Assembly (NCBI GenBank): GCA_003612335.1 | Contig: RAYO01000016.1 | Span: forward strand, 1 to 64,000 | Direction of reading: 5' to 3' | DNA length: 64,000 bases | DNA from: a bacterium 1xD42-67 | GTDB taxonomy: Bacteria > Bacillota > Clostridia > Oscillospirales > Oscillospiraceae | Shown here: piece by piece, positions 1 to 64,000 of the stretch | Position numbering within the stretch: position 1 is the first letter of the stretch | How the letters are laid out: every line of letters starts with the position of its first letter | The notes under the pieces: generated by a model | The model's input: only the letters and a program-made list of their open reading frames with translations | Database searches by the model: none | Told to the model about the DNA's origin: nothing | Position numbers and translations under genes: made by a program

Positions 1-67
1 TCAAGATCTTTTTCAGCGCCCAACGGCCTCGCCGCTCTCGTGTCCCGTCCTCGCGGACAGCTTCGAT

Positions 68-96
68 AGATTACCACTCTCTCCTCTTTTTGTCAA
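68..96 (-). promoter_or_regulatory. Strong leftward sigma-A promoter, possibly of a stable RNA operon
   Basis: On the minus strand there is TTGACA (91-96), a 17-bp spacer and TAATCT (68-73). The DNA upstream of the -35 (about 97-140) is rich in A-tracts on that strand, like an UP element. Transcription would leave the window to the left. The leader is GC-rich and contains no open frame in the 67 bases visible. A consensus -35 with an A-tract and a non-coding leader is typical of rRNA or tRNA operons; that identity is inference. Confidence 0.6.
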
Positions 97-158
97 GCAT
101 TTTTCCTGATTTTTTTCAAGTTTTTTTCTTGGGCCTCCGACACCCCAATATCTATGGT

Positions 159-1271
159 CTACCGGCCCTCTTCCCCACTAGATATGATGCCTTTCCCCAT
201 CCTGTCCCGGGATCTCTCCACGATCCACAGCAGCCCCGGGAGGACCAGCCCCAGGAAAAGATCCGCCCCAGGGACCAGCTGTCCGGTCCACAGCTCCCCG
301 CGTCCGGGGGCGGAAAAGAGGGCCAGGGCCCCCGCCGTCCCCAGCAGGACCGATCCCCAGGGGACCCACGGGAGGGCCCGCTCCGGCAGGATCTCTGCCG
401 CCATCGCCCGGACGGCGAAGACCAGCACGCCCCCCATCGTCAGGTCGGCGAAGATCCACAGGGCGGCGACCACCCCTTCCACCCGCTGGAAGGCCCCCTC
501 CACCCCCACGCTCTTGGCCAGGGCGAAAAATGGGCTGTCCAGGCGGGAGGCCAGCTCCGCCCCCAGGTTCCCTATGATGATGGCCTGGGCCCCGGCCAGG
601 AGCAGGACGCCCCCCAGCCCCCAGAACAGCCAGTGCCAGTGTTCCCGCTCCCCCTGATCGGCCACCTCTCCCAAAAGGAAGGCGGTGAAGAGCCCCCAGC
701 CCACCGTCCCCGCGGCGGCCAGGACGGCCCGGATCGGGGGGGCGGCGGCGGGCCACCACAGGGGGAACAGCCGCTCCGGCTCCGCCTGGGGCAGGGAGAG
801 GAGAAGGACCGCGCCGGCCGTTGCCAGCAGGGCGGCCAGGAAGAGCTGGCCCGCCCGGGCGAAGGCGGCCAGTTCTCCCCGCACCATCCACAGCAATACC
901 GCCATGACCGCCAGCAGGAGGGCCCAGGACGCCCCCTCCCGCTCCCCGGAGGCGAGCAGCCGCCGGGCACAGGACCACGATCGGAGGGACAGCAGTATCT
1001 GGGCCCATACTATATATATTAGGAGGACCCCGCCCCCCAGCCGCCGCCCCAGCAGTCCCCTGATTCTTTTGGCCAGGCCCTCCCGGCCCGCCAGTCCGCC
1101 CAGCAGCCACCCCGCCGCCAGCACCAGAGGGGCCGCCAGCACCACCGCCAGCCAGGCCCCTCTGCCCGCCCCGGGCAGGAGCAGGGCGGGGAGCAGCTCC
1201 GCCGCCGGAGCCATGGTCCCCGCCCAAAGCAGGGCCATCAGCTGGGTGCGGGAGATCTTACCGTTCTGCAT
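159..1271 (-). CDS. gerAB: Spore germination protein, GerAB/endospore permease family
   Basis: This is a 370-residue, almost wholly hydrophobic protein with about ten predicted membrane segments. It matches the GerAB/YndE/Spo0VAE-type amino-acid-permease-like germinant receptor subunit in length and layout. The start has a clear AGGAGG Shine-Dalgarno just upstream. It is the last gene of a leftward operon after gerAA and gerAC, about 100 bp from gerAC. The three subunits form a nutrient receptor in the inner spore membrane; the B subunit is thought to bind the germinant. The A-C-B order is one of the known variants. The germinant cannot be read from the sequence. Confidence 0.85.
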   Translation of the reverse strand: MQNGKISRTQLMALLWAGTMAPAAELLPALLLPGAGRGAWLAVVLAAPLVLAAGWLLGGLAGREGLAKRIRGLLGRRLGGGVLLIYIVWAQILLSLRSWSCARRLLASGEREGASWALLLAVMAVLLWMVRGELAAFARAGQLFLAALLATAGAVLLLSLPQAEPERLFPLWWPAAAPPIRAVLAAAGTVGWGLFTAFLLGEVADQGEREHWHWLFWGLGGVLLLAGAQAIIIGNLGAELASRLDSPFFALAKSVGVEGAFQRVEGVVAALWIFADLTMGGVLVFAVRAMAAEILPERALPWVPWGSVLLGTAGALALFSAPGRGELWTGQLVPGADLFLGLVLPGLLWIVERSRDRMGKGIISSGEEGR

Positions 1272-1373
1272 GGGACACCTCCTTGGACCGCCGGTCCTTC
1301 ATTTGCGGGGGCGGCCTCGTGCCTTCCCCCACCCTTCGATCCGTCTCGTCAAAAGGAGCTGTGGGGACCGCCC

Positions 1374-2480
1374 TCACTGGATCCTCACCTCGACCTGGAT
1401 CTCTATCGGCACTTGGGCGAACCGCTCCGGCCAATCCTCCCGGAGGGCCTGCCACTGGGCGGGGCGTGCCATGGCCGCCTCCGCGCCCAGGCCGGTGCAG
1501 TCGGTCCCCCAGCTCCGCAGCCGCTCCAGGGCCCCCTCGATCCGGGCCCGCTCCCGGGCCTCCACGAGAGATCCGATCCGCTCCAGCTCGCCCTCCCCGG
1601 GGGGATCGCGGTATTCGGTCAGCCGGGCGTCCACCTTGCAGACCACCTTCAGCGCCGGGAGGTCCTCCCCCCGGAGCTCCAGGGAGCTCTTCGTGCGGGC
1701 GCTGAGGACCCTCACCGCCGTGCCCTCATCCCCCAGCGCCAGGTCCAGCACATGGCCGCAGGGCCCGCCAAAGAGCAGCTCCAGCCCCCGGGCCTCCTCT
1801 CCCTCCAAAAAGCCCGCCAGCTCCTCCCCCCGCAGGATCCCGTAGCCCCCCTGGACCAGAGGCCCCTCTCCGCCGGAGAGGGCCAGGGCGGGGACGAAGG
1901 CACATCCCTGCTCCAGCAGGTCGGTGTACACCTCCCCGGCCGTGCGGGCCACCGAGGCGATCCCCATATCGCCGTCATGCCGGAGGGTCTCCAGCCGCCG
2001 GTCCAGCCCCTCTTCCCCGCCGGAGGTGACGGCTTGGCGGGCCTCCGCCCCCCGGACCAGCCACAGCTGGGCCCCCAGGCCCAGCTCCCTGTCCCGCGCG
2101 AAGTAGTCCAGCACCGGCCGGACCCCCTCCTTGGCCAGCGCCTCCCCCACCAGGAGCTGGTCCACATAGCCGAAGAAGACATAGCTGTCGCTCTGGCCCT
2201 GCATGGCCAGACAGGCGGAACTGAGAGAGGCCCGGTCCGCCGCCAGGACGAGGGCGGGCTCCCCCTCGGCCTGGAGGCCGCGGGCCCGGGGCCCGGTGGA
2301 GCCGGTCACCGCCACTCCCGCCGCAGAGGCGTCCACCCCCATGGTGCGCAGGAGGGCCATATCCCCCATCTCCCGGGCCTGGGGCAGTCCGGAGCAGCCC
2401 GAGAGGAGCAGGCACAGGGCCGCCGCTGCGGCCAGGAGCGGAGCGCCGGGCCCGCCGCCCCCAACATGGGCGTATCTCAT
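1374..2480 (-). CDS. gerAC: Spore germination lipoprotein, GerAC family
   Basis: The protein has 368 residues. Its N-terminus is a lipoprotein signal with the lipobox LLLSGC (Cys29), so it should be diacylated and anchored to the outer face of the inner spore membrane. The rest matches the Ger(x)C layout: an N-terminal domain beginning EMGDMALLRTMGVD and a mixed alpha/beta C-terminal half. The start ATG overlaps the gerAA stop by four bases, indicating translational coupling. A longer in-frame extension upstream is out of register with gerAA and was rejected. The family is divergent in sequence, but context makes the call firm. Confidence 0.85.
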   Translation of the reverse strand: MRYAHVGGGGPGAPLLAAAAALCLLLSGCSGLPQAREMGDMALLRTMGVDASAAGVAVTGSTGPRARGLQAEGEPALVLAADRASLSSACLAMQGQSDSYVFFGYVDQLLVGEALAKEGVRPVLDYFARDRELGLGAQLWLVRGAEARQAVTSGGEEGLDRRLETLRHDGDMGIASVARTAGEVYTDLLEQGCAFVPALALSGGEGPLVQGGYGILRGEELAGFLEGEEARGLELLFGGPCGHVLDLALGDEGTAVRVLSARTKSSLELRGEDLPALKVVCKVDARLTEYRDPPGEGELERIGSLVEARERARIEGALERLRSWGTDCTGLGAEAAMARPAQWQALREDWPERFAQVPIEIQVEVRIQ

Positions 2481-3982
2481 TTCTGATTCCTCCTGTTCCG
2501 GGTCTGGATCGGGCCGTCCCGCCACTTCATCATGGGCAGGGGCAGCCGGAAGAGGCTGGGGTGGCCCCGGGGCACTCGGGTCCCCGTGGTGAAGGGGGCC
2601 AGATAGGGCACGCCGAAGGACTCCAGCTCCGCCAGGTGATAGATGAGGGCGGCACAGCCCAGGGCCAGACCGGTGAGCCCCCCCAGGCTGGCCAGGATCG
2701 CCAGCAGGAAGCGCCACAGCCGCAGGGCGCTGCCAAAGTCCTGCGAGGGCTGGGTATACCCCGCCACCCCGGCGATGGCCACGGCGATCAGCACGGCAGG
2801 GGAGACGATGTGGGCGTCCACCGCCGCGTTGCCCACCACCAGCCCCCCCAGGATGGAGACGGTGGCCCCGATGGGCCCGGGGAGGCGGAGGCCCGCCTCC
2901 TGGATGACCTCGAAGGCCAGGAGCATGATCAGCACCTCGAAGATGGTGGAGAAGGGGACCTCCTGCTTGGCGGCCACGATGGACAGGGCCAGCTTTGGGG
3001 GGATCGCCTCGGGGTGGAAGGTGACCAGGGCGATATAGAGGCCGGGCACCAGCAGGCCGATCAGAGCGCACAGCCAGCGGATCAGGCTGAGGGCGGAGGC
3101 CGCCAGCCAGTGATAGGCCCGGTCCTGGCCCGTCTTGAAGAACTGGTCGATGGTGCCGGGGACCAGCCAGCCCAGGGGGATCCCGTCGGCAAAGAGGCCC
3201 ACCCGCCCCTCCAGCAGGCCCTGGCAGAACCGGTCGGGCCGCTGGGTATACGGCATCAGGGGGAAGGGGGACCTGACCGCGTCTGTCAGATATTCCTCCA
3301 GGTCCCCCGCCGCCTCCACGCCGTCGATGTCGATGGCGTCCAGCCGCTCCTCCAGCAGGGCCACCGTGTCCGGGTCGGCGATGCCCTCCAGCCAGAGGAC
3401 GTCCACCGGGGTGAGGGACTGCCGGCCCACGATGTGCTCCCGGATCTTCAGCTCCGGGGCCCGGAGGCGGCGGCGGACCAGAGACGTGTTGGTGCGCAGG
3501 CTCTCCACGAAGGAGTCCCGGGCGCCCTTGAGGGCGGGCTCGTTCTCCGGCTCCCCCACAGACCGCTTCTCTTCGGTAGCCACGGGGAAGACCAGACAGT
3601 CGTCCCGCCCCTCCAGGAAGAGGGCGCAGCTCCCGTCGATCAGGGCGAAGACCGCCGGATCCAGCTCTGTCACCCGCTTGGCCCCGTGGGCATAGAGGGC
3701 CCCCCGCTCCAGCAGAGCGAAGAGCTCCCCCTCAGGGACAGAGGCCAGCATGGGGTCCTGGGCCAGGGGGCGCAGGACGTAGTCGTTCAGCCGCTCTGAC
3801 CGGGCCTGTCCGTCGATATAGCACACTGCGGCCCGGCGGGAGCTGTCCCCGTGGAGATAGACCTGCCGCTTTTTGAAGTCGGCACAGTCTGCAAACACCT
3901 CCTCCAGCCGCGCCAGAGACAGCGGACCGGGCAGCTGGGGCACTTTTCTGGGGTGGGGCGCGTTGGCCTCCTGTTTCGACAT
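2477..3982 (-). CDS. gerAA: Spore germination protein, GerAA/SpoVAF family
   Basis: The 501-residue protein has a soluble N-terminal region (about 1-290) with typical GerA motifs (VCYIDG near residue 50, VDVLWLEGIAD near 190) and a C-terminal membrane domain with about five segments ending near residue 460. This is the A subunit of the germinant receptor that triggers germination. It is the first gene of the gerAA-gerAC-gerAB operon and lies divergent from miaB. A probable sigma-G promoter lies 22 bp upstream of the start. The Shine-Dalgarno AAAGGAGGG fits the ATG. Length and domain order are normal. Confidence 0.9.
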   Translation of the reverse strand: MSKQEANAPHPRKVPQLPGPLSLARLEEVFADCADFKKRQVYLHGDSSRRAAVCYIDGQARSERLNDYVLRPLAQDPMLASVPEGELFALLERGALYAHGAKRVTELDPAVFALIDGSCALFLEGRDDCLVFPVATEEKRSVGEPENEPALKGARDSFVESLRTNTSLVRRRLRAPELKIREHIVGRQSLTPVDVLWLEGIADPDTVALLEERLDAIDIDGVEAAGDLEEYLTDAVRSPFPLMPYTQRPDRFCQGLLEGRVGLFADGIPLGWLVPGTIDQFFKTGQDRAYHWLAASALSLIRWLCALIGLLVPGLYIALVTFHPEAIPPKLALSIVAAKQEVPFSTIFEVLIMLLAFEVIQEAGLRLPGPIGATVSILGGLVVGNAAVDAHIVSPAVLIAVAIAGVAGYTQPSQDFGSALRLWRFLLAILASLGGLTGLALGCAALIYHLAELESFGVPYLAPFTTGTRVPRGHPSLFRLPLPMMKWRDGPIQTRNRRNQK

Positions 3983-4003
3983 GGGAACGCCCTCCTTTCT
4001 CCC

Positions 4004-4033
4004 TAGTGTGCCAGGAGGAGCGGAGCCCTATAC
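4004..4033 (-). promoter_or_regulatory. Candidate sigma-G (forespore) promoter of the gerA operon
   Basis: On the minus strand the sequence reads GTATA (4029-4033), an 18-bp spacer and CACACTA (4004-4010). This resembles the sigma-G pattern (GHATR, 17-18 bp, CATnnTA) known for Bacillus germination operons. It lies directly before the gerAA Shine-Dalgarno. The -10 has one mismatch from the usual CAT start. Assignment rests on position and motif only. Confidence 0.5.
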
Positions 4034-4067
4034 ATGTCCTCCGCCCGGACAGCTGGAACGATTTTTC

Positions 4068-4096
4068 TTGTATTCCGTCCGGGATGATAGTATAAT
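4068..4096 (+). promoter_or_regulatory. Sigma-A promoter of miaB
   Basis: TTGTAT (4068-4073), a 17-bp spacer and a perfect TATAAT (4091-4096) precede miaB by about 33 bp. It faces away from the gerA promoter, so vegetative and spore transcription units diverge from one 150-bp region. Confidence 0.75.
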
Positions 4097-4129
4097 AGAG
4101 CATCAAAACATCGCGCTTTGGAGGTCATC

Positions 4130-5539
4130 ATGGAACGCACCGCCCTCATCTCCCCCGCTGAGATCCAGCAGCAGCTGGCCCACTGTGACGCAGTGGCCCA
4201 GCTCACCGCCCAGTGGCCGGACAGGCCCCTGGCCTTCGTGGACACCTACGGCTGCCAGCAGAACGAGGCCGACTCCGAGCGCATCCGAGGCTATCTGTCC
4301 CGGATGGGCTTCGCCTTCACCCACAGCGAGGAGGAGGCCCGGATCATCGTCATCAACACCTGCGCCATCCGGGAGCACGCCGAGCAGCGGGTCTTCGGCA
4401 ATGTGGGCGCCCTGGTCCACCTGAAGCGCCGCCGGCCCGACACCCTGATCTGTCTGTGCGGGTGCATGGTCCAGCAGCCCCAGGCGGCCCGGAAGATCCG
4501 GGAGTCCTACCGCCATGTGGATCTGGTCTTCGGTCCTCACGCCCTTTGGAAGTTCCCGGAGATGGTCCGCGCCCTGCTCACCCAGCGGGGACGGACCTTC
4601 TCGGTGGACGACGAGGCCGGCTCCATCGCCGAGGGCATCCCCGTGGTGCGGCAGGACAAGATCCGCGCCTGGGTGTCCGTCATGTACGGGTGCAACAACT
4701 TCTGTACCTACTGCATCGTCCCCTACGTCCGGGGCCGGGAGCGGTCCCGAAGCCCTGAGGACATCCTGGCCGAGGTGCGCCAGCTGGCGGAGGAGGGCTA
4801 TAAGGACATCACCCTCCTGGGCCAGAACGTCAACTCCTACGGCAAGGACCTGGCCGAGCCCCTGGACTTCGCCGATCTGCTGGAGCGGGTCAACGCCATC
4901 CCCGGGGACTTCCTCATCCGCTTCATGACCTCCCACCCCAAGGACGCCACCCAGAAGCTCTTCGAGGCCATGGCCCGGTGCGAGAAGGTGGCCCCGGTGC
5001 TCCACCTGCCCTTCCAGGCGGGGAACGACCGGATCTTGAAGATCATGAACCGCCGCCACACCCGGGCGGAGTATCTGGAGAAGATCAGGGCCCTCCGGGC
5101 GCTCATCCCCGATATCACCCTCACCTCCGATATCATCGTAGGCTTCCCCGGAGAGACGACGGAGGAGTTCGAAGACACCCTGCGGGTGCTGGAGGAGGTC
5201 CGGTTCGACGCCCTGTTCACCTTCATCTTCTCCCCCCGCCCCGGCACCCCGGCGGCGGCAATGGACGACCCCATGCCCCGGTCGGAGAAGCTGGCCAATT
5301 TCGAGCGGCTCACCGCCCTCCAGGACCAGATCTCTGAGGAGAAGCACGCCGCCTATGTGGGGAAAAGGGTGCGCTGCCTCATAGACGGCCTGTCTGACGA
5401 CGCCCGGTATGACCTCACCGCCCGCACCCCCGGCAACCGCCTGGTCCGGGTGGTGGGCGACGTGTCCGCCCTGGGCCAGTTCCGGGACGTGAAGATCACC
5501 GGAGCCAACAAGTGGTCGCTGTTCGGGGAGTTGGGATGA
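4130..5539 (+). CDS. miaB: tRNA-2-methylthio-N6-dimethylallyladenosine synthase MiaB
   Basis: MiaB is a radical-SAM methylthiotransferase that converts i6A37 to ms2i6A37 in tRNAs reading UNN codons. The 469-residue protein shows the three N-terminal cluster cysteines (Cys42 in TYGCQQNEAD, Cys78 in NTCAIREHAE, Cys112 in CGCMVQQ) and the radical-SAM CxxxCxxC (Cys188, 192, 195 in GCNNFCTYC), then a C-terminal TRAM domain. The ATG at 4130 is preceded five bases away by GGAGG; an in-frame TTG four codons earlier lies before that Shine-Dalgarno and was rejected. MiaA, which makes its substrate, is encoded 7 kb downstream in the same direction. Confidence 0.95.
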   Translation: MERTALISPAEIQQQLAHCDAVAQLTAQWPDRPLAFVDTYGCQQNEADSERIRGYLSRMGFAFTHSEEEARIIVINTCAIREHAEQRVFGNVGALVHLKRRRPDTLICLCGCMVQQPQAARKIRESYRHVDLVFGPHALWKFPEMVRALLTQRGRTFSVDDEAGSIAEGIPVVRQDKIRAWVSVMYGCNNFCTYCIVPYVRGRERSRSPEDILAEVRQLAEEGYKDITLLGQNVNSYGKDLAEPLDFADLLERVNAIPGDFLIRFMTSHPKDATQKLFEAMARCEKVAPVLHLPFQAGNDRILKIMNRRHTRAEYLEKIRALRALIPDITLTSDIIVGFPGETTEEFEDTLRVLEEVRFDALFTFIFSPRPGTPAAAMDDPMPRSEKLANFERLTALQDQISEEKHAAYVGKRVRCLIDGLSDDARYDLTARTPGNRLVRVVGDVSALGQFRDVKITGANKWSLFGELG

Positions 5540-5551
5540 TCTGGCTGCTTC

Positions 5552-5571
5552 GTTGTACGTTCCTGTACAAC
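5552..5571. repeat. Perfect inverted repeat between miaB and mutS
   Basis: GTTGTAC (5552-5558), a 6-base loop and GTACAAC (5565-5571) form a 7-bp perfect stem 12 bases after the miaB stop. No T-run follows, so it is a poor intrinsic terminator. It may be an operator, an RNA-stabilising hairpin or an attenuator part. Confidence 0.6.
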
Positions 5572-5581
5572 TAGCGCAACG

Positions 5582-5635
5582 TAACTGTAAGTGTTACTGT
5601 TACTGTTACTGCTACTGTCACTGTTACTGTAAATG
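5582..5635 (+). repeat. Hexanucleotide tandem repeat (TTACTG-type, nine units) before mutS
   Basis: Nine consecutive 6-bp units follow TAACTG, TAAGTG, three TTACTG, CTACTG, TCACTG, TTACTG and TAAATG. The tract ends 43 bp before the mutS start. It is AT-richer than the surroundings and could be read in frame with mutS as alternating Cys-Tyr codons, but no Shine-Dalgarno supports such an extension. Confidence 0.9.
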
Positions 5636-5678
5636 TGCCGCGGCGGGCGGCGCGCAGAGAGAGAAAGAAGGTACGCCC

Positions 5679-8327
5679 ATGCCGGAGATCACCCCCATGA
5701 TGCAGCAATATCTGGACATCAAGGCTCAGAACCCAGATTCTATCCTGTTTTTCCGGCTGGGGGACTTTTATGAGATGTTCAATGAGGACGCCAAGCTGGT
5801 GTCCAAAGAACTGGACCTGACCCTGACCACCCGGGACCGGAACAAGCCGCCCGAGCAGCGCACCCCCATGTGCGGGGTGCCCTACCACTCCGCCGACAGC
5901 TACATCGCCCGCCTCATCGCCAAGGGCTATAAGATCGCCATCTGCGAGCAGACCGAGGACCCGGCCCTGGCCCGCGGCCTGGTGGACCGGGACATCATCC
6001 GGGTGGTGACGCCGGGGACGGTGATCGCCTCCTCCATGCTGGAGGACAGCAAGAACAACTATATCTGCGCCGTCTGCGCTGATTCTGCGGCCTATGGCCT
6101 GTGCCTGTGCGACATCTCCACAGGGGAGGTATACGGCTCCTCCTTCCCCGCCGGCGGGGAGGGCTCCAGCCATCTGGAAAACGAACTGGCCCGCTTCCAC
6201 CCCGCCGAGGCGGTGCTGTCCTCTGGCGCCTTCCATGCCGAAGGACTGGTCCCCTTCCTCAAGGACCGCCTGGGCTGCCTGTGTGAGGACGGAGGGGAGG
6301 CCCGGTTCCGTCTGGGCGCCGCCCGCCCTCTGGCGGAAAAGCAGTTCCGGAGCGGCCTGCAGGACGTCCCGCTCCAGGACGAGGCGGTCATCCAGGCGGC
6401 AGGCGGCCTGCTGGCCTATCTCTATGAGACCCAGAAGACCGATCTGAGCCACATCTCCCAGTTCCACTACTACACCGCCGGACAGTATATGGAGCTCTCC
6501 CTCACCGCCCGGCAGACCCTGGAGCTCACCGCCACCATGCGGACCAAGGAGAAGCGGGGCTCTCTGCTGTGGGTGCTGGACAAGACCAAGACCGCCATGG
6601 GCGGGCGCCTCCTCCGGGGCTGGATCGAGCGCCCCCTCCTCTCCCCGGTGCAGATCGCCCGGCGGCAGCAGGGGGTGGCCAGCCTGGCGGAGGACGCCAT
6701 CACCCGGGACGAGCTCTCCCTGGCCCTCCGGGAGGTCACCGACCTGGAGCGGCTGGCCGGCCGGGTGGTCTACGGCTCCGCCGGTTCCCGGGACCTGGCC
6801 GCTCTCTCCGCCGGGCTGGGCAGGCTGCCCCATATCCGGGACCTGCTCTCTCCCTGCTCCTCCCCCCTCCTCCAGTCCCTTCGCTCCGAGCTGGACGACC
6901 TGCCCGATCTGCGGGACCTGCTGGACCGCGGGCTGCGGGACGAGGACGAGAAGCCCCTGCCCTTCTCCGTCCGGGAGGGAGGCTTCATCCGCCCCGGCTA
7001 CGACGCCAAGGTGGACGAGCTGCGGGACCTGCTCACCAACGCCAACGGCCACATCCTCCAGATGGAGGCCAGGACCAAGGAGCAGACCGGCATCAGGAAT
7101 ATGAAGATCAGCTCCAACAAGGTGTTTGGCTACTACATCGAGGTGGCCAGATCTCAGACCGGGCTGGCCCCCTCCGACTGGGTGCGCAAGCAGACCACAG
7201 TGAACGCCGAGCGGTATATTTCCCAGGAATTGAAAGAGCTGGAGCACGCCATCCTCTCTGCCCAGGACCAGGTGACCGCTTTGGAATATCAGCTCTTCTG
7301 CGAACTGAAGCAGGCCGTCTGCGCTCAGGTGGACCGGATCCAGAGGACCGCCGCCGCGCTGGCCCAGGTGGATGTGCTGTGCTCCTTTGCCGCCGTGGCC
7401 GCGGCCAACAACTACTGTATGCCCCAGGTGGACGGTTCCGACACGCTGACCATCGTGGAGGGCCGGCACCCTGTGGTGGAGCGGATGCTCAAGGGGGCCC
7501 CCTTCGTCCCCAACGACACCCATATGGACGCAGGGGAGGATCTGGCCGCCATCATCACCGGCCCCAATATGGCGGGCAAGTCCACCTATATGCGCCAGAC
7601 CGCCCTCATCGTCCTCATGGCCCAGATGGGCTCCTTCGTCCCCGCCAAGTCGGCCCGCATCGGCGTGGTGGATCAGGTCTTCACCCGCATCGGGGCCAGC
7701 GACGACCTGGCCGCCGGCCAGTCCACCTTCATGGTGGAGATGACCGAGGTGGCCGCCCTCCTCAGCCACGCCACAAGGCGGTCCCTCCTCATCCTGGACG
7801 AGATCGGCCGGGGCACCTCCACCTACGACGGCATGGCCATCGCCCGGGCGGTGCTGGAGCACTGCGCCGACAAAAAGCGCTTGGGGGCCAAGACCCTCTT
7901 CGCCACCCACTACCACGAGCTCACCGCCCTGGAGGGGACTGTCCCCGGGGTGAAGAACTACAATATCGCCGCCAAAAAGCGGGGCAGCGACGTGATCTTC
8001 CTGCGGAAGATCGTCCGGGGCGGGGCCGACCAGAGCTACGGCGTGGAGGTGGCCAAGCTGGCCGGGGTGCCCGACCGGGTGGTCAAACGGGCCAGGGAGA
8101 TCCTGGAGGAGCTGGAGGCGGGTGCGGGCCGCGACGGCCTGGGCGCGCCGTCTGGCTCTGTGCGGGCCGCCGGGCCGCCGGCCCCTACGGATCAGGTGTC
8201 CCTCATGGACCTGGGCGGCGAGACCGTCCTGAAAAAGCTGCGCATGACCGATGTGGATCTCCTCACCCCCATCCAGGCCCTCAACCTTCTGGCCGAGCTG
8301 AAGCAGGACCTGAACGGAGGGGTGTAG
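5679..8327 (+). CDS. mutS: DNA mismatch repair protein MutS
   Basis: MutS binds mismatches and recruits MutL. The 882-residue protein has domain I with the mismatch-contacting motif GDFYEMF (about residues 29-35), connector and lever/clamp regions, and an ATPase domain with Walker A GPNMAGKST (near 628), Walker B LLILDEIGRGTS and the family motif FATHYHEL. The ATG at 5679 begins MPEITPMMQQYL, where the family starts. A 42-residue N-terminal extension through the hexamer tract is possible from a start at 5553 but would be Cys/Tyr repeats and was rejected. No strong Shine-Dalgarno is obvious (AGAAAGAAGG). The gene for a small membrane protein follows after one base. Confidence 0.95.
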   Translation: MPEITPMMQQYLDIKAQNPDSILFFRLGDFYEMFNEDAKLVSKELDLTLTTRDRNKPPEQRTPMCGVPYHSADSYIARLIAKGYKIAICEQTEDPALARGLVDRDIIRVVTPGTVIASSMLEDSKNNYICAVCADSAAYGLCLCDISTGEVYGSSFPAGGEGSSHLENELARFHPAEAVLSSGAFHAEGLVPFLKDRLGCLCEDGGEARFRLGAARPLAEKQFRSGLQDVPLQDEAVIQAAGGLLAYLYETQKTDLSHISQFHYYTAGQYMELSLTARQTLELTATMRTKEKRGSLLWVLDKTKTAMGGRLLRGWIERPLLSPVQIARRQQGVASLAEDAITRDELSLALREVTDLERLAGRVVYGSAGSRDLAALSAGLGRLPHIRDLLSPCSSPLLQSLRSELDDLPDLRDLLDRGLRDEDEKPLPFSVREGGFIRPGYDAKVDELRDLLTNANGHILQMEARTKEQTGIRNMKISSNKVFGYYIEVARSQTGLAPSDWVRKQTTVNAERYISQELKELEHAILSAQDQVTALEYQLFCELKQAVCAQVDRIQRTAAALAQVDVLCSFAAVAAANNYCMPQVDGSDTLTIVEGRHPVVERMLKGAPFVPNDTHMDAGEDLAAIITGPNMAGKSTYMRQTALIVLMAQMGSFVPAKSARIGVVDQVFTRIGASDDLAAGQSTFMVEMTEVAALLSHATRRSLLILDEIGRGTSTYDGMAIARAVLEHCADKKRLGAKTLFATHYHELTALEGTVPGVKNYNIAAKKRGSDVIFLRKIVRGGADQSYGVEVAKLAGVPDRVVKRAREILEELEAGAGRDGLGAPSGSVRAAGPPAPTDQVSLMDLGGETVLKKLRMTDVDLLTPIQALNLLAELKQDLNGGV

Positions 8328-8328
8328 C

Positions 8329-8814
8329 GTGAAGCCGCCCAAATCCTACGAGGCGCTGCTGGCCTTTTTGCTCCTGCTCCTGGGCGGGATATTCACCCTG
8401 CTGGGGCTGATTGGAGCTGTGCTCACCCTCCCCATGCGCAGCGGAGAGGCCCAGGACTTCCCCCTGTGGGGCCTGCCCCTGCTGCTGTTTGGGGCCGGGC
8501 TGCTGTGGTACGCCCGGTGGCGGGAGCGTATCTGGAGCCGTCTGCGGACAGAGGGCCGGGCCGTTCCCGGCCAGCTGGTGCCCCAGGCCACCCGCCGCCA
8601 CTGGTACACCAGCTGGGGCCGAGACGGGCTGCGCAAGCGCAATCCCTGGACAGTAATGTGTATTTACCATTGGGAGGGGCGGACCTATTCGGTCCGCAGC
8701 CAGTTTCTCTGGCGCGAGCCCAGCCAGACCGGCCAGAGCCCCACCGTCTACCTGGACCCCTTGAACCCCCAGCGGGCCTGGATGGACCCGGAGACGCTGA
8801 TATACGAGGCGTAG
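8329..8814 (+). CDS. Unknown membrane protein with a C-terminal beta-rich domain
   Basis: This 161-residue protein is not one I recognise with confidence. Two hydrophobic segments lie at about residues 8-35 and 47-62, followed by a soluble part containing WTVMCIYHWEGRTYSVRSQF and an acidic/aromatic end, a layout like DUF3592-type proteins. The start is GTG with GGAGGGG upstream, one base after the mutS stop, so it is probably co-transcribed with mutS. Its TAG stop lies in the left end of a palindromic repeat (8811-8876), which suggests the repeat insertion set the present C-terminus. It is an unusual insertion between mutS and mutL. Confidence 0.7.
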   Translation: MKPPKSYEALLAFLLLLLGGIFTLLGLIGAVLTLPMRSGEAQDFPLWGLPLLLFGAGLLWYARWRERIWSRLRTEGRAVPGQLVPQATRRHWYTSWGRDGLRKRNPWTVMCIYHWEGRTYSVRSQFLWREPSQTGQSPTVYLDPLNPQRAWMDPETLIYEA

Positions 8815-8876
8815 GGGCGCATATCATGCGCCCGCTGGTCACAGGATCGTCTCGGGCGGATGATATCCGCCCCTAC
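8811..8876. repeat. Double-hairpin intergenic repeat, family 2 (copy 1)
   Basis: The ends GTAGGGGCG (8811-8819) and CGCCCCTAC (8868-8876) are inverted repeats. Inside are two hairpins, GGGCGC-loop-GCGCCC (8815-8833) and GGGCGGA-loop-TCCGCCC (8854-8872). A related element lies at 60316-60399 and a single-hairpin form at 51294-51323. Confidence 0.75.
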
Positions 8877-8904
8877 AGACCGTTTCACGAAAGAGAGCGC
8901 ATCT

Positions 8905-10950
8905 ATGCCGAACATCCAAGTATTAGACCCCCACGTAGCCGACCTGATCGCCGCCGGCGAGGTGGTGGAGCGGCCCGCCTCCGTGGCCAAAGAGCTGATG
9001 GAGAACGCCATCGACGCCGGGGCCTCCGCGGTGACGGTGGAGATATCCCACGGCGGGCTCACCTTCCTCCGGGTGACCGACGACGGAAAGGGCATCCCGG
9101 CCGGAGAGCTGAGGACCGCCTTTCTCCGCCACGCCACCAGCAAGCTGCGCACCGAGTACGACCTGGAGGCCATCGGCACCCTGGGCTTCCGGGGGGAGGC
9201 CCTGGCGGCCATCGCCGCCGTCTCCCGGATCGAGGCGCTCACCCGGACAGCGGAGGCTGAGCTGGGGGCCTCCCTGGCCTTGGAGGGGGGCGTCCCCGGG
9301 CCGGTGGAGGAGGCGGGCTGTCCCCGCGGCACCACGCTGGTGATCCGGGACCTGTTCTTCAACACCCCCGCCCGGCTGAAGTTCATGAAAAAGGACGCCG
9401 CCGAGGGCGCCGCCGTCTTCGCGGTGGTCCAGCGGGCGGCTCTGTCCCACCCGGAGGTATCGGTAAAGTTCATCCGGGACGGCAAGCAGGAGCTGCTCAC
9501 CCCTGGAGACGGCCAGCTGAAAAGCGCCGTCTACGCCGTGCTGGGCCGGGAGCTGGCCCTGGGCTTCCGGGAGGTCCGGTCCGCCGGGGAGGACATGTCC
9601 GTAGACGGCTTCGTCTCCATGCCCGCCTGCTGCCGGGCCAGCCGCAGCTGGCAGTTCTTCTTCGTCAACGGCCGTCAGGTGAAGTCCCCCCTCATGACGG
9701 CCGCCCTGGAGGAGGCCTATAAAAACCAGAAGATGGTGGGCAGATTCCCCGGCTGTGTCCTCCACCTCCGGACCAAGCTCAACGCCGTGGACGTCAACGT
9801 CCACCCCGCCAAGACCGAGGTGAAGTTCGGCGCCGAGCGGGCGGTGTTCTCCGCGGTGTACCACGCCGTGCTGTCCGCCCTGGAGGGGGACCCCTCCCAC
9901 CCCCGGGCGGTGCTGAAAAACACCGAGATCTCCGGGGTGCGGAAGCACGACACGGTGACGGAAGACCAGATGCGCATCGGTGGCGCTCCCCCCTCCCCCT
10001 TTATGGGGGAGGGAGCCCGAAGGGCCGGAGGGGGGGGCAGCTCCTTGCCGCCCCCCTCAGCCGCCGCCAAAGGCGGCGGCAGCTCCCCCACCAGGGGGGA
10101 GCCAGGGGTCCCCATGTCTACTGTGGTCCGGGTGCATGACAGCAGCTATACGCCGCCCGCTCCCGTCCCCCCGCGGGGGCAAAAGCCTCCTTCGGCAAAG
10201 GAGGCGGCGCGGGCAGAGCCCGTGACGGAGGACCGCGTTTCGCGCGGCGAAACATACGAAGTAAAACAGGCTTCTGAGCCTTTGCGTGCTTCGCACAGTT
10301 CGGCTCCGACGAAGTCGATCCTCAGTCAGCCTGCGGCTGACAGCTCCTTTCAAAAGGAGCCCTTATCGCCCGCGGGCGGGACGGAGGACCTCCCCTGGCG
10401 CTTGGCCGGAGAGGTGCTGAACACCTACATCATCGTGGAGCGGGGAGAGACGGTCTATCTCATCGACAAGCACGCCGCCCACGAGCGGATGAACTTCGAC
10501 CGGATGAAGGCCGAGGGCTACGACCCCATGGCCCAGACCCTCCTCGTCCCGGCGGTGTGCCGGCTGGCCCCGGACCAGCGGGAGGCCCTGCTGGCCCGGC
10601 GGGACCTGCTGGAGGAGTTCGGCTTCGAGGCGGACGAGCTGGGCGAGGATCTGGCGGTGCGCCAGGCCCCCTTCGACATCGACCCGGCGGACATCCCCGC
10701 CGCCCTGGAGGAGCTGGCCCAGCGGCTGCTCACCACAGGGACCACCGACCCCGCCGCCGCCCGGGACGAACTGCTCCACACCATGGCCTGCAAGGCCGCC
10801 ATCAAGGGGGGCTGGCGCACCAGCCCGCAGGAGCTGGAGCGCATCGCCGCCGCCGTCATGTCCGGTCAGGTGAGATACTGCCCCCACGGCCGCCCCGTGG
10901 CCATCGAGCTGACCAAAAAGGAGCTGGAGAAGCAGTTCAAGCGGGCATAA
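8905..10950 (+). CDS. mutL: DNA mismatch repair protein MutL (endonuclease type) with repeat-derived linker
   Basis: MutL links MutS recognition to strand incision. The 681-residue protein has the GHKL ATPase domain (about 1-330, with NAIDAGA, DDGKGI and GFRGEAL motifs) and a C-terminal endonuclease domain (about 495-681) with DKHAAHER, ACKAAIKGG and CPHGRP, the metal-binding motifs of nicking MutLs. The linker (about 340-495) is unusual: residues about 361-402 come from a palindromic GC-rich element and residues about 426-486 from an intergenic repeat also present at 28547-28795 and 62395-62636. The reading frame stays open throughout. The ATG at 8905 fits the family start; a 15-residue upstream extension was rejected. 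Confidence 0.93.
   Translation: MPNIQVLDPHVADLIAAGEVVERPASVAKELMENAIDAGASAVTVEISHGGLTFLRVTDDGKGIPAGELRTAFLRHATSKLRTEYDLEAIGTLGFRGEALAAIAAVSRIEALTRTAEAELGASLALEGGVPGPVEEAGCPRGTTLVIRDLFFNTPARLKFMKKDAAEGAAVFAVVQRAALSHPEVSVKFIRDGKQELLTPGDGQLKSAVYAVLGRELALGFREVRSAGEDMSVDGFVSMPACCRASRSWQFFFVNGRQVKSPLMTAALEEAYKNQKMVGRFPGCVLHLRTKLNAVDVNVHPAKTEVKFGAERAVFSAVYHAVLSALEGDPSHPRAVLKNTEISGVRKHDTVTEDQMRIGGAPPSPFMGEGARRAGGGGSSLPPPSAAAKGGGSSPTRGEPGVPMSTVVRVHDSSYTPPAPVPPRGQKPPSAKEAARAEPVTEDRVSRGETYEVKQASEPLRASHSSAPTKSILSQPAADSSFQKEPLSPAGGTEDLPWRLAGEVLNTYIIVERGETVYLIDKHAAHERMNFDRMKAEGYDPMAQTLLVPAVCRLAPDQREALLARRDLLEEFGFEADELGEDLAVRQAPFDIDPADIPAALEELAQRLLTTGTTDPAAARDELLHTMACKAAIKGGWRTSPQELERIAAAVMSGQVRYCPHGRPVAIELTKKELEKQFKRA
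9985..10110 (+). repeat. GC-rich palindromic element inside the mutL linker
   Basis: The region contains several perfect inverted arms, such as GCTCCC...GGGAGC (about 9987-10015) and CCGCCGCC...GGCGGCGG (about 10061-10080). It is translated as a Gly/Pro/Ser-rich stretch. Its structure looks like an intergenic palindromic repeat rather than an evolved linker. Confidence 0.65.
10181..10361 (+). repeat. Intergenic repeat family 1 (copy A), located inside mutL
   Basis: The segment aligns with the elements at 62395-62636 (same strand) and 28547-28795 (opposite strand). Shared blocks are AAAAGCCTCCTT, CATACGAAGTAA, and CCTCAGTCAGCCTGCGGCTG followed by ACAGCTCCTTTC and AAAGGAGCC. Each block is a stem or half-stem. 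Here it is in frame with mutL. Confidence 0.85.
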
Positions 10951-10962
10951 AGACAGGAAAAC

Positions 10963-11035
10963 GGCGCGCCGGGGCCGTCGCGCCCTAGCGCCGATCCCCC
11001 GAAGCCCGCATGTAGGGCGGGACGGCCCGGCCCGC
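10963..11035. repeat. GC-rich double hairpin after mutL
   Basis: Two GC-rich inverted repeats lie here: GGCGCG...CGCGCC (about 10963-10984) and a GGGCGGG...CCCGCC arm pair (about 11015-11035). The second begins TGTAGGGCGGG and resembles repeat family 2. It may act as a terminator for mutL although no T-run follows. Confidence 0.4.
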
Positions 11036-11062
11036 CATCAAGCGAATAAAGGAGGTCTCCTA

Positions 11063-11740
11063 ATGTCCTGGAGCGAATGTCTCTATCGTTACCACCTGGC
11101 CCACGGCGGGCAGTTCCTGGCCGGCGAGGATGACGACGGCCTGCTGATCCTCCCCTGGAAGGACCGGCCCCTGGCGGCGGACCTGTCTGCAGCCAGCGCG
11201 GGGCGGGGCGGGACCTTCCGCTATGTCCGGGCCCGGGCGCCTGTCACCCTGGCCAAGCCCTACCGGCTGACCATCGGGGCGGAGAAGGCCCTGTCCGGCG
11301 GGATGAACGCCCTTCTGCGGGCGGTGCCCGGCCTGACCGAGCTCTCCCTCCTCCCGGCGGACGTGGGCTACCCGGAGGTGACCAAAAAGCGGCTGATCCG
11401 CACCGACAACGTCCCCTTCACCAAACTGGTGCTGAGCAGCCTGGACTTCCGCAGTGCTTTGCTGGCCTGCCCGGAGGACAAAGTGGAGATCCGCCCCGGA
11501 CCGGGGGGCGAGGGGCTGCACCTGGTCTCCGTCACCACGGCGACCGCCGTCGGCGGTCTGGCCGGCGACGGCGGCGGCTGGTGTCTGGATACTGTCAGCG
11601 ACTATGAGGTCTCCCTGCGCACCGAGGAGGAGCTGGCCCAGATCGCCCGGCGGGCGGAAGAGGAGTTCTTCCCCCGGATGGACCGCTTCCTGGAGCTGGC
11701 CCGGGCCGCCTGCGCCTCGGTCACTCAGTGGGCCATGTGA
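11063..11740 (+). CDS. Protein of unknown function (225 aa)
   Basis: I do not recognise this soluble 225-residue protein. It has no signal peptide or membrane segment. Its N-terminus is MSWSECLYRYHLAHGGQF and the C-terminal part is an acidic helix (EEELAQIARRAEEEFFPRMDRFLELARAA). The start has a strong GGAGG eight bases upstream. Codon use is GC-rich like the neighbours, so it looks native and expressed. It lies between mutL and an XRE/DUF6809-like pair and overlaps the convergent small gene by 20 bases. No function is proposed. Confidence 0.75.
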   Translation: MSWSECLYRYHLAHGGQFLAGEDDDGLLILPWKDRPLAADLSAASAGRGGTFRYVRARAPVTLAKPYRLTIGAEKALSGGMNALLRAVPGLTELSLLPADVGYPEVTKKRLIRTDNVPFTKLVLSSLDFRSALLACPEDKVEIRPGPGGEGLHLVSVTTATAVGGLAGDGGGWCLDTVSDYEVSLRTEEELAQIARRAEEEFFPRMDRFLELARAACASVTQWAM

Positions 11741-11978
11741 AGATCTCCGCCATCAGGCGGGCCCCCACACAGACGCCGGAGGCGAACCGGGCCTCCCCCC
11801 GATAGCCCAGACGCTGTTCGCTCAGCTCCAGGAACCGGTCCATGGATCCCACGCCCAGGACCGCCTGGATCTTTTCGCTGAGGGCAAGATACTCCTCATC
11901 GATCCTTTTCTGTTCCAGGGCACTGCATTTGGACGTGGTCGGGAAAAGGCCGTACAGCTCCTCTAAGATACTGCGCAT
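11721..11978 (-). CDS. Small helical protein, DUF6809-like (module 1)
   Basis: The 85-residue protein begins MRSILEELYGLFP and ends with FASGVCVGARLMAEIF. It resembles the short Clostridia family I know as DUF6809: an N-terminal LEELY motif, a charged middle helix and a C-terminal FxxGxxxGxxLM helix. An earlier ATG at 12026 would overlap the -10 box of its own promoter, so it cannot be in the transcript; the start at 11978 has GAGGTG nine bases upstream. It is divergent from an XRE gene and shares a palindromic operator with it. Function unknown. Confidence 0.75.
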   Translation of the reverse strand: MRSILEELYGLFPTTSKCSALEQKRIDEEYLALSEKIQAVLGVGSMDRFLELSEQRLGYRGEARFASGVCVGARLMAEIFTWPTE

Positions 11979-12024
11979 CACACAACACACCTCGTTAGTT
12001 CGATCAAATTTGACTTCTATCTTC

Positions 12025-12053
12025 ATTATAGTTCGATCTTATCGAATTGTCAA
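12025..12053 (-). promoter_or_regulatory. Consensus promoter with palindromic operator (module 1)
   Basis: On the minus strand, TTGACA (12048-12053), a 17-bp spacer and TATAAT (12025-12030) form a perfect consensus promoter for the small helical gene. The spacer is filled by the perfect palindrome TTCGAT-CTT-ATCGAA (12032-12046). A second half-site, GTTCGATCA, lies at 11998-12006 in the leader. The obvious candidate ligand is the divergent XRE protein. Confidence 0.8.
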
Positions 12054-12064
12054 GGGGGAGAACT

Positions 12065-12307
12065 ATGTTTTCTACAGAACTTTTTGGTCAGCGCCTGCGG
12101 ATCGCCCGGAAGTCCGCTGGTGAGAAGCAAGAGGAGCTGGGACAGCTCCTCGGCGTGGGGAAGAGCCAGATCAGCGAGCTGGAGCGCGGCTCTGCCTCTA
12201 CTACATTGGAAAAACTGTCTCTCATCTGCCAGCACTACAACGTCTCCGCCGACTATCTCCTGGGCCTCACCGATGAGCCGGAGCCATACAAGAGGAAAAA
12301 GATATGA
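12065..12307 (+). CDS. XRE-family transcriptional regulator (module 1)
   Basis: This 80-residue protein is a single helix-turn-helix domain: LRIARKSAGEKQEELGQLL, then recognition helix GVGKSQISELERG, and a C-terminal SADYLLGLTDEP tail. It is Cro/cI-like and probably dimeric. The ATG follows GGGGGAG. It is divergent from the DUF6809-like gene and its last codon overlaps the miaA start (ATGA), so miaA translation is coupled to it. It probably represses the small gene and itself through the palindrome at 12032-12046; that is inference from position. Confidence 0.88.
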   Translation: MFSTELFGQRLRIARKSAGEKQEELGQLLGVGKSQISELERGSASTTLEKLSLICQHYNVSADYLLGLTDEPEPYKRKKI

Positions 12308-13245
12308 GCTCCAAGATCGTCGTCATCACCGGCCCCACGGCGTCAGGCAAGACCTGGCTGGCGGTGGAGCTGGCCAAGCGGTACGGCGGCGAGGTGGTGT
12401 CCGCCGACTCCATGCAGATCTACCGCCGGATGGACATCGGCACCGCCAAGCCCACCGCCGAAGAGATGCAGGGGATCCCCCACCACATGCTCGATGTGGC
12501 CGATCCCGGGGAGGACTTCTCTGCCGCCCGGTACGTAGACATGGCGTCCCGCTGTGTGGAGGACATCCTGGCCCGGGGGGCGCTGCCCATCCTGGCCGGG
12601 GGGACGGGGCTGTATCTCGACTCTCTCCTCTCCGGCCGGACCTTCGCCGCCTTCGACCCCTCCAGCCCCCTCCGCGGCCAGCTGGAGGAGCGGTATGCCC
12701 GCGAGGGGGGGCAGGCCCTGCTGGAGGAGCTGGCCCGGACCGATCCAGAGGCCGCCGCCCGCCTCCACCCCAACGACGCCAAGCGGATCGTCCGGGCCCT
12801 GGAGGTGTGGCTCACCACCGGGAAGACCATCACCCAGCACGACCGGGAGACCAAAGCCCTCCCCCCCCGGTATGACGCCCTCACCCTCTCCCTGGACTTT
12901 GAACGCCGGGAGGACATGTGGGACCGGATCGACCGGCGGGTGGACCGGATGATGGAGGCCGGCCTGGCCGGAGAGGTCCGGGCCCTGCTGGACAGCGGAG
13001 TGCCGCGGCGATGCACCGCCATGCAGGCCATCGGCTATAAGGAGATGGTCCCGGTCGTCTCCGGAGACATGGCGGCGGAAGATGCCGCCGCCCAGATCAA
13101 GCTCCGCTCCCGGCAGTACGCCAAGCGCCAGCGCACCTGGTTCCGCCGGGACAAGCAGGCAAAGCCCCTGATCTGGGGACCAGTCCCCGATCTTGCGGAG
13201 GTGCTACAGCGTTCGACAGACTATCTGGAAGAATTTGGTATATGA
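12304..13245 (+). CDS. miaA: tRNA dimethylallyltransferase MiaA
   Basis: MiaA transfers a dimethylallyl group to A37 of tRNAs, making the substrate of MiaB. The 313-residue protein has the P-loop GPTASGKTWLA (about residues 8-18), SADSMQIYRRMDIGTAKP, and the C-terminal RQYAKRQRTWFRRD motif. Length is normal. Its ATG overlaps the TGA of the XRE gene; AGAGGAAAAAG upstream serves as Shine-Dalgarno. In related genomes miaA follows mutL directly; here three genes have come between. Confidence 0.95.
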   Translation: MSSKIVVITGPTASGKTWLAVELAKRYGGEVVSADSMQIYRRMDIGTAKPTAEEMQGIPHHMLDVADPGEDFSAARYVDMASRCVEDILARGALPILAGGTGLYLDSLLSGRTFAAFDPSSPLRGQLEERYAREGGQALLEELARTDPEAAARLHPNDAKRIVRALEVWLTTGKTITQHDRETKALPPRYDALTLSLDFERREDMWDRIDRRVDRMMEAGLAGEVRALLDSGVPRRCTAMQAIGYKEMVPVVSGDMAAEDAAAQIKLRSRQYAKRQRTWFRRDKQAKPLIWGPVPDLAEVLQRSTDYLEEFGI

Positions 13246-13299
13246 TAGAGGCGCTCCGGCGGGACGGCCCGCCGAATAGAAAAAAGGAGTGTGCTACAT

Positions 13300-13539
13300 A
13301 TGCCGAACACCAACAACCTCCAGGAGATCTTCCTCACCCAGGCCCGCCGGGAGCGCCGGCCGGTCACCATGTTCCTGATGAACGGCTTCCAGATGCGGGG
13401 CTTCATCACCGGGTTCGACGCCTTCACGGTGGTCCTCACCAGCGACGGCAAACAGCAGATCATCTATAAACACGCCATCTCCACCATCGTCCCCGAGCGG
13501 CCGATCTCTCTGGCGCCGCCGGAGGAGGAGGGCGCCTGA
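13300..13539 (+). CDS. hfq: RNA chaperone Hfq
   Basis: The 79-residue protein has Sm1 ([17 protein letters not shown]) and Sm2 (IIYKHAIST) motifs of the hexameric RNA chaperone Hfq. The ATG at 13300 lies ten bases after AAAGGAG; a GTG three codons earlier is too close to that site. The short C-tail ending PPEEEGA is typical of Firmicutes. Hfq helps small RNAs pair with mRNA, although its role in Firmicutes is limited. It closes the miaB-mutS-mutL-miaA-hfq group. Confidence 0.93.
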
Positions 13540-13611
13540 CGCCCTCCCTCCAGGGGCCGTCCCGGACGGCTGCCCCCATATCCATCCCCACCGACAGAAA
13601 GAGAGCCCCCT

Positions 13612-14880
13612 ATGAAGCAAGGTAAGCCCCTGATCTCCCTCGTGATCCTGGCCATGGCGGCTGTGATCGCTATCTATCTCGCCTATTACGTCTTCGATTC
13701 TATGGACGAGCCCTATCAGATCGCCCATGCCTACGCTTACACCGCCTATGACAGCGTGGCGGCGGAGGGACTGGTGGTGCGGCAGGCGGTCCTGATCCCC
13801 TCCCAGCCCGGGATCCTGGAGGTCACCCGGGCGGAGGGGGAGAAGGTGGGCAAGGGCCAGCAGATCGCCCTGGTCTATCGGGACACCCAGGCCCAGGCGG
13901 ACCAGGCCCAGATCGAGGCCCTGCAGATGGAGACCGAGCTGCTGGAATACGCCATCGCTCAGGGCGGCAGCCTGGATTCCGCCGCCCGGCTGGACGAGGA
14001 GATCCTCCAGGCGGTGGCGGAGCTGCGGGCCTCTTACGCCCAGGGGGACTGCACCCAGCTTTGGGAGCAGGTGATGGACGTGAAGAGCGGGGTGCTCAAG
14101 CGGGGCTACACCTATGGCGAGGGCCTCACCTCCACCGACCTGTCCGACCGCCTGCGCAAGCTCAGCGGGGAGCTCTCCGTCCTCACCCAGCAGTCCGCCC
14201 GGGCCACCACCCGGATCTCCGCTCCCGTGCCGGGGGTGTTCTCCAACCTGGTGGACGGCTATGAGTCCCGCCTCACCCCCGAGACCGTCCTCCAGCTCAC
14301 CCCCTCCTCCCTCCAGGCCCTCATCGACGATCCCGCCGGACAGGACGCCGGCGCCATGGGCAAGCTGATCACCTCCAACACCTGGTCCTTTGCCGCCTCC
14401 CTGAGCAAGGAGGCCGCCGGCCGGCTGGAGGAAGGGGGGCGCGCCACCCTGCGCTTCTCCGGGGAGCTGGCCCGGGACGTGGAGATGCAGGTGGACAAGA
14501 TCGGCCCCACCGAGGGGGACCGGACCCTGGTGGTCTTCTCCTCCAACCGCTACCTCACCTCCACCACCCTGCTCCGCCACCAGACCGCCGAGCTGATCTT
14601 CGACAGCTTCTCCGGCCTGCGCATCCCCAAGGAGGGGCTGCGCCTGGTGGAGACCACCGTCCAAGACAAGGAGACCGGCGAGACCATCCAGGTCAAGAAG
14701 CTGGGGGTCTACGCTCTGGTCAACGGCCGGGCCGAGTTCCGGGAGGCCAGCATCGTCCACGAGGGCAGCGACTACTATGTGGTCCGTCCAGTGGGCACCG
14801 GCCCCAAGATCCTTCGGGCCGGCGACAGCATCATCATCCACGCCACCGGTCTCCAGGAGGGGCTGCTGCTGGCGGGATGA
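13612..14880 (+). CDS. HlyD-like membrane-anchored adaptor protein
   Basis: The 422-residue protein has one N-terminal membrane segment (about 7-28) and then an extracytoplasmic part with a lipoyl/biotinyl-like hairpin (GILEVTRAEGEKVGKGQQIALVYRD), a coiled-coil stretch and a beta-rich C-terminus with a RIPKEGLRLV motif. This is the HlyD/membrane-fusion layout. No ABC exporter gene is adjacent; instead yggS, sepF and divIVA follow, an arrangement I know from other Clostridia, so a role at the septum or in sporulation is possible. Shine-Dalgarno: AAAGAGAG. Confidence 0.75.
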   Translation: MKQGKPLISLVILAMAAVIAIYLAYYVFDSMDEPYQIAHAYAYTAYDSVAAEGLVVRQAVLIPSQPGILEVTRAEGEKVGKGQQIALVYRDTQAQADQAQIEALQMETELLEYAIAQGGSLDSAARLDEEILQAVAELRASYAQGDCTQLWEQVMDVKSGVLKRGYTYGEGLTSTDLSDRLRKLSGELSVLTQQSARATTRISAPVPGVFSNLVDGYESRLTPETVLQLTPSSLQALIDDPAGQDAGAMGKLITSNTWSFAASLSKEAAGRLEEGGRATLRFSGELARDVEMQVDKIGPTEGDRTLVVFSSNRYLTSTTLLRHQTAELIFDSFSGLRIPKEGLRLVETTVQDKETGETIQVKKLGVYALVNGRAEFREASIVHEGSDYYVVRPVGTGPKILRAGDSIIIHATGLQEGLLLAG

Positions 14881-14929
14881 CCGCCCCTGTGCCCCCTCCG
14901 ATCTCCATTTTAAGAAAGAAGAGATAGTT

Positions 14930-15640
14930 ATGGATCTGTCCCAAAACATCAAGGCCGTCCAGGAAGAGATCGCCGCCGCCGCCCGGGCCGCTGGACGCGA
15001 CCCCGCTTCCGTCGCCCTGTGCGCCGCCACCAAGGTGCAGACCGACGAGACGATCCGCGCCGCCATCGCCGCCGGGATCCGCCTGTGCGGCGAGAACCGG
15101 GTCCAGGAGCTCACCGCGCACCTGGCCGCAGACGCCTACGCCGGCGCAGAGGTCCACTTCATCGGCCACCTCCAGACCAACAAGGTGAAGCAGGTGGTGG
15201 GCAGGGTGTCTCTGATCCACTCGGTGGGCTCCCCGCGGCTCCTCCAGGCCATCGACGCCCAGGCGGACAAGCTGGGGATCGTCCAGGATATCCTGCTGGA
15301 GGTCAACGTGGCCGAGGAGGAGAGCAAGGGGGGCTGTCTCCCCAAAGACCTGTCCGCACTGGCAGAGCTGGCCTGGGGCTGTCCCCATGTCCGCCTCCGG
15401 GGATTGATGGCGATCCCCCCCATCTCCTCCTCTCCCGGGGCCAATCGAAAATATTTTGCCCAGATTCGCCGATCTCTTGTTGACATCAAGGCGAAAATGA
15501 CGGATAATCAAGATATTATGGACTGTCTGTCTATGGGCATGAGCGCCGACTACATGGATGCCATCGCAGAAGGCGCCACCCTTGTCCGGGTGGGTACTGC
15601 GCTCTTCGGTCCACGCCCTCCCATGGGCGCCGCCCGCTGA
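14930..15640 (+). CDS. yggS: YggS-family PLP homeostasis protein
   Basis: This 236-residue protein is a fold-III-type single-domain PLP-binding protein (YggS/YlmE/PROSC). The PLP lysine lies in CAATKVQ (about residue 37). Other family motifs are FIGHLQTNKVK and LSMGMSADYMDAI. The family maintains pyridoxal-phosphate balance and has no known catalytic reaction. The start at 14930 matches the family N-terminus; Shine-Dalgarno GAAAGAAGAG. It stands directly before sepF, the usual ylmE-ylmF (sepF) order. Confidence 0.93.
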   Translation: MDLSQNIKAVQEEIAAAARAAGRDPASVALCAATKVQTDETIRAAIAAGIRLCGENRVQELTAHLAADAYAGAEVHFIGHLQTNKVKQVVGRVSLIHSVGSPRLLQAIDAQADKLGIVQDILLEVNVAEEESKGGCLPKDLSALAELAWGCPHVRLRGLMAIPPISSSPGANRKYFAQIRRSLVDIKAKMTDNQDIMDCLSMGMSADYMDAIAEGATLVRVGTALFGPRPPMGAAR

Positions 15641-15677
15641 GGAAAAATATACTGCTGAGAAAAGAGGATCCGAGCTT

Positions 15678-16151
15678 ATGGGAATCTTTGACGAATTCAA
15701 GCGGCTGGCCCACCCCTATGAGGACGAGGACGAAGATGATTTCGACGATTTCGACATCTCCCCCCGTCCGGTGGAGCGCCGGGAGCGCCCGGAGCGCGCC
15801 CCCCGCTCTGAGAGCTATCCCTCCTCTATGGAGGATGACCGCCGCAGCAACAAGGTCGTGAACATCCGGGCCGCCACCCAGCTCCAGGTCGTGCTGGTGA
15901 AGCCCGAGCGCTTCGAAGACGCCTCCGCCATCGCCGACCACCTGCGGGAGAAGCGCACCGTGGTCCTCAACCTGGAGTCCACCAACAAGGAGATCGCCCG
16001 CCGGATCCTGGACTTCCTCTCCGGGGCGGCCTACTCCCAGGAGGGCAAGGTGAAGAAGGTGGCCATCTCCACCTACATCATCACCCCTTACAATGTGGAC
16101 ATCCTGGGCGACCTCATCGACGAGCTGGAGAACAACGGACTGTATTTCTAA
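15678..16151 (+). CDS. sepF: Cell division protein SepF
   Basis: SepF anchors FtsZ to the membrane and shapes the Z-ring in Gram-positive bacteria. The 157-residue protein has an N-terminal amphipathic helix (MGIFDEFKRLAHPY), an acidic then basic linker, and the C-terminal SepF domain (about 60-150) with KPERFEDASAIADHLR and FLSGAAYS. The start at 15678 gives the needed membrane-binding helix; an upstream in-frame extension through yggS was rejected. Shine-Dalgarno AAAGAGGAT. Confidence 0.93.
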   Translation: MGIFDEFKRLAHPYEDEDEDDFDDFDISPRPVERRERPERAPRSESYPSSMEDDRRSNKVVNIRAATQLQVVLVKPERFEDASAIADHLREKRTVVLNLESTNKEIARRILDFLSGAAYSQEGKVKKVAISTYIITPYNVDILGDLIDELENNGLYF

Positions 16152-16166
16152 GGGGGTATATCACTG

Positions 16167-16544
16167 ATGGGACTGAAACTGCCCTGTGTCCTGCTCCTCA
16201 CAGCCGCCCTGCTGGCCGGCTGCGCCGGAGCGCCCTCCAAGGGCGGCAGCCAGCCCCCTCCAGATCAGTCCCCGCCCGCCGCCGTCTCGGAGCCGGAGGC
16301 CCCCGCCGGGCCCGTCCTAGTGGACGACCCGGATTCCCCCTACCCCATGGCGGTGGAGCGCTGGACCGTGGACATGGACGGGGACGGCCCCTACCATGCG
16401 GAGGGGGCTGATGAGGGGATCGTCCTGCGGCAGTATCTCTACGGCACCGCCCACGTGGACGGCATGGGGGACCTGGTGACCACCCTGAGCTGGAAGGGCG
16501 GCCAGCCGGTGGTGTTGGATCAGCGGTTCGAATGGTATTATTAG
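16167..16544 (+). CDS. Small lipoprotein of unknown function
   Basis: The 125-residue protein has a lipoprotein signal with lipobox LLAGCA (Cys about 19), followed by a Pro/Ser/Glu-rich spacer and a compact domain (about 55-125) rich in Asp, Gly and Tyr. The Shine-Dalgarno AGGGGG is present. It lies between sepF and divIVA with 15- and 24-base gaps, so it is probably in that operon and may act at the division site. No family was recognised. Confidence 0.75.
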   Translation: MGLKLPCVLLLTAALLAGCAGAPSKGGSQPPPDQSPPAAVSEPEAPAGPVLVDDPDSPYPMAVERWTVDMDGDGPYHAEGADEGIVLRQYLYGTAHVDGMGDLVTTLSWKGGQPVVLDQRFEWYY

Positions 16545-16568
16545 ACGATAGAGCAGGGAGGGATCACT

Positions 16569-17360
16569 ATGCTCACACCACAGGAGGTCTCTGAGCGCGC
16601 CTTCTCCAAGGCGTCCTTCGGCGGCTACAACATGGCTCAGGTGGACGAGTTCCTGGACATCCTCACCGGGGATTACTCCGCGCTGTTCAACGAGAACGCA
16701 GTTTTGAAGAGCAAGATGAAGGTGCTGGTAGACAAGGTGGAGGAGTATCGTTCCACCGAGGAGGCCATGCGCAAGGCCCTGATGGCCGCCCAGCGGATGG
16801 CCGACGACCTGGTGAAGGAGGCCGAACGGAAGCGGGACGCCCTGCTGGCCCAGGCCGAGGAAGAGGTCCAGGCCCGGAAGGCCGGCATCACCAAGGAGCT
16901 GGAGGCGGAGGAATACCGGCTGAAGGCCGCCCAGCAGTCCACCGCCGCCTTCGTAGAGAAGGTCCGGGCCCTCCAGGTCCAGGAGGCAGAGCATCTGTCC
17001 CGGCTGGCGGAGCTCTATCCTCCTGACACCACCCCCGCGCCCGACCCAGTGGAGGAGAAGGCCTCCGAGATCGACGACAACGTCCAGCGCCTGCTGGCCC
17101 AGGCCATGGAGGCCGCCGCCGCAGAGAATCTCCGGGCCAAGGCCGCCGAGGAGGCGCCGGAGGATATGTCCGACACCGCCGAGTTCACCCCTGGCCTCCC
17201 GCCCGAGGAGGGCGAGGACTATGAGGACGATCCTCCTCCCCGCCAAGATCCAGAGGACGAGGAGGACTACGAGGACGAGGAGGACGGCGAGGAGGGCGGT
17301 CCCTCTGGCCGGATCGATTTCGGCCGTCTCCAGTTCGGCCGGGACTATGAGATCAGATGA
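16569..17360 (+). CDS. divIVA: DivIVA-domain protein
   Basis: The 263-residue protein starts with the DivIVA membrane-curvature domain (LTPQEVSERAFSKASFGGYN, then MAQVDEFLD), followed by a long coiled coil (about 50-150) and an acidic, disordered C-terminal tail rich in Glu/Asp (about 190-250). DivIVA proteins mark negatively curved membrane at septa and poles and recruit division or sporulation factors. Position after sepF is the classic division cluster. The acidic tail is longer than in Bacillus DivIVA. Shine-Dalgarno GGGAGGG. Confidence 0.9.
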   Translation: MLTPQEVSERAFSKASFGGYNMAQVDEFLDILTGDYSALFNENAVLKSKMKVLVDKVEEYRSTEEAMRKALMAAQRMADDLVKEAERKRDALLAQAEEEVQARKAGITKELEAEEYRLKAAQQSTAAFVEKVRALQVQEAEHLSRLAELYPPDTTPAPDPVEEKASEIDDNVQRLLAQAMEAAAAENLRAKAAEEAPEDMSDTAEFTPGLPPEEGEDYEDDPPPRQDPEDEEDYEDEEDGEEGGPSGRIDFGRLQFGRDYEIR

Positions 17361-17364
17361 ATGA

Positions 17365-17385
17365 GGGGCGGCCCCAGGCCGCCCC
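17365..17385 (+). terminator. GC-rich hairpin after divIVA
   Basis: GGGGCGGCC (17365-17373), loop CCA and GGCCGCCCC (17377-17385) form a 9-bp perfect stem five bases after the divIVA stop. A pyrimidine-rich run without a clean T-tract follows, so termination may be partial. Confidence 0.5.
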
Positions 17386-17497
17386 GACGGCTCTCCCTCT
17401 CAAAAGACAGCTCCGTCCCCGATACACATCAGATGACCCCTCCCCCGCCCGGGGGCAGGGGCGTTGCCGCGTTCCCCCAGACTGTCAAGGATCGAGG

Positions 17498-17513
17498 TGT
17501 TCCACGTGAAACT
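17498..17513. promoter_or_regulatory. parS centromere site overlapping the mfd start
   Basis: TGTTCCACGTGAAACT matches the ParB site TGTTNCACGTGAAACA at all but the last base. The GTG in its CACGTG core is the probable mfd start codon. Confidence 0.8.
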
Positions 17514-20500
17514 GCTCACCGCCGCCCTAGACCGGCTGCCTGAGTTCCGGCAGCTCCTCACCGCTCTGGAGGGGGGCCGCTCCCCTGCCGCCCTGTCAGG
17601 GGCGGCCGCCATCCACCGCTGTCACATCGCCGCCGGGACCGGCCTGGCCTCCGGCCGCCCGGTGGTGGTGGTCTGTGCCGACGAGCTGGAGGGCCAGAAG
17701 CTGGCCCGGGATCTGGGGGCCTTCGCCGGGACGGCCGTCCCGGTGCTGGGGCCCCGGGACTTCGCCTTCCACAACGCCGCCGCCCTCTCCCGCCAGTGGG
17801 AGCACCGGCGGCTGGACCTGCTGAAGGGGCTGCGGGCCGGCCGGTATCCCTTCCTGGTGGCCACAGTGGAGGGCCTGCTCCAGCGCACCATCCCCCCAGA
17901 GACACTGGAGAGCTGCTGCCGGACGCTGAAGACCGGCGGGACCCAGGACCTGAACGAGCTGGCTGAGGACCTGTCCGCCGCCGGATATGTCCGGTGCGAG
18001 CAGGTGGAGGGTGCGGGCCAGTTCGCTCTGCGGGGCGGGATCCTGGATGTCTTCTCCCCCGGCATGGAGGCCCCGGTCCGTGCGGAGTTCTTCGGGGACG
18101 AGATCGACGCTATGGGCGTCTTCGACCCCGCCACCCAGCGCCGGACCGAGAACATCGACACCGCCCTCCTCCTCCCCGCCGCCGAGGTCCTGCCCCAGCT
18201 GGCCCCCGGCGGTGGGGCCGGACTGAGCAAAAAGCTGTCTAAGCTGGCGGCCCGGGCCCTCCAAAACGGGAACAAAGCCCTGGCCGAGACCCTGGAGCAG
18301 GACGGGGAGGCGGTCGCCCAGGGCCGGACCTTCCCTGCCACCGACCGGTATCTCCCCCTCATCTACCCGGATCTGGCCTGCGGGGCCGACTATCTGCCCG
18401 AGGACGTCTGCGTCGTCTTCGACCAAGGCCCCCGGATCGCCGACCGGGCCAAGAGCTGGCAGTGGCAGCTGGAGGAGGATGTGAAGGCCCTTCTGGAGCG
18501 GGGAGAGCTGGACGGCTCCTGCGGGGAGCTGGCCCTCACCTTCCCCCAGCTCCTCCAGCGGCTGGAGGACTTCCCGGTGGTCTATCTGGACTCCTTCACC
18601 ACCGCCTCCTATCCCACGCCGCCCAGAGAGCTGCTGTCCATCACCGCCAAGCAGCTGCCCCCCTTCCTGGCCAGTCTGGAGACGGCGGTGCAGGACCTGG
18701 CCCACTACCAGAACAGCGGATATGCCTCCCTGGTGCTGGTGTCCGGGGAGCAGCGGGCCATCGACCTCCAGGCCCTCCTCCGGGAGCAGAAGATCAGCGC
18801 CGCAGTGGACTTCCAGCCCAAAGCCCTGCCTCAGCCGGGAGAGATCGTCGTCACAGTGGGAGGGCTGTCCAGCGGCTTTGAGTACCCGGAGATGAAGCTG
18901 GCCGTCCTCACTGAGGGGGAGAGGACCGCTCCCAAAAAGTCCCGCTCCCGCAAAGACGCCACCAACCGGCAGAAGCTGAAGTCTTATGCCGACCTCGTCC
19001 CCGGCGACCTGGTGGTCCACGAGCACCATGGGATCGGCCGGTATGTGGGCATGGTGAAGATGCCGGTGGAGGGGATCGAACAGGACTATGTGAAGATCGC
19101 CTACGCCGGCACCGATGTGCTCTATGTCCCCGCCACCCAGCTGGATCTGGTATCCAAATACATCGGCGGAGGCGAGGACGCCAACGAGACCAAGAAGCTC
19201 AACCGCCTGGGGGGCCAGGAGTGGGAGAAGGCCAAGCGGAAGGCCAAGAAGGCGGTGCAGGACCTGGCCAAGGGACTGATCCAGCTCTACGCCCAGCGCC
19301 AGCGCCAGCCGGGCTACGCCTTCTCCCCCGATTCCCCCTGGCAGCGGGAATTCGAGGAGCAGTTCGAATACACCGAGACCGATGACCAGCTGCGGTGCAT
19401 CGGTGAGATCAAATCTGACATGGAGCGGCCCACTCCTATGGACCGGCTGCTCTGCGGCGATGTGGGCTACGGCAAGACAGAGGTGGCCTTCCGGGCCATG
19501 ATGAAGTGCGTGCTGGACGGCAAGCAGACCGCCATCCTGGTGCCCACCACCGTCCTGGCCCGGCAGCACTACCTCACCGCCCTGCGCCGGTTCCAGAAGT
19601 ACCCGGTGAACATCGACGTGGTGTCCCGCTTCCGCACCCCCGCCCAGATGAAAGAGACCCTGCGCAGGGTGGAGGCGGGCCAGGTGGATATCCTCATCGG
19701 CACCCACCGGCTCTTCAATAAGGACGTCCACTTCAAGGATCTGGGGCTGCTGGTGGTGGACGAGGAACAGCGCTTTGGGGTGCAGCACAAGGAAAAGCTG
19801 AAGGAGACCTTCAAGCAGGTGGACGTCCTCACCCTGTCCGCCACCCCCATCCCCCGGACGTTGAACATGGCCCTGTCCGGCATCCGGGACATGTCCACCC
19901 TGGAGGAGCCCCCCGCCGACCGCCAGCCGGTACAGACCTACGTGCTGGAGCACGACTGGGGCCTCCTGGCCGACGCCATGCGCCGGGAGCTGGAGCGGGG
20001 GGGCCAGGTGTTCTATCTCCACAACCGGGTGGAGACCATCGACCGCTGTGCCGCCCGGATCCAGACGCTCTTGGGGGAGGAGGCCGCTATCGGGGTGGCC
20101 CACGGGCGGATGACTCAGGAGGCCATCGACGACGTGATGGCCCGGATGACCGACGGGGAACTGAACGTCCTGGTCTGCACCACCATCATCGAGACGGGCA
20201 TCGACCTGCCCAACGTGAACACCCTCATCATGGAGGACGCCGACAAGCTGGGCCTGGCCCAGCTCCACCAGATCCGGGGCCGGGTGGGCCGGTCCAACCG
20301 GCGGGCCTTCGCCTATCTCACCTATCGCCGGGGCAAGGTCCTCTCCGAAGTGGCTTCCAAGCGGCTGGAGGCCATCCGGGAATTCGCCGAGTTCGGTTCC
20401 GGCTTCAAGATCGCCATGCGGGACCTGGAGATCCGGGGGGCGGGCAACGTGCTGGGGCCGGAGCAGAGCGGCTTTTTGCTGTCGGTGGGCTATGACATGT

Positions 20501-21006
20501 ATCTGAAGCTGCTGGAGGAGGCGGTCCTCCTGGAGCAGGGCCAGCCCCTGCCCACCCGCACCGAGTGCGCCGCCGATCTCAGCGTGTCCGCCTCCATCCC
20601 GGACCGGTATGTCCCCTCGCCGGAGCAGCGGATGGACCTGTACCGGCGGATCGCCGCCGTCCGTGACGAGAAGGAGGCCGACGAGCTGGTGGATGAGCTG
20701 ATCGACCGGTACGGCGAGCCCCCCAGGCCGGTGAACAATCTGATCTCGGTGGCCCTCCTCCGGGCGGACGCCGCCCGGTGCCGCATCAACGACATCGGGC
20801 AGAAGGGGGATAAGCTGGTCTTCGCCCTGGATGAGTTCCGGCTGGAGCCCTTCTCCGCCCTGTGCGCCCAGGAGAAATATGCCAAGCGCCTCCTCCTCAT
20901 GCCCGGGGACGTGCCCCGGTTCTCCCTCCGCCTGGCCAAGAACGAGGACCCCCTCCGGGCCGCCCGCCATGTGGTGGAGGACTATGGGAAGGCGCTAGAG
21001 CTCTGA
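17506..21006 (+). CDS. mfd: Transcription-repair coupling factor Mfd
   Basis: Mfd removes stalled RNA polymerase and recruits UvrA for strand-specific repair. The 1166-residue protein has UvrB-like N-terminal domains, the CarD-like polymerase-interaction domain (LVPGDLVVHEHHGIGRYVGM, about residue 500), a RecG-like translocase with Walker A GDVGYGKTE and DEEQRFG, and a C-terminal TRCF domain. The start is inferred as GTG at 17506, six bases after GAGGTG; this start lies inside a parS site. An upstream TTG would add 14 residues without a good Shine-Dalgarno. In Bacillus mfd sits near pth and spoVT; here it follows divIVA. Confidence 0.95.
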   Translation: MKLLTAALDRLPEFRQLLTALEGGRSPAALSGAAAIHRCHIAAGTGLASGRPVVVVCADELEGQKLARDLGAFAGTAVPVLGPRDFAFHNAAALSRQWEHRRLDLLKGLRAGRYPFLVATVEGLLQRTIPPETLESCCRTLKTGGTQDLNELAEDLSAAGYVRCEQVEGAGQFALRGGILDVFSPGMEAPVRAEFFGDEIDAMGVFDPATQRRTENIDTALLLPAAEVLPQLAPGGGAGLSKKLSKLAARALQNGNKALAETLEQDGEAVAQGRTFPATDRYLPLIYPDLACGADYLPEDVCVVFDQGPRIADRAKSWQWQLEEDVKALLERGELDGSCGELALTFPQLLQRLEDFPVVYLDSFTTASYPTPPRELLSITAKQLPPFLASLETAVQDLAHYQNSGYASLVLVSGEQRAIDLQALLREQKISAAVDFQPKALPQPGEIVVTVGGLSSGFEYPEMKLAVLTEGERTAPKKSRSRKDATNRQKLKSYADLVPGDLVVHEHHGIGRYVGMVKMPVEGIEQDYVKIAYAGTDVLYVPATQLDLVSKYIGGGEDANETKKLNRLGGQEWEKAKRKAKKAVQDLAKGLIQLYAQRQRQPGYAFSPDSPWQREFEEQFEYTETDDQLRCIGEIKSDMERPTPMDRLLCGDVGYGKTEVAFRAMMKCVLDGKQTAILVPTTVLARQHYLTALRRFQKYPVNIDVVSRFRTPAQMKETLRRVEAGQVDILIGTHRLFNKDVHFKDLGLLVVDEEQRFGVQHKEKLKETFKQVDVLTLSATPIPRTLNMALSGIRDMSTLEEPPADRQPVQTYVLEHDWGLLADAMRRELERGGQVFYLHNRVETIDRCAARIQTLLGEEAAIGVAHGRMTQEAIDDVMARMTDGELNVLVCTTIIETGIDLPNVNTLIMEDADKLGLAQLHQIRGRVGRSNRRAFAYLTYRRGKVLSEVASKRLEAIREFAEFGSGFKIAMRDLEIRGAGNVLGPEQSGFLLSVGYDMYLKLLEEAVLLEQGQPLPTRTECAADLSVSASIPDRYVPSPEQRMDLYRRIAAVRDEKEADELVDELIDRYGEPPRPVNNLISVALLRADAARCRINDIGQKGDKLVFALDEFRLEPFSALCAQEKYAKRLLLMPGDVPRFSLRLAKNEDPLRAARHVVEDYGKALEL

Positions 21007-21027
21007 TGGCCCTCGCCGGGCAGGCGT

Positions 21028-21118
21028 CCTTTTTCTCGAGAGAAAAAGGGCCAAAAAGAGCTTCCCTGTTTGCGGATAGCAAGCAGCGGCCGCCCGGTGG
21101 GCGGCCGCTGCATTTGTA
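21028..21118 (+). terminator. Two hairpins ending mfd transcription
   Basis: The first is an A/T-rich stem, CCTTTTTCT-CGAG-AGAAAAAGG, at 21028-21049. The second is a perfect 13-bp GC stem, 21083-21095 pairing with 21099-21111 around a GGT loop, followed by ATTTGT. Together they form a probable terminator for mfd. The first resembles a hairpin at 33916-33939. Confidence 0.65.
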
Positions 21119-21154
21119 AGGAGGAATCTGGCGATCTTATGGTAAACAGTGGAG

Positions 21155-21592
21155 CTACTGGATATCTAACTTGTCTAAGCAATCTAAATTCCAAACGTAT
21201 TCATCATAAAGAATGGTCCGATTTTTTATATCATGCTCGCTGAGCCCCCAAGCAAGGTGTACTTCCAGGTCAAGGAGATAGCTGTTGCTGGTATGGCATC
21301 TATTCTCAGTCTCTAAAACTAAGTAGATCAGGTCCTCAAAGTACTTGCCGTGATAAAAATCAAAATACCTCTGATTCCGTTCTGTTGGCAATAAGCGATA
21401 GGAAATGAAATTAAGTTTATCACCAGCGTCCGGGTTTGATTTGTGACTCTCGCTATGAAGGATAGTAAATGCGAAAGCCTGCATAAAATTTGTAGAAAAA
21501 GTGCTTAGGGGCAGAGGGGAAACATCATAATGCTTTGATATCCATTGCAACAGTTCATCAGTTGCTTTTAAAGGAAGTATTTTGTGTATCAT
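21155..21592 (-). CDS. AT-rich orphan gene, unknown protein
   Basis: This 145-residue frame (from ATG at 21592) encodes a soluble protein rich in Tyr, His, Asn and Leu (for example FDFYHGKYFEDLIYLVLE). I recognise no family. Base composition is far lower in GC than all neighbours, as are its flanks to about 21870, so it probably came by transfer. There is no convincing Shine-Dalgarno before this ATG or the in-frame TTG at 21598. It could be a decaying or weakly expressed gene. Confidence 0.5.
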   Translation of the reverse strand: MIHKILPLKATDELLQWISKHYDVSPLPLSTFSTNFMQAFAFTILHSESHKSNPDAGDKLNFISYRLLPTERNQRYFDFYHGKYFEDLIYLVLETENRCHTSNSYLLDLEVHLAWGLSEHDIKNRTILYDEYVWNLDCLDKLDIQ

Positions 21593-21598
21593 GATCAA

Positions 21599-21803
21599 AG
21601 CGGTTATTTTTTAACAGAGAAGTACGTAAAAAGCGAAAGCAGTCGTTTTTTCATTGTTAGGTACACCCTTTCTTTTTAACATAGCAGTGTGTTGGACAGC
21701 AAGAATCTGTCATATACTATATTATAGAATTGTATCATATTTCAATATAACTGTCAAATAGATAATATTCATGATATAGATTATTTGCATAAAAGGATTC
21801 GGC
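21599..21803. other. AT-rich intergenic region
   Basis: The 205 bases between the AT-rich orphan and the foldase promoter hold no open frame that I can support. The composition is low in GC like the orphan gene, suggesting one transferred block about 21150-21800. Confidence 0.5.
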
Positions 21804-21832
21804 TTGCCCTGTGTCCCGATCTGTGTTATGAT
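21804..21832 (+). promoter_or_regulatory. Sigma-A promoter of the foldase gene
   Basis: TTGCCC (21804-21809), a 17-bp spacer and TATGAT (21827-21832) stand 39 bp before the start codon. Confidence 0.65.
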
Positions 21833-21871
21833 AGTCCTCAGCGAATCTCTCGCGGGAAAGGAAATACACCT

Positions 21872-23053
21872 ATGAAGATCACGAAACGTATTGGGGCCCT
21901 GGCGCTGGCTCTGGCGCTGGTCCTGTCTGCGCTCAGCGGCTGCGGGAAGAAGGACGCCCCTGCCGGCTCCGGATCTGGCTCCTCTTCTGGGAGCTCCTCT
22001 CAGCCCCAGCCCATGGATCTGGCCGGAATCACCGACCCATACGCCGCCGTCGCCGGGGTCGACGGCTCCGCCCCTGCGGCCAAGCTGGGGGACACGGAGG
22101 TCACCGCCGCCGAGGTGCTCTATTGGCTGGCGGTCAACATCGACAGCTATTGGGAACAGTACAGCGCCTTTCTCCCCCAGATCCCCTGGGACACCGAGAT
22201 GGGCGGCGGGACCACCCTGGCCGATCAGCTCAAGGAGGGGGCCCTGGAGGCCGCCCTCTTCTACCGGGGCATCCAGCTGCTGGGCAGCGAGGAGTCCCTC
22301 TCCCCCGACCCCTCGATCGCCGCCGATGTGGACGGGGAGCGCGCTGAGATCGCGTCTCAGCTGGGGAGCGAGACCGCGGCGGACCACGTCTACTGGGCCG
22401 AGATGCTCGACCGGGACTTGGTGATCCGCCTCAACGAGTGCAGAGACCTGTACGGCCAGCTCCGTGAGCTGTATTTCGGCGAGGACAGCGGCCACTGGCC
22501 CACTGACGCCGAGGTGATGGCCTGGATGGATGAGGCCGGGTTCTACCGGGCCAAGCACATCCTCCTCCTGACCACGGACCCCTCCACCCGCGAGCCCCTG
22601 GAGGAAGAGGTGATCGCCCAGAAGAAGGAGCAGATCGACGGCTTCCTGGCCCAGCTCCGGGCGGCGGAGGATTCGATCGCCCTCTTCGACTCCCTGATGC
22701 ACGAGCACAGCGAGGACGGCGGGCTGGCCGCCAACCCCGAGGGCTACACCACCTCCCGGGGGGAGATGGTGGCCCCCTTCGAGAACGCCGCCCTGGCCCT
22801 GAAGGACGGGGAGATCAGCGACGTGGTGGAGAGCGAGTTCGGCTATCACATCATCCTCCGCCTGCCCCTGGACCCCGCCGACTACCGAGATCAGATGGTG
22901 GACCTGGAGATGGAGGAGAGGATCCAGGCCCGGGTGGAACAGGCCGGCACGGAGAGGCTCCAGGTCTTCGAGGATCTGGACGCCCAGTCCTTCTGGGAGC
23001 GGCTCACCGCCCTCCAGGCCGCCGTCCTGGCAGAGACTCAGGCCTCATCCTGA
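21872..23053 (+). CDS. PrsA/SurA-like peptidylprolyl isomerase lipoprotein
   Basis: The 393-residue protein has a lipoprotein signal with lipobox ALSGCG (Cys about 23), a Ser/Gly-rich linker, a SurA-N-like helical region and a parvulin domain (about 228-335) with AKHILL, the EHSEDGG motif and FGYHIILR. It should fold exported proteins outside the membrane. The start at 21872 gives a complete signal peptide; Shine-Dalgarno AAAGGAAA. It has its own promoter and a strong terminator, so it is probably a single-gene unit. Confidence 0.88.
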   Translation: MKITKRIGALALALALVLSALSGCGKKDAPAGSGSGSSSGSSSQPQPMDLAGITDPYAAVAGVDGSAPAAKLGDTEVTAAEVLYWLAVNIDSYWEQYSAFLPQIPWDTEMGGGTTLADQLKEGALEAALFYRGIQLLGSEESLSPDPSIAADVDGERAEIASQLGSETAADHVYWAEMLDRDLVIRLNECRDLYGQLRELYFGEDSGHWPTDAEVMAWMDEAGFYRAKHILLLTTDPSTREPLEEEVIAQKKEQIDGFLAQLRAAEDSIALFDSLMHEHSEDGGLAANPEGYTTSRGEMVAPFENAALALKDGEISDVVESEFGYHIILRLPLDPADYRDQMVDLEMEERIQARVEQAGTERLQVFEDLDAQSFWERLTALQAAVLAETQASS

Positions 23054-23061
23054 TATCGTAC

Positions 23062-23090
23062 AGAGCGCCCCGGCTGGGGCGCTCTTTTTT
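23062..23090 (+). terminator. Intrinsic terminator of the foldase gene
   Basis: AGAGCGCCCC (23062-23071), loop GGCT and GGGGCGCTCT (23076-23085) are followed by a run of T to 23090. It is a textbook terminator. Confidence 0.92.
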
Positions 23091-23104
23091 GCATATCCCG
23101 CAAA

Positions 23105-23133
23105 TTGACAGAGCTGAAGGATCTTGCTATCAT
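23105..23133 (+). promoter_or_regulatory. Sigma-A promoter of the XRE-membrane regulator
   Basis: TTGACA (23105-23110), a 17-bp spacer and TATCAT (23128-23133) lie about 97 bp before the original start codon at 23231. Confidence 0.75.
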
Positions 23134-23230
23134 AGAGAGACGGGTCCGGACATGGATCTGTCCCTGTTTTTTCTAAAAAAACCCCGATGTAAACTCCAGT
23201 TGGTAGCGTTTTTCCAGGAGGGCTGTTAAA

Positions 23231-23707
23231 ATGGTGACCGAATAGAGGATCCGGGATATGCGGATCCGCCACGGCTTGTCCCAAGAGGGCCTGGCAGAAC
23301 GTGCGGACGTCTCCCGTCAGACCGTGTCGAAATGGGAGACGGGCACGGCCCACCCGTCGGCCGACAGTCTCGTCCGTTTGAGCGAGATCTTCGCCGTGCC
23401 GGTGGATGCCCTCCTCAAGGACGACTGGGCCCCTCCGGAAGAGACCGCCCCCACGGTCGTGGAGGTCCCAGTGGAAGTCTTGGTGGAAGTGCCCGTCGAG
23501 GTCCCTGTCGAGGTGCCGGTCCCCGCGCCCCCGCGATACCGCCTGTGGGCGGTGGTCGCCGCGGTGGTCCTGGCCGCAGGTATCCTGGTCGGCGCGCTGT
23601 TCTTCCAAGCTCCGCCCGAGGATTCTGTACCTTTAGCAGAAGCCGAAAGTGAGGTGATAGATTCGTCAGCATTCGTTGACGTAGCACCTCTGATTCCCTT
23701 GACTTGA
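23231..23707 (+). pseudogene. XRE regulator with membrane anchor, interrupted by an early stop codon
   Basis: A start ATG at 23231 has an excellent AGGAGGG eight bases upstream, but codon 5 is TAG (ATG GTG ACC GAA TAG). The same frame then continues RIRDMRIRHGLSQEGLAE as a normal XRE helix-turn-helix (recognition part VSRQTVSKWE), a Val/Glu/Pro repeat (VEVPVEV), one membrane segment (about residues 95-115 counted from 23258) and a short outer tail. The expected glutamine codon CAG appears mutated to TAG. Reinitiation at ATG 23258 would give a 149-residue protein lacking most of helix 1. It may be a pseudogene or a product made by reinitiation or suppression. Confidence 0.7.
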
Positions 23708-23728
23708 TTCAGAAAGGAGATATATCCT

Positions 23729-24127
23729 ATGATCTGCAAACGGCTCATCAGTGCACTCCTGGCCTGTATGCTCCTGCTCAGCTGTTCCCTCGTCCCCATT
23801 ACGGCAATGGATGCCCCTGCTTCCCAGATCATCATGCCTCGAGCGGCTGGACGTCTGGACCATACGCTCTCTCCTGGCATCACACTAATTGGAGGGAAGT
23901 TTTCTCTGGATTCGGGCGATAAGATAACATATGACTGCACCTATACCCCCAAATCCGCCAGTGTTGACTTTGGCGTAATCCTCTCTGATGAAACGTTCCT
24001 TTTTTTGAATAGTACAAATGGGAGCATTTACAATGCTTTTAAAGTCGACCAGCGCGGCCAGTATCAGCTAGCCATCCGGAACAATGCTTCTTCTGCCGTC
24101 ACTGTGACCGGAACGGTGAAGTATTGA
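23729..24127 (+). CDS. Small secreted protein, beta-sandwich-like
   Basis: The 132-residue protein has a signal peptide (MICKRLISALLACMLLLSC, with a possible lipobox at LLLSC) and a mature part of alternating short strands ending SSAVTVTGTVKY. I recognise no family. The Shine-Dalgarno AAAGGAG is strong. GC content is below the local average. It lies 21 bases after the XRE-membrane gene, so it may be its target or co-transcribed partner. Confidence 0.75.
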   Translation: MICKRLISALLACMLLLSCSLVPITAMDAPASQIIMPRAAGRLDHTLSPGITLIGGKFSLDSGDKITYDCTYTPKSASVDFGVILSDETFLFLNSTNGSIYNAFKVDQRGQYQLAIRNNASSAVTVTGTVKY

Positions 24128-24176
24128 TGCGTCCCACAGGCTTTCGGCAAAGACCCTTCTGCGCCATACAGCGGAC

Positions 24177-24210
24177 AGGAGCGTCCCCGATCAGGGGGCG
24201 CTCCTTCCCT
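24177..24210 (+). terminator. Intrinsic terminator (first of a near-identical pair)
   Basis: AGGAGCGTCCCC (24177-24188), loop GATCA and GGGGGCGCTCCT (24194-24205) are followed by TTCCCTT. A nearly identical hairpin lies at 24760-24790, on the other side of the next gene. Confidence 0.8.
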
Positions 24211-24238
24211 TGACTTTGCCCTTCGGTGATGATACCAT
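24210..24238 (+). promoter_or_regulatory. Sigma-A promoter of the membrane protein gene
   Basis: TTGACT (24210-24215), a 17-bp spacer and TACCAT (24233-24238) precede the start by 43 bp and begin right after the upstream terminator. Confidence 0.65.
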
Positions 24239-24281
24239 AGAAGACGAAGGTATGTTTTGGCCTAGAGAGAGGGGGTCCGTT

Positions 24282-24752
24282 ATGGAGCACAATAATGATG
24301 ATAGGAAGATAGTTCAAAAGATCCCAAGGGCGTTCCTTTATGTATGTCAGCCGCTCCTTATGATCCCAGTCGCTCTTTTCGTAGAATCACCATTTTCTCT
24401 CGGATATACGTTCCCATCCTGGGTGGTCCTGTCTTTTATCTTGATATCTCTTATCATGGAGCTCCTCGACATTGGATACGCTGCCAAAACTGGCTCCACC
24501 TTATCCTTTCTCATGACGCTCCGATGTCTTAGCTTTTTCATCCATCACTGCCCTTTCTCTTATGCGCTGTCCCTGTTCATCTGGACCGCTGTCATAGTCT
24601 TCACATCGAAAGCAGTCCGTGCATACATCCTGATCTCCAGAAAAAGAAAGGGCTTTCAGTCTGCGCAGGACCTCGGCTTATGGCCCCCAGGACCCGTTCT
24701 GATCGTTGAGATTCTTTTCGAACTCGTTGCCGTATGGGTATTTTTTCGATAA
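24282..24752 (+). CDS. Unknown four-helix membrane protein
   Basis: The 156-residue protein has about four hydrophobic segments (about 18-35, 45-62, 80-110, 135-153) and a charged cytoplasmic loop (ISRKRKGF). No family was recognised. The start at 24282 has AGAGGGGG upstream. The gene is a single unit with its own promoter, bracketed by two near-identical terminator hairpins. Its composition is less GC-rich than its neighbours, consistent with acquisition. Confidence 0.7.
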   Translation: MEHNNDDRKIVQKIPRAFLYVCQPLLMIPVALFVESPFSLGYTFPSWVVLSFILISLIMELLDIGYAAKTGSTLSFLMTLRCLSFFIHHCPFSYALSLFIWTAVIVFTSKAVRAYILISRKRKGFQSAQDLGLWPPGPVLIVEILFELVAVWVFFR

Positions 24753-24759
24753 CGGACAA

Positions 24760-24790
24760 GAGCGCCCCCGATCAGGGGGCGCTCCTGTTA
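24760..24790 (+). terminator. Intrinsic terminator (second of the pair)
   Basis: GAGCGCCCCC (24760-24769), loop GATCA and GGGGGCGCTC (24775-24784), then CTGTTAT. The loop and most of both arms are identical to the hairpin at 24177-24205. It may also serve the convergent ABC operon. Confidence 0.75.
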
Positions 24791-24821
24791 TCTTCATGCG
24801 GAGATATACGGACAGTCATCG

Positions 24822-25817
24822 TCACCGCTCCTCGCGGAAGTAGTTCAGCCCCAGGGCGGCGGGCTGTCCGGAGCCCTCCCTCTTCCGCACCGACGAGGCC
24901 ACCAGCACGATGGCGGTGATGAGGAAGGGCAGGGCCTTATACAGCTGGGGGGGCACGGAGCTCAGCCAGCCCAGGGGCTCGGGGAAGGCCCCGGCCAGGG
25001 CGCCGGCGTAGATCTGGAGGGTGTTGAAGAACCCGAAGACCATCGCCCCCAGGATGGCCAGCAGGGGGTCCCAGTTGGCGAAGATGACCAGGGCGATGGC
25101 GATCCAGCCGAAGCCGTTGATCCAGCAGTTGGACCCCTCGAAGGAGCCGCTCATGTTCAGGGCCATATAGAAGCCCCCCAGCCCCATGATCCCCGACCCG
25201 GCGATCAGGTGGACGTATTTATACCGCACGATGTCCACCCCCACGGAATCGGCGGCGGCGGGATCCTCCCCCACCGCCCGCAGGCGCAGGCCGGCTTTGG
25301 TACAGTTGAGATACCACCACACCAGGGCAGCTGTCACGATCCCCAGATAGACCAGCGGGTTCTGAGAGAAGAGGGCCTTCCCCGCCACGGGGATCCGGGA
25401 CAGCAGGGGGATCTCCACCGGGGCGAAGCCCCCTGCCAGGGCGGGAGCGCTGGCCAGAGCGGGCCAGTCCTCCCCGATCCCCTTGCCCACGAAGAAGTAC
25501 AGCCCCAGGCCGAAGGTGGTGATCGTCAGACCGGTGACGTTCTGGTTCGCCTGGAAGGAGACGGTGAGCAGGGCGAACAGCCCTCCGCACAGCCCCGCCG
25601 CCAGAAAGGCCGCCAGCAGGCCCACGATCAGGCTGTCTGCCATGCAGCCGGCCAGATAGCCGAAGATGGCCCCCACCGCCATGGTGCCCTCCACTCCCAG
25701 GTCCAGGCTCCCCGCCTTCTCCACCACGATCTCGCCCACAGTGCCGTAGAGCAGGGGGATGTTCATCAGTACGATGTTGAAGAGGAACAGGGTCATTACA
25801 TTGAGAGGGTCGTTCAT
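24822..25817 (-). CDS. nupQ: Nucleoside ABC transporter permease, second subunit
   Basis: The 331-residue protein has about nine membrane segments and the BPD_transp_2 layout of the NupQ/YufQ/RbsC-like permeases, with the EGTMAVGAI and AVGEDPAAADSVGVD motifs. It overlaps the first permease by four bases (start 25817, Shine-Dalgarno AAGGAGG). It is the last gene of the xpt-BMP-ATPase-permease-permease operon. With the other permease it should form the channel for purine nucleosides. Substrate is inferred from the BMP lipoprotein and xpt. Confidence 0.88.
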   Translation of the reverse strand: MNDPLNVMTLFLFNIVLMNIPLLYGTVGEIVVEKAGSLDLGVEGTMAVGAIFGYLAGCMADSLIVGLLAAFLAAGLCGGLFALLTVSFQANQNVTGLTITTFGLGLYFFVGKGIGEDWPALASAPALAGGFAPVEIPLLSRIPVAGKALFSQNPLVYLGIVTAALVWWYLNCTKAGLRLRAVGEDPAAADSVGVDIVRYKYVHLIAGSGIMGLGGFYMALNMSGSFEGSNCWINGFGWIAIALVIFANWDPLLAILGAMVFGFFNTLQIYAGALAGAFPEPLGWLSSVPPQLYKALPFLITAIVLVASSVRKREGSGQPAALGLNYFREER

Positions 25818-26929
25818 TTCCCGGCCTCCTTCCTGCCGCGCACCACGATCTTGAATCGGGTGAAGAGATCGGCGGCCAGCACGGTGAATAGGATCACGCC
25901 CTGGAGCAGGTTGGCGAAGTTGGCGTCGATCGAGGGGTAGGCGGCGCTGGCCGTCTGGCACCCGAACTGGAGGACGGTGATCAGCAGCGACACCACCAGG
26001 ATCCCCATCGTGTCCAGCTTGGCCAGCCAGGCCACCACGATCCCCGTCCACCCCACGTCGTTGGTGGGGGAGGCGGACATCACTCCGGCAGAGGACATGT
26101 GGAAAGCCCCCGCCATCCCGATCAGGGCGGCGGAGAGGAAGACGGTGCGGATCACGATCCGGCCCACCTTCATCCCGGCATACCGGGCGGTGCTGGGACT
26201 GTCCCCCACCACGGCGATCTCATAGCCCCGCTTGGTGTAGTTGAGATATACGAAGATCAGGGCGCACAGGACCAGCGCCGCGATCAGCGACAGGTTCAGC
26301 CGGAAGGGCCCGACGGGGATGAGGATCATCTGGGCGCTCCCCGGGAATTTGGCGAACTTGGGCCGGGCGGACCCGGGATCCAGGAAGAAGTTCCAGGGGG
26401 CCTTGGTCTCGGCGAAGAACTGGAGGAAATACAGGGCGATATAGTTGAGCATCAGGGTGAGCAGGGTCTCGTTGGTGCCGAATCGCACCTTCAGCGCCGC
26501 CGCCAGGATGCCGTACAGCCCGCCCCCCAGGGCGCCGCACAGGGCCATCACCAGCACCATCACCGGTTGGGGCAGGCGCTCCCCCAGTCTCATGGCGGCG
26601 AATCCCGCCCAGAAGGCCCCCATGATGAACTGCCCCTCGCCGCCGATGTTCCAAAAGCGCATCTTGAAGGCCAGGGCCAGGGCCAGAGAGACGATCAGCA
26701 GGGGGACGAAGAGCTTGACGAAGTTCTCCACCGCCCGCCAGGGATACCGGCTGCCGGGGATTCCCATGGTGAGCATCTGTTTGTAGAAGGTGATGGGGTC
26801 CACCCCCTGGACCGCCAGCAGCGCGGCCCCGACCGCCAAGGCCAGCAGCACTGCGGTCCCATAGGCCATCAGCTGCCGGACCGGGCCGGCGCCCTCCTGT
26901 TTGACCGCTCGGAAAAGGGGCTCTCTCAT
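25814..26929 (-). CDS. nupP: Nucleoside ABC transporter permease, first subunit
   Basis: The 371-residue protein carries about ten membrane segments and the NupP/YufP pattern (FWNIGGEGQF, GTNETLLTLMLNYIA, GDSPSTARYAGM). The ATG at 26929 overlaps the TGA of the ATPase gene, so the transporter genes are translationally coupled. It pairs with the downstream permease in the membrane. Confidence 0.9.
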   Translation of the reverse strand: MREPLFRAVKQEGAGPVRQLMAYGTAVLLALAVGAALLAVQGVDPITFYKQMLTMGIPGSRYPWRAVENFVKLFVPLLIVSLALALAFKMRFWNIGGEGQFIMGAFWAGFAAMRLGERLPQPVMVLVMALCGALGGGLYGILAAALKVRFGTNETLLTLMLNYIALYFLQFFAETKAPWNFFLDPGSARPKFAKFPGSAQMILIPVGPFRLNLSLIAALVLCALIFVYLNYTKRGYEIAVVGDSPSTARYAGMKVGRIVIRTVFLSAALIGMAGAFHMSSAGVMSASPTNDVGWTGIVVAWLAKLDTMGILVVSLLITVLQFGCQTASAAYPSIDANFANLLQGVILFTVLAADLFTRFKIVVRGRKEAGK

Positions 26930-28521
26930 CCCTCCACCTCCTCGTCTCCCATCCCCACCTCTCCGATCCGGCTGTCCCGGGCGTATCCGGCGGGCTTGCC
27001 CTCATACTTGTGGGTCAGGTCCAGGGCCCCGGTCATCATCAGGCCCAGTTCCTCCTTGGTGGTCTTGTGGGCGTGGACCACCCCCATCACTTTCCCGTGG
27101 CACAGGACCATGATCTTGTCGCACAGGCCGATCAGCACGTCCAGGTCCTCCCCCACGAAGAGGATCCCTACGCCGTCCTTCTTCTGCTGATTCAGGATGT
27201 CGTAGACGGCATAGGAGGAGTTGATATCCAGTCCCCGGACGGGATACGCAGTGACGATCACGTTGGGCCCGGCCTTGATCTCCCGCCCCAGCAGCACCTT
27301 CTGCACGTTGCCGCCGGACAGCCGGCGCACCGGCGTCTCGGTGGAGGGGGTGACGATCTCCAGGTCCCGGATCACCTGCTCCGCCTCCGCCCGGCCCCCC
27401 TTCCGGTCTACGAAGGGGCCCCGGGCCTGGTCGTATTTCTTCAGCAGCATGTTGTCGGTGATGGACATGGAGGGGGCCAGGCCCATGCCCAGCCGGTCCT
27501 CCGGGATGAAGGACATGGAGATCCCCTTCTCCAGGATGGCCTTGGGGGACAGGCCCACGATATCCTCCCCCCTGTGGATCATCATGCCGCTCTCGATGGG
27601 CCGCAGGCCGGCGATGGCCTCGCACAGCTCCTTCTGGCCGCAGCCGGCGATGCCCGCCACCCCCAGGATCTCGCCGCCGCGGATGTAGAAGCTCACGCCG
27701 TCGATGGCGGCGGCGCCCTCGTCGTTCCTGATGGTCAGGTCCCGGATCTCCAGCAGGGGCCGGGCCTTCTCCACCACGGGACGCTGGATGTCCAGCTCCA
27801 CCTTCCGGCCCACCATATGCTCGGTGAGCTGCTGCTCATCGGCGGAGGCAGTCTCCACGGTACAGATGTGCTCCCCTTTCCGGAGGATGGCCACCCGGTC
27901 GGAGATCTCCAGCACCTCGTTGAGCTTGTGGGTGATGATGATGATGGCATGGCCCGACGCCTTCATACGGCGCAGGACGTCGAAGAGCTTGGAGGTCTCC
28001 TGGACGGTGAGGACGGCGGTAGGCTCATCCAGGATGACGATCTTGGCCCCATAATACAGCACCTTCACGATCTCCAGGGTCTGTTTCTCTGACACCGACA
28101 TGTTGTACACCTTTTTCCGCGGGTCGATGTCGAAACCGAACGTTTTTGCCGTTTCCCCGATGATATCATACCGGTCCTTTTTCAGGATGCCCCCTGCCTT
28201 CTCGTCCCCCAGCCAGATGTTGTCGGCGGCGGAGAAGACGTCCACCAACTTGAAGTGCTGGTGGACCATGCCGATCCCCAGCTTCTTCGCGTCCTCCGGA
28301 GAGTTGATGGACACCTCTTGCCCGTCTACGAAGATCGCGCCGCTGTCCGGCTTATAGATCCCTGACAGCATGTTCATCAGGGTGGTCTTGCCGGAACCGT
28401 TCTCTCCCAGCAGGGCCAGGATCTCCCCCGGACGCACCTCCAGATCGATCCCCTGGTTGGCGGCCACACTGCCGAAGCTCTTGCAGATGCCCCGCATCTC
28501 GATGGCGTATCGCTGCTCCAT
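26926..28521 (-). CDS. nupO: Nucleoside ABC transporter ATP-binding protein (two domains)
   Basis: The 531-residue protein is a fusion of two ABC ATPase domains, as usual for simple-sugar/nucleoside importers. The N-terminal domain has Walker A LLGENGSGKTT, signature VSEKQTLEI and Walker B VILDEPTAVL. The C-terminal domain has a degenerate Walker A (GIAGCGQKEL) and signature LSGGNVQK. The start MEQRYAIEMR at 28521 has AAGGAGAG upstream. A 352-bp gap filled with a repeat element separates it from the BMP lipoprotein gene, which may lower expression relative to that gene. Confidence 0.9.
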   Translation of the reverse strand: MEQRYAIEMRGICKSFGSVAANQGIDLEVRPGEILALLGENGSGKTTLMNMLSGIYKPDSGAIFVDGQEVSINSPEDAKKLGIGMVHQHFKLVDVFSAADNIWLGDEKAGGILKKDRYDIIGETAKTFGFDIDPRKKVYNMSVSEKQTLEIVKVLYYGAKIVILDEPTAVLTVQETSKLFDVLRRMKASGHAIIIITHKLNEVLEISDRVAILRKGEHICTVETASADEQQLTEHMVGRKVELDIQRPVVEKARPLLEIRDLTIRNDEGAAAIDGVSFYIRGGEILGVAGIAGCGQKELCEAIAGLRPIESGMMIHRGEDIVGLSPKAILEKGISMSFIPEDRLGMGLAPSMSITDNMLLKKYDQARGPFVDRKGGRAEAEQVIRDLEIVTPSTETPVRRLSGGNVQKVLLGREIKAGPNVIVTAYPVRGLDINSSYAVYDILNQQKKDGVGILFVGEDLDVLIGLCDKIMVLCHGKVMGVVHAHKTTKEELGLMMTGALDLTHKYEGKPAGYARDSRIGEVGMGDEEVEG

Positions 28522-28546
28522 GCTGCTCTCCTTCCCTCGTCCCCCA

Positions 28547-28795
28547 CAGGGGAAAGGCTCCTTTTCCCCGCAAGGGGGACGCCGCATCCGTAAGGCGGCA
28601 AAGCCGCCAATGGCTGCGCAGTGAAACGAGCTGTCAGCCGAAGGCTGACTGAGGATCGTATTTTGCTGAAGGCAAAATGTATGAAATGATCCTTATCTTT
28701 GTTTACTTCGTATGTTTTGCTCCGCAAAACGCGATCCTCCGCCCCAGTGCGCACACTGGGGCACCTCCTTTCAAAAGGAGGCTTTTGCGCTTTCC
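28547..28795 (-). repeat. Intergenic repeat family 1 (copy B)
   Basis: Read on the minus strand the element carries AAAAGCCTCCTTTTGAAAGG, an inverted GCCCCAGTG...CACTGGGGC block, AAAACATACGAAGTAA and CCTCAGTCAGCC...GGCTGACAGC. These blocks occur in the same order at 62395-62636 and, partly, in mutL at 10181-10361. It fills most of the 352-bp gap between the ATPase and BMP genes; nothing else is evident there. Confidence 0.85.
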
Positions 28796-28873
28796 TGAAA
28801 GTTTCTACCTGTAAGATCCGGGCCGGCCGGAACATCCGGCCGGCCCGGTCAGGGTCTGCGTCGATCGGGTGGC

Positions 28874-30154
28874 TCAGCCCTCGATGACCCCTGCCACGTT
28901 GTAGTTCATGCTGCCCTTGATCACGCTGTCGTCCACAGAGGGGCCGCCGGCGGGGACGATCTCGTTGCCCTGGTCGTCCATCAGGGGGGCATCGGTCTTG
29001 ATGATCTCCACCTTGCCGTCGGTGATCTCATAGCTCAGCTTCACGCCGGAGAACACGTCCCACTCGCCGGAGACGATCAGCTCCCGGACGGCGTCCATGA
29101 TAGCCTTGGTGTCGCTGTAGCCGTCCCAGTTCTCGTTCAAGGGGGAGGTGTCTACGAAGCCCTCCTTCAGGCCGGCATAGTAGGCGTTGCCGCCCATGTT
29201 CTCCACGAATTTGGAGGCGTCGCCGTTACAGTCCATCGCGGCCTGGATGGCGGTCTGATAATAGACGTTCCAGTGCCAGATGGCAGCGGTCAGGTGGGCG
29301 TTGGGGGCCTGTTCGGTCATGTCAGAGTTGTATCCGCAACCCTTCATGCCGTACTCCTGCGCCACCTGCTGGGGCTGGGCAGAGTCACAGTGCTGGGAGA
29401 TGACACAGCACTGATAGACGTCGAACAGGGCCATGGCAGCCTGGCGCTCCAGGGTCTCGTTGCCCCAGGTGTTGATCACGTTCACATAGACCACCGCGTC
29501 CGGGTTGACGGACTGGGCGCCCAGGGCGAAGGCGTTGATGCCGGAGCAGGTCTCGGCATAGTCCAGGTTATAGGCCGCCACATAGCCGATGGAGTTGTTC
29601 TTGCTGCGCTTCGACTCCATCCCAGCGGCGATCCCAGCCAGATAGCGGGCCTGGTAGATCCGGCCGAAGTAGTTGTTGAAGTTGGTATCGTTGGCCATAT
29701 AGCCGGTGCCGTGGGAGAAGATCACGTCGGGATAATCCTCCGCCTTGTCGGCCATCGCGTTGATATAGCCGAAGGAGATGCCGAAGACGATATCCGCCCC
29801 CTGGTTGACCACGGTATCGATGGCGTTGGCCACCGCGGTATCGTCAGTATCGGGGACGTTGTCCACCACGATCAGGTCGGCGGGGTCCAGGCCCAGCGCC
29901 TCCATGGCGGTGGTGATCCCGTTGTGGTGCTGATAGGTGTAGCCGGCCACGTCGTTCTGGCTGGTGATGTAGATGGCGCCTACCTTGATGCTGCTGTCGC
30001 TCCCAGAGCCGTCGCCCCCGGGAGCGGCGGAGCTGCTGCCATCGCTCCCGGAGCCGGGACCGGCGGCAGGGCTGCCGCCCTTATCGCCGCCGCCGCAGGC
30101 GGCCAGGGACAGGCCCATGGCCATAGCCAGAGCCAGTGCAAGGATCTTCTTCAA
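28874..30154 (-). CDS. nupN: BMP-family nucleoside-binding lipoprotein
   Basis: The 426-residue protein has a lipoprotein signal (lipobox SLAACG, Cys about 20), a Gly/Ser-rich linker and a BMP/PnrA periplasmic-binding domain with VGAIYITSQNDVAG, FGISFGYINAMAD and FSHGTGYM motifs. The family binds purine nucleosides. The start is TTG at 30154 with AAGGAGG eight bases before it. It delivers substrate to the ABC importer encoded downstream and follows xpt by 63 bases. Confidence 0.9.
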   Translation of the reverse strand: MKKILALALAMAMGLSLAACGGGDKGGSPAAGPGSGSDGSSSAAPGGDGSGSDSSIKVGAIYITSQNDVAGYTYQHHNGITTAMEALGLDPADLIVVDNVPDTDDTAVANAIDTVVNQGADIVFGISFGYINAMADKAEDYPDVIFSHGTGYMANDTNFNNYFGRIYQARYLAGIAAGMESKRSKNNSIGYVAAYNLDYAETCSGINAFALGAQSVNPDAVVYVNVINTWGNETLERQAAMALFDVYQCCVISQHCDSAQPQQVAQEYGMKGCGYNSDMTEQAPNAHLTAAIWHWNVYYQTAIQAAMDCNGDASKFVENMGGNAYYAGLKEGFVDTSPLNENWDGYSDTKAIMDAVRELIVSGEWDVFSGVKLSYEITDGKVEIIKTDAPLMDDQGNEIVPAGGPSVDDSVIKGSMNYNVAGVIEG

Positions 30155-30217
30155 TTCTCTTTCCTCCTTAAGTACAGTTCGTTCCCTACCTTATATTAAA
30201 ACCGGAGAGATCCGGCT

Positions 30218-30808
30218 TTAACCGCCAAGATCCTGATCTTCGAATTCTATGCCCCTCTCCTCGCTCATGGAGCGGATCCGGGCCAGCGACTCCACCCGGA
30301 CCCCCTTGGCCCGGATCCGGCTGCCGCCGGGCTGGAAGGCCTTCTCGATCACGATCCCCGCTCCGGCCAGCTTCGCCCCTGACTGCTCCACCAGGTCGAT
30401 CAGCCCCTCCAGCGCGGCGCCGTTGGCCAGGAAGTCGTCTATGATCAGCACGGTATCCTCTGGCCCCAGGAACTGTTGGGAGACGATCACATCATATACC
30501 TTCCCGTGGGTGAAGGACTCCACCTTGGTGGTGAACAGACCGCCGGCGATGTTCCGGGTCTGGCTCTTCTTGGCGAAGACCACCGGACAATGAAAAAACT
30601 GCGCCGTGATACAAGCGATCCCGATGCCCGATGCCTCGATCGTCAAGATCTTGTCCACGCCGCAGCCGGCGAACCGGCGGTAGAACTCTCCGCCGATCTC
30701 CTCAAAAAGCGCGATGTCCATCTGGTGGTTCAAAAAGCTGTCCACCTTCAGCACGTCGTCCCCCTTCACCACACCGTCCTGCCGGATCCGTTGCTCCAAA
30801 AGCTCCAT
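30218..30808 (-). CDS. xpt: Xanthine phosphoribosyltransferase
   Basis: Xpt converts xanthine and PRPP to XMP in purine salvage. The 196-residue protein has the PRPP-binding motif VLIIDDFLANGAA (about 122-134) and family motifs EASGIGIA and FAKKSQTRN. Length is normal. It is the first gene of an operon with a nucleoside importer, giving an uptake-and-salvage unit. The leader of about 77 bases does not show a purine riboswitch that I can recognise. Confidence 0.93.
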   Translation of the reverse strand: MELLEQRIRQDGVVKGDDVLKVDSFLNHQMDIALFEEIGGEFYRRFAGCGVDKILTIEASGIGIACITAQFFHCPVVFAKKSQTRNIAGGLFTTKVESFTHGKVYDVIVSQQFLGPEDTVLIIDDFLANGAALEGLIDLVEQSGAKLAGAGIVIEKAFQPGGSRIRAKGVRVESLARIRSMSEERGIEFEDQDLGG

Positions 30809-30891
30809 CGCTGTCCGCCGCCTCCCTGGAAAAGTGATGTTGGCCCGACAGACGGACCAGATCTCTGGGATACGAAAACTTTCACAGCTAC

Positions 30892-30920
30892 ATTGTACAG
30901 GAGAACCCGGTCCCTTTCAA
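30892..30920 (-). promoter_or_regulatory. Sigma-A promoter of the xpt-nup operon
   Basis: On the minus strand TTGAAA (30915-30920), a 17-bp spacer and TACAAT (30892-30897) precede xpt by about 84 bp. Confidence 0.75.
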
Positions 30921-31108
30921 TCCTTTTTTTCTAGCATCTTCAACAATTTTTTCCGGCTGCTCTTAGCTGTTTCGACAGATCTTGCCTCCGGATCCCCCTC
31001 TCCGGGAAATTTCCTCCAGGCGACTTGCTTCGACCTTCTATTTTCCATTTTATGGTAAACTATAGGTGCGCAGATCCATACCCTCATGACAGAAAGGCGG
31101 CGGCGCAT

Positions 31109-31921
31109 ATGTGGCCATTGCAGAGAAAGGGGATCGGCGGGAAGGTGCTCTATCTCCCGATCGACTCCCTGCGTCCCAACCCAGACCAGCCCCGGCGCGT
31201 CTTCGACCAGGAGGCCCTGGAGGAGCTGGCCTCCTCCATCCGCTCTTTGGGGCTGCTCCAGCCTCTGACGGTCCGCCGCCAGGACGGCGGCTGGGAACTG
31301 GTGGCGGGAGAGCGCAGACTGCGGGCTGCCCGTCTGGCCGGACTGGAGGAGGTCCCCTGCCTGACCATCCAGACCGACAGCCAGTCCTCCTCCCTCCTGG
31401 CTCTGGTGGAGAACCTCCAGCGCCGGGACCTGGACTTTTGGGAGGAGGCCCTGGCCCTGCGCCGCCTGATCGACACCTATCAAATCTCCCAAGAGGAGGC
31501 CGCCCGCCGAATCGGCAAGAGCCAATCCGCTGTTGCCAACAAGCTGCGCCTGCTGAAGCTCCCCCAGGAGGCCCTGGCTATCCTCCAGGCCGGCGGAGGC
31601 ACCGAGCGCCATGCCCGGGCCCTGCTGCGGCTGGAGACGGAGGAGCAGCAGCTGGAGAGCGCCCGCCGGGTGGTGGACCTGGGGCTCACTGTGGCTCAGA
31701 CCGAGGCACTGGTGGATTCCCTCCTGGCCGGACGCCCCGCCCCGCCCCGAAAAAAGCCCACTTACATCATCAAGGACGTGCGCCTGTTCCTGAACACGAT
31801 CAGCCGGAGCCTGGACCTGATGCGCTCCGCCGGGGTGGACGCCCAGTGCAGCCGCCAGGACACGGAGGAGCTGATCACCCTCACGATCCAGATCCCCCGG
31901 GCCCCAAGGCCCAGCAAATGA
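31109..31921 (+). CDS. noc: Nucleoid occlusion protein Noc (ParB paralogue)
   Basis: The 270-residue protein has the ParB N-domain with the CTP-binding box GERRLRAARLAG and ENLQRRDL, then a helix-turn-helix (ISQEEAARRIGKSQSAVANKLRLL) and a dimerisation tail. A second, more typical ParB follows 2 kb away next to parA, so this copy is assigned to Noc, which blocks division over the nucleoid. The N-terminus (MWPLQRKG) is shorter than the amphipathic helix of Bacillus Noc, so membrane binding is uncertain. It could also be a second ParB. Confidence 0.8.
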   Translation: MWPLQRKGIGGKVLYLPIDSLRPNPDQPRRVFDQEALEELASSIRSLGLLQPLTVRRQDGGWELVAGERRLRAARLAGLEEVPCLTIQTDSQSSSLLALVENLQRRDLDFWEEALALRRLIDTYQISQEEAARRIGKSQSAVANKLRLLKLPQEALAILQAGGGTERHARALLRLETEEQQLESARRVVDLGLTVAQTEALVDSLLAGRPAPPRKKPTYIIKDVRLFLNTISRSLDLMRSAGVDAQCSRQDTEELITLTIQIPRAPRPSK

Positions 31922-31923
31922 GG

Positions 31924-31958
31924 ACAGGCCCTGTCGGAGCTCCGGCGGGGCCTGTTTT
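31924..31958 (+). terminator. Terminator after noc
   Basis: ACAGGCCC near 31924-31931 pairs with GGGCCTGT ending at 31955, with an inner palindrome CGGAGCTCCG (31935-31944). TTTT follows. It lies between convergent genes and may work for both. Confidence 0.75.
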
Positions 31959-32815
31959 CATGCCAGCTCCCGCCAGCACCCATAGCCCAGCCCCTTGAAA
32001 GGCTCTGTCAGGGCCCAGACGGGCTCCTTCCGCTCTCCCCAGACGGTGATGGCCACTGTGTCGAACATGTCGTTGGGGTCGAACATCCGGGACAGGATGC
32101 AGCAGGTGTCCTCCCTGAGCCAGATCCGGTCCAGTTCAGTGCTGAACCAAGCCCGCTCATAGCCCTGCCCCTTCAAGATCCCTTCCAGCTCCCCTGTCCG
32201 GATCCGGAAGCCGATGTCCTCCAGCTCCTTCTCAGAGAGATCTTCACCAAGGTGGGCCTTGAGATAGTCCCTCGCCTCGGGACAGGGGACGAAGGGCGGG
32301 CCGTGCATATGGAAGGCCGTGTAGAAGCGCTGATGGAACGGGAACTGTTCCATGCCGTCGGCTAAAAAAGCCTGACCGCACAACAGCTGGCCCAAGCTGT
32401 CCGCGACCTTGATCTGTCCGCTCACTGGCTCGGAGCCCCTGTCCCGCCAGACCAGATGAGGCGGCCCCTCCCGGGGAAAGCAGTAGGCCAGCGTGTCCCC
32501 TTCATCCAAATGGTCATAGCTGCCGATTTCCAGGCAGGTCTCTCCGTCTGTGGTCAGGGATAGCTGGCCGCTCCCATAGAGCCTCGCCCGGCGTTTGAGG
32601 TCCAGCCCCCGCCCGCCCATGTGGGCCAGGAAGACCATATGCTCCTCCGGGAGCGCCGGGATCTCCGGCATCAGCTTTTCTGCCGTCTCCCGAATCTCCG
32701 CCTGGGTGGCCGGGACCACGCCGTAGTACTGATGCCAGTCGGGATAGACCTCGTCCAGGAACCGGGCAAAGGACGGATACCAGTCCGGGCCCTCATATCT
32801 CTCGGGCAGGATCAC
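31958..32815 (-). CDS. SUKH/SMI1-KNR4-like protein
   Basis: The 285-residue soluble protein contains PALPEEHMVFLAHMGGRGL, resembling the core motif of the SMI1/KNR4 (SUKH) superfamily, members of which are often immunity proteins to secreted toxins. The rest has many aromatic residues and a KVADSLGQLL segment typical of these domains. The start is GTG at 32815. No toxin gene lies nearby. Assignment is tentative; it may be a house-keeping SUKH protein. Confidence 0.6.
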   Translation of the reverse strand: MILPERYEGPDWYPSFARFLDEVYPDWHQYYGVVPATQAEIRETAEKLMPEIPALPEEHMVFLAHMGGRGLDLKRRARLYGSGQLSLTTDGETCLEIGSYDHLDEGDTLAYCFPREGPPHLVWRDRGSEPVSGQIKVADSLGQLLCGQAFLADGMEQFPFHQRFYTAFHMHGPPFVPCPEARDYLKAHLGEDLSEKELEDIGFRIRTGELEGILKGQGYERAWFSTELDRIWLREDTCCILSRMFDPNDMFDTVAITVWGERKEPVWALTEPFKGLGYGCWRELA

Positions 32816-32878
32816 AGGCCGCGCCCCCTTTCTGTTTTCTATAAGGTATGATAGAGGGATCGAGGGGCGCTGTCAAGA

Positions 32879-32894
32879 TGTTCCACGTGGAACA
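32879..32894. promoter_or_regulatory. parS centromere site upstream of parA
   Basis: TGTTCCACGTGGAACA is a fully palindromic version of the ParB site. It lies 87 bp before the parA promoter. Confidence 0.9.
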
Positions 32895-32980
32895 TCCCCG
32901 AGCGGACGGACCCTGTCCCCTCCCCTACTGTCCCGGCTCTTCCTCTGGAAGGAGCTTTTTTATTTTTCCTGGAAAAGTGG

Positions 32981-33009
32981 TTGAAATCTCCTCTGTCCGT
33001 TGCTATAAT
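32981..33009 (+). promoter_or_regulatory. Sigma-A promoter of parA-parB
   Basis: TTGAAA (32981-32986), a 17-bp spacer and TATAAT (33004-33009) precede the parA start by 51 bp. Confidence 0.8.
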
Positions 33010-33059
33010 AGAGAATCGCACTACCCTTTATACAGTTCCACCACAGAGGAGGCGCCTCC

Positions 33060-33818
33060 ATGGCAAAGATCATCGCCGTCGTCAACCAAAAGGGCGGGGT
33101 GGGCAAGACCACCACCACCGTCAATATCGCCGCTGCCCTTCAGGAGCTGGGCAAGCGGGTGCTGCTGTGCGATTTCGATCCCCAGGCCAACGCCACTTCA
33201 GGGATGGGCGTGGACAAGAACACCGCCTCTCCCAACATCTATGACGTGCTCATCAACGGTGCGGATCCAGCCCGGGCGGTGGTGACCACCAAATATGGCG
33301 ACGTCCTCCCCTCTAACAAGGCGCTGGCCGGGGCCGGCGTGGAGATGATCGGGATCGACAGTCGGGAGACGCTGCTCAAGCGCGCCCTGGACGCCCTTTC
33401 CGACCGGTACGACTTCATCTTCATCGACTGTCCCCCCTCCCTGGAACTGCTCACCGTCAACGCCCTCTGCGCCGCCGGGTCCCTCCTGGTCCCGGTGCAG
33501 TGCGAGTATTACGCTCTGGAGGGGCTCAGCGACCTGCTGTCCACCGTCCGGCTGGTAAAGCGGAAGCTCAACCCTGCCCTGGAGATGGAGGGGGTCCTGC
33601 TCACGATGTTCGACAGCCGGACCAACCTCTCCCTCCAGGTGGCGGAGGAGGTCAAGCGCCACTTCCCCGGACAGGTCTACGCGACCGTCATCCCCCGGAA
33701 CGTCCGTCTCTCCGAGGCCCCCAGCCACGGCAAGCCCATCTCCGCTTACGACCCCTATTCCCGAGGCGCGGAGGCTTACCGACTGCTGGCCGAGGAGATG
33801 TGTCACGGGGACGGGTGA
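33060..33818 (+). CDS. parA: Chromosome partitioning ATPase ParA/Soj
   Basis: The 252-residue protein has the deviant Walker A KGGVGKTTTTVN (about 10-21), the A' motif LLCDFDPQANAT and Walker B FIFIDCPPSL. Soj acts with Spo0J/ParB in origin segregation and regulates DnaA. Strong Shine-Dalgarno GAGGAGG. It has a good promoter and lies 140 bp before parB. Length and motifs are canonical. Confidence 0.95.
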   Translation: MAKIIAVVNQKGGVGKTTTTVNIAAALQELGKRVLLCDFDPQANATSGMGVDKNTASPNIYDVLINGADPARAVVTTKYGDVLPSNKALAGAGVEMIGIDSRETLLKRALDALSDRYDFIFIDCPPSLELLTVNALCAAGSLLVPVQCEYYALEGLSDLLSTVRLVKRKLNPALEMEGVLLTMFDSRTNLSLQVAEEVKRHFPGQVYATVIPRNVRLSEAPSHGKPISAYDPYSRGAEAYRLLAEEMCHGDG

Positions 33819-33915
33819 CGGACCGGTTCGTCCCACAGGACAACGCTCTGCTCTCTGCATCTGTGATAAAGGAGGGCATTTTGGATAAAGAGGAAAACAG
33901 AGTTTTTTCTTTGGT

Positions 33916-33939
33916 CCTTTCTTTTTGAAAAAGAAAAGG
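33916..33939. repeat. A/T-rich hairpin between parA and parB
   Basis: CCTTTCTTTTT and AAAAAGAAAAGG are near-perfect inverted arms. With its flank GGACCAAAG (minus strand) it resembles the hairpin after mfd (21028-21049 with GGGCCAAAA). It may weaken read-through from parA into parB. Confidence 0.5.
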
Positions 33940-33958
33940 CAGGAAAAGAGGTCATGAT

Positions 33959-34858
33959 ATGGCAAAACGAAAGACAGAACTGGGCCTTGGCCGGGGGCTG
34001 AACGCCCTGCTGGGCGACCCGGAGCTGCCTGCTCAGGGAGAGGGTCCCATCACCCTGCCCATCTCTCAAGTGGAACCGGGCCTGAACCAGCCCCGGAAAC
34101 GCTTCGAGCAAGGGGCGCTGGACGATCTGGCGGAGTCGATCCGGGTCCACGGGATCATCCAGCCGCTGACGGTCCGCCGTCTGGCCACCGGCTACTATCA
34201 GATCGTCGCCGGGGAGCGGCGGTGGCGGGCGGCAAAGGCCGCCGGGCTCACCCAGGTCCCCGTCGTGATCATCGAGGCGGACGACCGCAAGGTGATGGAG
34301 CTGGGCCTGATCGAGAACCTCCAGCGGGAGGACCTGAACCCTGCGGAAGAGGCCCGGGGCTTTCGGACCCTCATGGAGGAATACGGCCTGACCCAAGAGC
34401 AGGTGGCCCAGCAGATGGGCAAGTCCCGGCCCGCCATCGCCAACACCCTGCGGCTGCTGGCCCTGCCCGACGAGGTCATGGCTCTGGTGGAGGACGGCTC
34501 CCTCTCCGCCGGACACGCCCGGGCCATCCTGGGGGCCCCCTCCCCCGCCCTCCAGCGGGAGGCGGCCAAGAAGGTAGTGGCCGATCAGCTCTCCGTCCGG
34601 CAGACCGAGACGCTGATCCGAGCCCTCCAAAAGGAGGCCCCCAAAAAGGAGGCGCCCAAGGATCAGGGGCCCGACCTCTCCCTCTATCTGGGGGAGCTGG
34701 AAAAGGACCTCTCCGGACGCTTCGGCCGGAAGGTGAAGATCGCCCACAAGGGCAAAAAGGGCCGGATCGAGCTGGAGTATTACAACGAACAGGATCTGGA
34801 GGCCCTGCTGGCTCTGCTCCAGCGGCTGAGAGCTGAGGGAGGCGATCCCAATGGCTGA
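33959..34858 (+). CDS. parB: Chromosome partitioning protein ParB/Spo0J
   Basis: The 299-residue protein starts MAKRKTELGLGRGLNALLGD, the ParA-stimulating N-terminus of Spo0J. It has the CTP-binding GERRWRAAKAAG and ENLQREDLNP boxes, the helix-turn-helix (LTQEQVAQQMGKSRPAIAN) that reads parS and a C-terminal dimer domain. ParB clamps load at parS and recruit SMC. Three parS sites are present in this window. The gene overlaps the next by eight bases. Confidence 0.95.
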   Translation: MAKRKTELGLGRGLNALLGDPELPAQGEGPITLPISQVEPGLNQPRKRFEQGALDDLAESIRVHGIIQPLTVRRLATGYYQIVAGERRWRAAKAAGLTQVPVVIIEADDRKVMELGLIENLQREDLNPAEEARGFRTLMEEYGLTQEQVAQQMGKSRPAIANTLRLLALPDEVMALVEDGSLSAGHARAILGAPSPALQREAAKKVVADQLSVRQTETLIRALQKEAPKKEAPKDQGPDLSLYLGELEKDLSGRFGRKVKIAHKGKKGRIELEYYNEQDLEALLALLQRLRAEGGDPNG

Positions 34859-35441
34859 GGAAAGATCGGGGGCACAGCCCCTGGAGGAGGGCCGCGGTCA
34901 GCAGGGGCGGACCGCCAGCCGAGGCCAGCAGCGCCGCCGCCAGCGTTCTGTCTTCCAATATGTCGCGATCCTCTTCGCCGCCGCCCTGGTGCTCCTGTTC
35001 TACACCTATATGATGGAACAGCGGCAGTATGAACAGCTCCAGCGGGAGAACCAGGAGAATATCGACGATCTGAAGCAGTCGATCTCCGCCGTCCAGACCC
35101 TCCAGGGGATGACAGAAGAGAACAAACAGCTGAAGGAGCAGGCCAAAGAGCTGGAGGCCCGCCTCCAGGCGCTGGAGGGGCGGCTGGACACAGCGGAACA
35201 GGACCGGGCTTCCCTCCAGACCCAGCTCCAGAACGCGGGGCTGACCATCCAGGCCATGGATTGGTTCTGGCAGATCGACGAGGCATATGTCCGGGGGAGA
35301 TACGCCCAGTGCCGGGAGCTGATCCAGCATCTGGAGGACGCCCAGCTGGCGGACTGCCTCCCCAGGGAGAGCATCACGGACAACGGCCGCTTCTCCCCTG
35401 CCGACCGGTATCTGGAGATCCGGGAGAAGGTCGTGAGATAG
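34851..35441 (+). CDS. Membrane-anchored coiled-coil protein of unknown function
   Basis: The 196-residue protein has a basic, Gln/Arg-rich cytoplasmic N-terminus, one membrane segment (about 35-54), a long coiled coil (about 55-135) and a small C-terminal domain starting MDWFWQIDEAYVRGRY. Its start lies inside the end of parB, so it is coupled to parB. The layout recalls bitopic division or septal proteins such as DivIC/FtsL, but no family was recognised. A link to segregation or division is inference from the operon. Confidence 0.75.
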   Translation: MAEERSGAQPLEEGRGQQGRTASRGQQRRRQRSVFQYVAILFAAALVLLFYTYMMEQRQYEQLQRENQENIDDLKQSISAVQTLQGMTEENKQLKEQAKELEARLQALEGRLDTAEQDRASLQTQLQNAGLTIQAMDWFWQIDEAYVRGRYAQCRELIQHLEDAQLADCLPRESITDNGRFSPADRYLEIREKVVR

Positions 35442-35461
35442 CCCCTGAGAGAGCGGCGCTG

Positions 35462-35477
35462 TGTTCCACGTGAAACA
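35462..35477. promoter_or_regulatory. parS centromere site upstream of serS
   Basis: TGTTCCACGTGAAACA is identical to the Bacillus-type consensus parS. It lies 25 bp before the serS start codon. Confidence 0.92.
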
Positions 35478-35502
35478 TTATGATAAAGGAGATCAAGGAA
35501 TC

Positions 35503-36804
35503 ATGCTCGACATCCGTTTCATCCGGGAGAATCCCGAGATCGTCAAGGAGAACATCAAGAAAAAGTTCCAGGAGGACAAGCTCCCCCTGGTGGACCAGGT
35601 ACTGGCTCTGGACACCGAGAACCGGGCCGCCATGTCCGAGGCCAACGAGCTCCGGGCCGCCCGGAACTCCCTGAGCAAGAAGGTGGGGATGCTCATGGGC
35701 CAGGCCAAGAAGGACCCCTCCAAGCTGGCCGAGGCGGAGGAGGCAAAAGCCCAGGTGAAGGCCAACGCCGACCGGCTGGCCGAGCTGGAGGTCAAGGAGG
35801 GCGAACTGGCTGAGCAGATCCGCAAGATCATGCTGGTCATCCCCAACATCATCGACCCCTCCGTGCCCATCGGTCCTGACGACAGCGCCAATGTGGAGGT
35901 GGAGCGCTTCGGCGAGCCCGTGGTGCCCGACTTTGAGATCCCCTACCACACCGAGATCATGGAGTCCTTCAACGGGGTGGACATGGACGCCGCCGGCCGG
36001 GTATCGGGCAGCGGGTTCTACTATCTGATGGGGGACGTGGCCCGCCTCCACGAGGCGGTGCTGGCCTATGCCCGGGACTTCATGATCGGCAAGGGGTTCA
36101 CCTTCTGCATCCCCCCCTTCCTGATCCACGGCAACGTGGTGGAGGGGGTCATGTCCCAGACCGATATGGAGGCCATGATGTATAAGATCGAGGGGGAAGA
36201 CCTGTACCTCATCGGCACCAGCGAGCACTCCATGATCGGCAAGTTCATCGACCAGATCATCCCTGAGACCGCCCTCCCCCAGACCCTCACCTCCTACTCC
36301 CCCTGCTTCCGGAAGGAGAAGGGCTCCCACGGCATCGAAGAGCGGGGGGTCTACCGGATCCACCAGTTCGAGAAGCAGGAGATGATCGTGGTATGCCGCC
36401 CCGAGGACTCCATGGACTGGTATGAGAAGATGTGGCAGTGGTCGGTGGAGCTCTTCCGCTCTCTGGACATCCCCGTCCGCCAGCTGGAGTGCTGCTCCGG
36501 CGACCTGGCCGACCTGAAGGTGAAGTCCTGCGACATCGAGGCCTGGTCCCCCCGGCAGAAGAAGTATTTCGAGGTCTGCTCCTGCTCCAACCTGGGAGAC
36601 GCCCAGGCCCGGCGGCTGAAGATGCGGGTCAAGGGCGAGAAGGGCACCTACCTCCCCCACACCCTGAACAACACCGTGGTCGCGCCCCCCCGGATGCTCA
36701 TCGCCTTCCTGGAGAACAACCTCCAGGCCGACGGCTCCGTCCTGATCCCCAAGGTGCTCCAGCCCTATATGGGCGGCCTGGAGGTCATGGCACCCAAGAA
36801 GTGA
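35503..36804 (+). CDS. serS: Serine-tRNA ligase
   Basis: SerS charges tRNA-Ser and tRNA-Sec. The 433-residue protein has the N-terminal tRNA-binding coiled coil (about 25-105) and a class II catalytic domain with motif 2 (SPCFRKEKGSHG) and motif 3 (NNTVVAPPRMLIAFLENN). The ATG at 35503 gives the normal start MLDIRFIREN; the earlier GTG lies within parS and was rejected. Shine-Dalgarno AAAGGAG. Position after parB is known in other Firmicutes. Confidence 0.96.
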   Translation: MLDIRFIRENPEIVKENIKKKFQEDKLPLVDQVLALDTENRAAMSEANELRAARNSLSKKVGMLMGQAKKDPSKLAEAEEAKAQVKANADRLAELEVKEGELAEQIRKIMLVIPNIIDPSVPIGPDDSANVEVERFGEPVVPDFEIPYHTEIMESFNGVDMDAAGRVSGSGFYYLMGDVARLHEAVLAYARDFMIGKGFTFCIPPFLIHGNVVEGVMSQTDMEAMMYKIEGEDLYLIGTSEHSMIGKFIDQIIPETALPQTLTSYSPCFRKEKGSHGIEERGVYRIHQFEKQEMIVVCRPEDSMDWYEKMWQWSVELFRSLDIPVRQLECCSGDLADLKVKSCDIEAWSPRQKKYFEVCSCSNLGDAQARRLKMRVKGEKGTYLPHTLNNTVVAPPRMLIAFLENNLQADGSVLIPKVLQPYMGGLEVMAPKK

Positions 36805-37089
36805 TCACAGGGAGAGCGCGCTGAACAGGCCCAGGGGGATCCCCATAGCAGCCCCCTGGGCGAAGAGGCTCTTCCCGCTCAGGTCGTTCTGGGCATCCCG
36901 GAGCTCTATATAATGGGCGAACCGCGCCCTTGCCCCGTCGGGGAGGGCGCTCAGCAGGGCCGTCTCCTCCGCTTCGATCTCCCTGACGATCCGGCGGTAG
37001 CGCTCGATCTCCTTCTGGCTCCCCAGCCAGCGGGGGAGCTCGCGGCTCTCCAAAACGTGCTCATACAGACGGTCGAATGGTGGTAACAT
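36805..37089 (-). CDS. Small helical protein, DUF6809-like (module 2)
   Basis: The 94-residue protein shows the same layout as module 1: FDRLYEHVL at the N-terminus, a charged helix (REIEAEETALLSAL), and a C-terminal FAQGAAMGIPLGLFSAL helix. It starts at 37089 with AAAAGGAGG upstream and is driven by a perfect consensus promoter that carries a palindrome. Its stop abuts the serS stop. It is divergent from an XRE gene. Function unknown; sequence identity to the module 1 protein is low but the pattern agrees. Confidence 0.75.
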   Translation of the reverse strand: MLPPFDRLYEHVLESRELPRWLGSQKEIERYRRIVREIEAEETALLSALPDGARARFAHYIELRDAQNDLSGKSLFAQGAAMGIPLGLFSALSL

Positions 37090-37121
37090 AGTTCCATCCT
37101 CCTTTTACAAATGATGTTTTG

Positions 37122-37150
37122 ATTATAGCACTTCATTTTTGACGTGTCAA
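37122..37150 (-). promoter_or_regulatory. Consensus promoter with palindromic operator (module 2)
   Basis: On the minus strand TTGACA (37145-37150), a 17-bp spacer and TATAAT (37122-37127) are perfect consensus. The palindrome TTGACGTGTCAA (37139-37150 on the plus strand) covers the -35, so binding there should block RNA polymerase. Confidence 0.82.
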
Positions 37151-37165
37151 CAAAGGAGTGGTAAA

Positions 37166-37411
37166 TTGTCGCTTTTCCATGAGCGGCTGCGCATCTGCCG
37201 CCAAACGAAAAACATGTCCCAAGAGGACATTGCTCACGAGCTCCACATCCGCTACTCCACTTATTGCAGATATGAACGGGGCGGGACGGAACCAACGATC
37301 TCTGACGCTGCCCGGATCGCCGACTACTTCGGCGTGTCTCTGGACTATCTGGCCGGGCGTACAGAGCGTCAGGAGCTCTGGCCCTGGCCCGACGCCCCAC
37401 AAAACCAATGA
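37166..37411 (+). CDS. XRE-family transcriptional regulator (module 2)
   Basis: The 81-residue protein starts at TTG 37166, seven bases after AAAGGAG, giving [19 protein letters not shown]. The helix-turn-helix is [23 protein letters not shown] and the tail [12 protein letters not shown] is shared with the other two XRE proteins here. It ends 13 bases before mscL, so the two are probably co-transcribed. It is the likely repressor at the palindrome 37139-37150. Confidence 0.87.
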
Positions 37412-37424
37412 AAGAGTGACAGCA

Positions 37425-37826
37425 ATGAAAGGATTCATGGACGAATTCAAGCAGTTCATCGCCCGAGGCAGCGTGATGGACCTGGCCGTCGGCGTGATCA
37501 TCGGCGGGGCCTTCAGCGCCATCACCACCTCGCTGATCAACGACATCATCATGCCTCTCCTGGGCATCTTCACCAGCAGCGTCTCCTTCGCGGCGCTGTC
37601 CTTCACCGTCAACGGAGCGGTGATCGCCTACGGCAACTTCATCCAGGCGGTGCTCAATTTCCTGATCATGGCCTTCATCGTCTTCTGTCTGGTGAAGGCG
37701 CTGAACAAGCTCCATCGGAAGAAGGAAGAGGCCCCTGCAGCCCCTCCCGCCCCTCCCCAGCCCACCGCTGAGGAGAAGCTCCTCACCGAGATCCGGGACC
37801 TTTTGAAGGAGAGAGCCGATGGCTGA
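37425..37826 (+). CDS. mscL: Large-conductance mechanosensitive channel MscL
   Basis: MscL opens under membrane tension to release solutes in osmotic downshock. The 133-residue protein begins [20 protein letters not shown], has TM1 (about 15-45, [12 protein letters not shown]) and TM2 (about 65-90), a Pro-rich linker and the C-terminal helix [14 protein letters not shown]. The periplasmic loop is short. The Shine-Dalgarno (AAAGAGTG) is modest. It overlaps the next gene by eight bases. Confidence 0.94.
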
Positions 37827-38154
37827 GGAGAAGCGTCCCCTGGAGGGGGGCCGGGGCTATGTCCCCGCCTCCCCCGTGAAGCGGGCCCTGGCCTGGATCG
37901 GCGTGGTCTACATGCTGATCCTGGTGGCCCTCACCACTTACTTCTATTTCACCGGCTCCGGCCTTCGGGGCCTGGGCCCTCTGCTCACGATCCCCGGACT
38001 GATCGGTCTGGGGATCGTAGCCCTGGTCTCCTGGCGGACCGCCGGCCGGCCGGGCAAGTGGCCCGCCATCGGTCTGGCGGCCCTCTGCTGGCTGCTGGCC
38101 CTGGCCACCCTGCCCATCGGCATCGCCGGGCTGATGTCCAACTTCGGAGGCTGA
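37819..38154 (+). CDS. Unknown small membrane protein
   Basis: The 111-residue protein has three hydrophobic segments (about 22-44, 52-72, 82-104) and a basic N-terminus. It overlaps mscL by eight bases and lies three bases before rsmG, so it belongs to that operon. No family was recognised. Confidence 0.7.
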
Positions 38155-38157
38155 GCC

Positions 38158-38877
38158 ATGGAACAGATCATTTCCGCCGGACTGGAGGAGCTGGGGCTGA
38201 CAGGCCGCGTCCCGAAGGACGCCCCCGCCCTGCTGGCCCAATACGGACAGATGCTGCTGGAGAAGAACCAGGTGATGAACCTCACCGCCATCCGGGACTT
38301 GGAAGGCGTGGCCCGGCTGCACATGCTGGACTGCGCAGCCCTGCTGAAGTTCTGCGACTTTGAGGGCAAGACCCTCATCGACGTGGGCACCGGGGCGGGC
38401 TTTCCCGGGATGGTGCTGAAGATCCTGGTCCCCTCCCTAAAGCTCACCCTGCTGGACTCCCTGGGCAAGCGGCTGGACTGGCTCTCAGAGGTCTATGAGG
38501 ACCTGGACTGCATGGACAGCATCACCGCCTTCCACGGCCGGGCGGAGGAATTTTCCGCCCCAATAAAGGGCTATCGGGACAGCTTCGACCTTGTCACCGC
38601 CCGGGCGGTGGCCGAGCTGCGGGTGCTGTGCGAACTGTGCCTCCCCTTCGTGAAGGTGGGGGGCCGGTTCCTGGCCATGAAGTCCACCAACAGCGATCAA
38701 GAGCTGGAAGACGCCGCCCACGCCATCAAGCTCCTGGGGGGACGGATGGCCGGCGTGGAGGACTACAGGATCCCAGGCACAGAGGTGGTCCACCGGCTGA
38801 TCATCATCGAAAAGGTGGCCCCCACTCTGAAGGGCTACCCCCGACGCTGGGCCAGGATGCAAAAAGAACCTCTCTGA
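38158..38877 (+). CDS. rsmG: 16S rRNA (guanine527-N7)-methyltransferase RsmG
   Basis: RsmG methylates G527 of 16S rRNA with SAM. The 239-residue protein has KNQVMNLTAIRD, the SAM motif LIDVGTGAGFPGMVLKI (about 79-95) and TARAVAELRVLCE. In most Firmicutes rsmG follows mnmG near noc and oriC; mnmE and mnmG are not in this window. It starts three bases after an unknown membrane gene. Confidence 0.94.
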   Translation: MEQIISAGLEELGLTGRVPKDAPALLAQYGQMLLEKNQVMNLTAIRDLEGVARLHMLDCAALLKFCDFEGKTLIDVGTGAGFPGMVLKILVPSLKLTLLDSLGKRLDWLSEVYEDLDCMDSITAFHGRAEEFSAPIKGYRDSFDLVTARAVAELRVLCELCLPFVKVGGRFLAMKSTNSDQELEDAAHAIKLLGGRMAGVEDYRIPGTEVVHRLIIIEKVAPTLKGYPRRWARMQKEPL

Positions 38878-38942
38878 CAAGCAGTTTCCAGGAAAAACGA
38901 CTGAGATTTGTAAATTTTTTCTAAGATCTTTTCAAATAATGG

Positions 38943-38972
38943 TTGACGGACAGCAGATCTATGATATATATT
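38943..38972 (+). promoter_or_regulatory. Possible promoter of the MinD-like gene
   Basis: TTGACG (38943-38948) is followed 16-18 bp later by TATATA/TATATT (38965-38972). It stands about 27 bp before the start codon, close but workable. Confidence 0.45.
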
Positions 38973-38998
38973 TAGATGTAGGTCAGGAGGTCATTTCC

Positions 38999-39733
38999 AT
39001 GGGGACGGTAATCTCGATCACATCAGGAAAGGGCGGCACCGGGAAGACCTCGATCACCGGCGGCGTGGCCGCCGCGCTGGCCCTGATGGACCACCGGGTC
39101 CTGTGTATCGACATGGACATCGGTCTGCGGAACCTGGACATCACCCTGGGCCTGAACGACCGGGCCCTGATGGATTTTTCTGACGTGGCCCTGGGGCGCT
39201 GTCCCCTGGCCCGGGCGGCGGTGGAGCACCCCGATCTGAAGGGCCTGGCCCTCCTCACCGCCCCCATGTCCCTCCCCGCCAGCCTCACTGCGGACAAGGT
39301 GCGCGCTCTGCTGTCCACCGCCCGCACTGTATACGACTATATCCTCATCGACTCCCCCGCCGGCCTGGGCCCGGGCTTCCGCCTGGCCGTCTGCGGGGCC
39401 GACCGGGCCCTGGTCGTCGCCACCAACGACGCCTCCTCCCTCCGAGACGCCCAGCGCACGGTAGCCGAGCTGGAGGACCTGCGCCAGGTCCATCTGGTGA
39501 TGAACCGGATCCAGACCCGGCTGCTGCGCAAGCTGCGCGCCACCATCGACGATGCGATGGATGCCGCCGGACTGCCCCTCATGGGGGTGGTCCCAGAGGA
39601 TCCCCAGGTCATCCTGTGCGCCAACCTGGGCCAGCCTCTGGCCGTCCGGGGCCGGAAGGGCGCCGCTCTGGCCTGCTGGAACATCGCTTTGCGGCTGGAG
39701 GGCCAGCGGGTGCCGATCATGAAGATGCGATGA
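38999..39733 (+). CDS. MinD-like ATPase without MinC or MinE
   Basis: The 244-residue protein has a deviant Walker A (TSGKGGTGKTSITGG, about 8-22), LCIDMDIGLRNLDI and Walker B YILIDSPAGLG, typical of MinD/FlhG. The ATG follows AGGAGG. The C-terminus ends RVPIMKMR and lacks the basic amphipathic helix with which MinD binds membrane. No minC or minE lies in the window. It is followed 31 bp later by an MGS-fold protein. It may be a MinD relative with another cargo. Confidence 0.8.
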   Translation: MGTVISITSGKGGTGKTSITGGVAAALALMDHRVLCIDMDIGLRNLDITLGLNDRALMDFSDVALGRCPLARAAVEHPDLKGLALLTAPMSLPASLTADKVRALLSTARTVYDYILIDSPAGLGPGFRLAVCGADRALVVATNDASSLRDAQRTVAELEDLRQVHLVMNRIQTRLLRKLRATIDDAMDAAGLPLMGVVPEDPQVILCANLGQPLAVRGRKGAALACWNIALRLEGQRVPIMKMR

Positions 39734-39764
39734 TGCCCGATATCACAAAGGAGGTATTGATGCC

Positions 39765-40181
39765 ATGAACATCGCGATAATGAGCCACACGAAGAAGCAG
39801 GATCTGATGGTACAGTTCTGCACTGCCTACTGCGGTGTCCTGTCCAAGCATTCGGTCTGCGGCACCAACGCCACCGGACGCATGGTAGCCGAGGCCACCG
39901 GACTGCCTGTCAACCTGTTCCTGTCCCACGAGCACGGGGGCATCGAGCAGATCGGCCAGCGGATCATCTACAATGAGATCGATATGGTCCTCTTCTTCAA
40001 CTCCCCTCAGGACAACGAGATGGACAAAGACGTGCTGTATATCACCCGCCTGTGTGACCAGCACTCCGTCCCGGTCGCCACCAATGTGGCCACCGCCGAG
40101 CTGCTCATCCACGGCCTGGCCCGGGGCGACCTGGACTGGCGGGAGGGCATGAACCCCAACCGGGTGCCCTTCGCCCTGTGA
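39765..40181 (+). CDS. MGS-fold protein, probably not an active methylglyoxal synthase
   Basis: The 138-residue protein clearly aligns with methylglyoxal synthase (start MNIAIMSHTKKQ, end of fold PVATNVATAELLI). The catalytic residues differ: the Escherichia Asp20 position is Thr9, Asp71 is Ile60 (GGIEQIG in place of GGDQQ), Asp91 is Ser80 (FFNSP in place of FFWDP) and His98 is Met86. The phosphate loop SGPxGG is SHEHGG. Conversion of DHAP to methylglyoxal therefore looks unlikely. It probably binds another ligand. It follows the MinD-like gene. Confidence 0.85.
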   Translation: MNIAIMSHTKKQDLMVQFCTAYCGVLSKHSVCGTNATGRMVAEATGLPVNLFLSHEHGGIEQIGQRIIYNEIDMVLFFNSPQDNEMDKDVLYITRLCDQHSVPVATNVATAELLIHGLARGDLDWREGMNPNRVPFAL

Positions 40182-40201
40182 CCTGTCTGAACGGCATCCC
40201 G

Positions 40202-40241
40202 CGCTCCCGTCCCGACCCCGTGGATGGGAGCGTCTGTTTTT
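40202..40241 (+). terminator. Intrinsic terminator after the MGS-fold gene
   Basis: CGCTCCCGTC (40202-40211) pairs with GATGGGAGCG (40223-40232) and is followed by TCTGTTTTT. Confidence 0.8.
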
Positions 40242-40312
40242 CAGGGCATGTCACGAAGGGCGGGCAGCCCTCTCGTCCTGCCGCATACACTTAAGAGAAA
40301 GGAATCTTCACT

Positions 40313-41671
40313 ATGGCTAAGGTACGGCCCCATACCCTGTCCGGCTTCATGGAGCTCCTCCCCGCCCGGCAGATCCAATTCGACCGGATGATCTCTATCA
40401 TCCGAGAATCCTTCTCCCTCTACGGCTTCACCCCCCTGGACACCCCCCTGATCGAGGCCAGCGAGGTCCTGCTGGCCAAGGGCGGGGGCGAGACCGAAAA
40501 GCAGATCTACCGCTTCACCAAGGGAGACAGCGACCTGTCCCTCCGCTTCGACCTGACGGTCCCCCTGGCCAAGTATGTCGCCATGAACTACGCCCATCTG
40601 GCCTTCCCCTTCCGCCGCTTCCAGATCGGCAAAGTCTACCGGGGCGAGCGGGCCCAGCGGGGCCGGTTCCGGGAATTCTATCAGGCGGACATCGACGTCA
40701 TCGGCGACGGCCGGCTGGATATCTTCAACGATGCGGAGGTCCCCTCCATCATCTACCGCACCTTCACCGCCCTGGGCCTGGAGCGCTTCCAGATCCGGGT
40801 GAACAACAGGAAGGTCCTCAACGGCTTCTATGCCATGGAGGACCTGACCGACAAGGCCGGGGACATCATGCGGACAGTGGACAAGCTGGAGAAGATCGGC
40901 GGGGAGAAGGTCCGCGCCATCCTCACCGACGATCTGGGACTGACAGGAGGACAGGCCGAGTCCATCCTGCGCTTCATCTCCATCCAGGGCTCCAACGCCC
41001 AGGTCCTCTCCTCGCTGGAGAGCTGGCGGGGACGCCATGCGCTCTTCGACCAGGGCCTGGACGAGCTGACCGCCGTGGTCAAGGATCTGGCCGCTTTCGG
41101 CGTCCCCGAGGACCACTTCAAGGTGGATCTGACCATCGCCCGGGGGCTGGATTACTACACCGGCACCGTTTATGAGACCGCTATGCTGGACCACCCGGAG
41201 ATCGGTTCCATCTGCTCCGGGGGCAGATATGACAACTTAGCGGAATATTATACTGACAAACAACTCCCCGGCGTGGGAATCTCCATCGGCCTGACCCGTC
41301 TCTTCTTCGTCCTGGAGGACCAGGGCTATCTGAACGACGATCTGAACACCGCCCCCGCCGACGTGCTGATCCTCCCCATGACCGACGGCCTGAGCCCGGC
41401 CATCCAGCTGGCCACCAGCCTGCGGACGTCAGGGATCCGGGTGCAGCTCTACAGCGAGCAGAAAAAATTCAAGCAGAAGATGAGCTACGCCGACAAGCTG
41501 GGTGTGCCCTACGTCATCTTCCTGGGGGAGGACGAGATCGAGCAGGATATGGTCTCCCTGAAAAACATGCGTACCGGCGAACAGGAGCTGATATCCGCCG
41601 CCGATGCGGTCACGAAGATCGCTGCGACCTTGGATGCCGCCGGCGATGCCCCTATCCGGGATAAGGTATGA
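40313..41671 (+). CDS. hisS: Histidine-tRNA ligase
   Basis: HisS charges tRNA-His. The 452-residue class II synthetase has motif 2 (FQIGKVYRGERAQRGRFREFYQ), the histidine motif GLDYYTGTVYE, and a C-terminal anticodon domain. Shine-Dalgarno GAAAGGAAT. No T-box leader is visible in the 130 bp upstream. HisS and AspS are neighbours as in many bacteria, here with one small gene between. Confidence 0.94.
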   Translation: MAKVRPHTLSGFMELLPARQIQFDRMISIIRESFSLYGFTPLDTPLIEASEVLLAKGGGETEKQIYRFTKGDSDLSLRFDLTVPLAKYVAMNYAHLAFPFRRFQIGKVYRGERAQRGRFREFYQADIDVIGDGRLDIFNDAEVPSIIYRTFTALGLERFQIRVNNRKVLNGFYAMEDLTDKAGDIMRTVDKLEKIGGEKVRAILTDDLGLTGGQAESILRFISIQGSNAQVLSSLESWRGRHALFDQGLDELTAVVKDLAAFGVPEDHFKVDLTIARGLDYYTGTVYETAMLDHPEIGSICSGGRYDNLAEYYTDKQLPGVGISIGLTRLFFVLEDQGYLNDDLNTAPADVLILPMTDGLSPAIQLATSLRTSGIRVQLYSEQKKFKQKMSYADKLGVPYVIFLGEDEIEQDMVSLKNMRTGEQELISAADAVTKIAATLDAAGDAPIRDKV

Positions 41672-42150
41672 AAAAGCGTATCACGATCCCCCTGGCGATC
41701 GTCGGCTGTTTGGCCATATCCTGTCTGGGCCTCCTGCTGGCGGATATAACTGCAAAGCGCTCCTTTGACCAGCTTTCCAGAGGATATGCTACGGCGCCGC
41801 CCGCCCGTGAAGCACAGAACATCGGCGTACTGATAGAAGGCGACTATCCTGGCCTGAGCGACGAGCCGGTCACAGCAAAAGAGGCCCAGTCAGGCCGGAA
41901 GGTCATGTATGCCTTGCGGCAGCAGAGATACAGCTGGATCCCTCCTTTTTTCAAGCCTCAGGATGGAGGAATCGCCATCGGCCAGACCAGAGGCTGTTCC
42001 CCGGAAGAGATCGCCTACTGGGACGGTCGATATTTGTGGCTACCCAAAGATCATGACGGCCACTGGCGGGGCTACTCTCCCTCCTCACCTAAGGAGCTGG
42101 AAGAGGCACTGCAAGCCGCATATAAACTACAAAAAGAAATTAGAGACTAA
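41668..42150 (+). CDS. Unknown exported or membrane-anchored protein
   Basis: The 160-residue protein has one N-terminal hydrophobic segment (about 5-26, KKRITIPLAIVGCLAI) and an outer domain rich in Trp, Tyr and Pro (YLWLPKDHDGHWRGY). Its ATG overlaps the hisS stop (ATGA). Codon use is less GC-biased than hisS and aspS, suggesting later insertion between them. No family was recognised. Confidence 0.7.
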   Translation: MKKRITIPLAIVGCLAISCLGLLLADITAKRSFDQLSRGYATAPPAREAQNIGVLIEGDYPGLSDEPVTAKEAQSGRKVMYALRQQRYSWIPPFFKPQDGGIAIGQTRGCSPEEIAYWDGRYLWLPKDHDGHWRGYSPSSPKELEEALQAAYKLQKEIRD

Positions 42151-42176
42151 AATAATACAAATAGGAGTTGATCTCA

Positions 42177-43964
42177 ATGGGTGATATGAGCACCTACTAC
42201 CGCACCCACACCTGCGGGGAGCTGCGCATGGAGCAGGTGGGCCAGACGGTCACCTTGGCCGGCTGGATGGAGAACCTGCGGGAGGTGGGCAAGGACCTGG
42301 CCTTCCTGGTCCTGCGGGATTTTTACGGCACCACCCAGATGGTGATCGAGACGGAGGACATGGCCCAGGCTATCAGCGGTCTGAACAAGGAGACGGTCAT
42401 CTCCGTCACCGGCACGGTCCGGGAACGGGACAGTAAGAACCCCAAGCAAACCACTGGCGACATCGAGGTGGTCCCCTCTAAGATCGAGGTACTGGGCAAG
42501 TGCCGGCACAACGAGCTGCCCTTCCCCATCACTCGCTCCCGAGAGGCGGACGAATCCGCCCGGCTGAGATACCGTTATCTGGACCTGCGCAACCCGGAGG
42601 TGAAGGACAACATCGTCCTGCGGTGCCAGGTGGTATCCGCCCTCCGCGCCGCCATGACTAGCCACGGCTTTTTGGAGATCACCACCCCGATCCTGACCGC
42701 CTCCTCCCCCGAGGGGGCCCGGGACTACCTGGTGCCCTCCCGGAAGCACCCCGGCAAGTTCTACGCCCTGCCCCAGGCCCCCCAGCAGTTCAAGCAGCTG
42801 CTCATGGCCTCCGGCTTCGACAAGTACTTTCAGATCGCCCCCTGCTTCCGGGACGAGGACGCCCGGGGAGACCGCTCCCCCGGGGAGTTCTACCAGCTGG
42901 ACATGGAGATGGCCTTCGCCGACCAGGAGGACGTCTTTGCCGTGCTGGAGGACGTGCTCCCCCCCATCTTTGCCAAATACGGCAAGTATAACACCGCCTC
43001 CACCGCTCCTTTCCGGCGCATCCCCTACCTGGAGGCCATGGAAAAGTACGGCACGGACAAGCCCGACCTGCGCATCGACCTGACGGTGCAGGACCTGACC
43101 CAGCTGCTGGCCGGCTGCGGCTTCCCGCCCTTTGAGAACCAGCAGGTAAAGGCGGTGGTGGTGTCCGGCTTCGAGGGGAGCCGGAAACAGATCGACAAGC
43201 TGTGCGCCGACGTGGAGGTCCAGACGGGGAACAAGGTGTACTGGTTCCGCTATGATGAGAAGGGGGAGCTGGTGGGCGGAATCTCCAAATTCCTCCAGCC
43301 CATCAAGGACCTGGCAGTGGAGGCCCTGACCCTCGCCCCCGGCTGTCTGGTGGGCCTGTCCGCTGGAACGCTGCTGGCGGCGCAAAAAACCGCCGGGGTA
43401 TTCATCAAGACCGTGGCGCCCCTCTGCCCCGCCCACTTCGTCAAGGAGCGGTATGAGTTCTGCTGGATCGTGGATTTCCCCATGTATGAGATCGGCGAGG
43501 AGTCCGGCGAGCTGGAATTCTGCCACAACCCCTTCTCCATGCCCAACGGCGGCCTGGAGATCATCGAAAAGGCCATCAAGGGGGAGGCGGACCCCCTGTC
43601 CATCACCGCCTTCCAGTACGACCTGGTGTGCAACGGGGTGGAGCTCAGTTCCGGCGCGGTGCGCAACCACGACCCGGAGACCATGGTCAAGGCCTTCTGG
43701 ATGGTGGGCCTGGAGGAAGAGGACGTGCGGAGCAAGTTCCCCGCCATGTACAACGCCTTCACCTATGGCGCGCCTCCCCACGCGGGCATCGCCCCAGGAG
43801 TGGACCGGATGGTCATGCTCCTCTCCGGAGAGGAGTCCATCCGGGAGGTGATCCCCTTCCCCATGAACAAGAACGCCCAGGATCTGATGATGGGCGCGCC
43901 CTCCGCCGTGGAGCAGAATCAGCTGGACGAACTGAACATCGCCATCACCAAAACTGAGGAATAG
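42177..43964 (+). CDS. aspS: Aspartate-tRNA ligase
   Basis: The 595-residue class II enzyme has an N-terminal OB-fold anticodon domain, the bacterial GAD insertion (about 285-425), motif 2 (IAPCFRDEDARGDRSPGEFY) and motif 3 (GIAPGVDRMVMLL). Length is typical of the bacterial type, which may be non-discriminating when asnS is absent; this cannot be judged here. The ATG at 42177 was chosen for its TAGGAG; an ATG nine bases later is also possible. Confidence 0.95.
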   Translation: MGDMSTYYRTHTCGELRMEQVGQTVTLAGWMENLREVGKDLAFLVLRDFYGTTQMVIETEDMAQAISGLNKETVISVTGTVRERDSKNPKQTTGDIEVVPSKIEVLGKCRHNELPFPITRSREADESARLRYRYLDLRNPEVKDNIVLRCQVVSALRAAMTSHGFLEITTPILTASSPEGARDYLVPSRKHPGKFYALPQAPQQFKQLLMASGFDKYFQIAPCFRDEDARGDRSPGEFYQLDMEMAFADQEDVFAVLEDVLPPIFAKYGKYNTASTAPFRRIPYLEAMEKYGTDKPDLRIDLTVQDLTQLLAGCGFPPFENQQVKAVVVSGFEGSRKQIDKLCADVEVQTGNKVYWFRYDEKGELVGGISKFLQPIKDLAVEALTLAPGCLVGLSAGTLLAAQKTAGVFIKTVAPLCPAHFVKERYEFCWIVDFPMYEIGEESGELEFCHNPFSMPNGGLEIIEKAIKGEADPLSITAFQYDLVCNGVELSSGAVRNHDPETMVKAFWMVGLEEEDVRSKFPAMYNAFTYGAPPHAGIAPGVDRMVMLLSGEESIREVIPFPMNKNAQDLMMGAPSAVEQNQLDELNIAITKTEE

Positions 43965-44013
43965 ATCCAGACGCCCCGCCTTCCCGGGCGGGGCGGTCTA
44001 TATGGAGGAGACT

Positions 44014-45174
44014 ATGAAACGACTCCTGGCCCTGACTCTATCCGTCCTCCTTCTGGCGGGGTGCGCCCCCGCCGCCCAGCCGCCGGAGGATGTGAGCACA
44101 CCTCCCCCCTCCCCTCCCCCGGTGGTCCAGCCGGTACCGGAGCCCGACCCCGACCCCCGGCAGGAGGCCATCGACGCTCTCCTCTCCTCCATGTCCCCGG
44201 AGGAGAAGGTGGGCCAGCTCTTCTTCGCCCACTGCCCTGCCAAAAACAAGGCGGAGCTGGCGGCGGAGCACCATCTGGGGGGCTACCTCCTCTTCCGCCG
44301 GGACTTTAAGGACAAGAGCGTCCAGCAGGTCCAGGAGGAGATCGCTGCCTGGCAGGAGGGCATGACCATCCCTCTGCTCATCGGTGTGGATGAGGAGGGG
44401 GGCACCGTGGCCCGGGTGAGCGGCAACCCTAAGATCCGGAAGGATCGTTTCCTCTCCCCCGGAAAGCTGTATCAGCAGGGGGGGCTGGAAGCCATCCTGA
44501 CCGACTGCCAAGAAAAGGACGCCCTCCTCCTCTCACTGGGAATCAACGTCAACTTCGCCCCGGTGGCCGATCTGTCCACCGACCCCAAGGACTTCATCTA
44601 TGACCGGACCCTGGGCCTGGGGGTGGAAGAGACCTGCCGGTACATCTCCGCCGTGACCGCCCAGATGGAGGAGGACGGGATGGGGAGCGTCCTCAAGCAC
44701 TTCCCGGGCTACGGCTCCAACCAGGACACCCACACCGGCTCCGCCCTGGACGAGCGCCCCCTGGAACGGCTGCGGCAAGTGGATCTGCGGCCCTTCCGGG
44801 CGGGGATCCACGCCGCCGAGGGGGGGACCGCCGCTGTCCTCATGTCCCACAACATCCTCCAGGAGCTGGATCCGGACCGCCCCGGCTCCCTCTCCCCCGT
44901 CCTGTACCAGCTCCTCCGGGAGGAGATCGGCTTCAACGGCCCCGCCCTCACCGACGACCTGGCCATGGCGGCCATCACCGGATATGCCGGCGAGGAGAGC
45001 CCGGCGGTGCTGGCCCTGGCGGCGGGGTGTGACATGGTGGTCCTCAGCGACTTCCAGAAGGAGATCCCCAGAGTGCTGGCCGCCCTGGAGGACGGCGCCC
45101 TCTCTCAGGAGCGGGTGGACGAGGCCGTCTCCCGGGTCCTGGGCTGGAAATACGATCTGGGACTGCTGTCATGA
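44014..45174 (+). CDS. nagZ: Lipoprotein beta-N-acetylhexosaminidase (GH3, NagZ-type)
   Basis: The 386-residue protein has a lipoprotein signal (lipobox LLAGCA, Cys about 17), a Pro-rich spacer and a GH3 domain. It keeps LLIGVDEEGGTVAR, KHFPGYG, the catalytic Asp-His loop (NQDTH) and the nucleophile motif LTDDLAM. Family enzymes release N-acetylglucosamine from muropeptides; in Firmicutes they act outside the cell. Shine-Dalgarno GGAGGAG before ATG 44014. The KHFPGHG histidine is Tyr here. Confidence 0.9.
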   Translation: MKRLLALTLSVLLLAGCAPAAQPPEDVSTPPPSPPPVVQPVPEPDPDPRQEAIDALLSSMSPEEKVGQLFFAHCPAKNKAELAAEHHLGGYLLFRRDFKDKSVQQVQEEIAAWQEGMTIPLLIGVDEEGGTVARVSGNPKIRKDRFLSPGKLYQQGGLEAILTDCQEKDALLLSLGINVNFAPVADLSTDPKDFIYDRTLGLGVEETCRYISAVTAQMEEDGMGSVLKHFPGYGSNQDTHTGSALDERPLERLRQVDLRPFRAGIHAAEGGTAAVLMSHNILQELDPDRPGSLSPVLYQLLREEIGFNGPALTDDLAMAAITGYAGEESPAVLALAAGCDMVVLSDFQKEIPRVLAALEDGALSQERVDEAVSRVLGWKYDLGLLS

Positions 45175-45177
45175 CCA

Positions 45178-45218
45178 GGCCCCCGGCCGCCTTACCGGCG
45201 CTCCGGGGGCCCTTCTCT
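45178..45218. terminator. Bidirectional terminator between nagZ and module 3
   Basis: GGCCCCCGG (45178-45186) pairs with CCGGGGGCC (45203-45211), followed by a pyrimidine-rich run. It overlaps the end of the convergent small gene. Confidence 0.6.
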
Positions 45219-45467
45219 GCTCTTTTCACAGTACATCTCGCAGGACTCATACAGGATATCGTCGCACCAGCACTGGATGCCCTCCAGAAAACACATGTTC
45301 TCCAAACTGAGCTCCTCACAGCATCTCTGGGCGAACTCATCCAGCTGCTCCTTCAGGATACGGATCCGAAGGCTGAGCCGCCAGAGCTCATCTCCGGGGT
45401 CCCTCGGGTCGTTCCCCAATCTTTCCAGCTCACTGCTGTGCAGAGCACTGACCTCTTCCCTGTCCAT
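45192..45467 (-). CDS. Small helical protein (module 3)
   Basis: The 91-residue protein is acidic and mostly helical, with LSLRIRILKEQLDEFAQRCC and five further cysteines (for example QCWCDDILYESC). It is similar in size and place to the DUF6809-like proteins of modules 1 and 2 but lacks their Gly-rich last helix, so membership is uncertain. Start 45467 has GAGGTG upstream. It is divergent from an XRE gene with an inverted repeat between them. The cysteine content is unusual for this genome region. Confidence 0.7.
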   Translation of the reverse strand: MDREEVSALHSSELERLGNDPRDPGDELWRLSLRIRILKEQLDEFAQRCCEELSLENMCFLEGIQCWCDDILYESCEMYCEKSREGPPERR

Positions 45468-45484
45468 AGGATCACCTCTTCTGG

Positions 45485-45531
45485 AGTATATACGAATTTT
45501 GCATAAATAGCAATATGCAATATCCGCATAT
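45485..45531 (-). promoter_or_regulatory. Promoter and operator region (module 3)
   Basis: On the minus strand TTGCTA (45508-45513), a 17-bp spacer and TATACT (45485-45490) form a sigma-A promoter for the small gene. The inverted repeat ATATGC-7 bp-GCATAT (45513-45531) adjoins the -35. Further TGCAT/ATGC half-sites lie on both sides. Confidence 0.7.
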
Positions 45532-45558
45532 ACTATGCTGTCCAGAGGGGGTGGTAGA

Positions 45559-45777
45559 ATGCCGTTAAGGATTCGCGACCTGCGAGAGGACAGAGATCTC
45601 ACACAAGCAGAAGTTGCAGCACTTCTCAACGTTTCCCAGGCGACCTACTCTCGTTACGAGACCGAGACTCTGGGGATTCCCCACTCCTCTCTGGAGATTT
45701 TGGCGGACTACTACCACACCAGTGTGGACTATCTCCTGGGCCGCACCAGCGAGCCCGCCCCCTACCCGAAAAAATGA
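45559..45777 (+). CDS. XRE-family transcriptional regulator (module 3)
   Basis: The 72-residue protein is a single helix-turn-helix domain: IRDLREDRDLTQAEVAALLN, recognition VSQATYSRYE, and the tail SVDYLLGRTSEP shared with the other XRE proteins in the window. The ATG follows GAGGGGGTGG. A strong terminator follows directly, so unlike modules 1 and 2 it has no downstream partner on its strand. Confidence 0.87.
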   Translation: MPLRIRDLREDRDLTQAEVAALLNVSQATYSRYETETLGIPHSSLEILADYYHTSVDYLLGRTSEPAPYPKK

Positions 45778-45811
45778 GCCCGCCGCGTCGTGAGACGCAG
45801 CGGGCCCTTTT
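45778..45811. terminator. Terminator shared by the XRE gene and the AbrB-type transporter
   Basis: GCCCGC-C-GCGTC (45778-45789), loop GTGA and GACGC-A-GCGGGC (45794-45805) then CCTTTTC. It lies between convergent genes; the minus side also has a T-run from AAAA at 45771-45774. Confidence 0.8.
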
Positions 45812-46869
45812 CATGTCAGGACATAGCCGATCAGTCCGAAGATCTGGGGGAAGATCAGGGTCGCCCCCACCAGCCGGCAGATCTGGAGGACCACCAGGTC
45901 GGTGCTCTCCACCCCCAGGTCGGCGGCGATGAGGGCCATCTCGCTGGCCCCCGCCGGAGAGAGGGTGAGCATGGCCTCCCGCAGCTGGATGCGGAAGAGC
46001 TTGGACACCGCCAGTCCCACCCCCACGCAGCAGGCCATATAGCCCACACAGAGGACGGTGGCAGGGAGGGCGAGCTGGCCCATCCGAAGGACCTGGCCAC
46101 GGGCGATCCCGCTGCCGATGCAGCACCCCGACACCACCTGGGCCACCCGGCGCAGCCATATGGGCATCCCGGTACACTTCCCGCTCAGCTTCAGCCCGGA
46201 GGTGACGATCAGCGCCGCGGACATGGCCCCCGCCGGGATCCCCGACAGCTTGCCCACCGCTGCCGCCGCCAGAGCGGCGCAAAGGGCGGGCAGGGCCCCC
46301 AGCAGGGTGGGCCGCGGGGCCTTCTCCCTCCCGGCGCGCCGCTCTCCCGCGTGGGCCTCCAGCTCTCTGGCCGCCTCCGGCTCGATCAGCCGGTCAGACA
46401 GCATGATCACACTGGGCAGACAGGCCATCCCGAAGATCATCCGCACGAACTGCATCACCGCCACCGCCGAGCTGTCCGCCCCCATATCCATGGCGATCAG
46501 CGGGGTGTCCGTCATGCCGCCGGGGGCGGCGCAGAAGAGACAGGTGAGCAGATCCAGGTCGGTGATCTGGAAAAAGAGGGCGGCCATCCCCAGATCCAGG
46601 GCCAGCAGACTGACCATCACCATCAGATAGGGGCGGATCAGCCGGGGCATGTGGCGCACGTCCTCCCGGGTCATCATACATCCGATGTAGGCCCCGGTCA
46701 TCGCCTGGGCCGCCACCCGGGCCTGAGGGAATATGTATGCCTGGCCGGTGGCCACATTCAGGGCCGCCGCCCCCAGGATCGCTCCCACCAGCATCCCGCC
46801 GGGCACCTTCAGGCGGAACACCAGCAGTCCGGCGGCCGTCGCCGCCGCCGCCGTCAGGAACAGCCACAT
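45811..46869 (-). CDS. AbrB-family membrane protein (putative ammonia monooxygenase/AbrB duplication family)
   Basis: The 352-residue protein has about ten membrane segments in two similar halves, each with a GA..LGAA / PAGAMSAALI type motif; the sequence LFCAAPGGMTDTPLIAMDMG and LSPAGASEMALIAADLGVE mark the duplicated AbrB core. Family members are membrane proteins whose substrates are mostly unknown. The start 46869 has GAGGAG upstream. It lies 32 bp after an AEC permease gene and is probably in the same operon. Confidence 0.85.
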   Translation of the reverse strand: MWLFLTAAAATAAGLLVFRLKVPGGMLVGAILGAAALNVATGQAYIFPQARVAAQAMTGAYIGCMMTREDVRHMPRLIRPYLMVMVSLLALDLGMAALFFQITDLDLLTCLFCAAPGGMTDTPLIAMDMGADSSAVAVMQFVRMIFGMACLPSVIMLSDRLIEPEAARELEAHAGERRAGREKAPRPTLLGALPALCAALAAAAVGKLSGIPAGAMSAALIVTSGLKLSGKCTGMPIWLRRVAQVVSGCCIGSGIARGQVLRMGQLALPATVLCVGYMACCVGVGLAVSKLFRIQLREAMLTLSPAGASEMALIAADLGVESTDLVVLQICRLVGATLIFPQIFGLIGYVLT

Positions 46870-46901
46870 CGCCGCCCAACTCCTCTCTCCAAGTCAGAAG
46901 G

Positions 46902-47846
46902 TCAGCCCAGGATCAGCATCAGGACAGGAATCGAGACGAAACTGCCCAGGATAGACAGACAGGAGCCGACGGCTGCATACTGCTCGTCGGCGCCGTAGGC
47001 CCCGGCCATCACCGGCACCTGGCTCACCACCGGCAGGGCGCTCTCCACCAGGAAGACGCTCTGGGCCAGTCCTCCCACTCCGAAGGCCCGGCAGCAGGCC
47101 CAGCAGATCGCCGGGGCCAGGGCCAGCCGGATGACCAGCATCGTGGGCAGGCCGGGCAGGGGCCGCAGGTCTTTCAGCCCCACCTCATAGACGATGAAGC
47201 CGCAGTAGATCAGCGCCAGAGGGGACACCGACCCGCTGATGTAACCGGCGAACCGGCTGATGGGACCGGGCAGGTCCAGGCCCATCACCAGCATCACGAC
47301 GGCGAAGATCACCGACAGGATGGGCGGCTTGAGGAAAAGGTCCTTGAGGAAGGCCCAGACCCCCGTCCCCCGTCTCCCCAGGGTCCCCGAGCGCTCCACC
47401 AAGGTGATCCCCACCGACTGGAGCAGAGTGGTGTTGGACAGGTAATAGACCATAAGATACGGCATACTGGCCTCTCCGAAGAGCTGGGTACACACGGGGA
47501 TCCCGATGAAGATCGTGTTGGACAATCCCGCCATCGCCACGAACACGCCCCACCGCTCCCGGGGCAGGCGGAGCAGGGCCGCCGCCCCCGCTGAGAGGAG
47601 GAGGGTGAGCCCCACGCTCACCCACCCGGAGATCAGCAGGACCACGCTGTGTCCCAGGCTCTCCCGGTCCAGATCGTTCAGCAGGCCGGTGATGACGTTG
47701 CAGGGCACCGCGATATTCACGATATACTTGCTGAGGAACTTCTTCTCTGACGCCCCCATCCACCTGCGGGCCCCCATGAGATAGCCCACCGACATGATCA
47801 TCAGCAGGACCACACAGGCCGAGACCGCATTGAAAAAGCCGGCCAT
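46902..47846 (-). CDS. AEC (auxin efflux carrier) family permease
   Basis: The 314-residue protein has about ten membrane segments with the AEC pattern: early SVGYLMGARRWM, FVAMAGLSNTIFIGIPV in the first half, and ESALPVVSQVPVMAGAYGAD in the second. Bacterial members export or import small organic acids such as malate. Substrate cannot be told. It is the first of two transporter genes on this strand. Confidence 0.87.
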   Translation of the reverse strand: MAGFFNAVSACVVLLMIMSVGYLMGARRWMGASEKKFLSKYIVNIAVPCNVITGLLNDLDRESLGHSVVLLISGWVSVGLTLLLSAGAAALLRLPRERWGVFVAMAGLSNTIFIGIPVCTQLFGEASMPYLMVYYLSNTTLLQSVGITLVERSGTLGRRGTGVWAFLKDLFLKPPILSVIFAVVMLVMGLDLPGPISRFAGYISGSVSPLALIYCGFIVYEVGLKDLRPLPGLPTMLVIRLALAPAICWACCRAFGVGGLAQSVFLVESALPVVSQVPVMAGAYGADEQYAAVGSCLSILGSFVSIPVLMLILG

Positions 47847-47882
47847 CCGCTCACTCCCTTTTGGAACTTATCAAGACCCGGA

Positions 47883-49043
47883 TCAGCCCTGGGAGGGCTT
47901 CCCGCCGCCCCCTCTGGGCCTGCGGCGGCGCCTGCGGTTGGGAGGCCGGTGGTCGCCCCCCTCCTCCTTCGCCTGGGGGGGCTCCGCTCCTCTCTCCTCC
48001 CGGGGACGTCCCCCCTCCCCTGGAGCACGGCGCCGGTCCCGGCGGCCGGGCTGCCGGTCCTCCCGGGGGGCGGGCTGCTCCCGGCGGGACCGGGAGCTGG
48101 GGAATGCCGCCTCGATGGCGGCAGCCAACGAGGCCTCCTCCGTCACCTTGGCAGGATGTCCCTCCTCCGGACGGCGGCGCTTGGCCAGCTCCTCCAGCGG
48201 GGGCTGGACATATCCCTCGGGCCGGCGGCCCTTGCCGTTCCGGATCACACACAGCTCGCTGTTGTGATAGGTCCTGGGGCTCTCTGGGTCGGACTCCAGC
48301 CGGACCTGGACGGTCTGCCGGAGCAGATCCACGCTGGACACCGTCCCCGCCCCGTCGGGGGTCTCCACGAAGGATTCCTGCTTGGGGGAGCGCTTCACCA
48401 GGTCCTCATAGGCCTCCTGCTCGAACTTCAGGCAGCACATCAGCCGCCCACAGGTGCCCGAGATCTTAGTGGGGTTGAGGGACAGGTTCTGGGTCTTGGC
48501 CATCTTGATGGACACAGGCTGGAACTCTTCCAAAAACTGGGAGCAGCAGAATGGCTTCCCGCAGATCCCCAGGCCGCCCAGCAGCTTGGCCTCGTCCCGG
48601 ACGCCGATCTGCCGCAGCTCGATCCGGGCGTGGAGGGCGCTGGCCAGGTCCTTCACCAGGGCACGGAAGTCCACCCGCCCTTCAGAGGTGAAGAAGAAGA
48701 GGATCTTGCTCCCATCGAAGCTGTATTCCGAGCTGACCAGCTTCATATCCAGCCCGTGCTCCTCGATCTTCTGCTGGCAGATGGACATGGCCCGCTTCTC
48801 CCGTTCCCTGTTCCGTTCCACCGTCCTCAGATCCTCCGGGGTGGCCATGCGCACCACCGGGCGCAGGGGAGCGGTGAGCTCGATCTCATCGATCATGGTG
48901 TTCCCCCGGACACATTGGGCATATTCCGTCCCTCGGGCAGTCTCCACGATGGCCCCGTCCCCCACCTGGAACTGGATCCCATTGGGGTTGAAATAGTATT
49001 CCTTCCCGCCGTTCTTAAAGCGGATGCTGATGATCTCTACCAT
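47883..49043 (-). CDS. ricT: PSP1-domain protein RicT (YaaT) with long Arg-rich tail
   Basis: RicT forms the Y-complex with RicA and RicF, which works with RNase Y in mRNA maturation and affects sporulation and competence. The 386-residue protein has the PSP1 core (about 1-270) with the cluster-binding cysteines in GGLGICGKPFCCSQFL and SGTCGRLMCCLKFE. A further 100 residues form a disordered tail rich in Arg, Pro and Gly (RRRRRRPRGGGG at the end). Bacillus RicT lacks this. It follows holB as in Bacillus. Confidence 0.92.
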   Translation of the reverse strand: MVEIISIRFKNGGKEYYFNPNGIQFQVGDGAIVETARGTEYAQCVRGNTMIDEIELTAPLRPVVRMATPEDLRTVERNREREKRAMSICQQKIEEHGLDMKLVSSEYSFDGSKILFFFTSEGRVDFRALVKDLASALHARIELRQIGVRDEAKLLGGLGICGKPFCCSQFLEEFQPVSIKMAKTQNLSLNPTKISGTCGRLMCCLKFEQEAYEDLVKRSPKQESFVETPDGAGTVSSVDLLRQTVQVRLESDPESPRTYHNSELCVIRNGKGRRPEGYVQPPLEELAKRRRPEEGHPAKVTEEASLAAAIEAAFPSSRSRREQPAPREDRQPGRRDRRRAPGEGGRPREERGAEPPQAKEEGGDHRPPNRRRRRRPRGGGGKPSQG

Positions 49044-49108
49044 AGTTCTACTCCTTTATCTCAAAGAGGATCGGGAGCTCCCGGGCCGGGCAGCTCCTGT
49101 CCCCTGTC

Positions 49109-49939
49109 TCATCTCGTCTGATCCTTGGAAAACATCCCGGCGCACAGCCATCCGGCCAGTTGGCCGGCATTGACGTTGAGCTTCGCGGCCCCGCGCAGCT
49201 CGTCCACCAGATCTGCCGCCCGCAGCAGCCGGCGGCGGTCCTCCGTCCGGACCGCCCGAGCCCCCAGCTCCTTTTTCAGGGCGTCCAGCAGGGCGGACAG
49301 CTCCTCCCGGCCCCGCTTGCTGTCCAGGGCCATAGCTGTCTGGAAGAGCTCCAGCTCCCCTGCCCCTTCCAAAGCGTCGGCCAGCTCCCTCACCAGGGCG
49401 GCGCCCTCCTCGGGGAGCACGGGGCCGCTGTGCTCCGCCGGAGAGAGGACCAGCTCCTCACACCGGGAGCGCACCGTCTCCAGCAGTCCGCCCCCATTGT
49501 CCGCCAGGAGGAGGAAGGCGGCGTATCTTGGCCCCTCCTCCAGCAGCTTGAGCATGGCGTTCTGGGCAGAGGGGTTCATCCGGTCAGCTCCCTCCAAGAG
49601 ATAGACCTTCCGCTCCCCCTCGTTGGGGCGGATATGAGCGTCGGAGCGCAGGGCCCGGATCTGGTCCACCGTGATGGGCTTCCCCTCCCCCGGTCCGGTG
49701 ACGACGGACAGATCCGGATGGATCCCCTTGTCCACCTTCAGGCAGGGCCCGCACTGTCCGCAGGGCTTCTCCCCCTTCGAGGTGCACAGCATCCCTCCCG
49801 CCAGCAGCCGGGCCAGGACGTGCCGCCCGGAGCCTACCGGACCGGAGATGATGTAGGCGTGGGACAGTCCCCGTCCCCGCTCCTGCTGAGACAGCTGCTC
49901 TTTGATCTTCTCATTCCCCTTCAGGGCTGAAAGCTCCAT
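49109..49939 (-). CDS. holB: DNA polymerase III delta-prime subunit
   Basis: The 276-residue protein is a clamp-loader subunit with an AAA+ fold: GPVGSGRHVLARLLAGG (a Walker A with Arg for Lys, as expected for an ATPase-inactive delta-prime), the zinc site CTSKGEKPCGQCGPC and the SRC-like motif VRSRCEELVL. The ATG at 49939 follows GTGAGG; an in-frame GTG four codons earlier was rejected. It lies one base from the decarboxylase gene end. The usual neighbour tmk is absent. Confidence 0.92.
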   Translation of the reverse strand: MELSALKGNEKIKEQLSQQERGRGLSHAYIISGPVGSGRHVLARLLAGGMLCTSKGEKPCGQCGPCLKVDKGIHPDLSVVTGPGEGKPITVDQIRALRSDAHIRPNEGERKVYLLEGADRMNPSAQNAMLKLLEEGPRYAAFLLLADNGGGLLETVRSRCEELVLSPAEHSGPVLPEEGAALVRELADALEGAGELELFQTAMALDSKRGREELSALLDALKKELGARAVRTEDRRRLLRAADLVDELRGAAKLNVNAGQLAGWLCAGMFSKDQTR

Positions 49940-49940
49940 A

Positions 49941-51275
49941 TCATGCCTCACTTACGATTCGAACTTCTGACAGTGTATTATACCCTATCTTCTCCAAATA
50001 GGCCAGTTCTTTTTTTCCGATCCGCTCCCCGGGGGCCACCACCGGGACGCCGGGGGGGTAGGGGGCGATCTGACAGGCGGCGATCTCCCCTTCGCAGTCC
50101 TTCAAAGGTCTCGGCCACTTCCGGACGGGGGCGAAGAGGGCCTGACTGGGGGAGAGGACTCGCTCCGGAATGGGCGGGGCGGGGATGGGGGGACAGTCCC
50201 CCATCTGGTCCCGCAGCTCCTCCAGGGCCCGCTCCAGACGGTAAAGATCCTCGTCGCTGTCTTGGGCAGTGCAGATGAAGACCACATGGCCCCCGTCCTC
50301 CATCTCCGGATAGATGCCCCTCTCTCTCAGCGCCTTTGCAAAGGCGGGGCCGTCCTTCACCTTCAGCACGAACCGGGTGGGATCCAGGGAAAATCCGTGG
50401 TACGGCCTGTCGGTCAGGCTGGGGAATCTCTGCCGCAGCTCCGCCACTCGGACGGCGGTCCGCTGATATCCCCAGACACCGGTCTCCTCCATCCACTGGC
50501 GGGCCAGGTCGATAGAAGCCAAGATGGGGTAAGAGGGGCTGGAGGTGCCGAAGACCGAGGCCGTCTGCCGCGCCTGGTCCAGCTCAAAGCCGTCGAAAAA
50601 GAGCAGGGCGGCCTGTCCCATGGCAGGGAGGGTCTTGTGGGCGGACACCGTCACCACGTCCGCCCCCCAGAAGGGGGCCAGGCCCAGGAAGGTCAAGTGG
50701 GCCCCGTGGGCGCCGTCTACGAAAAGTTTTCCACCATGGGCGTGGATGACCCGGGAGATGGCCCCGACATTCGATAATGTTCCGGCATATGTGGGGGAGG
50801 TGATACATACCGTTTTGATATCCGGACATCTCTCCAGAGCTTTTTCCACATCCTCCGGAGAGATGGGGCCGGGGATATTCTCCTCCCTCAGCCAGGGCCG
50901 CTCCAGCCAGACGGGCTCCAGGTCCAGCAGGGCCAGGGCGTTGAAGGCCGCCCGGTGGCAGCCCCGGTCCATGAGCACCCGGTCTCTTGGCCTGCAGCAC
51001 AGGGCCAGCCCGGTGTGGATCCCCATGGTGGATCCGCCGGTGAGGAACTGGCAGCAGTCAAAGCCGAAGAGGTCCGCCCACAGCCGCTGGGCGGAGTCGA
51101 AGGGCTCGCCGGCCTCGTAGAGGTCCCCTGTCCCGGGCAGTTCGGTGATATCGATAGGGGCCAGCCCCGCCAGCTCCGGGGCCGGGAGGAACGTCCCCTT
51201 GTGTCCCGGCATATGGAACCGGAGGGATCCGCGGCCAGCGTAGTCCCGCAGGACGTCGTAGAGGGGGGTGGGCAT
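49941..51275 (-). CDS. Orn/Lys/Arg decarboxylase-family PLP enzyme
   Basis: The 444-residue protein matches the short YaaO/SpeA-type PLP decarboxylases: FHMPGHKG near the N-terminus, DITELPGTGDLYEA, GSTMGIHTG and the PLP lysine in SAHKTLPAMGQAALLF (about residue 226). It lacks the large N-terminal wing of inducible enterobacterial enzymes. Likely substrate is arginine, lysine or ornithine, giving a polyamine or diamine. In Bacillus yaaO also lies near holB and yaaT. Start 51275 has AAGGAAGGAG upstream. Confidence 0.9.
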   Translation of the reverse strand: MPTPLYDVLRDYAGRGSLRFHMPGHKGTFLPAPELAGLAPIDITELPGTGDLYEAGEPFDSAQRLWADLFGFDCCQFLTGGSTMGIHTGLALCCRPRDRVLMDRGCHRAAFNALALLDLEPVWLERPWLREENIPGPISPEDVEKALERCPDIKTVCITSPTYAGTLSNVGAISRVIHAHGGKLFVDGAHGAHLTFLGLAPFWGADVVTVSAHKTLPAMGQAALLFFDGFELDQARQTASVFGTSSPSYPILASIDLARQWMEETGVWGYQRTAVRVAELRQRFPSLTDRPYHGFSLDPTRFVLKVKDGPAFAKALRERGIYPEMEDGGHVVFICTAQDSDEDLYRLERALEELRDQMGDCPPIPAPPIPERVLSPSQALFAPVRKWPRPLKDCEGEIAACQIAPYPPGVPVVAPGERIGKKELAYLEKIGYNTLSEVRIVSEA

Positions 51276-51293
51276 AGCAGAACTCCTTCCTTT

Positions 51294-51323
51294 TTGCAGG
51301 GGCGGCTATGAGCCGCCCCTGCA
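51294..51323. repeat. Family 2-like single hairpin
   Basis: TGCAGGGGCGGCT and AGCCGCCCCTGCA are perfect arms around ATG. The stem matches the ends of the repeats at 8811-8876 and 60316-60399. It lies just before the decarboxylase Shine-Dalgarno. Confidence 0.7.
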
Positions 51324-51325
51324 GC

Positions 51326-51354
51326 AAAAAGGCGGAAGGGTCTCCCCTTCCGCC
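51326..51354 (-). terminator. Intrinsic terminator of the yidC-jag operon
   Basis: On the minus strand GGCGGAAGGG and CCCTTCCGCC (51331-51354) form a stem followed by TTTTT (51326-51330). It lies nine bases after the jag stop. Confidence 0.88.
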
Positions 51355-51362
51355 TGTGCTGT

Positions 51363-52370
51363 TCATCTCTGATGGGGGGCGTAAGCAACCACGGTGCGGC
51401 GGTTGGGCTCCACGCCGGTGGAGTAGGTAGTGACGCCCTTGTAGTCCTGGAGAGCGGTATGGATCACATGACGCTCGTAGGCGTTCATGGGCTCCAGGGT
51501 CATGTTCTTCCGGTACTTGACCACCTTGCCCGCCACCTTGATGGCCAGCCGCTGGAGGGATTCCTCCCGCTTGGCCCGGTAGCCCTCGGCGTCCACATGG
51601 ATCCTGACCCGCTTGGACTGGCCGCGGTTGACGGTGTAGCTGGTGAGCTGCTGGATCGCATCCAGGGTCTCTCCCCGGCGGCCGATGATGGCCCCCAGGT
51701 CTCTGCCCTGGAGGACGACCTTGTAGTTGCCCTCGCTGGTGATGAAGATCTCGGGGGCGGCCTGGACCTTCAAATGCTCCATCAGACCGGTGAGGAAGGT
51801 GCGGATCTGACCGGCCTTCTCATCGTCAGGGGCGGCGGGATCCATGGTCACCGGGGCCTGGGGCGCGGGAGCGGAGCCGATCAGCACCTCGTCCCCCTCC
51901 TGGAGGCGCTCCTCCCGCCGGGGACGGGGCCGTTCCCGGCGCTCCGGCCGGGACTGGCGCTGCTTCGGGGGGGCCATGCCCGGCTTGGCGGCCAGGATGG
52001 TCTCCTCTGCCACGGGCGCAGCGGGGACCTCCTCCTTCACCGCCGGTCTGGGGGCGGGAGCGGCCTTCTGCGCAGGCTTGGCGGCGGCAAGGACGGTCTC
52101 CTCACGCTCAGGGGTGGGCTTAGCCGCCGGGAGGACAGGCGCCGGGGCCTCCTCTAAAAGGGGCTCGTCAGTGACGGGGCGGGGCTTCCCGTCCACCTCC
52201 TGATAGCTCACCCGGACCTTGGCGGGGTTGCTGCCAAAGCCCAGGAACCCGGACTTCGCCCGTTCGATGACCTCCACTGACACATCGTCCCGGTCCAGGC
52301 CCAGCTGGAACAGGGCGGCAGAGATGGCGTCTTCCTCAGAGCGTCCGGTGGTCTCGATCCATTTCAACAT
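51363..52370 (-). CDS. jag: RNA-binding protein Jag/KhpB (EloR)
   Basis: The 335-residue protein has the Jag-N domain (about 1-55, ERAKSGFLGFGSNPAKV), a long Ala/Pro/Arg-rich linker (about 60-180), a KH domain with IGRRGE (GxxG) and an R3H domain ending GVEPNRRTVVAYAP. KhpB binds RNA with KhpA and controls cell elongation in streptococci. Start 52370 lies three bases after the yidC stop. The linker is longer than in Bacillus Jag and has a basic patch (RPERRERPRPRREER). Confidence 0.92.
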   Translation of the reverse strand: MLKWIETTGRSEEDAISAALFQLGLDRDDVSVEVIERAKSGFLGFGSNPAKVRVSYQEVDGKPRPVTDEPLLEEAPAPVLPAAKPTPEREETVLAAAKPAQKAAPAPRPAVKEEVPAAPVAEETILAAKPGMAPPKQRQSRPERRERPRPRREERLQEGDEVLIGSAPAPQAPVTMDPAAPDDEKAGQIRTFLTGLMEHLKVQAAPEIFITSEGNYKVVLQGRDLGAIIGRRGETLDAIQQLTSYTVNRGQSKRVRIHVDAEGYRAKREESLQRLAIKVAGKVVKYRKNMTLEPMNAYERHVIHTALQDYKGVTTYSTGVEPNRRTVVAYAPHQR

Positions 52371-52373
52371 CGC

Positions 52374-53864
52374 TCAGCTCTCCTCCTCATCCACTTCGAC
52401 CTCGATCTCCTCGACCTCCACTTCCACCTCTTCGGTCTCGGCGGGGGGCTCCTCAGTCATCGGGGGCCGGGCAGAGACCGCCTCCGGGGCCTGGACGGCC
52501 TTGGGCTGTTCCTCTTCCTTGGTCTCAGTGGATCTGCCTTTCTTCTTCCCGGCGGCCTGGGCCTGAGCCTGGGCCCGGAAGATCTCATTGGGGTCAGTAT
52601 AAGGGGTGACGCCGCCGTAGCGGCCGGGGATATAGGACCGGCCCCTGGCATAGGCGCGGATGCCCTCTCGGCTGTCATCCTTGTTCACGCCCTCGTGGTC
52701 AGGCTCCTCGTCCTTCTTCTTCGCCTTCTTCTTGCCCCGGTTCTTCTTCTCCTCCTCAAGGCGGCGCTGGCGCTCCAGCCGGGCCTCCTCCTTGCGGCGC
52801 TTCTCTTCTTCCTTCTCCTCGGCCTCCCGCCGGGCAGCGGCCTCCCGAGCAGCCTCATAGTCCTTCTTCAGCATCTTGCCGCAGATGACCTCCTGGCCCA
52901 TCGTAACGAAATACTGGGCGATCCAGTACACAGTCAGGCCGGCGGGGATCGTGAAGCCGATCCAGATGGACATGACAGGCATCAGCCAGAGCATCATCTT
53001 GTTGGTGCTGTCCATCTGCTTGTTCTCAGACTGCTTGTTCATCTGGTTCGTGGCCATAGACACCTTCATGCTCAGGAAGGATGTCACCACCGAGATGACG
53101 GGGAGGAGGAACAGGCCGATGGAGCCCCAATCCATCCCTCTCTTCCAGAACATGAGGGTGGGGATCTGGGACAGGTCGATGCCCAGGAACTGGAAGTCCA
53201 GGATGAACAGGCTCTCCCCTGCGCCGGGGAAGTAGCTGCTCAGCGCCCCCTGGAGGGCGGGCAGGTTGGTGGAATCGATCTGGGACAGCAGATACAGCTG
53301 GTTGAAGGACCCATTTTGGAACAGACCGGAGAGGATCCCGTCTTTATTCTTCCAAAGGCCGTCTACCACCAGCTGGAGCTCTCCGTTGGAGACCTTCTCG
53401 CCGATGCTGTTGACGATCTTATCCATGGCCCCCTGGGGCACCCAGCCGTTGGCCACGGCCAGCGTCCCCCAGTCCAGCTGGGCGGCCAGCACCTGGATCT
53501 GCTCGCCGGTCAGGCCCATGAAGTAGGTCAAAGGCTCACGGATGACCCCATACAGGGCGATCAGCACGAACATGGGGATCAGGGACCACAGGCAGCCGCC
53601 CATGGGGTTGACCTTCTCCTTCTCATAGAGCTTCTGCAGCTCCAGGTTGTAGCGCTCCCGGTCTTTGCCATACATCTTCTGGAGCTTCTGCATCTTCTCT
53701 GAGAGCATGGTGGTCTGGATCATGCTCTTCTTGCTCTTCAGAGTGACGGGGAACAGGAGCAGCTTGACCACCACAGCGAACAGGATCAGGGCAATACCAT
53801 AGCTGTGGAACAAGTTGTAGAACAGCAGCAGCAGCCAGGCAAAGGGTTGTAGAATGATACCCAC
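52374..53864 (-). CDS. yidC: Membrane protein insertase YidC/SpoIIIJ with a long charged tail
   Basis: The 496-residue protein has the YidC membrane core: first segment near 10-40, then a basic loop, and later segments near 90-115, 245-275 and 285-325. It inserts Sec-dependent and independent proteins. There is no clear lipobox. An extra region of about 100 residues lies between the second and third core segments. The C-terminal tail (about 335-496) is first Lys/Arg/Glu-rich, likely helical, and ends in an acidic Glu/Val repeat (EVEVEVEEIEVEVDEEES). Start is GTG with GGAGG upstream. Confidence 0.9.
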   Translation of the reverse strand: MGIILQPFAWLLLLFYNLFHSYGIALILFAVVVKLLLFPVTLKSKKSMIQTTMLSEKMQKLQKMYGKDRERYNLELQKLYEKEKVNPMGGCLWSLIPMFVLIALYGVIREPLTYFMGLTGEQIQVLAAQLDWGTLAVANGWVPQGAMDKIVNSIGEKVSNGELQLVVDGLWKNKDGILSGLFQNGSFNQLYLLSQIDSTNLPALQGALSSYFPGAGESLFILDFQFLGIDLSQIPTLMFWKRGMDWGSIGLFLLPVISVVTSFLSMKVSMATNQMNKQSENKQMDSTNKMMLWLMPVMSIWIGFTIPAGLTVYWIAQYFVTMGQEVICGKMLKKDYEAAREAAARREAEEKEEEKRRKEEARLERQRRLEEEKKNRGKKKAKKKDEEPDHEGVNKDDSREGIRAYARGRSYIPGRYGGVTPYTDPNEIFRAQAQAQAAGKKKGRSTETKEEEQPKAVQAPEAVSARPPMTEEPPAETEEVEVEVEEIEVEVDEEES

Positions 53865-53901
53865 TAAATGTTACCTCCGCTCAATATTTGTGGCAGATAT
53901 C

Positions 53902-54120
53902 CTATGGCACAGGGTCATATTCGACGGACTCCTGCCGGTGGAAAGGGTGGCACCGCGCGAGCCTGCGCAGGGCCAGCCAGCTCCCCTTCGCCGCGCCATA
54001 CTTCTCCACCGCCTCCAGAGCATATTCTGAACAGGTAGGGATGAAGCGGCAGCAAGGGGGGCGCAGGGGGGAGAGGGACCGCCGGTAACAGCGGATCAGG
54101 GCCAGGAGGAGGGATCTCAT
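53902..54120 (-). CDS. yidD: Membrane protein insertion efficiency factor YidD
   Basis: The 72-residue protein has the full YidD pattern: [39 protein letters not shown] and the end CHPF. It aids YidC-dependent insertion and sits at the inner face of the membrane. The ATG overlaps the rnpA stop (ATGA). Position between rnpA and yidC is universal. Confidence 0.95.
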
Positions 54121-54473
54121 CGGGGCCTGTCCCCTTTCGGAGCCAGGAGGCCCAGCTTCTTCACCAGCTGACCGAAGCTGCGGACCAGCTCGCTGTGCCG
54201 GCCGTAGATCGCCCGGGCACGGGCCACGATCACCACGTCGTAGCCGGAGAGCAGCTCCTCCTCGCGGGTGCGGTACAGCTCACGGATCCGGCGGCGGGCC
54301 CGGTTGCGCTTGACGGCGTTGCCCAACTTCACCCCGGTGGTGATGCCCAGCCGGCTCACCGGCCGGCCGTTCTTCCGGCAGTAGATGACGAAATAGGGGG
54401 ACACAGCGCTCTTCCCCTTGTTGTACAGCCGGCGGAACTCATGATTCTGCTTTAGGGAGATGGTATGTTCCAT
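54117..54473 (-). CDS. rnpA: Ribonuclease P protein component
   Basis: The 118-residue protein has the RnpA signature [14 protein letters not shown] (about 58-71) and starts [20 protein letters not shown]. With the RNase P RNA it matures tRNA 5' ends. The ATG at 54473 has GGAGG upstream; ten residues further up is an in-frame start without one. Confidence 0.95.
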
Positions 54474-54610
54474 GCTGTCCTCCGTTGAAAGGCGCATATG
54501 CACATATAGGGCGGGGGAATATTTCCCACGCCCCTGCTGTGTGCGCTATATCCACTGTGTCCTTCTATCCCGTCTCATCCAAGGACCGGCTGTGTGCCGG
54601 TCCCCTCCCC

Positions 54611-54745
54611 TCAGTGGGTCAGGCGGACGCGGCCCTTGGCGCGGCGGCGGGCCAGCACCTTGCGGCCGTTGCGGGTAGCCATACGCTTGCGGAAGCCGTG
54701 CTCCTTGGAGCGCTGGCGCTTTTTGGGCTGATAGGTACGAAGCAT
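54611..54745 (-). CDS. rpmH: 50S ribosomal protein L34
   Basis: The 44-residue protein ([18 protein letters not shown], then [13 protein letters not shown]) is L34 at exactly the usual length. AGGAGG lies before the ATG at 54745. It leads the rpmH-rnpA-yidD-yidC-jag operon, transcribed away from oriC. Confidence 0.97.
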
Positions 54746-54876
54746 GGGGGACACCTCCTCATTCGATCTCAAGCCGGCTCTTCCGGCCCAACAACAGCCC
54801 CCGCGGGGCTGCGGTCTGCATGTATCGCCCCTTGGAGACAGGCCCACAGATCCTGCCCCCAAAAGATACGTCCATC

Positions 54877-54906
54877 ATTATAGCGGATAGAGGCCGCCTC
54901 TGTCAA
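54877..54906 (-). promoter_or_regulatory. Sigma-A promoter of rpmH
   Basis: On the minus strand TTGACA (54901-54906), an 18-bp spacer and TATAAT (54877-54882) are consensus. A second TTGACA (54955-54960) with TAAAAT 15 bp away may be a weaker promoter upstream. Confidence 0.85.
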
Positions 54907-55042
54907 CCATATTTTTGCCTCTGGAGAGAGGATATTTTATCAGATCCCCCCTTCTGTCAACATCTTGTAGCCCTTTGGAGCCGCCTCCACGATCGATGCC
55001 CCCCCTCTTGGATACATTTAAAATAAAAGATCGCGAAATATC

Positions 55043-55071
55043 TTGCTGGACCGCCCTTTTTTTGGTATAAT
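55043..55071 (+). promoter_or_regulatory. Sigma-A promoter of dnaA
   Basis: TTGCTG (55043-55048), a 17-bp spacer and TATAAT (55066-55071) precede dnaA by 81 bp. Confidence 0.82.
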
Positions 55072-55152
55072 GGAAGGAGTGGAAAAAACGCTATTTTTTG
55101 ACCCCGAAAAGCGGCCCCGCCGCTTTTTTGACGTCTATCAAGGAGGAACGCT

Positions 55153-56469
55153 ATGGATCCCGCCGCTGAAGTATGGGACAAAGTGAAGTCCCTCATGGGG
55201 GCCGAGATGACGGCCACCACCCTGAACACCTGGTTCGACGACGCCTCCGCCGTCGCCCTGGAGGAGAGCCGCTTCGTCCTGTACAGCCCCACCCGTTTCA
55301 AGCGGGACATCATCGCCGCCCGGTATCTGGTCCCCATCCAGCAGGCGCTCCACGAGCTCTTCTCCGCCGACTTCCAGGTGGATGTCCTCACCGAAGGGGA
55401 ACTGGACACCTTCCAGAAGGAGGCGAAACCCAGCTCCTTCCTCCCGGGGACAGAGGAATATACCTTCGAGCGCTTCGTCGTGGGTGCCTCCAACAAGTTC
55501 GCCCACGCCGCCGCCCGGAAGGTGGCCGACGACCCCGGCGGGAGCTATAACCCCCTGTTCATCTTCGGCAACTCCGGTCTGGGCAAGACCCACCTGCTCT
55601 ACTCGATCGCCCACACCATCCACGCCGCCCACCCCCAGTTCAAGGTGATCTACGTGAAGGGAGACGCCTTCACCAACGAGCTGGTAGCCGCCATCCGGGA
55701 GGGCCGCAATCAGGAGTTCCGGGAGAAATACCGGGGCGCGGACGTGTTCCTCATGGACGACGTACAGTTCATCGCCGGCCGCGACTCTACCCAAGAGGAG
55801 ATGTTCCATACCTTCAACACCCTCTATGAGCTGAAGAAGCAGATCGTATTCACCTCCGACCGGCCGCCGAAGGAGATGCTCCGGCTGGAGGACCGGCTGA
55901 AGACCCGCTTCGAGTGGGGCCTGCTGGCCGATATCGTCCCCCCGGACTACGAGACCCGGGTGGCCATCATCCGCAACAAAGCCATCCGGATGGGGATGGA
56001 GCTGCCCGACTTCCTGATCCAGCTCATCGCCGAGAACATCACCGCCAACGTCCGGCAGATCGAAGGGACGGTGAACAAGATCATGGCCTATCAGGACCTG
56101 ATCGGCGACACGGTGGACAAGAACACCGTCATCCGGGCGGTGAAGGACATCTTCAAGGAAAAATCCGACATCCTGCCCACCGCCGACATCATCATCCAGG
56201 AGGTCTGCAATTTCTACAATATCGAGCCCGCCGTCCTCCGGGGCCAGGGCCGCTCCAAGGACGTCTCCTTGGCCCGGCAGATCGCCATCTATCTGATACG
56301 CCGGATGACCAACCTCTCTCTCAAAGAGATCGGCGTGGAATTCAACGGCCGGGATCACAGCACCGTCCTCAACGCCCTCAACCGGATCGAGGCCCTGGTG
56401 AAGAACGACCCGGAGAAGGCGGAGATCGTCAAAGACATCACCACCAACATCAATGCCAGATATGAATAG
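55153..56469 (+). CDS. dnaA: Chromosomal replication initiator DnaA
   Basis: DnaA binds DnaA boxes at oriC and melts the origin. The 438-residue protein has domain I (about 1-80), a short linker, the AAA+ domain III with Walker A FGNSGLGKTHLL (about 138-149) and Walker B VFLMDDVQFIAG, and domain IV with the DNA-binding signature NGRDHSTVLNAL. Shine-Dalgarno AAGGAGG. Length is a little short because domain II is brief. Confidence 0.97.
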   Translation: MDPAAEVWDKVKSLMGAEMTATTLNTWFDDASAVALEESRFVLYSPTRFKRDIIAARYLVPIQQALHELFSADFQVDVLTEGELDTFQKEAKPSSFLPGTEEYTFERFVVGASNKFAHAAARKVADDPGGSYNPLFIFGNSGLGKTHLLYSIAHTIHAAHPQFKVIYVKGDAFTNELVAAIREGRNQEFREKYRGADVFLMDDVQFIAGRDSTQEEMFHTFNTLYELKKQIVFTSDRPPKEMLRLEDRLKTRFEWGLLADIVPPDYETRVAIIRNKAIRMGMELPDFLIQLIAENITANVRQIEGTVNKIMAYQDLIGDTVDKNTVIRAVKDIFKEKSDILPTADIIIQEVCNFYNIEPAVLRGQGRSKDVSLARQIAIYLIRRMTNLSLKEIGVEFNGRDHSTVLNALNRIEALVKNDPEKAEIVKDITTNINARYE

Positions 56470-56706
56470 AGGGCGTCCTCTGCCCCCGCTCTCCACATCC
56501 TTTTGTGGGATCTTCGTGGAGAGATGTGGATAAAAAACGCCCCTGTGGAAAAGCTTCCGATCCCCTCCACACCCCCTGTGGGCCCGCTCTCCTTACAGCC
56601 CCATGGGTCTGCGCCGTCTTTCCACATTTTTTTCGCCTACGGACTACTGTTACTAAAAAAATATCCTCTCCTCCCCTATGGCGGAGAGAGAACGGAGGAA
56701 CTGCAT
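56470..56706. other. oriC: Probable replication origin oriC (dnaA-dnaN intergenic)
   Basis: The 237-bp gap contains a perfect DnaA box TGTGGATAA (56525-56533, minus-strand TTATCCACA), and relaxed boxes TGTGGAAAA (56544-56552), CTCTCCACA (56489-56497) and CTTTCCACA (56618-56626). After the last box come a short GC part, the trio-like run CTACTGTTACTA (56644-56655, TAG/TAA/CAG/TAG on the other strand) and an AT-rich AAAAAAATAT. That order (boxes, DnaA-trio, AT-rich unwinding element) matches the Bacillus basal unwinding system. Confidence 0.8.
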
Positions 56707-57813
56707 ATGAAATTCTCCTGCGAAAAGGCCCTGCTCTCTGCCGCGGTATCCATCACCTCCCGGGCAGTGGCCGCCAAGAGCTCCATCCAAGCCATGGAGG
56801 GGATCCTGATCGAAGCGGGCCAGTCCCTGCGCCTCACCGGCTACGACCTGGAGACGGGGATCCAGGCCGCCGTCCCCGCTGAGATCGGGGAGGAGGGCTC
56901 GCTGGTGCTGTCCGCCCGCCTCTTCGGGGAGATCGTCCGCAAGCTCCCCGACGACGTGGTGGTGTTCTCCTCCCAGGGGTACACAGTGAACATCAGATGC
57001 GGCCTGTCCGAGTTCAATATCCTGGGCACCGATCCGGAGGAGTTCCCCGAGCTGCCCAACGTGGACCAGCAGAACGCGCTGACCATCAAGCAGCCGGTGC
57101 TGCGGTCTATGATCGGCCAGACCCTCTTCGCCGTCAGTGACAACGAGAGCCGGCCCATCCACACCGGCTCCCTCTTCGAAGTGGACGACACCGGTCTCAC
57201 TGTGGTATCGGTGGATGGCTACCGCCTGGCCCTGCGCCACGAGGGGGTGGAGGAGAAGAAGGGGGCGGATGCCTTCTCTTTCGTGGTCCCCGGCTCCGCC
57301 CTCAATGAGGTGGAGAGGATCTGTTCCGGCGAGGGGGATGTGGTCATCACCCAGGGGGCCCGGCACGTCATGTTCCGCACCGGCGACACTGTCCTGGTCT
57401 GTCGCCGGCTGGAGGGGGACTTTTTGGCTTACCGCAACGCCATCCCCCGGAACAACACGGTCAAGGTGGAGGTGGACGCCCGGGCCCTGCTGGCCTCCAT
57501 CGACCGGGTGTCCCTTATCATCAGCGAGAAGCTCAAGTCCCCTCTGCGCTGTGTCTTCGGGGATGGGATCGTGTCCATCACCACCAGGACCGCCATCGGC
57601 GACGCCGCCGACCAGTGCCCCATCGCCGGCGATGGCGGCGGGCTGGAGATCGGCTTCAACAACAGATATCTCATGGACGCCCTGAAGGCCGCCCCCGCCG
57701 ACAAGCTCCGCATGGAGTTCACCTCCGGCGTGGCCCCCTGTGTCATCCTCCCTGCAGAAGGGGAAGAGGATTTCACCTATATGGTCCTGCCGGTGCGGCT
57801 GAAGGCGAACTGA
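56707..57813 (+). CDS. dnaN: DNA polymerase III beta subunit (sliding clamp)
   Basis: The 368-residue protein has three similar clamp domains; it starts MKFSCEKALLSAAVSITSRA and ends with the conserved YMVLPVRLK. It encircles DNA and gives processivity to the polymerase. Shine-Dalgarno GGAGGA. Order dnaA-dnaN-yaaA-recF is canonical. Confidence 0.97.
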   Translation: MKFSCEKALLSAAVSITSRAVAAKSSIQAMEGILIEAGQSLRLTGYDLETGIQAAVPAEIGEEGSLVLSARLFGEIVRKLPDDVVVFSSQGYTVNIRCGLSEFNILGTDPEEFPELPNVDQQNALTIKQPVLRSMIGQTLFAVSDNESRPIHTGSLFEVDDTGLTVVSVDGYRLALRHEGVEEKKGADAFSFVVPGSALNEVERICSGEGDVVITQGARHVMFRTGDTVLVCRRLEGDFLAYRNAIPRNNTVKVEVDARALLASIDRVSLIISEKLKSPLRCVFGDGIVSITTRTAIGDAADQCPIAGDGGGLEIGFNNRYLMDALKAAPADKLRMEFTSGVAPCVILPAEGEEDFTYMVLPVRLKAN

Positions 57814-57882
57814 TACCCGTCCGCCTCTTGTCATACAGAGCGGGAGCTCTGACCGCAGGACGAAACAGTGAAGGAGAACGAG

Positions 57883-58098
57883 ATGGAGACACACGAGATT
57901 AAGATACACACCGAATATATCAAGCTCCAGGACCTGCTCAAGTTCGCCGGAGCGGTGGAGACAGGGGGAGACGCCAAGCTGATCGTCCAGGAGGGCCGGG
58001 TGACGGTCAACGGAGAGCCCTGCACCATGCGGGGGAAGAAGCTGCGCCCCGGAGACCGGGCGGCGGTCGACGGTGAGACGGAGCTGGTCGTCACGTGA
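57883..58098 (+). CDS. yaaA: S4-domain RNA-binding protein YaaA
   Basis: The 71-residue protein is a single S4 domain ([21 protein letters not shown], then VNGE and RGKKLRPGD). Bacillus YaaA is linked to ribosome assembly. The ATG at 57883 has AAGGAG nine bases upstream. Its last base pair overlaps the recF start. Confidence 0.93.
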
Positions 58099-59198
58099 TC
58101 GTCGAGCGGTTAGAGCTGGGCTCCTTCCGCAGCTACGCCCATCTGGAAGCAGAGTTCGACCCCCGGGTCAACCTGATCTATGGGGACAACGCCCAGGGGA
58201 AGACCAACCTGCTGGAATCCATCGCCTATCTCTCTGCCGCCCGGTCCCACCGGGCCCGGTACGACCGGGAGATGATCATGCTGGACATGGGTTCCGCGTT
58301 CGTCAAGGGGGGGATCCTCAGCCGGGGGCGGGACTTCGTGCTGGAGGCCCGCCTCTTCCGGGGCCGGGGCCGGCAGCTCTATTCCAACGGCGTGAAGCTG
58401 AAGAGCGCCGGGGAGCTGGCGGGGATCCTGGACACGGTGCTCTTCTGTCCCGAGGATCTGTCCCTCATCCGAGCGGGGGCGGCGGAGCGGCGGAAGTTCC
58501 TCAACGGGGCGATCTGCCAGCTGCGGCCCCGATACGCCCAGGCCCTGGCGGAGCATGACCGGCTCTATGACCACAAGACCCGGATCCTCCGGGACTGGCC
58601 GGAGGACCCCTCTCTCCTCCAGCTGCTGGACGACTTCGATCTGCGTATGGCCCAGACCGGGTCCATCCTCATCCACTACCGGGCCCACTTCATCAAGCGC
58701 CTGCGGGAGCGGGCCCCTGCCATCCACAGGGAGTTCTCCGGGGGCCGGGAGGAGCTGGGCCTGGAGTATGAGACGGTGTCCACGGTGGAGGATCCCCTGG
58801 CCCCGCCTCGGGAGCTGCTCCCCCTCCTGCTGGAGCACCAGGAGAAGCACCGCAAGGCGGAGATCGACAGCCGGCAGTGTCTGTCCGGCCCCCACAAGGA
58901 CGATCTGGCCGTCACCATCGGCGGGAGGAGCGCCAAGACCTACGCCTCCCAGGGCCAGACCCGCACCGCCGCCCTGTCCCTCAAGCTGGCTCAGCGGGAG
59001 ATCTTCCAGGAGGAGACCGGGGAGTGGCCCGTCCTCCTGCTGGACGACGTCCTCTCTGAGCTGGACCCCAGACGGCAGGCCTTCGTCCTCAACCGGATCC
59101 GGGGCGGGCAGGTGTTCATCACCTGCTGCGAGGAAGAAAAGCTGGAGGGCCTGGAGGGGGGCAGGGCCTTCCATATCCACGACGGAAGGCTGGCCTAG
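58095..59198 (+). CDS. recF: DNA repair protein RecF
   Basis: RecF with RecO and RecR loads RecA at gaps. The 367-residue SMC-like ATPase has Walker [14 protein letters not shown] (about 32-44), the signature region SGPHKDDL and Walker [13 protein letters not shown]. The start is GTG at 58095, overlapping the yaaA stop (GTGA). Length is normal. Confidence 0.96.
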
Positions 59199-59207
59199 GA
59201 GGAAGGT

Positions 59208-59534
59208 ATGATATTTCTCATGTTTCTCGTCTACTTTTCGATCCCGACTCTCCTGGTCTTTGCTGTACAATATTTGTTCTGCCAATGCAGATATGCGGCA
59301 GTGAAGCTGATCCCGACCATCGCCGCTTTTGTCTTTCTGGTCTGGGTCCTTTCTTCACGGAGGGGCCCGCCTGAAGGGACGATAGGCTGCCCCACAGGGG
59401 CGGGCATCACCGTATTTTTTGTCGGCGGGATATTCGCAGCTCTCTTTATCGGGGTCGTCGCAGGGTGGCTCGTATATCTCAGCAGGTCCGGCAGCGGGGA
59501 AGGACATAAAAACGAAGGCGAGAGCGAGGGATAG
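59208..59534 (+). CDS. Unknown small membrane protein
   Basis: The 108-residue protein has about three membrane segments (about 2-22, 34-48, 68-92) and a charged C-terminus. GGAGGAAGG precedes its ATG. It lies between recF and remB, five bases before remB, which is not the usual arrangement. Codon use is less GC-biased than in recF. No family recognised. Confidence 0.7.
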   Translation: MIFLMFLVYFSIPTLLVFAVQYLFCQCRYAAVKLIPTIAAFVFLVWVLSSRRGPPEGTIGCPTGAGITVFFVGGIFAALFIGVVAGWLVYLSRSGSGEGHKNEGESEG

Positions 59535-59539
59535 GCCCC

Positions 59540-59803
59540 ATGTATCTGCATTTGAGTCGATCTGCCGTCATCCCCGAACGGGATATTTTAGGCATCTTCG
59601 ACCTGGACAACGCCAGCTGGGCGCACAAGACACGGGAGTTTCTGGAGCGGGCGGAGGCAGAGGGCCGGACCATCTGGCTCACCGAGGATCTGCCCCGGTC
59701 CTTCATCCTGGCGGACAGCCGCTGGGGGGAGCCGGTGGTCTACATCTCCCCCCTCTCCTCCGCCACCCTGGCCCACCGGGCGGAGCGAGACGGGTCGGAA
59801 TAG
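59540..59803 (+). CDS. remB: RemB-type (DUF370) regulatory protein
   Basis: The 87-residue protein matches YaaB/RemB of the DUF370 family: MYLHLSRSAVIPERDILGIF, then TWLTEDLPRSFIL-like motif (TIWLTEDLPRSFILAD) and VYISPLSSATLAHR. Bacillus RemB helps activate biofilm matrix genes. Its position between recF and gyrB is conserved in Firmicutes. Confidence 0.93.
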   Translation: MYLHLSRSAVIPERDILGIFDLDNASWAHKTREFLERAEAEGRTIWLTEDLPRSFILADSRWGEPVVYISPLSSATLAHRAERDGSE

Positions 59804-59805
59804 AT

Positions 59806-59868
59806 CAGCCTCCCTTGCCAAGGGAGGCGTCCCCCTTGCGGGGAAAAGGAGCCTTGTCCTGCGGGGGA
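59806..59868 (+). repeat. Intergenic repeat family 1, short form (copy D)
   Basis: The segment CAGCCTCCCTTGCCAAGGGA followed by GGCGTCCCCCTTGCGGGG and AAAAGGAGCC matches the end blocks of copies B and C but lacks their centre. It fills most of the gap after remB. Confidence 0.7.
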
Positions 59869-59908
59869 CAAGATATGTTATCAGCCTTAAAAACAAGGAG
59901 GTCACGAT

Positions 59909-60313
59909 ATGGGATCCATCGAATATCTGTGGAAGGACCGCAAGCGTCATCTGGGGCTGCCCCTGTCCTTCACCAAATACAGTTTGAGTGAAGACCGGCT
60001 GTTCTGTGAGACCGGCCTGCTCAACATCAAGTCGGATGAAGTGCTGCTCTATCGGGTGCGGGACCTGCAGCTGAACATCAGTCTGGGCCAGCGGATCTTC
60101 GGAGTGGGGACGGTATGCGTCATCTCCTCTGACAAGAGCATCCCCCATCTGGACCTGAAGAACATCAAACGGCCCCGGGAGGTGAAGGAGCTGATCCACC
60201 GGAACGTGGAGACAGCCAAGGACAAGCGGCGGATGCGCACCACCGAGCTGGTGGGAGGCGGCGGGGACGGCTGCCACGACACCGCCGACCTGGAGGATGA
60301 GGAACTGGATTGA
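59909..60313 (+). CDS. PH-domain protein (bPH2/YdbT-like)
   Basis: The 134-residue soluble protein contains a bacterial PH domain (about 15-100): FTKYSLSEDRLFCETGLLNIKSDEV, LLYRVRDLQLNISLGQRIFGVGTV, with the split pattern typical of bPH_2. The C-terminal tail is acidic. AAGGAGGTC is a strong Shine-Dalgarno. Exact role unknown; PH folds often bind ligands or membranes. It precedes gyrB by a repeat-filled gap. Confidence 0.82.
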   Translation: MGSIEYLWKDRKRHLGLPLSFTKYSLSEDRLFCETGLLNIKSDEVLLYRVRDLQLNISLGQRIFGVGTVCVISSDKSIPHLDLKNIKRPREVKELIHRNVETAKDKRRMRTTELVGGGGDGCHDTADLEDEELD

Positions 60314-60315
60314 CG

Positions 60316-60399
60316 CTGCAGGGGCGGCCTTTGGCCGTCCGCCGCCGGATCGAACGGGCGGGAAATAGGATCTCAGGCGGCCAGAGGCCGCCCCTACAG
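60316..60399. repeat. Double-hairpin intergenic repeat, family 2 (copy 2)
   Basis: Two hairpins, GGGGCGGCC-loop-GGCCGTCC and GGCGGCC-loop-GGCCGCC, are enclosed by CAGGGGCGG and CCGCCCCTA ends. Layout agrees with 8811-8876. Confidence 0.75.
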
Positions 60400-60422
60400 A
60401 ATTTCCATCGCGGAGGAAGATT

Positions 60423-62378
60423 ATGTCTGAAGAACTGAATCAGCTGAACGAACTGAACACCACACAGACCGATCACGAGTATGGCGGATCGGAGATCCAG
60501 GTCCTGGAGGGCCTGGAGGCGGTGCGCAAGCGCCCGGGCATGTATATCGGATCCACCTCAGAGTCCGGCCTGCACCACCTGGTCTACGAGATCGTGGACA
60601 ATTCCATCGACGAGGCCCTGGCCGGCCACTGCACCGATATCACCGTGACCATCAACCCAGGGAACACCATCACTGTCACCGACAACGGCCGGGGGATCCC
60701 GGTGGACATCCAGCCCCAGACGGGCCGCCCCGCCCTGGAGGTGGTCTTCACCGTCCTCCACGCCGGCGGAAAATTCGGCGGCGGCGGGTATAAGGTCTCC
60801 GGCGGCCTCCACGGAGTGGGCGCCAGTGTGGTCAACGCCCTGTCTGAGTGGCTGGAGGTCCAGGTCCACAAGAACGGGGAGATCTATGAGATGAAGTTCT
60901 CCCGGGGAAAGATCACCCAGGAGATGAAGGTGGTGGGCAGGACCGACCACACCGGCACTACCGTCACCTTCAAACCAGACCCTGAGATGTTCGACACTCT
61001 GGAGTACAGCTATGACACCCTCCACACCCGGATGCGGGAGGAGGCCTTCCTGAATGCCGGCCTGCGGATCCAGACGGTGGATCTGCGCCCCGGCCAGGAG
61101 CAGGAGGACGATATGTGCTATGAGGGGGGCATCCGGGAGTTCATCACCTTCATCAACCGGAACAAGGACCCTCTCCACAGCGATGTGATCTACATGTCCG
61201 GCGCCCGGGAGGACTCCATGGCTGAGATCGCCATGCAGTACAACGACGGATATCAGGAGACTATGGCCTCCTTCGCCAACAACGTCCACACCGCTGAGGG
61301 AGGGATGCATGAGGAGGGCTTCCGCCGGGCCCTCACCAACGTGCTCAACGCCTACGGCCGGAAGATCAAGATGCTCAAGGAGGACGAGAAGGTCTCCGGT
61401 GACGACTGCCGGGAGGGCCTGTCTGTGGTGATCTCGGTCAAGCTCACCGAGGCCCAGTTCGAGGGCCAGACCAAGACCAAGCTGGGCAACAGCGAGATGC
61501 GCACCTTGGTGAACAACGTCGTCAGCGAGAAGCTGGAGATCTTCCTGGAGGAGAACCCGTCGGTGGGCCGGGCCATCCTGGATAAAGCCCTCATGGCCAA
61601 TCGGGCCAGGGAGGCCGCCCGGAAAGCCCGGGAATCGGTGCGCCGGAAGACCGCCCTGGGGGGCGCGGCCATGCCCGATAAGCTCCGGGACTGCAACGAG
61701 GCCGATCCGGAGCTCACCGAGATCTATATCGTCGAGGGCGACTCCGCCGGCGGCTCTGCCACCCAGGGGCGGGATTCCCGGTTCCAGGCCATCCTCCCCC
61801 TGTGGGGAAAGATGCTCAACGTGGAGAAGGCCCGGGCAGACAAGGTATACGGCAACGACAAGCTCACCCCCGTGATCGCCGCCCTGGGGGCGGGGATCGG
61901 GGACGACTTCGACCTGAGCAAGCTGCGCTACCACAAGGTCATCATCATGGCCGATGCCGACGTGGACGGCGCCCATATCCGTACCCTGCTCCTCACCTTC
62001 TTCTTCCGATTCATGCGGCCCCTGATCGAGAACGGTTACGTCTATTCCGCCGTCCCCCCCCTGTTCAAGCTGACCCGGGGCAAGCAGGTCCGGCTGGCCT
62101 TCTCCGAGGAGGAGCGGGACCGGATGTCCGCCGAGCTGCGGGGGGATAACCCTAACGCCAAGGTGGACATCAGCCGCTTCAAGGGCCTGGGCGAGATGGA
62201 CCCCCACGAGCTGTGGGAGACTACCATGGATCCGGAGCGCCGCACCCTGCGCCGCATCGAGCTGGACGACGCCGTCCGGGCCGACGAGACCTTCACCATC
62301 CTCATGGGCGAGAAGGTGGAGCCCCGGAAGGAGTTCATCGAGCGCAACGCCAAATATGCGGTGAATCTGGATTATTAA
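60423..62378 (+). CDS. gyrB: DNA gyrase subunit B
   Basis: The 651-residue protein has the GHKL ATPase domain ([40 protein letters not shown]), the transducer, and the TOPRIM domain with EGDSAGGSA and [14 protein letters not shown]. It forms gyrase with GyrA. In the quinolone-determining region the residue at the position of Escherichia Lys447 is Trp461 (LPLWGKML), and Thr447 stands where Lys is common (GSATQG). Shine-Dalgarno GGAGGA. Confidence 0.96.
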
Positions 62379-62394
62379 CAGCTCACCAGGAGAG

Positions 62395-62636
62395 CGCAAA
62401 AAGCCTCCTTTTCCCTGCAAGGGGGACGCGATAGCCGTAAGCGGCAGAGCTGCCAACGGCTGCGCGGTGAAAGGAGGTGCCCCAGTGCGCACACTGGGGC
62501 GGAGGATCGCGTTTTGTGAAGCAAAACATACGAAGTAATACCTGTTTGCAAAACTTTTTTGCTTTGCACATTTCGCCTGCGGCGAAATACAATCCTCAGT
62601 CAGCCTGCGGCTGACAGCTCCTTTCCAAAGGAGCCT
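62395..62636 (+). repeat. Intergenic repeat family 1 (copy C)
   Basis: The element fills the gyrB-gyrA gap. It carries CTTTTCCCTGCAAGGGGGAC, GCCCCAGTG...CACTGGGGC, AAAACATACGAAGTAA, and CCTCAGTCAGCCTGCGGCTG plus ACAGCTCCTTTCC. It matches copy B on the opposite strand and the copy inside mutL. Confidence 0.88.
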
Positions 62637-62671
62637 TTGGAGAATACCTCTAACAAGGAGGAACACAATAA

Positions 62672-64000
62672 ATGAGCAAAAAACCCCAATACGACCCCGA
62701 GGAGATCCGCTATCCGGACCAGAAGATCGTCACCTCTTCTCTGGTCCCGGAGATGGAGAACTCCTATATCGAATATGCCATGTCGGTGATCGTGGGCCGG
62801 GCGCTCCCCGACGTGCGGGACGGCCTGAAGCCCGTCCACCGGCGGATCCTCTATGCCATGTACGAGGACAACCTGACGGCGGATAAGCCCTTCAAGAAGT
62901 CGGCCACCTGCGTGGGCGACGTGCTGGGCCGCTACCATCCCCACGGAGATCAGAGCGTCTACGACGCCCTGGTCCGGCTGGCCCAGGACTTCTCCATGCG
63001 GTATATGCTGGTGGACGGACACGGCAACTTCGGCTCCATCGACGGCGACCCCCCGGCGGCCTACCGTTATACCGAGGCGAGGATGTCCAAGCTCTCCGAC
63101 GAGATGCTCCGAGACATCGAGAAGGACACGGTGGATTGGGAGCCCAACTTCGACGAGACCCGGAAAGAGCCCCGCACCCTGCCCTCCCGCTTCCCCAACC
63201 TGCTGGTGAACGGCTCCAGCGGCATCGCGGTAGGCATGGCCACCAACATCCCTCCCCACAATATGCGGGAGGTGATCGATGCCGCTGTCTGCGTGCTGGA
63301 CGATCCTGAAGCCACCCTGGCCGATCTGATGGAACACATCCACGGCCCCGACTTCCCCACCCGGGCCATCATCATGGGCCGGGCGGGCATCCGGGCGGCC
63401 TACGCCACCGGCCGGGGCCGGGTGACCATCCGGGCCCGCCACGAGTTCGAGGAGTTCGGCAAGGACCGCACCCGAATCGTCATCACCGAGATCCCCTACC
63501 AGGTGAACAAGCGGATGCTGATCAAGAGCATGGCCGACCAGGTGGAGGACAAGCGGCTGGAGGGCATCTCCGACATCCGGGACGAGACCGACCGGAACGG
63601 GATGCGTATCGTCATCGAGCTGAAGCGGGACGCCAATCCTCAGGTGGTGATCAACCGCCTCTTCGCCCAGACCCAGCTCCAGACCACCTTCGCCATCAAC
63701 ATGCTGGCCCTGGTGGAAGTCAACGGCAAGCTCCAGCCCAGGATCATGTCCCTGAGGCACATTCTGGACGAGTATATCGCCTATCAGGAGCAGGTGATCA
63801 TCCGTCGGACCAGATATGACCTGAAAAAAGCCCAGGAGCGCGCCCACCTGCTGGAGGGCCTGCTCATCGCCCAGGACAACATCGACGAGGTCATCCGCAT
63901 CATCCGCAGCAGCTACGACAACGCCAAAGAGCGGCTGATGGAGCGCTTTGGGCTGGACGACGTCCAGGCCCAGGCCATTTGCGACATGCGGCTCATCGCC
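62672..64000 (+). CDS. gyrA: DNA gyrase subunit A (5' part, runs off the window)
   Basis: The first 443 codons are present. The protein starts [19 protein letters not shown], has the winged-helix catalytic region with active Tyr in [12 protein letters not shown] and the quinolone-determining stretch [19 protein letters not shown]. Residue 94 is Gln where Escherichia has Ser83; Asp98 corresponds to Asp87. Strong AAGGAGGA before the ATG. The 3' end lies beyond base 64000. Confidence 0.95.

Follow-up and report, generated by a model that had tools for sequence, protein, structure and literature searches.

In gut Clostridia, small chromosomal cassettes, each pairing a gene for a small helical protein with a divergent gene for a short XRE regulator, are probably repressor-locked effector modules with exchangeable specificity. 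The new observation behind this reading is that, in 9 of 24 close pairs of sites, a conserved small gene and one conserved flank accompany differing operators and a differing DNA-binding half of the XRE protein. Two such cassettes, and a third of different kin, lie in the window, by which we mean the whole 64,000-nucleotide stretch of DNA that was analyzed.

Three divergent loci in the window

A preliminary description had listed three loci at which a minus-strand small gene faces a plus-strand XRE gene, and their genes, lengths and coordinates proved correct. At locus 1, the small gene (P0001, 85 aa, 11721-11978, minus strand) is divergent from an XRE gene (P0002, 80 aa, 12065-12307, plus strand) that overlaps the start of miaA; at locus 2, a small gene convergent to serS (P0003, 94 aa, 36805-37089, minus strand) is divergent from an XRE gene with a TTG start (P0004, 81 aa, 37166-37411, plus strand). 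The likeness of both small proteins to DUF6809 (PF20648) was confirmed, with scores of 26.9 and 26.8 bits (E 9e-6) just short of the gathering cut-off of 27, which is passed by other cassette members, with 43.6 bits in genome G002, 40.4 in G036, and 31.9 and 28.8 in the same genome as the window. All three XRE proteins of the window exceed the HTH_3 (PF01381) cut-off of 23 bits, scoring 49.5, 55.1 and 43.9. Loci 1 and 2 belong to one cassette family, in which a DUF6809-like small gene is divergent from a short XRE gene.

At both loci the small gene has a minus-strand sigma-A promoter of perfect sequence (TTGACA-N17-TATAAT), at 12025-12053 (-10 at 12025-12030, -35 at 12048-12053) and at 37122-37150; perfect sites with a spacer of 16 to 18 occur three times in the window and never in 100 shuffles of it. 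At locus 1, the palindrome TTCGATcttATCGAA at 12032-12046 lies within the promoter spacer and constitutes candidate operator copy 2 (TTCGATCTTATCGAA), which is repeated imperfectly as copy 1 (TTCGATCAAATTTGA, 11999-12013; p=0.005). The palindrome reported for locus 2, TTGACGTGTCAA (37139-37150), is in part the -35 box itself, and no significant second motif copy was found in this intergenic region (p=0.275). The candidate operator there is CACTTCATTTTTGACGTG at 37129-37146; the stretch at these positions (CACTTCATTTTTGAcGTG) is almost constant in L181, the sole relative carrying the locus 2 pair.

The idea of a single plan at all three loci is correct at loci 1 and 2 and fits only loosely at locus 3, which has the same layout and is a different cassette, with an unrelated small protein and without a perfect sigma-A promoter in the usual place. 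Its small protein (P0005, 91 aa, 45192-45467, minus strand), found in 5 of 41 genomes including its own, matched no Pfam model at E<=1, and no kinship with the DUF6809-like proteins was detectable (hhalign probability 2.5). Its XRE gene (P0006, 72 aa, 45559-45777, plus strand) encodes a protein matching HTH_31 with 46.2 bits. Between the two genes, the palindromes TTGCAT...ATGCAA and ATATGC-n7-GCATAT overlap at 45499-45531, the latter at 45513-45531; they are similar in L285 and L287 and replaced by other sequence in L284 and L286.

Distribution, conservation and possible kin of the cassette family

The amplification proposed earlier turned out to be larger than first noted, with about 16 cassettes in the same genome (14 of them recognized by profile) and 149 extracted, on the basis of their divergent arrangement, from 35 genomes of the genus, whose relatives are named Lawsonibacter and Flintibacter; the gap between the genes is 59-120 bp. 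The search for divergent XRE genes suggested in the preliminary description found an HTH_3 match in divergent orientation beside 8 of 11 DUF6809 matches (E<=1) in the genome itself, and a divergent XRE gene beside 40 of the 57 weak DUF6809 matches examined across the genus versus 0 of 18 strong ones, so that divergent pairing exceeds chance. The canonical DUF6809 loci (L081-L098) are counted neither among the 149 cassettes nor among the 149 cassette-type small genes. When the latter were searched for on their own, the neighbor was a divergent XRE gene in 146 cases, a possible RHH gene in two and a contig end in one, in a search whose profile was built from XRE-paired genes and which may therefore miss orphan small genes. 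In the order as a whole, 72 of 295 genomes had a match (the window's own genome included). Among 29 loci retrieved outside the genus, a close divergent XRE gene was present at two, and at a third there was a weak XRE match at a distance of about 250 bp. The promoter pattern was rejected as a family-wide tag for cassettes: it matched in 151 of 200 genomes, yet a short XRE gene stood directly behind it in only 3 of 30 loci read, two of which (L238 and L244) also have a recognized small gene.

Both cassette genes are under purifying selection as judged from their codons, with a median dN/dS of 0.24 for the small gene (189 pairs) and 0.086 for the XRE gene (158 pairs). Different species have an intact pair, a degraded pair or none at the miaA site; L162 keeps remnants of both genes and L157 a frameshifted small gene beside an intact XRE gene, which indicates loss of the pair there.

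These patterns bear on a toxin-antitoxin reading, in which the small protein would be a toxin neutralized by XRE binding as well as by repression. Leaving aside the small gene at a contig end, 146 of 148 have an XRE gene opposite and the other two a possible RHH gene, and L157 and L126 keep the XRE gene and promoter beside a broken small gene. An antidote-like role, raised in the preliminary description, is thereby only suggested, since no cassette-type small gene was seen without a repressor-like neighbor while XRE genes without an intact small gene exist. The XRE proteins of the window also match antitoxin models weakly, below the cut-offs. However, the genes are divergent rather than arranged in the single operon of type II systems (the 149 cassettes having been selected as divergent), partners are exchanged, and no toxin family match was obtained, so that we hold this reading to be possible and rather doubtful.

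The structure model of P0001 is weak (pLDDT 63.7), and that of a relative's small protein (78.6) is all helical. Comparison of the small-protein model with the PDB gave no match at E<=10, viral structures gave seven matches at E<=10 and none at E<=0.001, and a profile search of solved structures returned weak matches only (best E 0.02); no fold or family match assigned an activity to the small protein, and DUF6809 is unnamed in the literature searched.

The cassettes might instead be leftover immunity regions of prophages or conjugative elements, with no present role beyond self-maintenance. The XRE proteins resemble phage repressors (PHROG 8) and match the RstR family model (NF041951) with 44, 62.9 and 38.9 bits, all below its cut-off of 80; canonical DUF6809 genes are located apart from XRE genes, and the reading frame that contains L115, a weak DUF6809 match, continues into what we take to be recombinase-like sequence. 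Against such an origin without function stand the purifying selection on both genes, the conserved promoter and spacing, the housekeeping neighbors of the window loci (the flanks examined hold MutL, MiaA, SerS, MscL, GH3, AbrB and one unassigned ORF), and scans of viral contigs, in which no contig carried a relative. We regard this explanation as unlikely.

Promoters, operators and exchange of locks

The sigma-A promoter of the small gene matches the consensus at 12 of 12 positions in 101 of the 149 cassettes and at 11 of 12 in 41. Of 64 regions analyzed before these, 39 reached 12 of 12, compared with none of 1280 mononucleotide shuffles, five of which reached 11. No recognizable promoter of the XRE gene was found in the cassette regions. 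The proposal that each regulator is private gained support: the -10 box lies between two copies of a private motif in 35 of 60 regions at p<=0.01 and in 46 at p<=0.05, whereas single palindromes exceeded shuffles in only 16 of the 60 (four of the 64 regions were dropped for a weak promoter or a missing or doubtful small gene).

Recognition helix and operator tend to change jointly, in a comparison that used 53 of the 64 regions. Across 148 of the 149 cassettes, one being dropped on the same grounds here and in the swap-pair, C-terminal exchange and within-genome analyses, operator similarity correlated with recognition-helix identity (r 0.29). With the N- and C-terminal parts of the XRE protein and the small protein as controls, the correlation fell to a partial r of 0.095 (p 0.001), compared with -0.02 (p 0.93) for the XRE C-terminus and 0.11 for the small protein, which suggests that operator similarity weakly tracks the helix. 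Pairs of equal specificity made up 3 of 375 within genomes versus 303 of 10503 between genomes, a comparison confounded by orthology, and a locus-wise permutation found one such pair within a genome where 2.4 were expected (P 0.29), under a poor grouping in which one group held 106 of 148 cassettes.

The exchange itself was defined among 24 pairs of sites in which the small gene and a single flank are at least 85% identical; in nine of these pairs the intergenic region and the N-terminal part of the XRE protein are at most 72% identical. The genomes that yield such strict swaps are few and mostly drafts, and the pairs are not independent. Three allele types occur at the miaA site. The clearest case is locus 3, where L284 and L285 are 45-67% identical within positions 1261-1500 and 85-100% identical in each shared 60-base window outside them, except one at 73%. 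As in RstR systems, repressor specificity and operator are exchanged together and the rest is kept, at the sequence level. Misjoining of paralogous cassettes could mimic such exchanges, given that the genomes are mostly drafts and conserved ends are common to the cassettes, but a change in the helix tends to go with a change in the operator, and the exchanges recur in several pairs of genomes, with the single-contig genome G007 taking part in two (L350/L344 and L357/L347); an assembly artefact is accordingly very improbable.

The small gene is not constant everywhere and also diverges under a kept lock. Among 41 site pairs with a lock at least 85% identical, the small gene was below 75% in 20 (lowest 66%) and at least 85% in 12. 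No pair among 579 combined a lock at 85% or more with a small gene at 65% or less; the statement that reverse exchange never occurs was nevertheless discarded as an artefact of the threshold, as 20 of the 41 lock-keeping pairs have small genes at 66-75%. In the same 53 regions, near-identical small proteins occur with different XRE proteins (90% versus 47%, L119/L112) and similar XRE proteins with different small proteins (88% versus 32%, L144/L103).

Such partner exchange speaks against strict specificity between the two proteins, and so against a bistable switch in which the small protein, as an antirepressor, would bind its XRE protein and give positive feedback, in the way SinI binds SinR; two small genes, moreover, face a gene other than XRE. 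The strict gene pairing favors this switch, as does the similarity of small proteins, which tracks the C-terminal part of the XRE protein after controls (r 0.35); of all parts of the cassette this one is exchanged least, with identity under 70% in 9 of 203 pairs. On balance we consider the switch rather unlikely.

Possible intermediates of lock exchange are the tandem forms, judging by their arrangement: L339 and L099 each have two locks, separated by the 5' end of a second small gene, and L362 has three XRE genes in tandem.

Proposed mechanism and comparison with known systems

In the repressor-lock model that we favor, the short XRE protein would bind its own operator copies at the -10 box and so keep off the divergent small helical gene, whose sigma-A promoter is exceptionally strong; loss, titration or inactivation of the XRE protein would then lead to rapid production of the small protein, which may be harmful when unrepressed. 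The lock, comprising the operators, the promoter and the DNA-binding half of the XRE protein, could be replaced as one unit by recombination, perhaps via tandem intermediates that have the 5' end of the small gene in common at one side and the C-terminal coding end of the XRE gene at the other, leaving some close species with one effector at one location but different locks. Exchange might serve to avoid cross-talk between paralogues, or to escape inhibitors or repressors arriving on mobile elements. A bolder version, which we offer tentatively, is a chromosomal multi-copy heteroimmunity, in which the strong promoters of a cell's DUF6809-like effectors would be closed by mutually orthogonal XRE locks, a mobile element carrying in an inhibitor, a competing repressor or many operator copies would open a lock and set the effector free, and an arms race would drive exchange at fixed loci.

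The lock model predicts repression, no cross-talk, and an effect of releasing the small protein. It would extend the joint exchange of repressor and operator known from phage heteroimmunity to many small loci in the chromosomes of gut Clostridia, where the tandem forms hint at how the exchange happens; it gives part of DUF6809 a first testable context and provides a source of tens of candidate orthogonal repressor-promoter pairs.

In lambdoid heteroimmunity, the repressor is replaced along with its operators. The cassettes resemble lambdoid CI/Cro regions in having a repressor, intergenic operators and possible bistability, but consist of two genes with one recognized repressor, and the window loci lie without visible prophage context. 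The lambdoid PaaR2-YdaS/YdaT region has a CI-like repressor, operators between two operons and possible bistability (PMC8630535). In Caulobacter, XRE regulators with phage relatives have radiated within the lineage; they act on a common gene set and can interact (PMC10688885). The cassettes represent a similar radiation, whereas the abstract of that paper states neither a divergent small partner nor operator exchange. Like type II toxin-antitoxin systems with an XRE antitoxin, the cassettes pair a repressor with a small protein whose gene is apparently not kept alone; unlike them, their genes are divergent, lack a known toxin and exchange partners. The small proteins share their length with DUF6809 and match most of the model, but are XRE-paired, unlike the strong members of that family. 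Among the closest parallels are RstR and the ig-2 region of CTX-type filamentous phages, where a small repressor is allele-specific for its linked operator-promoter region; there is no cross-repression between different alleles, which occur together in a single strain (PMC11509585). The cassettes likewise appear, from their sequences, to combine a small repressor with an allele-specific linked operator region; in contrast to RstR, whose target is phage replication, they are chromosomal, number many per genome and would control a small protein.

Cassettes of the window and of the source genome

Loci 1, 2 and 3 (window 11721-12307, 36805-37411 and 45192-45777) had been put forward in the preliminary description as three copies of one plan, a minus-strand small gene divergent from a plus-strand XRE gene. 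All of the genes described are present, and loci 1 and 2 are members of a family of cassettes (a DUF6809-like small gene divergent from a short XRE gene) that is large, real and unusual; locus 3 is a look-alike, since its small protein gives no alignment with the DUF6809-like profile. The small proteins of loci 1 and 2, each paired with an XRE protein, match Pfam DUF6809 slightly below the cut-off, and that of locus 3 has no match at E<=1 in Pfam or NCBIfam, or at E<=0.1 in PHROGs or PADLOC. Locus 1 has MutL, MiaA and an ORF that matches no family as neighbours, locus 2 seryl-tRNA synthetase and MscL, and locus 3 an AbrB-type gene and a glycosidase of family 3. One more perfect sigma-A promoter, the third in the window, lies on the minus strand at 54877-54906 and is linked to no cassette.

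The source genome (3.56 Mb, 120 contigs) holds 11 DUF6809 matches (E<=1), eight of them divergent to one of its 73 HTH_3 matches. The 73 XRE regions were read by script, which gave a complete list of 36 XREs of at most 100 aa. Twenty of these short XREs are of one kind when aligned: 16 face a divergent small ORF taken as DUF6809-like, three (including locus 3) an unrelated small ORF and one a longer, different ORF. The later cassette profile recognises 14 of the 16 small ORFs, missing L030 and L044. The genome contains 70 perfect TTGACA-N16-18-TATAAT sites, compared with none in the reversed control, and by coordinates 12 lie within cassette intergenic regions. Four further XRE matches (C20:18805, C29:29036, C36:4240 and C31:26051) lie about 140 bp or less from an opposite-strand promoter that fits the consensus perfectly. 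At C19:93410 (L028), an XRE and a 61 aa gene that weakly resembles ribbon-helix-helix (RHH) antitoxins are arranged divergently around a 13-base inverted repeat.

Distribution of the pair and selection on its genes

DUF6809 was detected in 37 of 41 genomes of the genus, the source genome counted (E<=0.01). Among the matches listed, 75 were examined: a divergent XRE lies within 400 bp of none of the 18 strong matches (at least 60 bits; L081-L098) and of 40 of the 57 weak ones; one weak match (L115) has its open frame in common with a recombinase-like sequence. A profile of the cassette proteins matched in 51 of 64 genomes (E<=1e-6), and the fetched loci yielded 169 XREs, 149 of them, from 35 genomes, with a recognised divergent small gene. 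All 11 loci taken from public genome contigs carry the pair, including three of Lawsonibacter sp. and one of Flintibacter muris. In other genera of the order a close divergent XRE was found at 2 of 29 loci; among 30 promoter-pattern loci from the family, two combine an XRE with a recognised small gene and a third has the XRE only. Judged by the DUF6809-like and promoter-pattern probes, the pair is rare outside the genus. One of the two complete promoter-pattern loci, L244 (in G406, from a different genus of the family), has its recognised small gene beside four consecutive XRE matches on one strand.

Cassette-type small genes were counted at a threshold of at least 40 bits in the loci used (n=149). 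An XRE is faced by 146, one lies at a contig end and two (L365, L368) face another gene, this count resting on a profile built from XRE-paired genes, so that the canonical DUF6809 genes, which have no XRE, fall outside the 149. The divergent gene of L365 has a weak ribbon-helix-helix antitoxin likeness (HicB model, E 0.004, below cut-off), and L365 and L368 (about 1775-2100) carry a new palindrome of their own, ATACTGATTTCAGTAT or ATACTGATATCGGTAT. The XRE and intergenic region are kept both in L157, where the small gene is frameshifted (promoter 10/12), and in L126, where it is broken (promoter 12/12). Median dN/dS is 0.24 for the small gene (189 pairs) and 0.086 for the XRE (158 pairs), and both genes are under purifying selection; one of the closest small-gene pairs, with few changes, gave 1.55. 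These patterns fit an effector that has to stay repressed, toxicity not being implied.

Promoter and candidate operators

The small-gene promoter scores 12/12 in 101 of 149 cassettes and 11/12 in 41. Among the first 64 regions, 39 reach 12/12, as do none of 1280 shuffles, and in 55 the end of the -35 box lies 9-19 bp ahead of the XRE start codon. No XRE-directed promoter of comparable quality was found (mean best 8.4/12 vs 8.2 in shuffles, which were scored for the other strand).

A 15-base motif common to the stretch before the -10 box (plus strand) and the -10/-35 stretch was significant at p<=0.01 in 35 of 60 regions and at p<=0.05 in 46, with p 0.005 at window locus 1 and a non-significant 0.275 at locus 2; single palindromes beat shuffles in only 16 of 60. 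The candidate operator motif varies among cassettes and tracks the XRE recognition helix: GDTQIIGIE goes with CTCAGT..GCTGAG in three of four cassettes, SVTQISE with CTAATAGCAAAG, NSYQAYE with TCTCTTAAAGTG and SSYQCYE with GCTTTAAGCATG. With the remaining XRE parts and the small protein controlled for, the correlation of operator similarity with helix identity over 148 cassettes has a partial r of 0.095 (p 0.001). Operator similarity shows no correlation with the XRE C-terminus after controls, and correlates with the small protein at 0.11, as expected from linkage. A regulatory reading of the cassettes, with predicted repression, is well supported by these sequence patterns.

Exchange of locks between close relatives

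Exchange of the lock, that is, the operators, the promoter and the DNA-binding half (N-part) of the XRE, is the new and strongest point of this analysis. At locus 3 of G034 and G016 (L284, L285), shared 60-base windows are 85-100% identical over about 3 kb, with one exception at 73% and a single gap of about 120 bases, and the small proteins are 98% identical. Identity falls to 45-67% in the four windows at 1261-1500, which cover the intergenic region and roughly the first 50 residues of the XRE.

The cassette between serS and mscL (locus 2) occurs in the source genome and G021, its small protein being found in 2 of 60 genomes, the source and one other; in five other species this spacer holds a PilZ-like gene in four (for example L254:698-1501; E 1e-10 for the one spacer gene scanned) and is empty in one. 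At the miaA site (30 loci), the source and six other genomes keep the pair intact, L157 has a broken copy and L162 a remnant; no pair was detected at 21 loci, including that of G002, which has the closest MiaA of the set, and the five pair-less spacers read are short. Some genomes have thus lost the cassette at this site. Eight genomes carry an XRE there, of three helix types, between which identity is 32-64% in the intergenic region, 41-72% in the XRE N-part and 80-85% in miaA. The XRE C-terminal part (C-part) is 71-94% identical in 27 of 28 comparisons across all types, the alignment of L150 with L155 giving 43%. Between members of one type, intergenic identity is 84-99%, the exception being L150 and the broken copy L157 (55%).

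A scan of 579 site pairs, defined by at least 25 shared 11-mers in one flank, found a flank identity of at least 85% in 203, among which the intergenic region and XRE N-part are both below 70% in 59, the small gene in 75 and the XRE C-part in 9. Where flank and small gene both reach at least 85%, the lock parts are at most 72% identical in 9 of 24 pairs; these nine represent about eight sites by locus names, with G016 in three of the pairs. Genomes recur among the site pairs, which are not independent events. Conversely, among 41 pairs with locks at least 85% identical, the small gene is below 75% in 20 (lowest 66%) and at least 85% in 12; the small gene is not invariably the constant part of the cassette. 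Re-pairing of both kinds was also found away from orthologous sites.

Tandem forms may offer a route, as recombination between tandem cassette repeats would exchange locks. In L339 (G511) and L099 (G002), a full small gene and lock are followed by the 5' end of another small gene, recognised by eye in L339, and then by a second lock that differs in helix and operator. The second lock of L339 has the operator motif and the helix type of source-genome locus L048, and its own promoter is reduced to 9/12. In L362:1700-2600 (G511), one small gene accompanies three tandem XREs with differing recognition helices and near-identical C-termini, and L366 has two tandem XREs.

In the literature searched, no paper naming DUF6809 was found, nor, judging by titles and the beginnings of abstracts, a description of the XRE/DUF6809-like combination. 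SinR/SinI and classical lambdoid heteroimmunity are known systems that invite comparison. As far as the consulted parts of the sources go, further comparisons are offered by the Caulobacter XRE radiation (PMC10688885) and PaaR2-YdaS/YdaT (PMC8630535), and the nearest known system in its mode of working is RstR/ig-2 (PMC11509585).
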